From: Umezawaea endophytica
GTDB lineage: Bacteria > Actinomycetota > Actinomycetes > Mycobacteriales > Pseudonocardiaceae
Direction: 5' to 3'
Length of the DNA stretch: 38,605 nucleotides
NCBI RefSeq assembly: GCF_025061645.1
Contig: NZ_JANYMP010000053.1
Span: 1-38,605, forward strand
The translations under genes and the position numbers were made by a program. The notes beneath the pieces are model-generated. The model did no database searches and was not told the origin of the DNA. It saw only the letters and a list, made by a program, of their open reading frames with translations. Numbering within the stretch: position 1 is the stretch's first letter; every line of letters starts with the position of its first letter. Shown here piece by piece: positions 1 through 38,605 of this stretch.

Positions 1-1251
1 GAGCACGACCGCGTCGCGCAGGTAGCGGCCCAGCGCCCTGGTCGCCTCGGCGCGCTCGGTCCCCGGCTTCGTGACGGCCACCGCGTGGTCGACCACGGCG
101 GGCAGGCGCAGGGCGTGCTGGGTCGTGCCGTGGGCGTGGGGGTTCGCGCTCATCCGCGCGTCGCCCGCCGGGTGCAGGGACGCGATCCCCGGCTCGGGCG
201 CCCCGGTCGCGGTGAACAGCTCCTCCGGCCGGTAGGAGTGCATCCACTCCTCCAACCGCACCAGGTGCTGGGGGTTCTCCTGCACGGCGGTGAGCGGGAC
301 CTGGTGGGCGCGCCAGTTGCCCTCGACCCTTTTGCCATCCACAGTGGATGGTCCGGTCCAGCCTTTCGGCGTGCGGAGCACGATCATCGGCCACCGGACC
401 CGCCCGCGGTGGCCGCCTTCGCGGGCGTCCTGCTGGATCTGTTGGATCCGGTCGAGGCAGTCGTCCAGTGCGGCGGCGTACGCCTCGTGCACTTCGACGG
501 GGTCGCTGCCCGACACCACCAACGGCTGCCAGCCGTGGCCGCTGAGCATCGCCCTGAGGTCGGAGTGGTCGAGTCGGGACAGCACGGTCGGGTTGGCGAT
601 CTTGTAGCCGTTGAGGTGCAGGACGGGCAGCACCGCGCCGTCGTTGACCGGGTCGAGGAACGCCGGGGCGTGCCAGCTCGCGGCCAGCGGCCCGGTCTCG
701 GCCTCGCCGTCACCGACCACGCACGCGACCAGCAGGTCGGGGTTGTCCAGCGCCGCGCCGGTCGCGTGGGCCAGCGAGTAGCCCAGTTCGCCGCCCTCGT
801 GGATCGAGCCGGGCAGGTGCGCCGACGCGTGGCTGGGCACGCCGCCGGGGAAGGAGAACTGCCGGAACAGGGCGCGCATCCCCGCGACGTCCTGGGAGAT
901 CTCCGGGTACAGCTCGGAGTACGTGCCCTCCAGCCAGGCCGCCGCGTTCAGCCCCGCGGCTCCGTGTCCGGGACCGGCGACGTACAGCGCGCTCAGGTCC
1001 CGGTCCACGATCACCCGGTTGAGGTGCGCGTAGGTCAACGTCAGGCCGGGCACGGTTCCCCAGTGGCCGAGCAGGCGCGGCTTCACGTGCTCCGGGAGCA
1101 GCGGCTCGCGCAGCAGCGGGTTGTCCGACAGGTAGATCTGGCCGACGGACAGGTAGTTCGCGGCCCTCCACCACGCGTCCAGCCGGGTGAGCCAGGGGGT
1201 TTCCGGATTTGCCGACCTGGCCGGGGTGCCTGCCGCGGTGTCGGTGGACAT
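1..1251 (-). CDS. xfp: phosphoketolase (xfp), partial: N-terminal 417 residues
   Basis: The reverse strand is open from an ATG at 1251 to the window edge, so the 3' half of the gene is missing; family members are about 800 residues. Phosphoketolase is a cytoplasmic thiamine diphosphate enzyme that splits xylulose-5-phosphate (and often fructose-6-phosphate) with phosphate into acetyl phosphate and a shorter sugar phosphate. Visible family marks are [15 protein letters not shown] near residue 27, a GPGHGAAG loop near residue 93 and the ThDP-binding GDGEAETG at residues 180-187. An AGGAG lies five bases before the ATG. It is divergent from the doxX-like gene, with a weak DosR-like palindrome in between. 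The acetyl phosphate route fits the acyl-CoA ligase further along. Family assignment is firm; substrate range and the missing half cannot be judged. Confidence 0.95.
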
Positions 1252-1562
1252 GGGTGCTCCTGTTCTGGATAGGACGTGCGAGCAGCCCTCTCGGGGCCCG
1301 TCGTGGGTTCCTCGATTCAGACAGTGCTGCAACCGGCGGGTTCGCGGCAGCGCAAGCCGACCCCTCTGCGCAGGGACCTTCGGCCCTGTTCGATCCACCA
1401 CGCCCTCGCTGGCCGCCCACCGGCCCCAAAGGCCTTGCCGGACAACGACGTTGTGCTCTGCTCCCGGTCGACCGCGAGGACCACGCTTGAGGCAGCGGGC
1501 GACGTTCCTGAGACGCCGTCGCGACGACCGCCCGACGAGCGGTCCGAGATCAAGGAGGATTC
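1252..1562. promoter_or_regulatory. divergent xfp/doxX intergenic region
   Basis: This 311-base gap between divergent genes has no ORF with family resemblance. It holds a CAGGG...CCCTG palindrome at 1371-1388 and a second loose copy, GGCCCCAAAGGCC, at 1422-1434, plus the ribosome binding sites of both genes (AAGGAGGA ends four bases before the doxX ATG). It probably carries both promoters, but no clear -10/-35 pair can be seen. Confidence 0.5.
1372..1388. promoter_or_regulatory. weak DosR-like box
   Basis: GGGACCTTCGGCCC at 1373-1386 differs from the window consensus GGGAC-NTTN-GTCCC at one position in the right arm. The outer CAGGG/CCCTG arms pair perfectly. Its place between xfp and doxX fits a shared operator, but the match is weaker than at 6222 or 17027. 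Confidence 0.35.
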
Positions 1563-2147
1563 ATGTCCACCAAGCAGATCCCCGGCCAGTCCCGCGGCAC
1601 CTCGCAGGACGCCCGGACGACCGTCCCGGCCGACCGGGCAGCCCGGCCGCTGGCGGTCCTGCGCATCGCGACCGGCCTGATCTTCCTGTGGGCCTTCGTG
1701 GACAAGGCGTTCGGCCTCGGCTACAGCACCGCCTCGGAACGCGCCTGGTTCAGCGGGGGATCCCCCACCAAGGGGTTCCTCGGCCACGTCGCCGTCGGCC
1801 CCCTGGAGTCGACCTTCCACGGCTGGGCGGGCGCCCCGTGGGCCGACTTCCTGTTCATGATCGGCCTGTTCGCCATCGGTGTCGCCCTGGTGCTGGGTGT
1901 CGGCCTGCGGATCGCCGCCGTCTCCACGGCGCTCATGATGCTGTTGATGTGGGTCGCGGAATGGCCCCTGGCCCAGCACACCTCGGCCGGTGAGCCCAGC
2001 GGCTCGACCAACCCGCTGATCGACTACCACGTGATCTACGCCATCGTGGCCGTCGTCCTCGCCTACGCGGCGGCGGGCGACACCTGGGGCCTGGGCCGGA
2101 GGTGGGCGAAGCTGCCCTTCGTCCAGGCCAACCAGTGGCTGCGGTGA
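1563..2147 (+). CDS. DoxX-like integral membrane protein
   Basis: This is a 194-residue protein with a polar N-terminus of about 28 residues and then four likely membrane segments: residues 30-46, about 95-115, 118-137 and 155-172. The pattern RPLAVLRIATGLIFLWAF at the first segment and the overall layout match DoxX/TQO-small-subunit-like proteins, some of which take part in thiol or sulfur redox at the membrane. The start has an excellent AAGGAGGA site. It is the first gene of a plus-strand run with the SHOCT and acyltransferase genes, and a strong hairpin follows its stop. A precise function is not known; the DosR-type context suggests a respiratory or redox role (inference). Confidence 0.8.
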   Translation: MSTKQIPGQSRGTSQDARTTVPADRAARPLAVLRIATGLIFLWAFVDKAFGLGYSTASERAWFSGGSPTKGFLGHVAVGPLESTFHGWAGAPWADFLFMIGLFAIGVALVLGVGLRIAAVSTALMMLLMWVAEWPLAQHTSAGEPSGSTNPLIDYHVIYAIVAVVLAYAAAGDTWGLGRRWAKLPFVQANQWLR

Positions 2148-2160
2148 CCCCACCGAGCCT

Positions 2161-2190
2161 CGGCCGGTGACCCGCGGGGGTCACCGGCCG
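2161..2190 (+). terminator. hairpin after doxX-like gene
   Basis: Two 13-base arms (2161-2173 and 2178-2190) pair perfectly around a four-base loop, 14 bases after the doxX stop. There is no T-run, as is usual in high-GC actinobacteria. It may end the transcript or reduce read-through into the SHOCT gene. Confidence 0.65.
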
Positions 2191-2227
2191 TTGAGGCGAA
2201 CAGGATGCCGGATGGAGGCGTTCGACG

Positions 2228-2470
2228 ATGATGTACTGGTACGGCAACGGCATGAACGGCTGGGGCTACGCGGTCATGACGATCGGGATGGTCCTGTTCT
2301 GGACGGTGGCGATCCTCGGCGGTGTCGCGCTGATCCGCCACCTGACCCGGCCCGCGGGCGCGGCAGGCGGTCCCTCCGCCGAGCAGCTCCTCGCCGAGCG
2401 GTTCGCCCGCGGCGAGATCGACGAGGAGGAGTACGGGAAGCGCTTGAAGACCCTGCGCTCCTCCGGGTGA
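2228..2470 (+). CDS. small SHOCT-domain membrane protein
   Basis: This 80-residue protein has one hydrophobic segment at about residues 16-37 and a C-terminal SHOCT motif at about residues 51-76, with AEQLLAERFARGEIDEEEY being the typical form. SHOCT is a short, mostly C-terminal motif of unknown role thought to mediate oligomerisation. The N-terminus is rich in Tyr, Trp, Gly and Met (MMYWYGNGMNGWGY), common in this small-protein family. A GGAGG about ten bases upstream supports the start; the second Met is an equally possible start. It lies between the doxX-like gene and the wax ester synthase gene. Function is unknown. Confidence 0.8.
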   Translation: MMYWYGNGMNGWGYAVMTIGMVLFWTVAILGGVALIRHLTRPAGAAGGPSAEQLLAERFARGEIDEEEYGKRLKTLRSSG

Positions 2471-2500
2471 GTCGACCACGACACGATCGTTGGAGGAGAC

Positions 2501-3868
2501 GTGGACAGGCTGAGTCCCCTGGACGCGGCGTTCCTGGAGGTCGAAGACGCCGATCCGCACGCTTCGCTGGCGATCGCGTCGATGGCGGTGCTGGAGGGGC
2601 CCGCACCGGCTCGCGACGAGTTCACCGCGGCGATCGGCGCGCGGTTCCGGACGATCCGCCGATCTCGGCAGAAGGTGCGCAGGGTGCCGCTGGACCTCGG
2701 TCTGCCGGTGTGGGTCGACGACCCGGACTTCGACCTCGACTACCACCTGCGCCGCACCGCACTCCCCCATCCCGGTGACGACCGGGCGCTGACCGACCTC
2801 GTCGCCAGGATCATGGCGCAGCGGCTGGACCGAGATCGACCGCTGTGGGAGTGCTGGGTGGTCGAAGGACTCGCGGACGGGCGCTGGGCCATGCTGACGA
2901 AGGTGCACCACTGCCTCGTGGACGGCGTCGCGGGAACCCGGCTCTACAGCGCGGTCTTCGACGACTCCACGTCGTGCGACGTCGACGACGTCGCGTTCGA
3001 GGCGGCGCCCGGCACGGTCCGGCTCCTCGCGGACGCGATCGGTGACCTGGTCCTCAACCCGGTCGAGCAGCTGCGGCTGCTGGGCCGTCTGCCCGGCCTG
3101 CTCGCCGGACGCCTCACCGACACGGTCCGCGGTCTCACGGCGCTGGCGGGAGCTGTGGTGCCCGCCCGCGCGTCATCGCTGTCCGGTCCGATCGGCGTAC
3201 CCCGGAGGTACCGCGTGGCACGCCTCGCGCTCACCGATGTGATCGAGGTGGGCAGGGCGTTCGGCGTCACCGTGAACGACGTGGTGCTCGCGGCGATCAG
3301 CGCCGGACTACGAGCGGTACTCCTGCACCGCGGTGAGACACCCGAGCCCGACAGCGTGCGGACCATGGTCCCGGTGTCGGTGCGCGCGGACGGCCACCGC
3401 GACTCGATCGACAACCGGGTGTCCGTGATACTGCCGTTCCTCCCGGTGGACTTGGCCGATCCGGTGGAGGTCCTGCGCGAAGTGCACCGGCGCATGACGG
3501 CCCTCAAGGCCGAGAAGGAGAGCGAGGCCGGAGCGGCCATGACATCGCTGGCGGAGCACGAGCCGCACGCGCCGCTGTCGTGGGGCATCCGGCTCGTGGG
3601 CAGGCTCCCGCAGCGCAACGTCGTCACCGTCACCACCAACGTGCCCGGCCCGACCGAGCCCGTGCGCGTGCTCGGGAGGCGGATCTTGGAGATCCTGCCC
3701 TACGTCCCGATCGCGCTCCGGCTGCGGACCGGTGTCGCCGTGCTGAGCTACGCGGGGACGCTGGCCGTCGGCGTCACGGCCGACTACGACAGCACGCCGG
3801 ACGTCGACCTAGTGGTGGACACCGTGCAACGCACCATCGGCGCTTTGACCGCCGAGGCCGCGGGGTGA
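2501..3868 (+). CDS. wax ester synthase / diacylglycerol acyltransferase (WS/DGAT)
   Basis: This 455-residue enzyme starts at a GTG preceded by GGAGGAGAC. WS/DGAT enzymes transfer acyl groups from acyl-CoA to diacylglycerol or fatty alcohols to make triacylglycerol or wax esters. The N-terminal signature [12 protein letters not shown] and the catalytic HHxxxDG motif (HHCLVDG, residues 136-142) are intact, as is the downstream [10 protein letters not shown] region. Length is usual for the family. In mycobacteria a member (Tgs1, Rv3130c) is a DosR-regulated enzyme of storage lipid synthesis, which fits this neighbourhood. It is last in the doxX-shoct-acyltransferase run and ends against the converging adh remnant. 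Which acceptor it prefers cannot be told. Confidence 0.93.
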
Positions 3869-4208
3869 TCAGGTGACGAGCACGGCAGCGCCGACGACCC
3901 GGCCTGGCAACGCGGTGTCGGCCCGGTCCAGCGCTCGGAGAGAGGGCGGCACGAGGTCACCGGACAGAGGTTCTCCTCGCCGCGCAGGCAGTAGCGACAC
4001 GTGCCGCAGGTCCCGCGCAGCCACGCCACCCCGCGCGGCCAGCGGACCGGCAGGTCGCCCTCGGTCACGTGCAGGTCCGTCCGGCACACCCCGCACACCA
4101 GGACCTTCGGCAGCAGTTCACCGGCCGCCGGTTCGCGATCGGGGCCTTCCGGGCACGCAGCCGCCCACCCGCCACCGGTCCGGGCCGGTCGACGTGCCAC
4201 GCCGGCAT
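3869..4208 (-). pseudogene. remnant of zinc-dependent alcohol dehydrogenase
   Basis: Pieces of a medium-chain zinc alcohol dehydrogenase occur in order on the reverse strand but in different frames. [17 protein letters not shown] from an ATG at 4208 is a typical N-terminus. After a frameshift, [19 protein letters not shown] and [18 protein letters not shown] give the catalytic Cys and structural zinc-Cys cluster. A third frame ends [11 protein letters not shown], a typical C-terminus, with stop at 3869-3871. The GHE zinc-ligand segment and nearly the whole NAD-binding domain are missing, leaving about 113 codons of about 340. It sits 16 bases after ppk2, so it was probably the third gene of a CBS-ppk2-adh operon. 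The open 138-codon frame across part of it is not a functional enzyme. Confidence 0.8.
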
Positions 4209-4224
4209 GGGGAGTCCACGTCCT

Positions 4225-5040
4225 TCAGCGTCCCACCCCGTCGACGGTCGCGCTGTGGTCCGGCACGAACCTCTGCAGGTGCCGAGCCGTGCGCAGGTAC
4301 CCGTTGGACGGAGGTCTGCGGGGGAGTTCCAGTTCCGGGGATCGGACGTCGTGGTAGTCCACGCTCGACAGCAGGTGTGCGATCACGTTGAGCCGGGCCC
4401 GGCGCTTGTCGTCGCCGTCGACCACGTACCACGGCGCCTCCGCGATGTCGGTGTGCACCAGCATGTCGTCCTTGGCGCGCGAGTAGTCCTCCCAGCGCGA
4501 CAGCGACTCCAGGTCGACCGGGGACAGCTTCCAGCGGCGCATCGGGTCGTCGAGCCTGCGGCGGAACCGGCGTTCCTGCTCGGCGTCGCTGACGGAGAAC
4601 CAGTACTTGCGCAGCAGGATGCCGTCCTCCACGAGCAGCCGCTCGAAGATCGGGCACTGGTGCAGGAACGTGCGGTGCTCCTCGGGGGTGCAGTAGCCCA
4701 TCACCCTCTCGACCCCGGCCCGGTTGTACCAGCTCCGATCCAGCAGGACGATCTCGCCCGCCGCGGGCAGGTGTTCGACGTAGCGCTGGAAGTACCACTG
4801 GGTGCGTTCCCGCTCCGTCGGCTTGGGCAGCGCGACGATCCGGGCGACGCGCGGGTTGAGGTGCTCGGTGATCCGCTTGATCGCGCTGCCCTTGCCCGCG
4901 GCGTCCCGCCCCTCGAAGACCACCACCAGCCGTGCGCCTTCGGCGCGGACCCACTCCTGCAACCTCACCAGCTCCGACTGCAACCGGTACAGCTCGCGCT
5001 CGTAGGTCTCCCGGCGCATCCGCTTGCCCTCCGGCGCCAT
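4225..5040 (-). CDS. ppk2: PPK2-family polyphosphate kinase
   Basis: This 271-residue single-domain PPK2 enzyme transfers phosphate between polyphosphate and nucleoside di- or monophosphates in the cytoplasm. The Walker A-like loop GRDAAGKG is at residues 44-51 and the DRSWYNRAGVE Walker B/lid region at residues 101-111; QWYFQRYVEHLP precedes it. The ATG at 5040 overlaps the TGA of the CBS-protein gene (TGATG), which implies translational coupling and makes this start preferable to the much longer open frame. Pairing with a CBS protein suggests an energy-state-sensing context (inference). Whether it makes NTP or polyphosphate cannot be read from sequence. Confidence 0.93.
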   Translation of the reverse strand: MAPEGKRMRRETYERELYRLQSELVRLQEWVRAEGARLVVVFEGRDAAGKGSAIKRITEHLNPRVARIVALPKPTERERTQWYFQRYVEHLPAAGEIVLLDRSWYNRAGVERVMGYCTPEEHRTFLHQCPIFERLLVEDGILLRKYWFSVSDAEQERRFRRRLDDPMRRWKLSPVDLESLSRWEDYSRAKDDMLVHTDIAEAPWYVVDGDDKRRARLNVIAHLLSSVDYHDVRSPELELPRRPPSNGYLRTARHLQRFVPDHSATVDGVGR

Positions 5041-5501
5041 CACGTCGACGTCCTGGTCGACCGGGGTCCCGCGCTTCGCGCGAAGGACCGCATCAGGTCG
5101 CCGCGGGTCACCACTCCCACCAGCTCGTCGTCGCCGAGGACGAACAGCCTGTGCACGCCTGTTTCCGCCAGGCGGCGCGCGGCCAGGGCCACCGGGTCGT
5201 GCCGGTCGACGGTGACCACCGGGCGGCTCATCACCTCCCAGGCGACGAGTCCGTGCGCCTTCCGCAGTCTCCGCTCCTCCGCCTTGGTCAACGGGGTCCG
5301 GTCCGACAGCCCGCCGAACTCCAGCTTCACGATCAGGTCCGTCTCCGACACGACTCCCGCGACCAGCCCGAAGTCGTCGATCACGGGTACCGCGCCGAAC
5401 CCCTGTTCGACCAGCAACCGGACGACGTCCTCGACCGGGGTGGTCATCGTCACGGTGACCGCGTGGTGGGTCATCACCGATTCGACCGTCGACTCCGCCA
5501 C
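5040..5501 (-). CDS. two-CBS-domain protein
   Basis: This 153-residue protein is essentially two CBS motifs, residues about 8-60 and 92-142, each opening with the usual VMxxxxVTV pattern (SVMTHHAVTV and EVMSRPVVTV) and ending with a DLI/DLM helix. CBS pairs usually bind adenine nucleotides. A linker of about 25 charged residues joins the two halves. The GTG start has a GGAGG six bases upstream. The mycobacterial DosR-regulated protein Hrp1 (Rv2626c) has the same build. It leads an operon with ppk2 and the adh remnant. The ligand is unknown. Confidence 0.88.
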   Translation of the reverse strand: MAESTVESVMTHHAVTVTMTTPVEDVVRLLVEQGFGAVPVIDDFGLVAGVVSETDLIVKLEFGGLSDRTPLTKAEERRLRKAHGLVAWEVMSRPVVTVDRHDPVALAARRLAETGVHRLFVLGDDELVGVVTRGDLMRSFARSAGPRSTRTST

Positions 5502-5525
5502 CGTCGTCCTCCCATTCCTCGGTTC

Positions 5526-6119
5526 CTAGGGGATGCGTCGCGTCCACCGCGGTTCGACCTCGGCCCATTCGGCGGCCCACCGACGGGCGTTGCCACGTCG
5601 GGCGAGGTGAACGGTGGTCAGGTACGCCGAGCACAGCACGCACACGAGGCCCAGCCACAGCGATCCCGCCAAGCCGATCGCGGTGATCACGGCTCCGTCG
5701 GGCGTGAGCGGAGGACTGGTGACCGCCCCGCTCCCGTCGATCCAGACCGGCACGGCGGCGCCTGCTGCGAGGTCGTGCGCCGCACTGACCTCACCCTCGT
5801 GCCGTGTCCCGTCGGGTGCCACCCAGGAGGCGCGGACCGCGAGCCCGGTCACCCCGTTCGCGGCGCCGGGCGCGCTGTCCTGCAGCAGAATCGCCTTGAC
5901 CTGGTGCCTGCCCGCCATCTGGTCCGCCGAGACGGCCGACTCGCGTGCGTGCACCTCGGACCCGATAGCCGCGGCGATGGGCACGCCGAGCAGGGCGAGC
6001 AGCACGGCGACCACGAACACCGTGCTCTCCACACGATCACTCGCCCGCGTGAGCGGGTTGCGTCCATGGAACACCCTCCGCACCAGGCGTGCGACCGGCG
6101 ACAGCGACTGGGTGCTCAT
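5526..6119 (-). CDS. Rv1733c-like membrane protein
   Basis: This 197-residue protein has two likely membrane segments, about residues 32-52 and 147-168, flanking an extracytoplasmic domain. The N-terminus RRVFHGRNPLTRASDRVE followed by a hydrophobic stretch and the closing LARRGNARRWAAEW region are characteristic of the Rv1733c family, members of which are DosR-regulated in M. tuberculosis. The ATG at 6119 has GGAGG about five bases upstream; the open frame extends further upstream, but that extension has no family resemblance and would cover the box at 6222. It is divergent from gap. Its biochemical role is unknown. Confidence 0.82.
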   Translation of the reverse strand: MSTQSLSPVARLVRRVFHGRNPLTRASDRVESTVFVVAVLLALLGVPIAAAIGSEVHARESAVSADQMAGRHQVKAILLQDSAPGAANGVTGLAVRASWVAPDGTRHEGEVSAAHDLAAGAAVPVWIDGSGAVTSPPLTPDGAVITAIGLAGSLWLGLVCVLCSAYLTTVHLARRGNARRWAAEWAEVEPRWTRRIP

Positions 6120-6221
6120 GGGCGTCCTCCCTCGGTTCGTCACCATCCAGCGTTCTCCCGTCGACGCGGCCGGTGAAGGGCCGTCGGTCGACCGGGTCCG
6201 CGCGCCGGGTCCCGTGGTGGC

Positions 6222-6237
6222 GGGGACTTTCGTCCCC
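6222..6237. promoter_or_regulatory. DosR-like box, strong
   Basis: GGGGACTTTCGTCCCC is a perfect palindrome with six-base arms and a TTTC centre. It is a near match to the core of the mycobacterial DosR box (GGGACTWWAGTCCC). It lies between the divergent Rv1733c-like gene (start 6119) and gap (start 6320), about 100 and 83 bases from the starts, so it could control both. Confidence 0.75.
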
Positions 6238-6319
6238 CGGCCCGACACCCTCCTTCTCTGGGACGCCGGACCCGATCGGCAGAACATCGACAGGACAGGA
6301 CATCCACGAGGAGGACGCC

Positions 6320-7330
6320 ATGGCGGTACGGGTCGGCATCAACGGGTTCGGTCGAATCGGCAGGGACGTCCTGCGCAGCGCGGTCGAGCGCCACGACACC
6401 GCGTTCGAGGTGGTCGCGGTCAACGACCTCACGGCTCCGGACACGTTGGGCCATCTGCTCGCGTTCGATTCGACCTACGGTCCGTGGTCTCACGCCGTAG
6501 CGGTCGAGGACGATTCGCTCGTGGTCGACCAGCGCCGCATCGCCGTGACGGCGCACGCCGATCCGTCCGAACTGGACTGGAGCGAGCACGGTGTCGACGT
6601 CGTGATCGAGGCCACCGGCAGGTTCCGCACCCGCGAGGCCGCGGCGGCGCACTTGGCGAGCGGCGCTCGGAAGGTGCTGATCACCGCCCCTGGCAAGGGG
6701 GTCGACGCGACCATCGTGATGGGTGTCAACGACGACGACTACGTGCCGCGGCTGCACCACGTCCTGTCCAACGCCTCCTGCACCACCAACTGCGTCGCCC
6801 CGATGGCCTGGGTGCTCAACGAGTGCTTCGGGGTCCAGGCGGGCGTCATGACGACGATCCACAGCTACACCAACGACCAGTCGCTGCTCGACGGTCCGCA
6901 CAAGGACCTGCGGCGGGCCAGGTCGGCGGCGGTCAACATGATCCCCACGTCAACCGGCGCGGCGCGCGCGGTCGGGCAGGTGATCCCCGCGCTCGACGGC
7001 AAACTCGACGGGCTCGCCGTTCGGGTGCCGGTGGAGGACGGCTCCATGACCGACCTCACCGTGCTGCTGGACACGCCCGCCACGGCCGAGCAGGTGAACC
7101 GGGCGTTCCAGGAGGCCGCGGACGGCAGGTTCAAGGGCTACCTGCGCTACACCAACGCCCCGATCGTCTCCAGGGACGTCATCGGCGATCCGTCCTCGTG
7201 CGTCTTCGACTCCAGCCTCGCCAAGGCCAACGGAAGGCTCGTCAAGGTCTTCGGCTGGTACGACAACGAGTGGGGTTACGCCAACCGCACCATCGACCTC
7301 GTCGACCTCGTTTCCCGCACCCTGCACTGA
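6320..7330 (+). CDS. gap: glyceraldehyde-3-phosphate dehydrogenase
   Basis: This 336-residue class I GAPDH oxidises glyceraldehyde-3-phosphate with phosphate and NAD(P)+ to 1,3-bisphosphoglycerate. The Rossmann start MAVRVGINGFGRIGR, the active-site SNASCTTNC with catalytic C154, and the C-terminal YDNEWGYANR are all present. The GAGGAGGACGCC site before 6320 fixes this start; the longer open frame runs through the DosR-like box. The cNMP-domain gene follows 30 bases later. A GAPDH placed here rather than in a pgk-tpi operon suggests a condition-specific paralogue (inference); cofactor preference is not certain, although the VND after the Rossmann fold resembles NAD-using forms. Confidence 0.95.
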   Translation: MAVRVGINGFGRIGRDVLRSAVERHDTAFEVVAVNDLTAPDTLGHLLAFDSTYGPWSHAVAVEDDSLVVDQRRIAVTAHADPSELDWSEHGVDVVIEATGRFRTREAAAAHLASGARKVLITAPGKGVDATIVMGVNDDDYVPRLHHVLSNASCTTNCVAPMAWVLNECFGVQAGVMTTIHSYTNDQSLLDGPHKDLRRARSAAVNMIPTSTGAARAVGQVIPALDGKLDGLAVRVPVEDGSMTDLTVLLDTPATAEQVNRAFQEAADGRFKGYLRYTNAPIVSRDVIGDPSSCVFDSSLAKANGRLVKVFGWYDNEWGYANRTIDLVDLVSRTLH

Positions 7331-7360
7331 CCGAACTCCACGGACCGCGAGGAGCAGACG

Positions 7361-7831
7361 ATGTCGTCCGCAGCCCTGACCGACCTGGACGGGTTGCCGC
7401 TCCTGGCGAGCTTGTCCCACACCCATCGCGCCGCACTGGCCGGGATCAGCACGCGCGAGGACTTCGACCCCGGCACCAGGCTGTTCGAGCAGGGGACATC
7501 GGCCGACCGCTGCTGGATCCTGCTCAAGGGCTGTGCCGTGGTCGACTCGGACGCGCCCGGCCACGGTCGGATGGCCGTGCAGAGCGTCGGCCCCGGCGAA
7601 CTGCTCGGCTGGTCCTGGCTGCTCCCGCCGCACCGGTGGCACTTCGGCGCCACCGTCGTCTCCCCCACCACCGCCGTCGTGGTCGACGCGAGTGAGCTGC
7701 GGAAGCTCGCCGACGCCGACCCCGTCCTGGGCTACCGGCTCTCGCTGATCCTCGTCGAAGCCCTGGTGAGCAGGCTCCAGGCCACCAGGATCCGGCTGAT
7801 CGACCTGCACCACAACCCCGGCGGCCACTGA
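7361..7831 (+). CDS. cyclic-nucleotide-binding-domain protein without HTH
   Basis: This 156-residue protein is a single Crp-like cNMP-binding fold: the opening LPLLASLS, then FDPGTRLFEQGTSADRCWILLKG, and the GELLGWSWLLPPHRW segment in the phosphate-binding cassette region. No helix-turn-helix follows, so it is not a DNA-binding Crp. The usual RxA phosphate-binding arginine-serine pair is not evident, so it may bind something else or act as an oligomerising sensor. The AGGAGCAGACG site supports the ATG at 7361. It is co-directional with gap and ends at a strong hairpin. A stress-linked sensor role is inferred from the context only. Confidence 0.85.
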   Translation: MSSAALTDLDGLPLLASLSHTHRAALAGISTREDFDPGTRLFEQGTSADRCWILLKGCAVVDSDAPGHGRMAVQSVGPGELLGWSWLLPPHRWHFGATVVSPTTAVVVDASELRKLADADPVLGYRLSLILVEALVSRLQATRIRLIDLHHNPGGH

Positions 7832-7834
7832 CCC

Positions 7835-7895
7835 CCGGCGAACACGTCGACTCCGCGCCACCCCCTGAGCAGCGCGGAGTCGACGTGTTCGCCGG
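7835..7895. terminator. bidirectional terminator, perfect 24-base arms
   Basis: Arms 7835-7858 and 7872-7895 pair perfectly over 24 bases around a 13-base loop. The hairpin begins four bases after the cNMP-protein stop and ends immediately before the ATPase stop, so it serves both converging transcripts. Confidence 0.85.
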
Positions 7896-10472
7896 TCAGC
7901 CGCGACGTCCTCCCTTCCGCCGGGTCAGTGCACGCTCCCGCCACTTGTCCAGTTCCACCAGGACGTAGGCGACAGCGCTCGCCACCACGATCAACCCCCA
8001 GTCCCGCCAGTCGATCGGGCTCGTGTGGAACAGTCCGTTCATCGCGGGCAGGTAGGTGAACAGCAGTTGCAGCCCCGCCGTCACGGCGATTCCACCGAGC
8101 AGCCAAGGGCTCCGGGTGATCGGCACCCCAGGGCGCAGGTCCTCCAGCGACCGGCAATTGAGCAGGTAGGCGATCTGAGCGGCCACGAACACGTTGACCG
8201 CCACCGTCCGCGCCTCCTCCACCGGCGCACCGGAGGTGAGCCACCAGTGGAACGCCCCGAACGACAGTCCCAGGAGGACGGTCGACACGAACAGGACGCG
8301 CCGCACGAGCCTCCCGGTGAGCAGCGGCAGTGTGGGCGGCAGCGGTGGCCTGCGCATCACATCGGGCTCGCGCGGTTCGAACGCCAGCGTCAAGCCCAGC
8401 GCAACGGCGGTGGTCATGTTGATCCACAGGATCTGCACCGGCAGGACCGGCAGCGCGGTGCCGAGCACGACCGCGGTGAGGATCACCAGGCCTTCGGCCA
8501 TGTTCGTCGGCAGCGTCCAGATGATGAACTTGCGCAGGTTGTCGAAGACCGCGCGCCCTTCTTCGACTGCGGCTCGGATCGAGGAGAAGTTGTCGTCGGC
8601 CAGCACCATGTCCGCGGCCTGCTTCGCGACCTCCGTGCCGCCCCGACCCATGGCGACGCCGATGTCCGCGCGGCGCAGCGCGGGCGCGTCGTTGACCCCG
8701 TCGCCCGTCATCGCGACGACATGGCCCTGCCGCTGGAACTCCTTGACCAGGCGCAGCTTCTCCTCCGGCGTCACCCTGGCGTAGACGCCGTCCTCGGGGA
8801 TGTCGAAGGTCCGAGCGATGGCCCGAGCCGTGACCGGGTGGTCACCGGTGATCATCCGGACGTCGATGCCCGCCGTGCGGCACTCCCGGACGGCCTCGAT
8901 CGCCTCCGGTCGCGGCGGGTCGTGCATCGCTTGCAGGCCGAGGAGTTCCACGTGGCCGCGCAGGTTCTCCTCCGTCAACTCGGAGCCCGCGGACAACCGG
9001 GCCGAGCCGATGGCCAGGACCCGCAGCCCTGCCGCGGCCAGGTCGTCGGTTGAGGTCGGCTCTTCGGGGTTCCCGGTCAGGTCGAGGATCCGCTCGACCG
9101 CGCCTTTGAGGTACACGACGCCGCCGGCGTGCGACGTGGCCATGTACTGGCGTTCGGAGGTGAATGGCAGGACGTCGAGCCTGTGGGGCACGTCCCGCAG
9201 GTCCAGTCCAGCCTTGCGCGCGGCCACGACCAGCGCGGCCTCGGTGGGGTCGCCGACCGCCGTCCAGGCGCCGTGCTCCTCGACGATCCGCGCGTCGTTG
9301 CACGCCAGGCCCGCCAGCAGGCACTCGCGCAGCTCAGGGGTCACGGGCGTCGAGAAGTCGCCGTCCGGGTCGTAACCGACACCTGTCACGTCCACGGAGT
9401 GGCCGGAGACCACGACGGTGCGGACGGTCATCGCGTTCGCGGTGAGCGTGCCGGTCTTGTCCGTGCAGATGGTCGTGGTGCTGCCCAGCGTCTCCACGGC
9501 GGGCAGGCGTCGGATGATCGCGTTGCGGCGGGCCATCCGGGCGACGCCGATGGCGAGCGTCACGGTGACCGCGGCGGGCAGGCCCTCCGGGATCGCGCCG
9601 ACGGCGAGGGCGACCGCGGCGGTGACCATCACGCCGAGCGGTTCCCCGCGCACCAGGCCGATCACCACGCTGACGGCCGCCAGCCCGAGGATGACGACCG
9701 TCAGCAGCTTGGCGAAGCGGTCCAGCTTGCGGGTCAACGGGGTGCGCACGGTGGACGTGCTGCCCACGAGCCGGTGGACGCGGCCGATCTCGGTGTCCGC
9801 ACCGGTCGCCACGACGACACCGCGCCCGCTGCCCGCGGTGACCAGGGTGCTGGAGTAGGCCATGTTCGTGCGGTCGGCCAGTGCGGTGTCGTGGGGCAGC
9901 GGGAGCGGGTCCTTCGCCACGGCGGCGGACTCACCGGTCAGCGCCGACTCGTCGACCGCGAGTTCCCCGGTGCGCACCAGCCTGAGGTCGGCGGGCACCT
10001 GGTCGCCGGGTTCGAGCGTGACCAGGTCGCCGGGAACGAGGTCGTCGGAGGAGATCCGCGTCGCCTGCCCGTCACGGATGACGGTGGCCTCGGTGTGGAC
10101 CATGGCGATCAGCGCGTCCAGCGCACGTTCGGCTCGAAGTTCCTGCACGAACCCGATCAGGGCGTTGACGACCACGACGGCGAACACGACCGAGGCGTCC
10201 ACCGCCTCCCCGAGCACGGCGGTCAGCACGGCGGCGCCGAGCAGCACGTAGATCAACGGGTTGTTGACCTGGTCGATCAGTTGGAACACCCAGCCTCGGC
10301 CTCGTGGCGGGGGCAGGGTGTTGGGTCCCAGGTCCGCCAGTCTCCGCTGGGCTTCGGCCGCTGTCAGGCCGGTGTCCGCGTCGGTTTCGGCGAGCAGGAC
10401 CACCTCGTGCACCGGCATCCCGTGGTGCACAGCGGTCTCGACGAGTTCAGCGGTGGTGAGGGGCACGGTCAC
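7896..10472 (-). CDS. CtpF-like P2-type cation-transporting ATPase
   Basis: This 858-residue P-type ATPase has the expected parts: a cation-ATPase N-terminal region (residues about 15-85), actuator TGES at 179-182, the IPEGLP membrane motif of P2 calcium-type pumps, phosphorylation site DKTGT with D338, the hinge GDGVNDAPA, and a C-terminal group of membrane helices. It pumps cations out of the cytoplasm; Ca2+ is the usual guess, as for mycobacterial CtpF (Rv1997), a DosR-regulated member. The GTG at 10472 overlaps the upstream TGA. A second GTG at 10466 has better spacing from AGGA and may be the true start. It is last in the usp/acyl-CoA ligase operon. Ion specificity is uncertain. Confidence 0.93.
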   Translation of the reverse strand: MTVPLTTAELVETAVHHGMPVHEVVLLAETDADTGLTAAEAQRRLADLGPNTLPPPRGRGWVFQLIDQVNNPLIYVLLGAAVLTAVLGEAVDASVVFAVVVVNALIGFVQELRAERALDALIAMVHTEATVIRDGQATRISSDDLVPGDLVTLEPGDQVPADLRLVRTGELAVDESALTGESAAVAKDPLPLPHDTALADRTNMAYSSTLVTAGSGRGVVVATGADTEIGRVHRLVGSTSTVRTPLTRKLDRFAKLLTVVILGLAAVSVVIGLVRGEPLGVMVTAAVALAVGAIPEGLPAAVTVTLAIGVARMARRNAIIRRLPAVETLGSTTTICTDKTGTLTANAMTVRTVVVSGHSVDVTGVGYDPDGDFSTPVTPELRECLLAGLACNDARIVEEHGAWTAVGDPTEAALVVAARKAGLDLRDVPHRLDVLPFTSERQYMATSHAGGVVYLKGAVERILDLTGNPEEPTSTDDLAAAGLRVLAIGSARLSAGSELTEENLRGHVELLGLQAMHDPPRPEAIEAVRECRTAGIDVRMITGDHPVTARAIARTFDIPEDGVYARVTPEEKLRLVKEFQRQGHVVAMTGDGVNDAPALRRADIGVAMGRGGTEVAKQAADMVLADDNFSSIRAAVEEGRAVFDNLRKFIIWTLPTNMAEGLVILTAVVLGTALPVLPVQILWINMTTAVALGLTLAFEPREPDVMRRPPLPPTLPLLTGRLVRRVLFVSTVLLGLSFGAFHWWLTSGAPVEEARTVAVNVFVAAQIAYLLNCRSLEDLRPGVPITRSPWLLGGIAVTAGLQLLFTYLPAMNGLFHTSPIDWRDWGLIVVASAVAYVLVELDKWRERALTRRKGGRRG

Positions 10473-13105
10473 TCCTGGCCTTTCGCGCGCAGGCCGCGCA
10501 GGTACGGGTCCACCGGCGACGCGGGTTCGATCCGCACGCGGGCGTCCACGACCTGGCAGCGCTCATCGGTCGCGATCACCGGGTTGAGGTCGAGTTCGGC
10601 GATCTCGGGAACGAGTTCGGCCAGCTTCGCCACCCGCAGCAGCACGTCGCGCACCGGCGCCTCCGCCACGTCGAGGAACACTTCTTCGGCGGCCCGGAAC
10701 CCGTGCAGGAGGTCGTCGGCGTCAGCGGCGGACAGCGGCGCGAGCGCGGCGGCGCGGTCGTCGACGAGGTCGGTGTCGATGCCGCCGAGCCCGGTGACCA
10801 CCAGCGGCCCGAACTCCTGGTCGTTGACCACACCCACCAGTAGTTCCCGACCGCGGCCCGCCATCGGCTGGACGAACGCGCCGCGCAGCCGGTCGCCGAA
10901 CAGCGCCCGGAACCGGCTGAACGCGTCCGCGGCGGCTTCCGGGGTTTCCAGGTCGAGTACAACGCCGCCGCCCTTGCTCTTGTGCAGCAGGTCGACCGCG
11001 ATCGCCTTCAGCACGACGGGACAGCCGAATCCGCGCTGCGCGGAGGCAGTGGCCTCGGCGGTGGTCGTCACGACCCCGCCGAGCACGGGCAGTCCGAAGG
11101 CGCTCAGCAGTTCGACCACCTGGTCCGGGGCGAGCCATCCGTCGCCGTGATCGTCCTCCAGGTGCCGCGCGACAACCGCACGTGCTCTGTCCAGGTCGAT
11201 CCCGTCGAGTTCGTCCCCACCAGCGGGACGCGCCAACCAGCCCGCTCGCTCGGCGAGCCTCGCGAGCACGGCGGCGGCCTGGGCCGGATCGGTGTAGCTG
11301 GGCACCGGCCCGGACTCCACGGCCGCCACCTGCCCGGCGTCGACCGCGAGGACAGGCTTGCCTTCCACCGGGTGAACACCGCTCGCCGGGTCGCCCAGCG
11401 CGGTGGGAACCGTGACCACGATGACCGCGTCCACGCCCGGATCGGCCGCGACCGCGTCGAGGCAGCGGGCAAAGGTCCGCTCGTCCACGACCGCGGTGGT
11501 GTCGACGGGGTTGCGCGTGCTGGCCGTGGCGGGCAGCAGCGCACGCAGGGCCGCGATCGTGGCGCTCGACAGTTCGGCGACCTCGAGGCCGTTGTGCACG
11601 CAAGCATCGGCCGCCAGCACGCCGAGCCCGCCCGCGTTGCTGAGCACGGCGACGGATCGACCGTCGGGCAGCGGCTGGCCGTGCAGTGCCGCGAGCACGT
11701 CCACCAGTTCGGCGACGCCGTCGACGGCGGTGATGCCCGCTTGCCGGAACAGGGCGTCGCGGGTGATCGCCGGGGTGGCGGTCGCGGCCGTGTGCGACGC
11801 GGCGGCACGCTGCCCCGCCTCGGAACTGGCCGACCGGATCGCGAGCACCGGCTTGCGGCGGGCGACCCGCCGGGCCAGTCGGGCGAACTTGCGCGGGTTG
11901 CCGAAGGACTCCAGGTACAGCACGACGGCACGGGTGTGCTCGTCGCGTTCCCACCACAGCAGCAGGTCGTTGCCGCTGACGTCGTACTTGTCGCCCGTGG
12001 ACACGAGGTTGGAGGTGCCGAGGCCGATCCGGCGCAGCCGTTCGACCACGGCGATGGCGATGCCGCCGGACTGGGTCACCACTCCGACGTCACCGGTGTT
12101 GGTGCGGGTGCGGGCGAAGGTGGCGTTCATGCTCACGCCGGGTTCGCCGCTGGAGACGCCGAGGCAATTCGGGCCGACGACGCGCATACCGTGCTCGCAG
12201 ACGGCGGTCATCAGTCCCCGTGCCAGCTCCGGGTGCTCGGTGACCCCGGCGGTGATGACGACCAGTGCCTTGACACCACGTCGTCCGCACTGCTCGGCGG
12301 CGGCGGGCACCTTGTCCGCGGGTACGCACAGCACCGCCAGTTCGGGTACGTCCGGCACCTCGGCGATCGACGCGTAGCAGGCGACGCCCGCGACCGAGGT
12401 CGCGTGCGGGTTGACCGCGTAGAGATCACCGGCGAAATCGCCGGCGACGAGGTTGCGCAGCAAGGCGTTCCCGACGCCGGTTTCCTTGCGGCTCGCGCCG
12501 ATCACGACGATCGACGTCGGCTTCAGCACCGCGCGCAGGCTCTGGACTTCGGCGGTGAGCTCGCGGTCGGCGACCGCGTCGAGGTAGGTATCCACCGGTT
12601 CGAGCCCGAGGTCGACGTGCACGACGTCGCTGTCGGCGGTGACCGTCCACACCAGACCCATGTTGGTGAAGACGTGCAGCATGCGGGAGTTGATGGTCAT
12701 GACGTCGGCGACGAAGCGGCGTAGGCCGCGGCGGACCGCGAGCGAGCAGAGGCGTTCGAGCAGCAGTGTGCCGACCCCGTGCGCCTGCTCGGCGTGCGAG
12801 ACGACCAGCGCCACCTCCGCCTGCGTCGGCACGTCCAGGACGATGTAGCTCGCCGCGCCGAGCAGCCTGCCGTCGCGAAAAGCCCCCACCGTCACATGGT
12901 TCGGGTCGTCCGGTGTGGCCATCCGGCTGACGAAGTCCTCCAACTGCCGGGGTGAGGTCGTGAAGAACCTGAGGTAGCGGTCCTCCAGCGGCAACGACTC
13001 GTGCAGCACCAGCAGCGCGCCGACGTCGCCCGCTCCCAGTTCCCGCACCGCCACCACCGTGCCGTCGGTCAGCAGAGCGCGGTCCGGTTCCAGGTTCACG
13101 GCCAT
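10469..13105 (-). CDS. GNAT acetyltransferase / ADP-forming acyl-CoA synthetase fusion
   Basis: This 878-residue protein begins with a GNAT domain (residues about 15-165, with the acetyl-CoA loop region EQAHGVGTLLLERL), followed by a CoA-binding Rossmann domain (from about residue 190, SIVVIGASRKETGVGNALLRN), succinyl-CoA-ligase-like domains to about residue 480 and beyond, and an ATP-grasp domain (about 655-870). The ligase half interconverts acyl-CoA, ADP and phosphate with acid, CoA and ATP. The catalytic-type His in SHTAA (H438) and an ATP-grasp His (H708, LLHKSKGGG) are present, so activity seems possible. That differs from E. coli Pat, whose ligase half is considered inactive. The GNAT half may acetylate protein lysines. 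It is co-transcribed with usp and the ATPase gene. Confidence 0.92.
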   Translation of the reverse strand: MAVNLEPDRALLTDGTVVAVRELGAGDVGALLVLHESLPLEDRYLRFFTTSPRQLEDFVSRMATPDDPNHVTVGAFRDGRLLGAASYIVLDVPTQAEVALVVSHAEQAHGVGTLLLERLCSLAVRRGLRRFVADVMTINSRMLHVFTNMGLVWTVTADSDVVHVDLGLEPVDTYLDAVADRELTAEVQSLRAVLKPTSIVVIGASRKETGVGNALLRNLVAGDFAGDLYAVNPHATSVAGVACYASIAEVPDVPELAVLCVPADKVPAAAEQCGRRGVKALVVITAGVTEHPELARGLMTAVCEHGMRVVGPNCLGVSSGEPGVSMNATFARTRTNTGDVGVVTQSGGIAIAVVERLRRIGLGTSNLVSTGDKYDVSGNDLLLWWERDEHTRAVVLYLESFGNPRKFARLARRVARRKPVLAIRSASSEAGQRAAASHTAATATPAITRDALFRQAGITAVDGVAELVDVLAALHGQPLPDGRSVAVLSNAGGLGVLAADACVHNGLEVAELSSATIAALRALLPATASTRNPVDTTAVVDERTFARCLDAVAADPGVDAVIVVTVPTALGDPASGVHPVEGKPVLAVDAGQVAAVESGPVPSYTDPAQAAAVLARLAERAGWLARPAGGDELDGIDLDRARAVVARHLEDDHGDGWLAPDQVVELLSAFGLPVLGGVVTTTAEATASAQRGFGCPVVLKAIAVDLLHKSKGGGVVLDLETPEAAADAFSRFRALFGDRLRGAFVQPMAGRGRELLVGVVNDQEFGPLVVTGLGGIDTDLVDDRAAALAPLSAADADDLLHGFRAAEEVFLDVAEAPVRDVLLRVAKLAELVPEIAELDLNPVIATDERCQVVDARVRIEPASPVDPYLRGLRAKGQE

Positions 13106-13138
13106 GACAAGCCTCTCTCGCGTGGTGGTCGAGCGTCG

Positions 13139-13648
13139 TCAGTAGAGCGGGCCGGGGGTGATGGGCGCGCTGGAGCGCAGCGGGTGCTCGTGCGCCGGTT
13201 CCACGGCGGGGCCGTTGATCACGACGACCGGGCAGGACGCGTGGTGCACGCAGTACAGGCTCACCGAGCCGAGCAACGTCGCCATGACCGCCCCGAGCCC
13301 ACGGCGTCCCACGACCAGCAAGGACGCGTGCTTGGCGGCCTCCACCAAGGCCAGCTTCGCTTCCTCCGCCGCGGCGGTCGTGCGGATCTCGACCTCGGTC
13401 GTCACCCCGGCCACGGCGGTGTCGAGCACGTCCTGCTGCGCGGCGCGCAACTCCTCGGGCAGCATCCCGATCATCATGTCGATCGGCACGGCGCCGACCG
13501 CCATGCCGAAGTCCCGGTGCTGCCCGGTGATCGCCTCGACGGCGCAGCCGCGCCGCGCCGCCTCCTCCACCGCCCACGCCAGGGCCGCCTGGCTCGCCGG
13601 GGATCCGTCCACGCCGACCACGATCGGCCGGGAGTCGAAGTCGTTCAT
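13139..13648 (-). CDS. universal stress protein, single domain
   Basis: This 169-residue UspA-fold protein opens with RPIVVGVDGSPASQAALAWAV, the usual first strand and loop. The ATP-binding-type pattern appears as VVGRRGLGAVMATLLGSVS, a variant of G2xG9xGS. A tail of about 25 residues after the domain is Pro- and His-containing. The ATG at 13648 follows AGGAGGAGCGGATC; the longer open frame upstream is the shadow of the divergent usp. It leads the usp-ligase-ATPase operon, and two DosR-like boxes lie upstream. Usp proteins are common DosR targets; the specific role is unknown. Confidence 0.9.
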   Translation of the reverse strand: MNDFDSRPIVVGVDGSPASQAALAWAVEEAARRGCAVEAITGQHRDFGMAVGAVPIDMMIGMLPEELRAAQQDVLDTAVAGVTTEVEIRTTAAAEEAKLALVEAAKHASLLVVGRRGLGAVMATLLGSVSLYCVHHASCPVVVINGPAVEPAHEHPLRSSAPITPGPLY

Positions 13649-13728
13649 GATCCGCTCCTCCTGTGCTGGTGGCATCGAGCTTCTCCGTTCGGCGTGGCGC
13701 CGGTCAGTGGCGGCAGTCCCGCGCGGCC

Positions 13729-13742
13729 GGGACTTTCGACCC
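13729..13742. promoter_or_regulatory. DosR-like box (1 of 2, usp/usp)
   Basis: GGGACTTTCGACCC differs from the 6222 palindrome at a single base (T to A in the right arm). It lies 81 bases upstream of the leftward usp and about 100 upstream of the rightward usp. Confidence 0.65.
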
Positions 13743-13769
13743 TTCGGGTTCGCCGGGCCCTGCCGGAGG

Positions 13770-13783
13770 GGGACGTTGGCCCC
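13770..13783. promoter_or_regulatory. DosR-like box (2 of 2, usp/usp)
   Basis: GGGACGTTGGCCCC differs from GGGAC-N4-GTCCC at one position. Its centre is 41 bases (about four helical turns) from the box at 13729, a phasing that would place two bound dimers on the same face. Confidence 0.55.
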
Positions 13784-13844
13784 TGCCGGGGTGTGCTCGC
13801 CGGGAGCAGCCTGGGAGGAGGACCAAGCGACGAGGAGGCTCGGC

Positions 13845-14270
13845 ATGAGGTCACCCGTGATCGTGGTCGGCGTGGACGGTTCCGAGGCCGGGCGCTCGGC
13901 ACTGCGCTGGGCACTTGAGGAGGCGATCCGCACGGGCGCGTTCGTCGAGGCGACGACAGCGTGGGTGCGCGAGCCCGCGACGGCCCCCGACAGCGGGACT
14001 CCGCACCGGAAACATCCCGCGCGGGACCTGCACCGGGTCGTGGAGGAGGTTCGCGCCGAGGTGCCCGGCGCGCCCGACGTGGCGGAGGTGACGGTCGTCG
14101 GCGACCCCTCCACCGTGCTGGTCGGGGCCTCTCGGCAAGCCGACCTGCTCGTGGTCGGCACGCGGGGAGGCGGCCCGCTCGTCGACCTCGTGATGGGCAG
14201 CGTCGCGTCCGACTGCGTGCGGCACTCGGCCTGTCCAGTGGTCGTGATCCCACCCGGCGTGCACGTCTAG
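13845..14270 (+). CDS. universal stress protein, single domain
   Basis: This 141-residue Usp starts at an ATG with AGGAGG seven bases upstream. It has VIVVGVDGSEAGRSALRWAL at the N-terminus and VVGTRGGGPLVDLVMGSVAS near residue 105, close to the ATP-binding G2xG9xGS pattern. It is a monocistronic unit divergent from the usp-ligase-ATPase operon and ends at a convergent hairpin. The closest relative in the window by layout is the protein encoded at 16536. Ligand and partner are unknown. Confidence 0.9.
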   Translation: MRSPVIVVGVDGSEAGRSALRWALEEAIRTGAFVEATTAWVREPATAPDSGTPHRKHPARDLHRVVEEVRAEVPGAPDVAEVTVVGDPSTVLVGASRQADLLVVGTRGGGPLVDLVMGSVASDCVRHSACPVVVIPPGVHV

Positions 14271-14281
14271 CGCTTACGCGG

Positions 14282-14324
14282 ACGGGCCGTGTTCCCCCTG
14301 AGCATCAAGGGGAACACGGCCCGT
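14282..14324. terminator. bidirectional terminator
   Basis: Arms 14282-14297 and 14309-14324 pair perfectly over 16 bases with an 11-base loop. It lies between the convergent usp genes ending at 14270 and 14334. Confidence 0.85.
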
Positions 14325-14333
14325 TCCGGTGGC

Positions 14334-15212
14334 CTAGGAGGTAGGCCGGACCACCGCGAGCGGGCACGGGGCGTGGTAGACCAGCGCCTGGCTGGTCGAC
14401 CCCAGCAGCATCCCGGTGAACCCGCCGTGGCCCCGGCTGCCGACCACGAGGAGCTGCGCCGACTCGGCCAGCTTCAGCAGCGCGCGGACCGGCCGGTCCC
14501 GCAGCACGACGCGGTCCACGTGGACGTCGGGGTACTTCTCCTGCCACCCGGCCATCCGTTCGGCGAGCAACCGCTGCTCGGCCTCGTCCACCTTCTCCCA
14601 GTCGATCGCGAGCCGCGCCTCGTTGTACGGGCTGTCGACCAGGAAGTCGGTCCACGTCATCACCGCCGTCAGCGGCACGCCTCGGGTCGACGCGGCGGCG
14701 AAGGCGAACTCGATCGCGGCCTCGCTGGCGGGCGATCCGTCCACGCCGACCACCACCGGCGCGTCGTCCGCCGGTGTGCCGCGCACCACCACGACCGGGC
14801 AGTGACCGTGCGCGGACAGCCCCACGGCCGTCGAGCCGATCAGCAGGCCGGTGAACCCGCCGAGGCCCTGCGAGCCGAGGACGACCATCCGGGCACCCTT
14901 CGACTCCCCGATGAGCACCGGCACGGCTGCTCCGATCGCCGTCACGGCCTCGACGTCGACGTCGGGCCGGGCCTCGCGTGCGACTGCTTCCGCCGCGGTG
15001 AGCCAGGTCTTGGCCTGGTCCTCCATGGCCTGGCGCACCTCGTACTCGGTGATCAGCAGTTCGGGGTACCCCCTGACGGGAACCAGCAGGGCGTGCACCA
15101 GGCGCAGGGGAATCCGGTGCCGAGCGCATTCCCGTGCCGCCCACGCGACCGCTTCGAGAGCCGAACTCGACCCGTCGACGCCGACGACGACCGGTGCGGG
15201 TGTTCCTGTCAT
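14334..15212 (-). CDS. tandem universal stress protein, two Usp domains
   Basis: This 292-residue protein carries two Usp domains, residues about 7-146 and 150-290. Each opens with VVVGVDGS. The first closes with VLGSQGLGGFTGLLIGSTA and the second with VVGSRGHGGFTGMLLGSTS, both intact G2xG9xG(S/T) nucleotide-binding patterns. The same build is found in mycobacterial Rv2623, a DosR-regulated ATP-binding Usp. The ATG at 15212 overlaps the TGA of the CBS-BON gene by four bases (ATGA), so the two are translationally coupled. ATP binding is likely; the downstream effect is not known. Confidence 0.93.
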   Translation of the reverse strand: MTGTPAPVVVGVDGSSSALEAVAWAARECARHRIPLRLVHALLVPVRGYPELLITEYEVRQAMEDQAKTWLTAAEAVAREARPDVDVEAVTAIGAAVPVLIGESKGARMVVLGSQGLGGFTGLLIGSTAVGLSAHGHCPVVVVRGTPADDAPVVVGVDGSPASEAAIEFAFAAASTRGVPLTAVMTWTDFLVDSPYNEARLAIDWEKVDEAEQRLLAERMAGWQEKYPDVHVDRVVLRDRPVRALLKLAESAQLLVVGSRGHGGFTGMLLGSTSQALVYHAPCPLAVVRPTS

Positions 15213-15787
15213 GGCAAGTCCTTTCCGGTTCGGACCGTCGCGGTCGCGACGCCCAGCACTCCCTCGGCCAGCGCGGCGACGACGCGCTGGAATTCGGCGT
15301 CGGCGAACTCGGTGTCGATGGTCACCTCACCGTCGTGCACGGACACAGACCACTCATCAGGGCCGCCGTAGACCTCCAGGCGGTGCCGCACGTCCGCGGC
15401 GATGGCCGAGTCGGTCCTGGCGAGCGCGCGCACCAGGTCGCGGCGGGTCACCACGCCGACGACCCGCGAGCCGTCGATGATCGGCAGGCTCCGCACGCGG
15501 TCGTCGAGCATCACCCTGGCGAGCAGCTCGACGGATGATCCAACACCCATGCCGAACGCGGGCGTGGTCATCACCTGTTCCACGGGGGCGCCGGGTGACT
15601 CGGGTCGGGTGTCGTACCGGCTGTGCAGCAGGTCGGCCTCGGTCACGATACCGACCATGCGCCGCTCCGCGTCGACGACGGGCAACGCGGTGAACCCGTG
15701 CGACACCAGCAGCGCCGCCGCTTCGCGGATCGGTACGTCGGGCGTCACGGTCACCGCCGGTTGGGTCATGATGTCCTTGGCGCGCAT
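15209..15787 (-). CDS. CBS-pair protein with C-terminal BON-like domain
   Basis: This 192-residue protein has two CBS motifs (residues about 1-56 and 70-123), each opening with a DIMTxPAVTV or QVMTTPAFGM element, followed by a C-terminal segment (about 130-190) resembling BON domains of CBS-BON proteins (DVRHRLE, VSVHDGEVTI, AEFQRVVAAL, GVLGVATATV). CBS pairs bind adenine nucleotides; BON domains are thought to bind membranes or ligands. AGGAGG lies five bases before the ATG. A DosR-like half box is about 60 bases upstream. It is coupled to the tandem usp gene. Confidence 0.88.
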   Translation of the reverse strand: MRAKDIMTQPAVTVTPDVPIREAAALLVSHGFTALPVVDAERRMVGIVTEADLLHSRYDTRPESPGAPVEQVMTTPAFGMGVGSSVELLARVMLDDRVRSLPIIDGSRVVGVVTRRDLVRALARTDSAIAADVRHRLEVYGGPDEWSVSVHDGEVTIDTEFADAEFQRVVAALAEGVLGVATATVRTGKDLP

Positions 15788-15847
15788 GGGTTTCCTCCTG
15801 GTCGTGAGTCCGCCTCCCAGGCTAGGGAGGAGGCGGCACGAACAACG

Positions 15848-15861
15848 CGGTCGTTGGTCCC
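15848..15861. promoter_or_regulatory. possible DosR-like box, one good arm
   Basis: CGGTCGTTGGTCCC has an intact GTTG-GTCCC half and a degenerate left arm (three of five). It lies about 60 bases upstream of the CBS-BON start. It is supported mostly by position. Confidence 0.4.
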
Positions 15862-15898
15862 GAGGAGACCGGGTCCGATGGTCATCGGGGGCCGGTCG

Positions 15899-16369
15899 TC
15901 ACGCCCGCGCCTTCTCGGCGTCCTCGGCGGCGGCGGTCCACTCGATCTTGGGCGGGAGCACGACGACAGGGACGTGGGAACGCCTCACGCAGGCCGAACT
16001 CACCGAGCCGAGCACGATCTTGCGCAGGTGTTCACCGCGGTGCCCCGCGACCACCAGCAGGGCCGCGTCGCTCGCGACGCGGACCAGTTCATCCGCGGGG
16101 TCGCCCTCGGTGGTGACCTGCTCGACCGGGGGCACCGTGGACCGTCCGGCGACGGCGGTCCGCACGGATTCGGCGAGCGCCTCCACCGCACGCGTCCGCA
16201 CCTCCTGCAGCGACGTCGGCACCCAGTCCGACATGGGCTCGAAGTTCCACACCCGCACGGCCTTCACCGGGCACCCGCGGATCAGCGCCTCGTCCAGGGC
16301 CCAGTCCAGGGCGTGCTGAGCCGCCTCAGACCCGTCCAGACCCACCACGATCGCCTTCTGCTCGCTCAT
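15899..16369 (-). CDS. universal stress protein, single domain
   Basis: This 156-residue Usp opens with AIVVGLDGSEAAQHALDWAL and has VVAGHRGEHLRKIVLGSVSS as its nucleotide-loop region, a variant form with HRG where GRRG is common. A short Ala/Glu-rich tail ends the protein. GGGGAG five bases before the ATG at 16369 supports the start. It is divergent from the next usp and separated by 129 bases from the CBS-BON gene downstream, which has its own possible box. Confidence 0.9.
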   Translation of the reverse strand: MSEQKAIVVGLDGSEAAQHALDWALDEALIRGCPVKAVRVWNFEPMSDWVPTSLQEVRTRAVEALAESVRTAVAGRSTVPPVEQVTTEGDPADELVRVASDAALLVVAGHRGEHLRKIVLGSVSSACVRRSHVPVVVLPPKIEWTAAAEDAEKARA

Positions 16370-16438
16370 CACGACTCCCCGATCATCGAATTCCGCTCTG
16401 TCACCACCCAGCCTGGAAGCGGACGACGGCGCGGAACA

Positions 16439-16451
16439 GGACCAAAGGTCC
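16439..16451. promoter_or_regulatory. DosR-like palindrome, usp/usp
   Basis: GGACCAAAGGTCC is a perfect palindrome around the central base of AAA. It has the GGAC/GTCC ends of the box but a one-base-longer spacer than the copies at 6222 and 17027. It is 70 and 85 bases from the two divergent usp starts. Confidence 0.55.
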
Positions 16452-16535
16452 ACGACGCGGGGACCGGAATGCCCTCGCCGCCGCCCGGTCCCGACGACGA
16501 CCCTGCTGGAGAGGTCGAGGTGGAGGAGGGCTCCG

Positions 16536-16985
16536 ATGGAGCACAGGAAGGTCATCGTGGTGGGCGTGGACGGCTCCCCGGCGAGCACTGCCGCGCTGCG
16601 GTGGGCGTTGGCACAGGGCCCGAGCACCGTGGAGGCGGTGATGGCGTCCGCCCGCGTCGGCGGGTTCGTCCCCGCGGTGTCCTTGGGCATCCACCCGTAC
16701 GCCCACCAGCCGGAGGCTGATCACCGGCACCCGGAACAGCGGTTGCACGACGCGGTCACCGAGGCCGTCACGGACATGCCGGACGCGCCCGAGGTCGCCG
16801 AGATCGTCGTCGTGGGCGACGCCGGCGCGGCACTGGTCCAAGCGTCCCTGAGGGCGGACCTGCTGGTGATCGGCGCCAAGGGGCGCGACCCAATGGTGGA
16901 CGTATTCCCCGGCGGCGTCGCGTCGCACTGCGTACGGCACGCCGCCTGCCCCGTCGTGGTCATCCCTCCCGCGCTGGTCGGCTGA
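16536..16985 (+). CDS. universal stress protein, single domain
   Basis: This 149-residue Usp opens with VIVVGVDGSPASTAALRWAL; the loop region VIGAKGRDPMVDVFPGGVAS has lost the usual final GS, so nucleotide binding may be weak. The ATG follows GAGGAGGGCTCCG. It is the fifth usp gene in 4 kb and is divergent from the usp at 15899. The next gene begins about 150 bases on, with its own strong box. Confidence 0.9.
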   Translation: MEHRKVIVVGVDGSPASTAALRWALAQGPSTVEAVMASARVGGFVPAVSLGIHPYAHQPEADHRHPEQRLHDAVTEAVTDMPDAPEVAEIVVVGDAGAALVQASLRADLLVIGAKGRDPMVDVFPGGVASHCVRHAACPVVVIPPALVG

Positions 16986-17026
16986 CGCACTTCACCGCAA
17001 GTCGATCAACGACGACCCCTGCACGG

Positions 17027-17040
17027 GGGACTTTGGTCCC
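17027..17040. promoter_or_regulatory. DosR-like box, strong
   Basis: GGGACTTTGGTCCC has perfect five-base arms around TTTG, and lies 91 bases upstream of the SRPBCC-like gene and its ABC exporter. It is the best match in the window together with 6222. Confidence 0.75.
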
Positions 17041-17131
17041 GGCGTCGGCGTTGCGCCCAGCTCTGTCCGCACCGGTCTCCGAGCGCCATCGTGGCACCAG
17101 GACCGCATACGAGAGCAGGAGGTTCCCCGCC

Positions 17132-17758
17132 ATGACGCAGACTCGCCCCGAACAGCCGACGTCGACCGGCCCGCACGAGCTGCTGGTCGACCGCTTCGCG
17201 CCCCGGTCGGACTTCACCCTCGCCCACCACCGGCTCGTGGACGCGGACCCGGACACCGCGTACCGCGCGGTGCGGGAGTTGGACCTCACCGAGGTCCACG
17301 GCACACTGGTCGACACGTCGATGTGGCTCCGCAGCATCCCGGAGCGGGTGAAGTACCGCAAGCGCGGCCCGGTGCGCACCCCGACGAGGCTGACGTTGGA
17401 CGACCTCGCCGCCGGGTCGGAGCGGGTCGTCCTCGGCGAACGGCCGGGTGAGGAGATCGCCTTCGGCGCTGTCGGGCGCTTCTGGCAGCCGGTGGTCGAA
17501 TGGCGGCCGGTCGAACCCCGCGACTTCGTCGACTTCTCCGAGCCGGGGTTCGGCAAGATCGTCTGCTCGTTGTCCGTCCTGCCCTACGGCACCCGGCGCT
17601 CACTGGTCACCTACGACGTGCGCACGATCTTCGACGACCCCCCTTCGTGGGTGGGGTTCCGCAGGTATTGGCGCGTGGTCAAACCCTTCGTCGGGGTGAT
17701 CCAGCGCGCGGCGCTGCGGACCATCGCGGACACCGCCGAGCGCGGCGGACCACGATGA
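17132..17758 (+). CDS. uncharacterised protein, SRPBCC/START-like
   Basis: This 208-residue soluble protein is not firmly recognised. The opening pattern, DPDTAYRAVRELDLTEVHG after about 36 residues, and the long alternating strands later (RSLVTYDVRTIF, VGFRRYWRVVKPFVGVIQR) resemble SRPBCC-type ligand-binding proteins. No signal peptide or membrane segment is seen. AGGAGG precedes the ATG. Its TGA overlaps the ATG of the ABC ATPase gene (ATGA), so the three genes at 17132-19450 form one transcription unit under the box at 17027. A role as a partner of the exporter is inference. Confidence 0.65.
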   Translation: MTQTRPEQPTSTGPHELLVDRFAPRSDFTLAHHRLVDADPDTAYRAVRELDLTEVHGTLVDTSMWLRSIPERVKYRKRGPVRTPTRLTLDDLAAGSERVVLGERPGEEIAFGAVGRFWQPVVEWRPVEPRDFVDFSEPGFGKIVCSLSVLPYGTRRSLVTYDVRTIFDDPPSWVGFRRYWRVVKPFVGVIQRAALRTIADTAERGGPR

Positions 17759-18657
17759 ACCCCGTGGTGCGGACCGAGCGGCTGACCAAGCGCTACGGGC
17801 ACACCACCGCGCTGCGCGATCTCGACCTGGAGGTCAGCGGAGGTGAGGTGTTCGGTCTGCTCGGGCCCAACGGCGCGGGGAAGACGACCACGTTGCGGCT
17901 GCTGGTCGATCTGATCCGCCCGACCAGCGGGCGGGTGCTCCTCTTCGGTGAGGACGTGGCCGCCGACTCCGTCGAAGCGCGTCGCCGGGTCGGCTACCTA
18001 CCGGGGAACCTCGCGTTGTACGACGACCTGACCGGCGCAAAACTGCTGAAGTTGTTGGCCGGGCTGAGGAACCACGCCGACCTGACCGTCGCGCACCGGC
18101 TGGCCGAGCGGCTCGACCTGGACCTCGATCGCCGGGCGGGCGAGCTGTCGAAGGGCAACCGGCAGAAGCTCGGGGTCGTTCAAGCCTTCCAGCACCAACC
18201 CGACCTGCTCGTGCTCGACGAGCCCGCGAGCGGCTTGGACCCGTTTGCTCAACGGGAACTGCACGCCGCGGTCCGCGAGCACGCGGACGCGGGCGGCACC
18301 GTGCTGTTCTCCTCCCACGTGCTGTCGGAGATGGAACAGGTGGCCGACCGGGTGGGCATCCTGCTCGACGGCCGCCTCGCGGTGGTCGACCGCGTCGCCA
18401 ACCTGAAGGCCAATGCCCTGCGCGCCTTGACCTTCACGTTCGACACACCGGTCGATGCCGGGGTGTTCGACCGGATTCCCGGTGTGCGCGACGTGACCGT
18501 CAGCGGTTGCACCGTCGCGTGCCGGGTGGTCGGCAACGTCGGTGAACTGGTCCGGGCGGCCGCCGGTCTGGGCCTGGTGAACGTGACCAGCGCGGAGCCG
18601 GACCTGGAGGACATCTTCCTGGACTACGTCGAGAAGCGGGAATCCCATGTCACGTGA
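17755..18657 (+). CDS. ABC transporter ATP-binding protein
   Basis: This 300-residue ATPase has Walker A GPNGAGKT at residues 37-44, a signature ELSKGNRQK (SKGN in place of SGGQ), Walker B LLVLDEP, and the H-loop SSHVLSEMEQ. The Lys-Gly-Asn signature is common in drug/lipid exporter ATPases of the DrrA/CcmA type. A C-terminal extension of about 80 residues follows the nucleotide domain. It overlaps the permease gene by 11 bases, which indicates a tight complex. The substrate is unknown. Confidence 0.92.
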   Translation: MNPVVRTERLTKRYGHTTALRDLDLEVSGGEVFGLLGPNGAGKTTTLRLLVDLIRPTSGRVLLFGEDVAADSVEARRRVGYLPGNLALYDDLTGAKLLKLLAGLRNHADLTVAHRLAERLDLDLDRRAGELSKGNRQKLGVVQAFQHQPDLLVLDEPASGLDPFAQRELHAAVREHADAGGTVLFSSHVLSEMEQVADRVGILLDGRLAVVDRVANLKANALRALTFTFDTPVDAGVFDRIPGVRDVTVSGCTVACRVVGNVGELVRAAAGLGLVNVTSAEPDLEDIFLDYVEKRESHVT

Positions 18658-19450
18658 TCTGGTGGTGAAGTCGTTGCGGGACAACAGGGCTGGCACGATC
18701 GCGTGGGGCTTGGTGCTCGTCGCCAGTGTCGCGCTGCAAATGGCCGTCTACCCCACCGTGCGCGACGCGGCAGCCGGTTTCGAACAGCTCCTGTCGTCCT
18801 ACCCCGAGGCGTTCAAGGCGATGTTCGACATCCAGGGTACCTTCGCGGACGGCGCCGGGTACGTGCGAGCCGAGGTGTTCGGTCTCTTCGCGCCGCTGGT
18901 GGTGCTCGGGGTCGCCATCGGTCAGGCGAGCCGCTGCACCGCTGGCGAGGAACGCGCGGGAACCATGGACCTGCTGGTGGCCAACCCGGTGTCGCGCCGG
19001 GAGGTGCTGCTGGACAAGGCGTTCGCCGTTCTCGTCGACCTGGTGGTGGTCGCCGCCGCGCTCGCGGCGGTGCTCCTCGCGGCGAACGCCCTGGTGGGGC
19101 TGGACATTCCGCCTGTCGACCTGGTGGTCGCCAGCCTGCTGAGCGCCGTGCTCGCCCTCCCGTTCGGTGCGCTGGCCCTGCTGGTGGGTGCGCTCACCGG
19201 CAGCCGGGGCTTGGCCGTCGCAGCGCCCGTAGGGGCAGCGGTCGTGACGTTCCTGGTCCAAACCCTCGCCGAACTCGCGGACTGGCTGCGTCCGTGGCGA
19301 GTGCTGTCCCCGTTCCACCACGCCGGTTTGGGTGACGCTGTCTCCGGGAACGCCGACGCGCTGGGCGCGCTCGTGCTCCTCGGCACGGCCGGAATCCTGC
19401 TCGCCCTCGCCGTGCTCGCCTTCGAACGCCGAGACCTCGCCACCCGGTGA
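18647..19450 (+). CDS. ABC-2 type permease
   Basis: This 267-residue membrane protein has six likely membrane segments: residues about 18-36, 78-95, 118-143, 148-175, 178-199 and 238-258. The motif EERAGTMDLLVANPVSRREVLLDKA after the second segment is the usual coupling-helix pattern of ABC-2 permeases. It pairs with the overlapping ATPase gene upstream. With one ATPase and one permease it would work as a homodimer pair. The substrate is unknown; regulation by the 17027 box is likely as it belongs to that operon. Confidence 0.9.
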   Translation: MSRDLVVKSLRDNRAGTIAWGLVLVASVALQMAVYPTVRDAAAGFEQLLSSYPEAFKAMFDIQGTFADGAGYVRAEVFGLFAPLVVLGVAIGQASRCTAGEERAGTMDLLVANPVSRREVLLDKAFAVLVDLVVVAAALAAVLLAANALVGLDIPPVDLVVASLLSAVLALPFGALALLVGALTGSRGLAVAAPVGAAVVTFLVQTLAELADWLRPWRVLSPFHHAGLGDAVSGNADALGALVLLGTAGILLALAVLAFERRDLATR

Positions 19451-19467
19451 CCAACGCCGCGGACCCG

Positions 19468-19481
19468 AGGACGTTGGTCCC
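19468..19481. promoter_or_regulatory. DosR-like box
   Basis: AGGACGTTGGTCCC has one mismatch to GGGAC-N4-GTCCC and lies 59 bases upstream of the small membrane protein start. Confidence 0.65.
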
Positions 19482-19540
19482 TGCGTCATCCGGTCCGCAC
19501 CCTGTTCGGCGTCGCGGCAGCTCTGCTGACCGGGCGGCCC

Positions 19541-19741
19541 GTGTCGGAACGCGGGACGTTCGTGAGGGCTCTCGGTGTCGTCGCTCTCGCAACGGGCCTC
19601 GCCGCGCTGTGGACCGGGAACGAGCTCCTGCTGGCGATGTTCATCGGTCTGATCGTCGCCACGTGGGCGCTCGACACGACGATCCACGCCAGGGTGCTGC
19701 CCGCGGCTCACCACAGGGGTGTCACGGCGGGCCACACCTGA
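19541..19741 (+). CDS. small two-helix membrane protein
   Basis: This is a 66-residue ORF with a GTG start and two hydrophobic stretches at about residues 10-24 and 28-43, then a basic, His-containing tail (TTIHARVLPAAHHRG). It has no recognised family. The ribosome binding site is poor. Support comes from the DosR-like box upstream, the hydrophobic pattern and a terminator hairpin that begins seven bases after its stop. It could be a small stress-associated membrane protein; no function can be assigned. Confidence 0.55.
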   Translation: MSERGTFVRALGVVALATGLAALWTGNELLLAMFIGLIVATWALDTTIHARVLPAAHHRGVTAGHT

Positions 19742-19747
19742 CAACCA

Positions 19748-19787
19748 CGTGATCGAGGCCGCGCGCACTCACGCGGCCTCGATCACG
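19748..19787. terminator. bidirectional terminator
   Basis: Arms 19748-19763 and 19772-19787 pair perfectly over 16 bases with an eight-base loop, between the small membrane protein gene and the converging lycopene cyclase-like gene, whose stop codon is directly adjacent. Confidence 0.85.
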
Positions 19788-20918
19788 CTACGTCCGCAGT
19801 CGTCTGCCGACCGCTTTCAGGTAGGTGCCGACCGGCATCCCGGCGAACAGTCGGCTCTCCAGCCCGATCGAACTCCGCTCGTCGAGAAACCTCAACGCGG
19901 GTTCCGCCGAAGGCCCGCGGAACAGCGCCGCGAACGCGCGTTCCAGTTGCCGCGGGTCGCGGGTCACCACGTCGAGGAGCGCGGCGTCGAACACCCGGTG
20001 CCTCGCGCTCACCGCGGGCAGGTCGAAGGGGTGGCCGTGCTCGACCAGCGACCGCACGACGGCGGCGCTGTCGCGTTGCACCCGCTGGTAGGAATAGCCG
20101 GTGCTCGCCTTCACCATGCCCGCGGGGGTGCCGATCGTCAGCACGGAACCGCGACGACGCGGCGCTGTTCCCGCGGTCAACCGCAGCACAGAGCCCTCCT
20201 CGTGCACCACCTCGCACCGCCCCGCGTGAAGCACGTCGTCGAGGTAGGCCGCCAACGCGGCGTGCTGCGCGTCGACACCGGGGAGCGGCGCGTCGGGAGC
20301 GATGAACGCGGTGTGCTCCACGAGCGCCTCAGTCGGCGAGACGGGCAGGACGTAGAGGAACGCCGGGCAGCAGACCTGGCTCGTCCGGAAGTCGAACAGC
20401 GTCGGCGCCTCCGGGTCGAAAACCGGACGCTCGACGCGAACACGCCGACCTCGGAACACCAGCCGCGCGTCCACCGGAGGCGGGTCCAGCGGACCCACGA
20501 CGCTGTCGAACACCCACCGCGCTTCGACCGGTTCACCGTCGACGACCACCCGCGCACCGCCGTCGGAGGTGGTGATCCCGTCCACGTGGCCGTGGCGGAA
20601 CTCGAAGCGCCCCAAAGGCTCCGCGATGTGCCGGACTACACGGCTGAAGTCGGCGCCCCGCACCACCTGGTACCGGAAGCGGCCGAGGGACAGCGTGCGG
20701 CTCCGACCACCGACGTGCACCCGGACGCGGTCGAACCTGCTCGACACCGCTGTGTCGAGCAGGTTCGACCGGTCGGCCCACGACGACCAGGCGATGGCCT
20801 CGACCGGGTGGCTGCCGTCTTCGACGACCACCACCTGTTCGTTCCACCTGGTTTCCAGGGCGAGGTGAGCAGCAAGGGACAGTCCGCTCAGACCGCCTCC
20901 CGCGATCACGACCGTCAT
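19788..20918 (-). CDS. lycopene cyclase-family flavoprotein (CrtY-like)
   Basis: This 376-residue protein begins with a dinucleotide-binding motif MTVVIAGGGLSGLSLAAHL and carries AWSSWADRS near residue 45 and GTPAGMVKASTGYSYQRVQ near residue 270, both close to landmarks of CrtY/CrtL lycopene cyclases, which close the ends of lycopene into beta rings without net redox. Length is typical. No other carotenoid gene is in the window, so the substrate may come from elsewhere or differ. It lies 64 bases downstream of the DUF4342 gene on the same strand. Family call is good; activity on lycopene is inference. Confidence 0.85.
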   Translation of the reverse strand: MTVVIAGGGLSGLSLAAHLALETRWNEQVVVVEDGSHPVEAIAWSSWADRSNLLDTAVSSRFDRVRVHVGGRSRTLSLGRFRYQVVRGADFSRVVRHIAEPLGRFEFRHGHVDGITTSDGGARVVVDGEPVEARWVFDSVVGPLDPPPVDARLVFRGRRVRVERPVFDPEAPTLFDFRTSQVCCPAFLYVLPVSPTEALVEHTAFIAPDAPLPGVDAQHAALAAYLDDVLHAGRCEVVHEEGSVLRLTAGTAPRRRGSVLTIGTPAGMVKASTGYSYQRVQRDSAAVVRSLVEHGHPFDLPAVSARHRVFDAALLDVVTRDPRQLERAFAALFRGPSAEPALRFLDERSSIGLESRLFAGMPVGTYLKAVGRRLRT

Positions 20919-20982
20919 GTGTGGACCGCTTTCGCCCGTGCACCCGCGACGCGGGCGCGGGCAACGCCGACCTTCACGGCGA

Positions 20983-21288
20983 TCAATGCCCCTCTTCGGG
21001 AGTCCGCTCCTCGTGGACAGCGGCGATCGGCGGCTTCGCCCGCTCGACCTCGATCGACCACTCCTTGGCCAGCGCGGCGATCGCCGCGACCGCGGTCACC
21101 ACCGGGGCGGCGATGGCGGCGACCACACCGGCGGTCACGGGGATCTCGATGATCGTGTGGCCGTGGTCGTTCTTGACGACGATCCGGCGGACGTTCCCCT
21201 CGTGGATCAGCTCCTTGACCTTGTCCACCAGCGCTTGCCCGCGGACTCGGTCGGTGGTCGTGGACGTCGGGTCGTTGGTGACGGTCAT
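20983..21288 (-). CDS. DUF4342-like small protein
   Basis: This 101-residue protein has ALVDKVKELIHEGNVRRIVV near residue 20, a strand-rich centre (HTIIEIPVT) and a hydrophobic stretch at about 52-73 (GVVAAIAAPVVTAVAAIAAL), the layout of DUF4342. The hydrophobic stretch is likely membrane-inserting. GGGAG precedes the ATG. It leads a two-gene unit with the lycopene cyclase-like gene and is divergent from an ABC exporter operon. Function is unknown. Confidence 0.8.
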   Translation of the reverse strand: MTVTNDPTSTTTDRVRGQALVDKVKELIHEGNVRRIVVKNDHGHTIIEIPVTAGVVAAIAAPVVTAVAAIAALAKEWSIEVERAKPPIAAVHEERTPEEGH

Positions 21289-21443
21289 CGCTTCTCCCAG
21301 CGCTCGGTGAACCGACCGGGGTGTTCACCCTCGGTCGGTTCAAGGCTCCCGCTCCCGCCCGCACGTGGGCAGTGCGGTTGGTCCCCGGTCGTCGATGACG
21401 TTCGGCACTGCCGCCGGGGATGGTGGTTCCGCAGGCTGGTGCC

Positions 21444-22394
21444 ATGACGACGGACACGCCGGAAGTGCTGTCCTGCAAAGGTCTCCGCAAGCGGTTCGAC
21501 GACGTGACCGCGGTCGACGACGTGTCGTTCACGATCGCCGCGGGTGAGACCTACGGACTGCTCGGCCCGAACGGCGCGGGCAAGACGACGATCATCTCGA
21601 TGGTCGCGGGCATCCTGCGCCCCGACGCGGGCGACGTGCTCGTCGAAGGTGTCCCGGTGTCCACCAGGACGACCGAACCCAAGGGGCGCATCGGTTACGT
21701 GCCGCAGGAACTCGCCGTGTACCCCGATCTCACCGGGCGAGAGAACCTGACGTTCTTCGCGCGCCTGCAAGGGCTTTCGCGCGTTGCCGCGGCACGCCGG
21801 GTGGCGCACGTGCTCGGCGTGGTCGGTTTGACCGACCGCGCCGACGACCGCGCCGAGCACTACTCGGGCGGGATGAGACGGCGCCTGCACATCGGTATGG
21901 GTCTGCTGCACGAACCGATCCTGCTGGTGCTGGACGAACCGACCGCGGGTGTCGACCCGCAGAGCCGCAACGCGATCATGGACAACATCCGCGAACTCGC
22001 GCACAGCGGGCTCGCGATCCTCTACACCACCCACTACATGGAGGAAGCCGAACGGCTGTGCGATCGCGTGGGCGTCATCGACGCCGGTCGGCTGGTCGCC
22101 GAGGGCACGAGGCGTGAGCTGGTCGCGCTGCTGGGTGAGCGGGACCGGATCTCGCTGTCGGTGGACGGCGACCTCGGCCACGCGGAGGACGTCGCCAGGC
22201 TGGTTCCCGCCGTGCTCGGCGTCGCCGCGCGCGGGCGCGGTCTGGAGCTGCTGGTGCACGACGCGCGCCAGTGCCTGCCGGCAGTGCTGTCCGCGCTGGC
22301 GGAGGAGGACGTGCGCGTCCGCGCGGTCGAGGTCGACGAACCGAACCTGGAGACGGTGTTCCTGCACCTGACCGGCAGAGCGCTGCGGGGGTGA
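21444..22394 (+). CDS. ABC transporter ATP-binding protein
   Basis: This 316-residue ATPase has Walker A GPNGAGKT at residues 41-48, signature YSGGMRRRL, Walker B LLVLDEPTAGVDP and H-loop YTTHYMEEAERL. These match the CcmA/DrrA group of exporters. An extension of about 85 residues follows the nucleotide domain. The ATG at 21444 has only a weak upstream site; an in-frame GTG at 21420 is an alternative. The gene is followed by two ABC-2 permease genes separated by four bases and a four-base overlap, so the three products should form one exporter. The substrate is unknown. Confidence 0.92.
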   Translation: MTTDTPEVLSCKGLRKRFDDVTAVDDVSFTIAAGETYGLLGPNGAGKTTIISMVAGILRPDAGDVLVEGVPVSTRTTEPKGRIGYVPQELAVYPDLTGRENLTFFARLQGLSRVAAARRVAHVLGVVGLTDRADDRAEHYSGGMRRRLHIGMGLLHEPILLVLDEPTAGVDPQSRNAIMDNIRELAHSGLAILYTTHYMEEAERLCDRVGVIDAGRLVAEGTRRELVALLGERDRISLSVDGDLGHAEDVARLVPAVLGVAARGRGLELLVHDARQCLPAVLSALAEEDVRVRAVEVDEPNLETVFLHLTGRALRG

Positions 22395-22398
22395 CGAT

Positions 22399-23568
22399 GT
22401 GCGCGCATCTCTCCTGATCGCGGCGAAGGACCTCCGGCAGCGCCTGCGGGACCGGTCGGTGCTCGTGTTCACCCTCGTGCTCCCACTCGGGTTGGGCTTG
22501 GTGTTCAGCCTGGTGCTGGGCGATCTCGCCGACGGGAACGACGTCTTCCGGTACGCGGTCGCGGACGCCGACGGCGGACAGGTGGCTGCGGTCTTCACCC
22601 ACCAGGTGCTGCCCGCGGCGAGCGAGGGCGGCGCGATCACCGTGCGGACCGCCTCGTCGACGCAGGAGGCGCTGCGACTGGTGGACGACGGTGACGTGAC
22701 GGCGGCCTTCATCCTGCCTCCTGCTTTCACCGCGCGGGTCATGGCGGGCCAGGAGGCGGTGATCGAGGTCGTCGGCGACGTCGACGCCCCGCTGGGCACC
22801 GGCGTGGCCCGGTCGCTCGCCGAGTCGTTCACGGCGCGGCTGACCTCCGTACGCGTGTCCGTCGCCGCCGCTCTGCGGGCCGGTTCCACGCGCGACCCGG
22901 CCCGCCTCGCCGCCGAGGCGGCATCCGTACCCGACCCGCTGCGCCAGGTCGAGATCCCGGCGTCGCGACGCGAACTGGACGCGACCACGTACTACGCGGC
23001 GGGCATGTCGGTCTTCTTCCTGTTCTTCACCGTCCAGTTCGGCGTCACGAGCCTGCTGGACGAACGGCGGGCGGGCACGCTGGCCAGACTCCTCGCCTCA
23101 CCCATCCGCCCGTTGTCGGTGCTCCTGGGCAAGCTGATCACCAGCCTCGTCGTCGGCACGGTCGGCACCGCCGTGCTGGTGGCCGCCACGAGCGTGCTGA
23201 TGGGCGCGCGGTGGGGCCATCCGGTCGGTGTGGGGATCCTGGTGCTCACCGGTGTCCTCGCCGCCACAGGAGTCGTCGCCGTGGTGGCCTCGCTGGCCCG
23301 GACCTCGGAGCAGGCGGGCGGATGGCAGGCGGTCGTGGCGATCTCCCTCGGCGCGTTGGGAGGGGCGTTCTTCCCGGTGGCGCAGGTCGGCGGCCCGCTG
23401 GCCGTGATCAGCCTCGTGTCGCCGCACCGCTGGTTCCTGCGCGGTCTGGCCGACCTCGCCGGGGGTGATGTTCGCGCCGTGCTGCCGTCCGCGGGAGCGC
23501 TGACGGCGTTCGCGCTCGTCGGTTTCGGCACGGCGTACCTGCTGGGGCGCCGGGAGGTGCGGCTGTGA
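22399..23568 (+). CDS. ABC-2 permease (first of a pair)
   Basis: This 389-residue protein has one membrane segment at about residues 20-39, a large extracytoplasmic domain at about 45-195, then five membrane segments from about 200 to 385, the standard type of ABC-2 permease with an external domain. The motif LLDERRAGTLARLLASPIRP follows the second membrane segment. GTG start, four bases after the ATPase stop. It probably pairs with the next gene product as a heterodimer. Confidence 0.9.
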   Translation: MRASLLIAAKDLRQRLRDRSVLVFTLVLPLGLGLVFSLVLGDLADGNDVFRYAVADADGGQVAAVFTHQVLPAASEGGAITVRTASSTQEALRLVDDGDVTAAFILPPAFTARVMAGQEAVIEVVGDVDAPLGTGVARSLAESFTARLTSVRVSVAAALRAGSTRDPARLAAEAASVPDPLRQVEIPASRRELDATTYYAAGMSVFFLFFTVQFGVTSLLDERRAGTLARLLASPIRPLSVLLGKLITSLVVGTVGTAVLVAATSVLMGARWGHPVGVGILVLTGVLAATGVVAVVASLARTSEQAGGWQAVVAISLGALGGAFFPVAQVGGPLAVISLVSPHRWFLRGLADLAGGDVRAVLPSAGALTAFALVGFGTAYLLGRREVRL

Positions 23569-24689
23569 AGGCACTGACCATCGCCGGGACGAACCTGCGT
23601 CGGATGTTCCGCGATCGCACCAGCCTGTTCTTCGTGTTCGTGCTGCCGCTCATGCTCATCCTCGTGCTGGGGGCGGCGTTCGGTGGTCCCAGCACGCCGA
23701 AGATCGGTGTGGTCGGCGTCGACTCGGGGCACTTCCTGGACGCTCTCCGCGCCGATCGGGGTTTTCGCGTCGATACCGTGGCGCGCGAGGGCGACCTGCT
23801 CGCGGCGGTCGAACGCGGAGAACTGGCGGCGGGCCTGGTCGTGCCGCCCTCACTGTCCGGGGAGGTTCGCCTCGTCGTCCGCCAGGACGGCGCAGGCGAG
23901 CAGGCGCGCCTGCTGGTGGCCGCCGTGATCGCGGCGGAGAACGGCAGGCTCGCATCCGGGGAGTTCGTGGCCCGCGTCGCTGGAACGGATACCGCGGACG
24001 CGATGTCCATCGTGGACTCGGTCGCCGCGGTCACACCGGTCGTATCGGTGTCCACCAGCAGCACGGGCGACGCCCTGTTCCCGGCGGACCTGGGCCGGTT
24101 CTCGCTCGGCGCGTCGAGCCAACTGCTGCTGTTCATGTTCCTCACCACGATGAACAGCTCGGTGGCGCTGATCGAGTCCCGCAGGCTCGGGATGTCCAGG
24201 CGCATGGTCGCCACCCCCACCTCGACGGCCACGATCATGCTCGGCGAAGGCCTGGGCCGGGTGGCCGTCGCCCTCGTGCAGGGTGTCTTCATCATCGCGG
24301 GCACCTCGCTGCTGTTCGGCGTGCGCTGGGGCGACCCGCCGGCCGCCGCCGCGCTCACGCTGGCCTTCGCGCTCGTCGCGGGCGGGGCGGGGATGCTGCT
24401 GGGATCGCTGTTCCGGACCGAGCAGCAGGCAGGCGGCTTCGGTGTCCTCACCGCACTCGGCCTGGCCGCCCTGGGCGGCTGCATGGTGCCCCTGGAGCTG
24501 TTCGGCGGCGTGATGCGCGACGTCGCCCTGTTCACCCCGCACGCCTGGGCCAACCAGGGGTTCGCCGAAGTCGCCAGCCGGAGCGGAACCCTGCCCGGTG
24601 TACTGCCCGAACTCGGCGTCCTGTCCGGGTACGCGGCGGTGCTGTTCGCGCTCGGCGCGTGGCGACTGCGAGCCGTGCTCACGAGGTGA
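23565..24689 (+). CDS. ABC-2 permease (second of a pair)
   Basis: This 374-residue protein has the same build as the preceding permease: N-terminal membrane segment (residues about 20-38), external domain to about 180, then five membrane segments with ESRRLGMSRRMVATPTS as coupling region. The GTG start overlaps the previous stop by four bases (GTGA). The two permeases share layout but not close sequence, consistent with an old duplication forming a heterodimeric exporter. The substrate is unknown. Confidence 0.9.
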   Translation: MKALTIAGTNLRRMFRDRTSLFFVFVLPLMLILVLGAAFGGPSTPKIGVVGVDSGHFLDALRADRGFRVDTVAREGDLLAAVERGELAAGLVVPPSLSGEVRLVVRQDGAGEQARLLVAAVIAAENGRLASGEFVARVAGTDTADAMSIVDSVAAVTPVVSVSTSSTGDALFPADLGRFSLGASSQLLLFMFLTTMNSSVALIESRRLGMSRRMVATPTSTATIMLGEGLGRVAVALVQGVFIIAGTSLLFGVRWGDPPAAAALTLAFALVAGGAGMLLGSLFRTEQQAGGFGVLTALGLAALGGCMVPLELFGGVMRDVALFTPHAWANQGFAEVASRSGTLPGVLPELGVLSGYAAVLFALGAWRLRAVLTR

Positions 24690-24697
24690 CGGGACAC

Positions 24698-24711
24698 GGG
24701 ACTTCCGTGCC
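24698..24711. promoter_or_regulatory. DosR-like box upstream of ppsA
   Basis: GGGACTTCCGTGCC has one mismatch to GGGAC-N4-GTCCC and is 83 bases upstream of the ppsA ATG. It overlaps a CACGG-N5-CCGTG palindrome (24695-24709), and a second GGGAC half-site starts at 24691. Confidence 0.55.
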
Positions 24712-24794
24712 CGCCAAGAGGACCTCCGACTCCCCACCCGCGCCGCGCGCGGGACGACCGTGGAAGCAGGAGGTCGACCATCGAAGGAGATGCC

Positions 24795-27059
24795 ATGACC
24801 ACCCACGTCGTCGGATTCGACACCCTCGGCAAGCACGACACCGCGATCGCGGGCGGCAAGGGGGCGAACCTCGGCGAACTCACCGGCGCCGGCCTGCCCG
24901 TGCCACCCGGTTTCGTGATCACCGCCGACGCCTACCTCGCCTCGATGGAGCGCGGTGGGACCCGCGACGAACTGCGGTCCGCGCTCGACACCGCCCTGCT
25001 GTCGGTCGACAGCCCGAACGAGCTGACCGCGGCGTGCGAACTGCTCCAGGATCTCGTGCGCAAGGCCGGAGTCCCGGACGACGTCCGCACGGCCGTCCTC
25101 GACGCCTACCGCGCTCTCGGACCGGGCGCCTCCGTCGCGGTGCGGTCGTCGGCGACCTCGGAGGACGGCGCCGGGACGTCGTTCGCGGGCATGAACGCCA
25201 CCTACACCAACGTGACCGGCGACGCCGACCTGGTCGAGCGCGTGCGGGACTGCTGGGCGTCGCTGTTCGGCCCGCGCGTCATCGCCTACCGGGCGAGCAG
25301 GCAGATCATCGAGGAGCCCGCCATCGCCGTGGTCGTGCAGCGGATGGTCGACTCCGAGCGGTCCGGTGTGGCGTTCACCGCCGACCCGTCCACCGGCAAC
25401 CGGGACCGCGTCGTCGTCGAAGGCGCGTTCGGCCTCGGTGAGGTCGTGGTCAGCGGCGCCGTGGAACCCGACACCTACGTGCTGGCCAAGACCGGACCGC
25501 GGCTGTTGGAAGCCCGTGTCGGGCACCAGACCCACAAGATCGTCCGCGGCCCGGACGGCGCCGACCTGCGCGTCGACCTCGACGAGCACACCGGGGCCGA
25601 ACGGGTGCTGACCGACGACGAGGCCATCGACCTGGCCCGGCTCGCGTTGCGGGTCGAGGAGCACTACGGCACGCCCCAGGACCTGGAGTGGGCTATCGCG
25701 GAGGGCTGGACGTGGCTCGTGCAGTCCCGGCCCATCACCACCCTCGACGAAGGTGAGGCGCCAGGAACGGTGTTGCTGAACGGGCTTTCCGCGTCGCCCG
25801 GTATGGCGAGCGGCCGGGTCCGCCTGCTGGCCTCGCCATCGGAGGGCCACCGGTTCGTCGACGGCGAGATCCTGGTGGCGACCATGACCAACCCGGACTG
25901 GGTTCCCACGATGCGCCGCGCGGCCGCCCTGGTGACCGACGGTGGCGGCATGACCTGCCACGCCGCGATCGTGGCCAGGGAACTGCGCGTGCCGTGTGTC
26001 GTCGGCACCCGCAAGGCCACCCAGGTCCTGCGCGACGGTGAGGTCGTGACCGTGGACGGCGCGGGTGGGCGGGTGCTCGAAGGCGCGGTCGGCGGCCCGG
26101 TCCACACCCAGCCCCGACCGGAGGCCCCGACTACAGCGGGTGCGGTCGAGACGCTGGCCACCCGCCTCTACGTGAACCTCGCGATGCCCGAGCACGCCGA
26201 GGAGGTCGCGGCCCTGCCGGTCGACGGCGTCGGCCTGCTGCGGGCGGAGTTCATGCTCACCGAGGCGCTGAAGGGCACCCACCCCCGGTACCTGCTCGCC
26301 CACGAGACCGGCGACGAGTTCGCCACGGCCATGACCGAGGCACTGTTGCGGATCACTCGGGCGTTCTACCCGCGGCCCGTGGTGTACCGCGCCATCGACT
26401 TCCGCACCAACGAGTTCCACGACCTCGTGGGCGGCGCGGACTTCGAGCCGCACGAGGACAACCCGATGATCGGCTACCGGGGCTGCTACCGGTACGTCAA
26501 GGAGCCGATGCTGTTCGGCCGCGAACTCGACGTGCTGTCGAGGGTTCGGGAGCAGACGCCGAACCTACACCTGATGATCCCGTTCGTGCGCACGAAGTGG
26601 GAACTGGAGGCGTGCCTGGAGCAGATCGACGCGAGTCCTCTCGGCCGCCAGCGCGGCCTGCACCGGTGGGTCATGGCCGAGGTCCCCTCGGTCGCCTACT
26701 GGATCCCCGAGTACGCCAAGGCGGGCATCGACGGAGTGTCCATCGGCAGCAACGACCTCACGCAGCTCGTGCTGGGGGTCGACCGCGACTCCGAGGTGTG
26801 CGCCGAACTGTTCGACGAGTCCGACCCGGCGGTGCTCGACTTCATCACCCGGATCATCCGGGCCGCGAACGACACCGGCATCACGTCGTCGCTGTGCGGG
26901 CAGGCGCCGTCCAACCGGCCGGAGTTCGCCGAACACCTGGTGCGCCAAGGGATCACCTCGATCTCGGTGAACGCCGACGCCGTGCACGCCGCCAGGTCGG
27001 TGATCGGCTCGGCGGAACGCAGGCTGCTGCTCGGCGCGGCCGTCCAGGCGGGGAGGTGA
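24795..27059 (+). CDS. ppsA: phosphoenolpyruvate synthase (pyruvate, water dikinase)
   Basis: This 754-residue enzyme converts pyruvate, ATP and water to PEP, AMP and phosphate, or may run in reverse when ATP is low. The ATP-grasp domain (residues 1 to about 320) opens with [10 protein letters not shown] and contains SSATSEDG. The swivelling domain bears the phosphohistidine H389 in [14 protein letters not shown]. The C-terminal PEP/pyruvate barrel (about 440-745) contains [15 protein letters not shown] and [12 protein letters not shown] with the reactive Cys. Length is close to the usual 790. AAGGAGATGCC precedes the ATG. It lies downstream of a DosR-like box and forms an operon with the nitroreductase gene. 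Confidence 0.95.
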
Positions 27060-27064
27060 GCACG

Positions 27065-28081
27065 ATGCGGGACGACCGCCCCGACACCGACACCGTCCGA
27101 GCCGTGGTCGAACTGGCCGGACTGGCCCCGTCGGTCCACAACTCGCAGCCGTGGCGGTGGCGCGCGGGCGACGACTCGGTGCGGCTGTTCGCGGACCCCG
27201 ACCGGCACCTGCCCGCCACCGATCCCGAAGGACGCGACCTGCTGATCAGCTGCGGCGCGGCGCTGCACCACCTGCGGGTCGGTTTCGCCGCGCTCGGCTG
27301 GGCAACGGTGGTCCGCCGCCTGCCCAACGCCGCCGATCCGGACCACCTGGCGACGGTGACGTTCTACCCCCGACAAGCGAGCGGCGAGGACATCGCGCTC
27401 TCGGCGGCCATCCCGCACCGGCGAACCGACCGCAGGCGGTTCAGCTCGTGGACGGTACCCGCCGAACTGGTGCGGGTGCTGGTCGAACGCGCCGCCGAAC
27501 ACGGCGCGATCCTCGTGCCCGCCGACGACCAGGGCGACCGCCTCCGGATCACCTCGGCCATCAACGCCGCGTCCTGGCAACAGGGCATGGACCCCTCCTA
27601 CGCCACCGAACTGGCGGCGTGGTCGGGGCGCGGGCGAAGCGCGCAGGAGGGCGTGCCCGCCGCGAACATCCCCTCCTCACCGGTCTCGCACGGCGACACC
27701 GACATGCGGCCGTTCCCCAACGGCGAGCTGCGGGTGTCACCACCGGGGTGGGAGGAGGACGCCGGTGAACTGCTACTGCTGGCGACCTCCTCCGACGACC
27801 GCGGGTCCCGGCTCCGCGCCGGGGAGGCGGTGAGCGCGGTGCTGTTGACGGCGACCGATCTCCGGCTCGCCACGTGCCCCCTCAGCCAGCCGCTGGAGAT
27901 CACCGCCACCAGGGAACTCCTGCGCGAGCAGGTGCTCGACGACGTGGCGTTCCCGCAGTTGGTCATCCGGGTCGGCTGGGCCCCGGTGAGCGGTGAGCCG
28001 CTACCCGCCACACCTCGCCGCGATGTCGCCGACGTGCTCGACATCCGTTCACCCTGGCATCCGCGAGGAGGTCACTCCTGA
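27065..28081 (+). CDS. Acg-type nitroreductase-fold protein
   Basis: This 338-residue protein has two nitroreductase-like halves: the N-terminal AGLAPSVHNSQPWRWR typical of FMN-binding members, and a second half with DRGSRLRAGEAVSAVLLTAT and ending VIRVGWAP. This is the layout of mycobacterial Acg (Rv2032) and Rv3131, both DosR-regulated. Acg is reported to hold FMN buried, and may not act as a classical reductase. The ATG at 27065 has GGGAGG at a good distance; a GTG at 27056 overlapping the ppsA stop is an alternative. It ends 150 bases before a terminator hairpin. Confidence 0.9.
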   Translation: MRDDRPDTDTVRAVVELAGLAPSVHNSQPWRWRAGDDSVRLFADPDRHLPATDPEGRDLLISCGAALHHLRVGFAALGWATVVRRLPNAADPDHLATVTFYPRQASGEDIALSAAIPHRRTDRRRFSSWTVPAELVRVLVERAAEHGAILVPADDQGDRLRITSAINAASWQQGMDPSYATELAAWSGRGRSAQEGVPAANIPSSPVSHGDTDMRPFPNGELRVSPPGWEEDAGELLLLATSSDDRGSRLRAGEAVSAVLLTATDLRLATCPLSQPLEITATRELLREQVLDDVAFPQLVIRVGWAPVSGEPLPATPRRDVADVLDIRSPWHPRGGHS

Positions 28082-28228
28082 CCGACCTCCTCACCTCGGG
28101 GAGACCGTCGCGGACGCGGCACTCCTCGTCGCAGGCGGGGGTGGACCACCGACTTCGCCGCTTCCGACCACGGCCGGGTGTCCGGGATCCGGGGCACGAC
28201 GGCGTCACCACCGACTCCGGGACGAATT

Positions 28229-28261
28229 CGCCCCCGTGCCGATGTTTCCGGCACGGGGGCG
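28229..28261. terminator. terminator hairpin
   Basis: Arms 28229-28241 and 28249-28261 pair perfectly over 13 bases with a seven-base loop. It lies after the nitroreductase gene and just before the converging hsp20 remnant. The bases from 28082 to 28228 hold no recognised gene. Confidence 0.75.
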
Positions 28262-28274
28262 TCGTGGCGACCGT

Positions 28275-28420
28275 TCACTCCGCAGGGACGCCGACCCGGA
28301 TCTTGCGGGCCTGCGTCGGTTCGCCGACCGGCACGCGGATCTCCAGGATGCCCCTGTCGTACTTGGCGGAGATCGCTCGGCGTCCGCTCTGACGGGCAGC
28401 GGGATCGCCCGGCGGGTCAT
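28275..28420 (-). pseudogene. hsp20/alpha-crystallin C-terminal remnant
   Basis: Reverse-strand codons ending at the TGA 28275-28277 read AISAKYDRGILEIRVPVGEP, then TQARKIRVGVPAE, the closing strands and tail of a small heat shock protein. Just upstream a different frame reads MTRRAIPLPVRADAER, the preceding strand of the alpha-crystallin fold; a one-base loss (ERISA expected) joins the two. The rest of the protein is absent: the DUF4389 gene ends at 28494. HspX/Acr is a hallmark DosR gene, so this is a decayed island member. The evidence is the pattern across the frame break, not a full-length homologue. Confidence 0.75.
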
Positions 28421-28493
28421 GCCAGGTGACGGACCCCGCACACGGGTACTACGTCCTCACCCCACGCCCGCGACGGTTTCCTCCACCTGCCCG

Positions 28494-29888
28494 TCAGTCC
28501 TCCGAGGACTGCTCGGAATCCACGGCCTCGGGTGACGTGGTGCGGCGGCGCTCGAACGCGTGCATCGCGGCGATGAGCAGCATCGTCCCTCCGAGCGACA
28601 CGAGCAGCACACCGCCGAGCAGCGCCCCCGTCGAGACAGGTCCCAGGGCGGGCACCGTCGCCCGCGCCGACAGCTCCGTGTCCACGACCTTCCCGTTGTC
28701 CGCGTTGCGCGCGACCACGGCCCAGGTCCCCTGTTCGGCCCGCCACGTCAGCGATCCCGTCCCGGACGCCGCCCAGGCGGGCTGGGCGACGGGAAGAGGG
28801 CCTCCCGCCTGGTGCCGGTAGTCCACCTCGGCTCCGGCAGGCCACACCTCGTCGTGCTCGACGCCTTCGAGGTAGCGGGCCACGTCGTCAGCGGGGCCGA
28901 TGCCGACGACCACGTCGTCGTCCGCGCGGAGCCGGACCTCGCCGAGCCAGTCCTCCGCGATCCGCCACCGGGCCTCGGTCCAACGCAGGTCGATCGCCCC
29001 GAACGACAGCGCGTAACCGCTGCTGTGGAACGACTTCGTCCCGGCCACGAGGTACCCGTCCGCGTCGCGCTGGGTCGAGTGCGCCCACAGCCCGATGGCT
29101 CCTGCCGCCGAGACGAGCGACCCGGTGCCGAGCAGCAGGGCGCCGATCACGACGGCCGCGACCCGGCCGCCGGTCCACCCGCTCGACGGGGGTGGTGGCG
29201 GCTCCTGGTCGATCGTCGTCACACCGGGTTCATCGCCCCCGGTGTCCAGTCGGAACGGCGGGTAGGCGTCGGTCATCAAGCCGGCATAGGCGGCGACGCG
29301 CAGCGCCCACCTGTCCATGCCCAGCAGGAAGTCGAAGAGCCCGCGCGGGTAGCGGCCGGTGACCAGCAGCGCCACCCCGGCGAACAGCGCGACCAGACCG
29401 ACCAGACCGCCGCCCGCGCTGTAGGCCCACTGCCCCGCCTGCGAGGCGGCGTACCCGCCCCCGCCGAGGAAGATCCCGACAACCAGGTAGTGCGGGATCG
29501 CCAACAGCCACCACTTCACCAGCACCAGCCCGCGCGACAGGTGTTCGGGGTAGGCGATATCCAGCGCCGCCGGGTAGTTCGGTTCGGGACCGAGGCTGAA
29601 CGGCGGGTACTGGTCGGTGCCCAGCGCCCCGTAGGTGTAGTAGGCGACGCGCCACGTCCAGCGCAGCACGCCGAGGGTGAAGTCGAACAGGGGTCGCGGA
29701 TAGCGGCCGGCGAACAGGATGCCGAAGAAGGCGAGCACCGTGCACGCCGCGAAGCCCGCCCACAAGAACGCGAGCACGACGTAGTGCGGTATCGCCAGCA
29801 ACCACTTCACCAGCCAGAGCCACCTGCTCAGTCCAGGGTCGAGTCGTCCGCGCACCCTCACCGGGTAGCGGGCAGCCGCCGTGGTCAT
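28494..29888 (-). CDS. DUF4389-domain membrane protein
   Basis: This 464-residue protein has a duplicated N-terminal unit: WLVKWLLAIPHYVVL...RPLFDFTLGVLRW...YPPFSL (residues about 22-98) and VKWWLLAIPHYLVV...RGLFDFLLGMDRW...YPPFRL (about 124-211), both DUF4389. Two membrane segments occur in each. A further membrane helix at about 237-258 precedes an extracytoplasmic domain and a last helix at about 420-440, with an acidic C-terminus. GGAGGAGACGTGAC precedes the ATG. It lies downstream of the hpf gene on the same strand. Function is unknown. Confidence 0.85.
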   Translation of the reverse strand: MTTAAARYPVRVRGRLDPGLSRWLWLVKWLLAIPHYVVLAFLWAGFAACTVLAFFGILFAGRYPRPLFDFTLGVLRWTWRVAYYTYGALGTDQYPPFSLGPEPNYPAALDIAYPEHLSRGLVLVKWWLLAIPHYLVVGIFLGGGGYAASQAGQWAYSAGGGLVGLVALFAGVALLVTGRYPRGLFDFLLGMDRWALRVAAYAGLMTDAYPPFRLDTGGDEPGVTTIDQEPPPPPSSGWTGGRVAAVVIGALLLGTGSLVSAAGAIGLWAHSTQRDADGYLVAGTKSFHSSGYALSFGAIDLRWTEARWRIAEDWLGEVRLRADDDVVVGIGPADDVARYLEGVEHDEVWPAGAEVDYRHQAGGPLPVAQPAWAASGTGSLTWRAEQGTWAVVARNADNGKVVDTELSARATVPALGPVSTGALLGGVLLVSLGGTMLLIAAMHAFERRRTTSPEAVDSEQSSED

Positions 29889-29912
29889 GTCACGTCTCCT
29901 CCGCGTGGACGT

Positions 29913-29925
29913 GGACTGTTCGTCC
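29913..29925. promoter_or_regulatory. possible DosR-like box, DUF4389 gene
   Basis: GGACTGTTCGTCC has GGAC/GTCC ends with a five-base spacer, like the copy at 16439. It lies 24 bases upstream of the DUF4389 start, between it and hpf, which is close for an activator site. Weak. Confidence 0.3.
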
Positions 29926-29936
29926 GGAGTGGATGG

Positions 29937-30251
29937 TCAGTCGTGCGATTTGAGCAGCAGGTCGCGCATCCGGTCGTGCAACTGGTCGATCGCCTCGGTG
30001 TAGGTGCTCGCCGTCACCTCGGCGTTCAGACCGGCGCCGTTCACGGTCAACCGGGCGTGCGCGACGACGAGCGGCCGGGCCCGGCGACCGGCCGTCGTCG
30101 TCAGCCTCACGGCCGCGAGGTCGACCGAACCGGGTGCGTACCTCGCGAGCGGGGCGATCTTCGCCACCGCGTAGTCGCGCGCGTTGCCGGGCACCTTCGA
30201 GGTGAGCGAAACCTGGACGTTCTCGATGACGTTCTGCCCTGCGTGGCGCAT
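29937..30251 (-). CDS. short HPF/RaiA-like ribosome-associated protein
   Basis: This 104-residue protein fits the S30AE/HPF fold: an amphipathic opening (NVIENVQVSLTSKVPGNARD), then YAVAKIAPLARYAPGSVDLA, alternating strands, and a final helix YTEAIDQLHDRMRDLLLKS. It lacks the C-terminal domain of long HPF. HPF/RaiA proteins bind the 30S subunit and stabilise idle ribosomes; the mycobacterial DosR-regulated Rv0079 and Rv1738 have related folds. GAGGAG before the ATG at 30251 supports this start over the longer open frame. A DosR-like box lies about 80 bases upstream. The call rests on pattern, with moderate certainty. Confidence 0.7.
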   Translation of the reverse strand: MRHAGQNVIENVQVSLTSKVPGNARDYAVAKIAPLARYAPGSVDLAAVRLTTTAGRRARPLVVAHARLTVNGAGLNAEVTASTYTEAIDQLHDRMRDLLLKSHD

Positions 30252-30331
30252 GTCTTCTCCTCTTCGGTCGTGCGGTTCCACGCTCGTTCACAGTGGGCGA
30301 CGGGGAGAGAGGCGAAGCGGCTGACGTCCAC

Positions 30332-30345
30332 GGGACCTCGGACCC
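30332..30345. promoter_or_regulatory. DosR-like box upstream of hpf
   Basis: GGGACCTCGGACCC has a perfect left arm and one right-arm change (GACCC for GTCCC), and lies about 80 bases upstream of the hpf-like start on the reverse strand. Confidence 0.5.
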
Positions 30346-30400
30346 TGCTGGCCCGGCAGAAGTCCTCGGTGCGGGGTGGCGATCAGCGGGAGCAGGCGCC

Positions 30401-30450
30401 CATTAATTGAAGAAGTTTGCAAGTCCTAAGATGATGTAGTCTTCAGGACA
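30401..30450. promoter_or_regulatory. AT-rich promoter/operator candidate
   Basis: This is one of the few AT-rich stretches in the window. TGAAGA at 30408-30413 and TCTTCA at 30440-30445 form inverted arms. TTGCAA at 30417 and TAGTCT at 30437 could be promoter elements, but the spacing (14) is short. It precedes the 58-residue ORF and the sulP operon, so it may hold the operator for the ArsR-family product of that operon. Confidence 0.4.
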
Positions 30451-30475
30451 CCACGATCGCCCCGCTGGAGGCCGG

Positions 30476-30652
30476 ATGAGCGAGTTCGCGACCACGGTGC
30501 GTGCCAGGGTCGAATCGGCGCGCCAGTCCGTCCGGGCGGCGAGGGAGACAGGCGACGAGGAACTCGCGGGCCTGCACGAGGCCGACCTCGGGAACCTGGA
30601 ACGCCTGGCCCGCGAGCACGGCGTCGACCTCGGTGATGAGCCGGCGTGCTGA
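30476..30652 (+). CDS. 58-residue helical protein, upstream of sulP
   Basis: An ATG at 30476 opens a 58-codon frame ending TGA at 30650-30652. The product is charged and helical: SEFATTVRARVESARQSV, then RETGDEELAGLHEADLGN, with no membrane segment and one Cys at the end. TGGAGGCCGG precedes the ATG. It overlaps the start of the SulP frame at 30636 by 17 bases, as expected for coupled genes. No family is recognised; a regulatory or accessory role next to the transporter is possible. Confidence 0.65.
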   Translation: MSEFATTVRARVESARQSVRAARETGDEELAGLHEADLGNLERLAREHGVDLGDEPAC

Positions 30653-32312
30653 TTCCGCCGCCACGGCTCCGGGGCTCCCGCTGATGCCGCGGTCCCTGCT
30701 GCCCGGCCGGGCCGAGTTCCGGTCGTTCGCCCTGTCACCTCGGCACGACCTGCTGGCCGGGGTGACGGTGGCGATCGTGGCGCTGCCGCTCGCGCTGGGA
30801 TTCGGTATCGCCTCCGGGCTCGGTGCCGCGGCCGGTCTGGTCACGGCGATCGTGGCGGGTGCGATAGCGGCCGTCTTCGGCGGTTCCAGCCTCCAGGTGT
30901 CCGGGCCGACCGGGGCCATGACCGTCGTGCTGGTCCCGATCGTGGCGGCTCACGGGCCCGGTGGTGTGCTGGCGGTCGGCCTGATGGCGGGCGCGCTGCT
31001 GATCGGGCTGGCCGTGGTGCGAGCGGGCCGGTACATGCGGTACGTGCCCGCACCGGTGGTCGAGGGGTTCACCCTGGGCATCGCCGGGGTGATCGCGTTG
31101 CAGCAGGTCCCCGCGGCGCTCGGTGTGCCGACGCCACACGGTGACCAGGTCGCGGTGAGCGCGGCGAAAGCCGTCGCCGAGTTCGCCGCGAACCCGACCT
31201 GGCAGGCCATCACGCTCGCGCTGGGCGTGGCGTCGATGATGATGCTGGGCGCCCGGTGGCGCCCAGCGATCCCGTTCTCCCTGGTCGCGGTGGCCGTGGC
31301 GACGGTCACCGCCTGGGCCCTGGACCTGCCGGTGGCGCGCATCGGCGCCCTGCCGTCGACGCTGCCCACGCCATCGCTGGCGTTCCTGGACCTGACCGCA
31401 CTCACCACCCTGCTGCCATCCGCCGTGGCGGTCGCGGCGCTCGCCGCCCTGGAGAGCCTGCTGTCCGCCACGGTGGCGGACGCGATGAGCGTCGGCGAAC
31501 GCCACGACCCGGACAAGGAACTGTTCGGCCAAGGCCTGGCCAACCTGGTCACCCCGCTGTTCGGCGGCGTGCCCGCGACCGCGGCCATCGCCCGAACGGC
31601 GGTCAACGTCCGGGCGGGGGCGAGGTCGCGGCTGGCAGCACTCAGCCACGCGCTCGTCCTGGCCGTCATCGTGTTCACCGCGGCCCCGCTGGTGGGAGCG
31701 ATCCCCGTCGCGGCGCTGGCTGGGGTGTTGCTGGCCACCGCGGTCCGGATGGTCGAGGTCGGCTCGGTGCTGGCGCTGCTGCGCTCCACCCGTTCCGACG
31801 CGCTCGTCCTCGTCCTCACCGCCGCCACGACGCTGGCGCTGGACCTGGTCACGGCCGTCATCGTCGGTCTGGTCGTCGCCGGCGGCCTGGCACTGCGCGC
31901 CATCGCCAAGACCGCCCGCATGGAGGAGGTCGTCCTCGACCACAGCCACCACGACGAGGAGGAACGGGCGCTGCTGGCCGAGCACATCGTCGCCTACCGC
32001 CTGGACGGGCCGCTGTTCTTCGCCGCCGCGCACCGGTTCCTGCTGGAACTCACCGAGATCACCGACGTCAAGGTCGTCGTCCTCCGGCTCTCCCGCCTCA
32101 CCACCGTCGACGCCACCGGCGCGCTCGTGCTGCGCGACGTCGTCGAGCGGCTGGAGCACCGGGGTACCGCTGTGCTCGTGTCCGGCATCGAACCCGGCCA
32201 CGAACGCGTGCTCGACGCGCTCGGCCTGTCCATCCGCCTCCGAGCCCTGGGCCGGGTGTTCGCTTCGACGCCCGAGGCCATCGAGCACGCCCGCACCCTG
32301 CTGCGCGAGTAG
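30636..32312 (+). CDS. SulP-family anion transporter with STAS domain
   Basis: This 558-residue protein has an N-terminal SulP transporter core with many membrane segments from about residue 40 to about 430, including GGSSLQVSGPTGAMTV near residue 90, the hallmark of SulP/SLC26 proteins. A cytoplasmic STAS domain follows from about residue 445 to 555, ending in LTTVDATGALVLRD. Known substrates in the family include sulfate, bicarbonate and other anions; it cannot be chosen here. The start at 30636 overlaps the 58-residue ORF; a later ATG at 30684 is an alternative. An ArsR-family gene follows 110 bases later, an arrangement seen with SulP genes in actinobacteria. Confidence 0.9.
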   Translation: MSRRADSAATAPGLPLMPRSLLPGRAEFRSFALSPRHDLLAGVTVAIVALPLALGFGIASGLGAAAGLVTAIVAGAIAAVFGGSSLQVSGPTGAMTVVLVPIVAAHGPGGVLAVGLMAGALLIGLAVVRAGRYMRYVPAPVVEGFTLGIAGVIALQQVPAALGVPTPHGDQVAVSAAKAVAEFAANPTWQAITLALGVASMMMLGARWRPAIPFSLVAVAVATVTAWALDLPVARIGALPSTLPTPSLAFLDLTALTTLLPSAVAVAALAALESLLSATVADAMSVGERHDPDKELFGQGLANLVTPLFGGVPATAAIARTAVNVRAGARSRLAALSHALVLAVIVFTAAPLVGAIPVAALAGVLLATAVRMVEVGSVLALLRSTRSDALVLVLTAATTLALDLVTAVIVGLVVAGGLALRAIAKTARMEEVVLDHSHHDEEERALLAEHIVAYRLDGPLFFAAAHRFLLELTEITDVKVVVLRLSRLTTVDATGALVLRDVVERLEHRGTAVLVSGIEPGHERVLDALGLSIRLRALGRVFASTPEAIEHARTLLRE

Positions 32313-32422
32313 AGCGGGCGGCGGCGTTGCTAAAGTCCGACGATCAGACGGAGAGGTGGGAGGCGGCACGTGACCACGACGAGCGCCGCACCCGACTCAC
32401 GACGCGACAACGGCGGAACCCC

Positions 32423-32785
32423 ATGAGCAGGCCCCTCTACCAACTGAAGGCGGAGTTCTTCAAGACACTGGGGCACCCGGCCCGCATCAGGGTCCTGGAA
32501 CTGCTCAGCGAACGCGAACACGCCGTCGCGGAACTCCTGCCGGAACTCGACATCGAACCGTCGAACCTGTCGCAGCAACTGGCGGTGCTCCGCCGCGCGG
32601 GCCTCGTCGTCACCCGCAAGGAGGGGTCCACCGTGTACTACTCCTTGACCAGCCCCCACGTGGCGGAACTGCTGGCGGTGGCGCGCACGATCCTCACCAC
32701 CGTCCTCTCCGGACAGGCCGAGCTGCTGGAAGACCTCCGCAACCCCGACCCCGCCTCGCCTGCCAAAAGCCACGTCACCGGCTAG
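32423..32785 (+). CDS. ArsR-family winged-helix regulator, no Cys
   Basis: This 120-residue protein has the SmtB/ArsR DNA-binding fold: AEFFKTLGHPARIRVLELL, the recognition region LDIEPSNLSQQLAVLRRAGL, and wing RKEGSTVYYSL. It contains no Cys, so it lacks the Cys pair used for metals in classical ArsR, and the effector may be something else. The ribosome binding site is weak. It lies downstream of sulP in the same direction, which suggests it controls that operon. Confidence 0.88.
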   Translation: MSRPLYQLKAEFFKTLGHPARIRVLELLSEREHAVAELLPELDIEPSNLSQQLAVLRRAGLVVTRKEGSTVYYSLTSPHVAELLAVARTILTTVLSGQAELLEDLRNPDPASPAKSHVTG

Positions 32786-32869
32786 CCGCACCGCCCTTGA
32801 AAACAGTGGTACGGCCACGCCGTGATCGCTGGTGCGCCGACCACACGGCAACAATCACCGAACGCCGCG

Positions 32870-33298
32870 CGGGACGGGACGACCTGGGCGAGGTCGCAGA
32901 CCGGGCCAAGCGGGTCCGGTCGTCCACCGCGACGTGCAGGTAGTCGTAGCCGATGCCCCGGCCGCGGACCGCCTCGCTGCGGCCGTGCATCCGCCACCCG
33001 CCGCCTGCGGGCGCACCCGGCCCAGTTTCTTGGCGTCGATGTGCAGCAGGTCGCCGGGGTGAGCGCGTTCGTAGCGGACCGCTGTGGCGGGTGGTCAGGA
33101 TGCGCTGCTCGACCTCGAGCGGGGTGCGTCGAGGGCTCAAGGCGGACGTGAGGTGCGGTCGAGCAGTCCGGCATCGCCCTCGTGTCGGTGTCGGGTGAGC
33201 CATGTGTGCACGGTGGTGCGGGAGATCCCGAGTTGTTCGGCGATGCGGACCCCGGAGGTCCTCGCTTGTTCAATTCGACGCACCTTCCTCAACCTCAT
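32870..33298 (-). pseudogene. IS481-like transposase remnant
   Basis: Three reverse-strand fragments in different frames make up a truncated transposase. From an ATG at 33298 comes a helix-turn-helix region, AEQLGISRTTVHTWLTRHRH then LLDRTSRPP, ended by a stop at 33137. Next, shifted, PRRTPLEVEQRIL. Then LLHIDAKKLGRVRP, RMHGRSEAVRGRGIGYDYLH and VAVDDRTRLA, which match the start of the DDE catalytic domain of IS481 transposases (HID has the first catalytic Asp). The rest of the catalytic domain is missing, so it cannot be active. The left edge is uncertain. The flanks 32786-32869 and 33299-33450 hold no recognised gene, and no terminal repeats were found. Confidence 0.75.
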
Positions 33299-33450
33299 TA
33301 GTCACAACACCCAGCGCCACCACCCAACGCGTTGGCGCCCCTCGAGCTTGCCCCCGTCCCCACGCTCGATGTGGAGGACGTTGGCGTCACCGCCGGAGGC
33401 ACGAACGACCCGATACCCGATCCGGCGCAGGGTTCACGTCCGCACGTCCA

Positions 33451-34305
33451 TCACGCCAAGGGCGTTGGATCAACTTGGCGGCGACGTTCGAGGAACACGG
33501 TGTCGCGCCAGCGGCCGTAGTGCTGGGCGATGCGGTCACGGACGCCGAGGGTGCGGTAGCCCGCGCTGTGGTGCAGGGCGAGGCTGGCGCGGTTCTCGGG
33601 GAAGATCGACGTCTGCAAGGTCCACAGGCCGGACGCGTCGGCGGCGGTGACTTGCTTGCGCAGCAACGCTTTGCCGACTCCTCGGCCGCGGAACTCGTCG
33701 CCGACGTAGACCGATGTCTCGGCTACTCCGGCGTAGCAGTCACGGGCCGACACCGCGGTCGAGGCGGCCCAGCCCGCGACCTGCCCGTCGACTTCGGCGA
33801 CCCAGCGGTGATCCGGCAGCCACTTCGCCTCCAGGGTGGCGCGGTCGGGCGTCTCGGTCTCGAAAGTGGCGTCACCCGTGGCGATCCCTTCGGCGTAGAC
33901 GCGCCGCACGGCCGTCCAGTCCTCGGGCCGAAGTTCACGAATCGCGACGTCGTTCGGGATGTCGGTGGGACAGCACGGCGCGGGCGCGAGCATGCCCATG
34001 ACAACGTCGGCGGCGTGCGGCAGGCCGGTGCAGCAGGACGGGTTGACGCTGACGAGCGTGGTGGTGCCCTGCTTGCGCAGGCTGACGAAGCCGACCTCGG
34101 CGAGTTTGCGGACGTGGTGGGAGCAGGTCGACTGGCTGATGCCCAACTGCTCGGTCAGCTCCCCCACCGTGACCGGTTTGCTCGCGACCGCGACGGCGTG
34201 CAGCAGGCGCACGCGGGTGGGTTCGGCCAGGCAGGCGAACCACTCGGCGTAGGTGGACGCGTCTTGCGGTGCGATCAGGCCTGGCTGCGGCGCCGTGGTC
34301 GTCAT
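33451..34305 (-). CDS. ArsR regulator fused to ArsN-like GNAT acetyltransferase
   Basis: This 284-residue protein joins an ArsR DNA-binding domain (residues about 15-90, with ISQSTCSHHVRKLAEVGFV) to a GNAT domain (about 120-280, with VAGWAASTAVSARDCYAGVA, VYVGDEFRGRGVGKALLRK, and FPENRASLALHHSAGYRTLG). The GNAT part resembles ArsN/phosphinothricin acetyltransferases. Cys pairs C91-C92 and C111-C112 could bind arsenite or an organoarsenical. Members of this fusion type are known in actinobacterial ars loci; the GNAT half may detoxify arsinothricin. It is divergent from the flavoprotein gene. No clear ribosome binding site precedes the ATG, so it may be leaderless. Confidence 0.92.
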   Translation of the reverse strand: MTTTAPQPGLIAPQDASTYAEWFACLAEPTRVRLLHAVAVASKPVTVGELTEQLGISQSTCSHHVRKLAEVGFVSLRKQGTTTLVSVNPSCCTGLPHAADVVMGMLAPAPCCPTDIPNDVAIRELRPEDWTAVRRVYAEGIATGDATFETETPDRATLEAKWLPDHRWVAEVDGQVAGWAASTAVSARDCYAGVAETSVYVGDEFRGRGVGKALLRKQVTAADASGLWTLQTSIFPENRASLALHHSAGYRTLGVRDRIAQHYGRWRDTVFLERRRQVDPTPLA

Positions 34306-34403
34306 ACGACCGAGTATCGACCCGGATCGATGGTTGCGTCAATCGAGCGCGGTCGATAGAGTCCGGCCCACTTGATCGACATTAATCGATGAATGGGGTT
34401 TCG
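34306..34403. promoter_or_regulatory. divergent ars operator region
   Basis: The 98-base gap holds repeated ATCGA half-sites: TCGAT at 34327-34331 with ATCGA at 34342-34346; TCGAT at 34353-34357 facing ATCGA at 34342; and the near-palindrome TTGATCGA...TCGATGAA at 34372-34393. These match the general form of ArsR-family operators and lie over both promoters, so the ArsR-ArsN fusion probably represses itself and the flavoprotein gene. Confidence 0.6.
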
Positions 34404-35732
34404 ATGAACGACTTGCCGGTGGTTGTGGTCGGCGCTGGCCCGGTCGGGCTGGCCGCGGCGGCGAACCTGGTCGAACGCGGGATCACGCCACTCGTGCTGG
34501 AAGCCGGCCCCGAGGCTGGTTCGGCGGTGGCGCAGTGGAACCACGTACGGCTGTTCTCGGCGTGGCCCGAGCTGGTCGATCCCGCCGCCGCACGCCTGCT
34601 GGAGCCCACCGGCTGGCAACGTCCCACTGACGGCTACCCGACCGGCGCCGAGTGGGCCGAGCTGTACCTGCGGCCGCTGGCGAAGGCGTTGGGCGACGTG
34701 GTGCGCTACGACGCGAAGGTCGTCGGCGCGGCTCGTCGCGGACGCGACCGGATCGTCGACGCGGGTCGCGAGACCGAACCGTTGACGGTGCACGTGGTCA
34801 CGGCCGACGGCACCGAGGAGCGCATCACCGCTCGCGGCGTCATCGACGCTTCCGGCACGTGGAATTCTCCCAACCCGCTGGGCGGGGACGGGCTGCGCGC
34901 GATCGGCGAGCGCGCCGCCGCCGACCGGATCTCCTACCGGGTCCCGGATTTGCAAGACTCCGAGGTGGCCGCGCGGTACGCGGGCAAGCGGGTGGCCGTG
35001 GCCGGTAGCGGGCACTCCGCGTTGACCGCCCTGGTCGCGTTGACCGGGCTCCCGGACACCAAGGTCGTGTGGCTGCTGCGCCGTGGCGCGGTGGGCAACG
35101 TGTTCGGTGGCGGTGACGCCGACCAGTTGCCTGCCCGTGGTGCGCTGGGGTTGCGTGCTCAGGAGGCCGCGCGCGCCGGGCAGGTCGAGACTGTCACCGG
35201 GTTCCGCACGACAGAGGTCGAGCGTGACGCCGATGGCAGGCTGGTGTTGGTGTCGCAGGATGAGCACCGCTTGGAGCCGGTGGACGAGGTCGTGGTGCTG
35301 ACCGGTTTCCGCCCGGACCTGTCGTGGCTCTCGGAGATCCGGTTGGACCTGGACCCGGTGTTGCAGGCGCCGTCCGCGCTCGCGCCGTTGATCGACCCGA
35401 ACGCGCACTCGTGCGGCACGGTGTACCCGCACGGCGCCGCCGAGTTGGCCCAACCGGAGCCGGGTGTGTTCCTGACGGGCATGAAGAGCTACGGCCGGGC
35501 GCCGACGTTCCTGGCGATGACCGGCTACGAGCAGGTGCGCAGCGTCGTGGCCAAGCTCGCCGGTGACGACGAGGCCGCCGCGCGGGTGGAGTTGACGCTG
35601 CCCGAGACCGGTGTCTGCGGTGGGGCGGGCGTGTTCGATGTCGTCGAGGCCGACAAGCCCGCCGAGAGCAGCGGTTGCTGCGCTCCGGCCGAGCCGCAGG
35701 TGCTGACGCTGAGCGCGCCTTCCGCTCGGTGA
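34404..35732 (+). CDS. ArsO-like flavin monooxygenase-type oxidoreductase
   Basis: This 442-residue protein has an FAD motif GAGPVG at residues 10-15 and an NADPH-type motif GSGHSA at 201-206. The N-terminal segment VAQWNHVRLFSAWPELVDP is typical of ArsO-like flavoproteins in ars clusters. A Cys-rich tail (GVCGGAG, and SSGCCAPAEPQ near the C-terminus) is unusual and may bind arsenic or a metal. It is divergent from the ArsR-ArsN fusion. The ATG at 34404 fits a GGGG site better than 34389. The reaction is unknown; ArsO-type proteins are thought to act on arsenic species. Confidence 0.85.
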   Translation: MNDLPVVVVGAGPVGLAAAANLVERGITPLVLEAGPEAGSAVAQWNHVRLFSAWPELVDPAAARLLEPTGWQRPTDGYPTGAEWAELYLRPLAKALGDVVRYDAKVVGAARRGRDRIVDAGRETEPLTVHVVTADGTEERITARGVIDASGTWNSPNPLGGDGLRAIGERAAADRISYRVPDLQDSEVAARYAGKRVAVAGSGHSALTALVALTGLPDTKVVWLLRRGAVGNVFGGGDADQLPARGALGLRAQEAARAGQVETVTGFRTTEVERDADGRLVLVSQDEHRLEPVDEVVVLTGFRPDLSWLSEIRLDLDPVLQAPSALAPLIDPNAHSCGTVYPHGAAELAQPEPGVFLTGMKSYGRAPTFLAMTGYEQVRSVVAKLAGDDEAAARVELTLPETGVCGGAGVFDVVEADKPAESSGCCAPAEPQVLTLSAPSAR

Positions 35733-35849
35733 CCACCGAGGTCGAGCGGTCCGGCACGGTGGAGGGCAGTGCCGGACTGCGGTGGTCCTCGGCACCCGGT
35801 GCAAGTGTTGGGGCGCTTGGGTTACAGCAGGCTCGTCGCACGACCCTCG

Positions 35850-35982
35850 GTCGGCGCACGACGGCCTGCTGCCCGATCCGGTGGCACCAACTGGCTACCC
35901 GCCGGTGTTCCTGGTTCTCGCGTCCATCTCGGTAGTTGCCGCCGTCATCGCGCTCGGATCGGTGCCGGAGCGCGCACACTGA
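35850..35982 (+). pseudogene. C-terminal remnant of MFS transporter
   Basis: The last 40 or so codons of a short open frame read GYPPVFLVLASISVVAAVIA followed by a basic VPERAH end, which matches the last membrane helix and tail of a major facilitator transporter. Codons before about 35850 do not continue the family pattern. No start codon or upstream domain remains. It is probably the tail of an ars-linked MFS gene deleted between the flavoprotein gene and the next membrane protein. The gap 35733-35849 holds nothing recognised. Confidence 0.55.
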
Positions 35983-35987
35983 ACGAC

Positions 35988-36503
35988 GTGGCCATCGAGC
36001 CGGTCGTCATCGGCGGCATCCCCATTCCGGACAACCGTCCGGTGTTCCTTGCGGTGCTCGGGGTGCACGTGGTCGCGGGCACCGCGGCGGTGATCGCCGG
36101 TGCCGCTGCCGCGTTGTTCCGCAAGCGTCGAGGACCGCATCCCCGTGCGGGCCGGATCTACTTTCTGTCACTCGTCGTGGTTTTCGTCTCGTTGACCACG
36201 CTGTCGGTGCTCCGCTGGCCCGCGAACACGCATCTGCTGGTCATCGGCACGATCGCGTTCGCGGCCGGGGCGATCGGCTTGTGGGCACGACGTCGTGGAC
36301 GGCGGAACTGGCCGCGGGTGCACGGAACGTTCATGGGCGTCTCGTACATCGGCCTGCTGACCGGGTTCTACGTCGACAACGGGCCGAACCTGCCGCTCTG
36401 GCGCGAACTGCCACCCGCGTCGTTCTGGGTGCTGCCCACCATCATCGGGGTGCCGGTCCTGGTTCTCGCCCTGCGGAGGAATACCGGACGCGACGGCCGC
36501 TAG
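35988..36503 (+). CDS. small multi-pass membrane protein
   Basis: This 171-residue protein starts at GTG after the MFS remnant and has four or five membrane segments: residues about 17-43, 56-72, 78-95, 110-126 and 146-164. A cytoplasmic RKRRGPHPRAGRIYFL and a short basic C-terminus are present. It resembles uncharacterised DUF2306-like membrane proteins, but this is not firm. It converges on the second ArsR gene, the two stop codons overlapping by four bases. Whether it belongs to the ars functions or only sits within them is not clear. Confidence 0.75.
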   Translation: MAIEPVVIGGIPIPDNRPVFLAVLGVHVVAGTAAVIAGAAAALFRKRRGPHPRAGRIYFLSLVVVFVSLTTLSVLRWPANTHLLVIGTIAFAAGAIGLWARRRGRRNWPRVHGTFMGVSYIGLLTGFYVDNGPNLPLWRELPPASFWVLPTIIGVPVLVLALRRNTGRDGR

Positions 36504-36874
36504 CAGCGGAAATCGCCGAGATCGGTCGCACCCACGACGCCCGTGGTGAGCGGCCCGGCGCCCCGCAGCCACTCCTCGGTAGGCGCCAGGACATCGGGGC
36601 GCAGCCGATACCAACTCCACGTGCCACGACGTTCCCGCGACAGCACACCGGCATCCACCAGCACCCGCAGGTGGTGGCTCAACGACGCCTGGGGCATGTC
36701 GAACTCGCGGGCCAAACCGCAGAAGCACGCCTCGCCGCCGTCGGCCCACCGCACGAGCGTGACCAAGCGGACCCGGACGGGGTCGGACAGCGCCTTGAAC
36801 ACCTTCGCCATGCCGTCGACCGCAGCGTCGGTCGAGACTGCTCGCGCCGCGCTCACCTTGGCCCGACCGTTCAC
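36500..36874 (-). CDS. arsR: ArsR repressor with CxC metal site
   Basis: This 124-residue ArsR has VFKALSDPVRVRLVTL, then the metal-sensing C50-F-C52 in the GGEACFCGLAREFDMPQ helix region, followed by ASLSHHLRVLVDAGVLSRER and wing GTWSWYRL. The CxC (like ELCVCD) is the classic arsenite-sensing site. The GTG at 36874 has AGGA about eight bases upstream. It lies 63 bases after the acr3 gene on the same strand, so acr3-arsR is an operon, the second ArsR of the locus, probably controlling the 38021-38298 promoters. Confidence 0.93.
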   Translation of the reverse strand: MNGRAKVSAARAVSTDAAVDGMAKVFKALSDPVRVRLVTLVRWADGGEACFCGLAREFDMPQASLSHHLRVLVDAGVLSRERRGTWSWYRLRPDVLAPTEEWLRGAGPLTTGVVGATDLGDFRC

Positions 36875-36937
36875 ATTCTCGTCCTCGCTTGTCCACACCG
36901 CGGCGGCCACACACCACCCGACTCCGTCACCACGATG

Positions 36938-38020
36938 TCAGCCTTCAGCGCGGACCACCCAGCGGCGGCGCAGCCACAGGCTGACGTAGACCAGGCCGAC
37001 GAGCACCGGCACCTCGATCAGCGGTCCGACCACACCGGCCAGCGCCTGCCCGGAGGTCACGCCGAACACACCGATCGCCACCGCGATGGCCAACTCGAAG
37101 TTGTTGCCCGCGGCGGTGAACGCCAACGTGGTCGTGCGCTCATAGGACAAGCCGGACGCCTTGCCCAGCGCGTAGGAACCCGCCCACATGACGGCGAAGT
37201 AGACCAGCAGCGGCAGCGCGATCCGAACGACGTCCCACGGCCGAGAAGTAATCGTCTCGCCCTGGAGGGCGAACAGGATGACGATCGTGAACAGCAGACC
37301 GTACAGCGCGACGGGGCCGATCTTCGACAGAAATTTGGACTCGTACCAGTCCCGCCCGCGGGACTTCTCGCCGAGCCTGCGGCTCAGGTACCCGGCGACC
37401 AGCGGGATACCGAGGAAGATCAGCACGCTCTTGGCGATCTCCCAGGCGGAGAAGTCGACCGACGCGGTGTCCAGTCCGAGCCAACCGGGCAGCAGGTCGA
37501 GGTAGAACCAGCCGAGCACGCCGAACATGATCACCTGGAACACCGAGTTGAGCGCGACCAGCACGGCGGCGGCTTCGCGGTCGCCGCAGGCGAGGTCGTT
37601 CCAGATGATGACCATCGCGATACAGCGCGCAAGCCCGACGATGATCAGACCGGTGCGGTACTCCGGCAGGTCCGCCAGGAAGATCCACGCGAGCGCGAAC
37701 ATCAGCGCAGGTCCGAGGACCCAGTTGAGCACCAGGGACAGGACCATCGTGCGCTTGTCGCGGGTGACGGTGTCGAGCTTGTCGTAGCGGACCTTCGCCA
37801 GCACCGGGTACATCATCAGCAGCAAACCGAGCGCGATCGGCAACGAGACGCCATCGACCTTCACCGCGTCCAGGACACCTTGGAGGCCGGGCACGAACCG
37901 CCCGAGGGCGAGTCCGGCGATCATGGCCACGCCGATCCATACCGGCAGGAACCTGTCCAGGAAGGACAGGCGGTACATGACGGCGGATTCAGCCGCGACG
38001 GGTTGGGTGTCCTGGCTCAA
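36938..38020 (-). CDS. acr3: ACR3-type arsenite exporter
   Basis: This 360-residue permease has about ten membrane helices and exports arsenite from the cell. The family motif LARCIAMVIIWNDLACGDRE, with the functionally important Cys, is at about residues 145-165, and AGNNFELAIAVAIGVFGVTSG near the C-terminus. The start is TTG at 38020 with GGAGG five bases upstream; the first residues SQDTQPVAAESA precede the first helix. An ATG at 37978 (VMYRLSFLDR) would be a shorter alternative. It is divergent from arsC and heads acr3-arsR. Confidence 0.95.
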   Translation of the reverse strand: MSQDTQPVAAESAVMYRLSFLDRFLPVWIGVAMIAGLALGRFVPGLQGVLDAVKVDGVSLPIALGLLLMMYPVLAKVRYDKLDTVTRDKRTMVLSLVLNWVLGPALMFALAWIFLADLPEYRTGLIIVGLARCIAMVIIWNDLACGDREAAAVLVALNSVFQVIMFGVLGWFYLDLLPGWLGLDTASVDFSAWEIAKSVLIFLGIPLVAGYLSRRLGEKSRGRDWYESKFLSKIGPVALYGLLFTIVILFALQGETITSRPWDVVRIALPLLVYFAVMWAGSYALGKASGLSYERTTTLAFTAAGNNFELAIAVAIGVFGVTSGQALAGVVGPLIEVPVLVGLVYVSLWLRRRWVVRAEG

Positions 38021-38298
38021 CAGGGCCTCCGGGTGAGGGGCTGGGTATTGGCGGTGTCGGCCGGCGTGGACAGGCTGTCGGCGGTCCGCCGGACGCTGTC
38101 GCCTGCTCATCATGCGGGCGAGCCTAGGGCTTGGATTGATATAAGTCGATTCAACCTGATGTGCTCTCCTCTGCCGAAGGCCGAATGCCTGAACCGGCCG
38201 AGGACGGACCGACCAGGTGAGCAGAGGGCCACCATCGTCCGTTCGCCCGGATCGGAGATCAACGAAACAACCGCAGTGCCGCCACGAGGAGAACAACG
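38021..38298. promoter_or_regulatory. divergent acr3/arsC control region
   Basis: This 278-base gap carries the palindromic element TTGATATAAGTCGATTCAA at 38136-38154, with TTGA/TCAA ends and an AT-rich centre, likely the ArsR operator. Otherwise no gene or structural RNA is seen. The short reverse-strand open frame through it is a shadow. Confidence 0.6.
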
Positions 38299-38605
38299 GT
38301 GAGCAAGACCCCGGAAGTGCTGTTCGTCTGCGTCCACAACGCGGGCCGGTCGCAGATGGCCGCGGCCCTGCTCCAGCACTACGCGCTCGGCAGGGTCTCC
38401 GTCCGCTCCGCGGGCTCCGAGCCCGCCGACGAGGTCAACCCCGCCGCGGCCGAAGCGCTCGCGGAGTTGGGGCTCGACATCACCGCCGAAATCCCCACCA
38501 AGCTCTCCTACGCCGACGTCGAAGCCTCCGACGTCGTGATCACCATGGGCCGCGGCGACACCTGCCCGGTCTTCCCCGGCAGGCGCTACCTCGACTGGGC
38601 TCTAG
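38299..38605 (+). CDS. arsC: arsenate reductase, LMW phosphatase type, partial
   Basis: The gene runs off the window; 102 codons are present. The GTG start has AGGAG seven bases upstream. LMW-PTP-type arsenate reductases reduce arsenate to arsenite for export by ACR3. The P-loop CVHNAGRS (C11 to S18; CX5R) is intact, followed by VRSAGSEPADEVNPAAAEAL. The region MGRGDTCPVFPG replaces a commoner GCGD, so the cysteine there is shifted; the reductant could be mycothiol or thioredoxin type and cannot be decided here. Confidence 0.93.
   Translation, partial: MSKTPEVLFVCVHNAGRSQMAAALLQHYALGRVSVRSAGSEPADEVNPAAAEALAELGLDITAEIPTKLSYADVEASDVVITMGRGDTCPVFPGRRYLDWAL

Follow-up and report, generated by a model that had tools for sequence, protein, structure and literature searches.

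The repeated GGGAC-N4-GTCCC-like palindromes in this DNA are very probably sites of a response regulator of the DosR/DevR/OsdR type, and would mark a low-oxygen regulon with paired-box promoters like those of mycobacteria. The same box, GGGAC-N4-GTCCC, is that of M. tuberculosis DevR/DosR. The window analyzed is the whole of contig NZ_JANYMP010000053.1 (C53, 38,605 nt) of Umezawaea endophytica (GCF_025061645.1), a large actinomycete with a genome of 11.02 Mb. A sequence-only reading of this window had proposed one DosR-type regulon, located in an island without dosR/dosS and controlled in trans. The shared regulon is well supported by the placement and paired geometry of the boxes, their presence at orthologous promoters in relatives, and the DosR and DosS homologues of the genome, while the "without dosR/dosS" part is not supported once the contig end is considered.

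Boxes and genes of the window

All nine sites listed in the sequence-only reading and a 13-base variant at 16439 are present and positioned before genes, as had been described, with the correction that the box given as 6222 starts at 6223. Relative to GGGACN4GTCCC, the listed sites at 6223 and 17027 have no mismatch, those at 1373, 13729, 13770, 19468, 24698, and 30332 have one, and that at 15848 has two. An intergenic copy at 6260 had been missed. With curated gene limits, 9 of the 12 matches with up to one mismatch are intergenic, in the 9.5% of the window that is intergenic DNA; three (1614, 3359, and 27069) are coding, and the earlier statement that the box occurs in no coding sequence was thus too strong.

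The window begins with the N-terminal part of the phosphoketolase gene xfp (1..1251, − strand; XFP_N, E 2e-162), truncated by the contig end. The box GGGACCTTCGGCCC (1373..1386) stands between xfp and a gene for a DoxX-like membrane protein (1563..2147, +; 23.0 bits, just below the Pfam cutoff of 23.6), a second half-box toward xfp completing a tandem match (1359-1386). Profile matches identify a wax ester synthase/diacylglycerol acyltransferase (2501..3868, +), a polyphosphate kinase 2 (4225..5040, −), and a type I glyceraldehyde-3-phosphate dehydrogenase (GAPDH; 6320..7330, +). Between the last and an Rv1733c-family gene (5526..6146, −; NCBIfam NF050032, 151 bits, cutoff 80) lies the exact box GGGACTTTCGTCCC (6223..6236), the tandem match of which (6209-6236) is directed toward the Rv1733c-family gene, while the one-mismatch box GGGACGCCGGACCC (6260..6273) is 47 bp upstream of GAPDH.

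The genes of a P-type cation ATPase (7896..10472, −; its best NCBIfam models are calcium types, which score below their own cutoffs), a GNAT acetyltransferase fused with acyl-CoA ligase domains (10469..13105, −), and universal stress protein A (UspA; 13139..13690, −) are closely spaced on one strand and possibly form an operon. The region between UspA and the divergent universal stress protein B (13860..14270, +) carries two boxes, GGGACTTTCGACCC (13729..13742), with a tandem match (13716-13742) toward UspA, and GGGACGTTGGCCCC (13770..13783), with a tandem match at 13756-13783. A tandem-Usp gene (14334-15212, −) and a CBS-pair gene (15209-15787, −) probably constitute an operon (14334..15787); the two-mismatch box CGGTCGTTGGTCCC (15848..15861) is 61 bp upstream of it, and another two-mismatch copy is found nearby at 15889. 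The 13-base variant palindrome, GGACC-N3-GGTCC, lies in a 14-base stretch (16439..16452) between the divergent genes of universal stress proteins C (15899..16396, −) and D (16536..16985, +).

The exact box GGGACTTTGGTCCC (17027..17040) is 92 bp upstream of ORF17132 (17132-17758, +), which has no Pfam match, and of genes for an ABC ATPase (17755-18657, +) and an ABC-2 permease (18647-19450, +); CTCTG occurs at +20 on the gene side, and the half-box that completes the tandem match (17014-17040) lies on the opposite side. The box AGGACGTTGGTCCC (19468..19481) is 60 bp upstream of a small ORF (19541-19741), and GGGACTTCCGTGCC (24698..24711) is 84 bp upstream of the PEP synthase (pyruvate, water dikinase) gene (24795..27059, +), immediately 3' of which is an Acg/Rv3131-family FMN oxidoreductase gene (27066..28081, +; NF047509, 346 bits, cutoff 199). 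Finally, GGGACCTCGGACCC (30332..30345) separates the gene of an S30AE/hibernation-promoting-factor-like (HPF-like) protein (29937..30281, −, at 51 bp; 24.4 bits, cutoff 23.7) from that of a SulP-family transporter with a STAS domain (30501..32312, +, at 156 bp). The window thus holds the Usp, Acg/Rv3131, Rv1733c, CBS, and HPF families, which DosR controls in mycobacteria.

The same families co-occur with boxes and regulators in several relatives (30 genomes searched, stretches taken from 7), where boxes are found upstream of homologues of xfp, GAPDH, usp, CBS, HPF, and dosR. These include an exact box between the usp pair homologous to that at 13729 (G009), a one-mismatch box ahead of a CBS homologue (G018), and a one-mismatch box 61 bp upstream of an HPF homologue (G002). 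In four of the seven, DosR and DosS homologues adjoin amid the same families (twice each in G002 and G018, and in G009 and G021), and G022 has both, separated by about 15 kb.

Paired boxes and candidate regulators

The tandem pattern, consisting of a box, a gap of 8-9 bp, and a second half-box, has 11 matches in the 11.02 Mb genome versus 3 for a reversed control. Five of these are on C53, three are near the ends of contigs C1, C10, and C36, and three are elsewhere; in two of the eight on these four contigs (C53:17014 and C36:5552) the second half-box is on the side without a gene start. Across 58 non-mycobacterial dosR loci, with 258 oriented flanks, the second half-box at +8/9 is found in 47 flanks versus 13.9 expected, CACTG at +20 in 25 versus 4.2, and ACCGTGG at +46-48 in 42 versus 17.0. 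In the window itself the −10-like element shows no excess (3 versus 2.1), and genome-wide the pattern with CWCTG at +18-21 has 3 matches versus 2 in the control, too few for use. The paired, closely spaced boxes found here are characteristic of a DosR/DevR/OsdR-type regulon, and resemble the M. tuberculosis DevR promoters, in which, according to excerpts of PMC3029386, paired boxes are closely packed with the promoter and the proximal box overlaps the −35 element.

The genome does encode DosR-like response regulators, the absence of which had been named beforehand as evidence against the regulon. Among solved structures, DevR (3c3w) is the closest to the NarL-type regulators of C36 and C10 (E 7.5e-85 and 1.2e-84, respectively), the next-best protein being VraR (4e-41 and 1.5e-40). 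Homology to M. tuberculosis DevR/DosR extends over nearly the full length, and the positions of Asp54, K179, K182, and N183 are identical in both alignments to 3c3w; these residues, including the DNA-contacting K179, K182, and N183, are named in PMC3029386 and PMC5999986. Each of the two contigs further encodes a kinase of GAF-GAF-HisKA_3 layout with a DosT/DevS-like GAF domain. The best solved match of the kinases is the GAF domain 2vzw (E 1.1e-58 and 5.4e-57), labeled a probable histidine kinase, which we take to be DosT. DevS GAF domains such as 2y8h follow (4.8e-53 and 1.3e-51), and the ATPase domains match DosT 3zxq and DevS 3zxo. The putative proximal haem histidine, corresponding to DevS His149, falls within a conserved HPPM stretch of the kinases.

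The acting regulator is not unique, because these contact residues are also conserved in at least two further regulators (C22, 62%; C12, 56%). The boxes could accordingly be operators of such a NarL/LuxR-type homologue, or of a TetR-type repressor, their DosR likeness being incidental. Consistent with this, no intergenic one-mismatch box precedes the dosR gene of C36 or C10 at a distance of up to 400 bp; the single one-mismatch box in that range, ahead of the C36 dosR, is inside a neighboring usp coding stretch. In addition, twin exact palindromes (C1:853205/853238) occur outside the islands at two divergent genes for which no link to dormancy was seen. On inspection, these twin sites and that at C21:136309 were not included among the targets. 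We nevertheless consider such a regulator unlikely, since the paired-box geometry is like that of DevR promoters, the tandem boxes concentrate on dosRS-linked contigs, and in other genera a one-mismatch box is found upstream of 23 of 58 dosR genes versus 8 of 253 background genes.

The contig end in xfp

The end of C53 falls within xfp. A profile search with all candidates scored found exactly two XFP_N halves in the genome, on C53 and C1, and exactly two XFP_C halves, at C36:2-565 and C10:2-565, all four at contig starts. The copy that begins C1 is 92% identical in DNA to that of C53 and has an exact box at the matching position (C1:1371); within each pair of halves the protein identity is 92-94%. 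In relatives (e.g., G002, G014, and G030), XFP_N and XFP_C share a strand and are separated by about 0.6 kb. Both XFP_C contigs carry a DosT/DevS-like kinase and a DevR/DosR-like regulator within 10 kb of the end.

We infer from these halves that C53 most likely continues into C36 or C10, and that one dosS-dosR pair most likely lies about 5-10 kb past the left end of the window. The absence of dosR/dosS from the window is probably an assembly effect, because C53 ends in xfp and both XFP_C contigs carry dosS/dosR. Alternatively, the island could truly have no linked dosRS and be controlled solely in trans from distant loci, as suggested by the absence of both genes from the 38.6-kb contig and by the indirect nature of the join: the middle XFP domain, sought as its proof, was not found anywhere in the assembly, and the relatives give no decision between C36 and C10. 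We regard this as improbable in view of the exact count of two N- and two C-halves, their positions and pairwise identities, and the dosRS genes on both C-half contigs. A regulator missing from an assembled contig is not necessarily missing from the locus.

Motif frequency, proposed switch, and known systems

An occurrence at background frequency, named beforehand as an outcome against the regulon, is contradicted by the background stretches, the simulations, and the tandem counts. In the intergenic DNA of the window, 9 copies of GGGAC-N4-GTCCC are observed versus 0.78 expected, the motif ranks first in over-representation among 11,264 combinations (1024 half-sites × 11 spacers), and 0 of 250 Markov simulations were as extreme. 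The 12 copies with up to one mismatch in 38.6 kb compare with 18 in 260 kb, made up of 13 stretches of 20 kb from elsewhere in the genome. Genome-wide, 28 places hold the exact pattern and 10 the reversed one; the window accounts for only 2 of the 28, and 23 are outside the C53, C1, C10, and C36 places. Chance palindromes of G+C-rich DNA, which would account for the 18 background copies and for the lack of excess when two mismatches are allowed over the whole window (44 matches, below the shuffle mean of 68), are thus very improbable and largely refuted, also by the second box at a fixed distance and the boxes at homologous promoters. A role of the palindromes in transcription termination, or as RNA hairpins where genes end, is hardly credible. 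The starts of 17027, 19468, and 24698 at 9-42 bp past the end of the upstream gene would conform to it, but this reading was dropped, as none of five terminator-like sites from two scans overlaps a listed box and the boxes at 1373, 6223, 13729/13770, and 30332 are flanked by divergent genes.

For the DosR-type regulon, we infer binding, phosphorylation, oxygen as the signal, and activation rather than repression. When oxygen is low, or under some similar stress, a DosT/DevS-type GAF-domain kinase would phosphorylate the regulator; the genome itself carries two similar dosS-dosR pairs. The regulator would then bind the strong palindrome and, cooperatively, the weaker second box 8-9 bp on, beside RNA polymerase, and may switch on a survival set of universal stress proteins, Rv1733c- and Acg-type proteins, and the HPF-like protein, together with phosphoketolase, GAPDH, PEP synthase, and transport genes. 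The mycobacterial-type dormancy switch and its two-box promoter design would thereby extend to other large actinomycetes, and the outcome is a testable list of candidate target promoters. The duplicated dosRS, the tail-to-tail dosS/dosR arrangement, and the boxed phosphoketolase genes are possibly new details, the first and last of which suggest substrate-level ATP when oxygen is exhausted. More tentatively, non-mycobacterial DosR might have a widespread form with dosS and dosR tail to tail and separate promoters setting their levels, which in this lineage would exist in duplicate and control a phosphoketolase-acetate kinase route as a possible source of ATP without oxygen.

The likeness to M. 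tuberculosis includes the DosT/DevS-type GAF kinases and the Usp, Acg/Rv3131, Rv1733c, and WS/DGAT families common to the DevR/DosR regulon. Unlike in M. tuberculosis, dosS and dosR occur here as two pairs in tail-to-tail orientation instead of sharing one strand, and xfp, GAPDH, PEP synthase, and ABC genes are preceded by boxes. In the open literature, no paper was found on DosR in Pseudonocardiaceae with hypoxia; among the matches listed for phosphoketolase with DosR/DevR, none contains the word phosphoketolase, and among those listed for convergent DosR/DosS and Rhodococcus, none looked relevant by title.

A binding precedent outside mycobacteria is OsdR, of the OsdR/OsdK regulon of S. coelicolor, likewise an actinomycete. 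As reported in PMC5069765, the core of that regulon is gathered near its regulator genes (SCO0167-SCO0219) and contains genes of the Usp, nitroreductase, and Crp-like kinds as well as pyruvate phosphate dikinase; predicted sites such as CGGGACCTTCGGCCCT resemble the boxes here. The same study gives the consensus AGGGCCGATCGGCCCT, with the half-site GGGCC rather than GGGAC, an osdR-osdK operon in contrast to the tail-to-tail pairs, and nitrate reductase genes in the region, of which none were seen in the C53 window. A matrix built from 25 Streptomyces OsdR sites of this GGGCC type shows a weak excess at a score of ≥10, with 4 matches in the window versus about 1.3 expected (9 in the 260-kb background), and scores 16.9 at 1372 and 11.7 at 6222.

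Palindromic boxes and gene content of the window

All nine near-GGGAC-N4-GTCCC copies and the 13-base variant described in the sequence-only reading, which placed them before genes of mostly DosR-target families, are present in the window. Two of the nine are exact (6223 and 17027), six carry one mismatch, and one, at 15848, carries two; an additional intergenic one-mismatch box is located at 6260. The one-mismatch matches in the window number 12, of which 9 fall in the intergenic DNA, which makes up 9.5% of the window, and 3 fall in coding sequence, at 1614, 3359, and 27069. On curated starts, every listed box lies upstream of the nearest gene start, at a distance of 39 to about 120 bp. The box type here is GGGAC, unlike the GGGCC type of Streptomyces.

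Since a choice of motif after sight was to be avoided, all palindromes whose half-site has 5 bases and whose spacer has 0–10 were counted in the intergenic DNA of the window. GGGAC with spacer 4 ranks first among them, with 9 occurrences against 0.78 expected, and the top scores of 250 simulations all stayed below it. Thirteen 20-kb control stretches of this genome (260 kb in all) contain 18 one-mismatch copies, compared to 12 in the 38.6 kb window, the intergenic ones by automatic gene calls being 3 and 7, respectively. Other results point the opposite way. When two mismatches are allowed, the window has fewer matches than its shuffles (44 vs 68), and a matrix built from 25 OsdR sites published for S. 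coelicolor gives only a weak excess. Genome-wide, the exact pattern occurs at 28 places vs 10 for the reversed control, with only 2 of the 28 inside the window and another 3 close to the starts of the contigs C1, C10, and C36. Outside the islands, two exact palindromes lie side by side at C1:853205 and 853238 (about 9206–9252 of the stretch L008), where two genes diverge; another regulator may use them as operators.

The Pfam and NCBIfam assignments include the N-terminal part of the phosphoketolase gene xfp, WS/DGAT, polyphosphate kinase 2, GAPDH, and PEP synthase, together with five Usp genes, an Rv1733c-family protein, an Acg/Rv3131-family oxidoreductase, and an S30AE/HPF-like protein. A DoxX-like protein, a P-type cation ATPase, ABC transporters, and SulP are also assigned. 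Further genes encode SHOCT-domain, CBS, CBS-pair, cyclic-nucleotide-binding, lycopene-cyclase-like, DUF4342, and DUF4389 proteins and a GNAT-acyl-CoA ligase fusion. A low-molecular-weight phosphatase or arsenate-reductase-like gene, judged by eye from its translation, occupies 38299–38604 and is interrupted by the right contig end.

The dosS-dosR pairs and the contig break at xfp

The genome comprises 11.02 Mb in 65 contigs, the window being the entire contig C53. A DosR-like regulator was sought in it by profile searches with HisKA_3 (best 150 of 163 candidates), GAF_2, and GerE (best 150 of 243), and was found on C36 and C10. Among the candidates scored, two GAF-GAF-HisKA_3 kinases adjoin a response regulator, at C36:6779-9153 (stretch L005) and C10:4619-7026 (L006). 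The top solved-structure match of the kinases is the GAF domain 2vzw (E 1.1e-58 and 5.4e-57), which we take to be that of DosT, with GAF domains of DevS ranking next; the ATPase domains of the two kinases likewise have matches in DosT and DevS. The regulators have M. tuberculosis DevR as top match (E 7.5e-85 for C36 and 1.2e-84 for C10) and VraR as second best (E 4e-41 and 1.5e-40). Counted on the alignments, Asp54, K179, K182, and N183 are identical to DevR in both regulators; these are the phospho-acceptor (Asp54) and DNA-contacting residues (PMC3029386, PMC5999986).

The C36 and C10 copies are 92% identical in the regulators and 84% in the kinases. In both, dosS and dosR are arranged tail to tail, and only 2 bp separate the two gene ends, an arrangement in which antisense or interference effects are possible. 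The 400 bp upstream of either dosR of this genome contain no intergenic one-mismatch box. Two more DosR-like regulators, in the stretches L139 (C22:119001-124000) and L137 (C12:86001-92000), share 62% and 56% identity with the C36 regulator; their K-T-x-K-N contact residues are the same, and a kinase homologue adjoins each.

The left end of C53 falls inside xfp, which is read leftwards and off the contig end. The XFP_N domain occurs exactly twice in the genome (C53:124-1191 and C1:124-1194), and so does the XFP_C domain (C36:2-565 and C10:2-565), with 9 of 9 candidates scored for each. All four halves sit at contig starts, and the two N halves are 92% identical as DNA. The assembly lacks the middle XFP domain. 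The simplest reading is that the assembly was broken by two near-identical xfp genes, so that C53 would run on into C36 or C10. With either join, a dosS-dosR pair would lie roughly 5–10 kb past the left end of the window, behind xfp and ackA. The most surprising part of the sequence-only reading, an island lacking dosR and dosS, is probably an assembly break, xfp being cut at the contig end and both XFP_C contigs carrying the pair. Its DosR-type regulon is well supported by boxes, homologues, and geometry.

Related loci and paired boxes

Stretches were taken from 7 of the 30 relatives' genomes searched. Abutting DosR and DosS homologues amid the window's gene families were found in G002 and G018 (two islands each), G009, and G021. 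G022 has both homologues as well, at a distance of about 15 kb from each other. The stretches from G014 contain a regulator at 39% identity only, and the one stretch from G030 contains neither homologue. In the single-contig genome G002, paralogous dormancy islands at 880–960 kb and 9.40–9.48 Mb of C1, about 8.5 Mb apart, each contain a dosS-dosR pair. Exact or one-mismatch boxes precede the homologues of xfp (G009, G022), GAPDH (G022), the usp pair (G009), CBS (G018), HPF (G002), and dosR (G009).

A wider set of 80 loci was retained, 58 non-mycobacterial and 22 mycobacterial. In the former, such a box lies upstream of dosR in 23/58 cases, usp in 25/75, Acg-type genes in 14/38, and xfp in 3/6, compared to 8/253 genes in background stretches, the upstream span being 330 bp, exactly so in the background and somewhat longer in loci where the alignment starts late. 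Only 2 of 49 dosS genes in these loci have such a box. The dosS and dosR genes are convergent in 46 of the 58 loci (within 1 kb in 41); 9 others have no kinase match and 3 have the kinase on the same strand. In 12 of the 22 mycobacterial loci, the kinase is just downstream on the same strand.

Read in gene direction, the sites suggest three further elements: a second half-box 8–9 bp past the strong core, a CACTG at +20, and an ACCGTGG near +47. All three were first seen in the window and the relatives, and the 58 non-mycobacterial loci provide the independent test. Among 258 oriented flanks there, they occur in 47 (13.9 expected, Poisson P 2.7e-12), 25 (4.2 expected, P 3.9e-12), and 42 (17.0 expected, P 2.5e-7), respectively, P values that overstate the significance because promoters are common to related species. 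In the window flanks, the second half-box (5 vs 1.4 expected) and CACTG (5 vs 0.4) are in excess and ACCGTGG is not (3 vs 2.1); the background set gives 1 vs 1.5, 1 vs 0.4, and 4 vs 1.7. With the A of ACCGTGG placed at −11, the second box would be centred at −42.5. PMC3029386 describes DevR boxes as closely packed, with a proximal box that overlaps the −35 element and a weaker second site that is bound cooperatively.

The tandem GGGNC-N4-GTCCC-N8/9-GGGNC has 11 matches genome-wide vs 3 for the reversed control: 5 on C53, 3 close to contig starts (one on each of C1, C10, and C36), and 3 in all on C4, C5, and C7. The second half-box is on the gene-start side in 6 of the 8 matches on C53, C1, C10, and C36, the exceptions being C53:17014 and C36:5552. 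The match at C4:535601-535627 is near a GerE regulator gene whose product is 37% identical to the C36 regulator.

Proposed regulation

It is well supported that the box finding is real and that the system is of a known kind, DosR/DevR/OsdR, as judged from the boxes and their paired geometry, the target families, the regulator, and the kinase. The GAF-domain kinase would most likely respond to low oxygen or NO and phosphorylate the response regulator, and this in turn would bind both boxes and activate a survival gene set; sensing, phosphorylation, and activation are modeled here on the systems of M. tuberculosis (PMC3029386) and S. coelicolor (PMC5069765). The two dosRS pairs, the tail-to-tail dosS/dosR, and the boxed xfp genes may be new details, no paper on any of them being among those listed from an open-licence library. 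Since boxes precede xfp, GAPDH, and PEP synthase, the data suggest that central carbon metabolism is part of the regulon.
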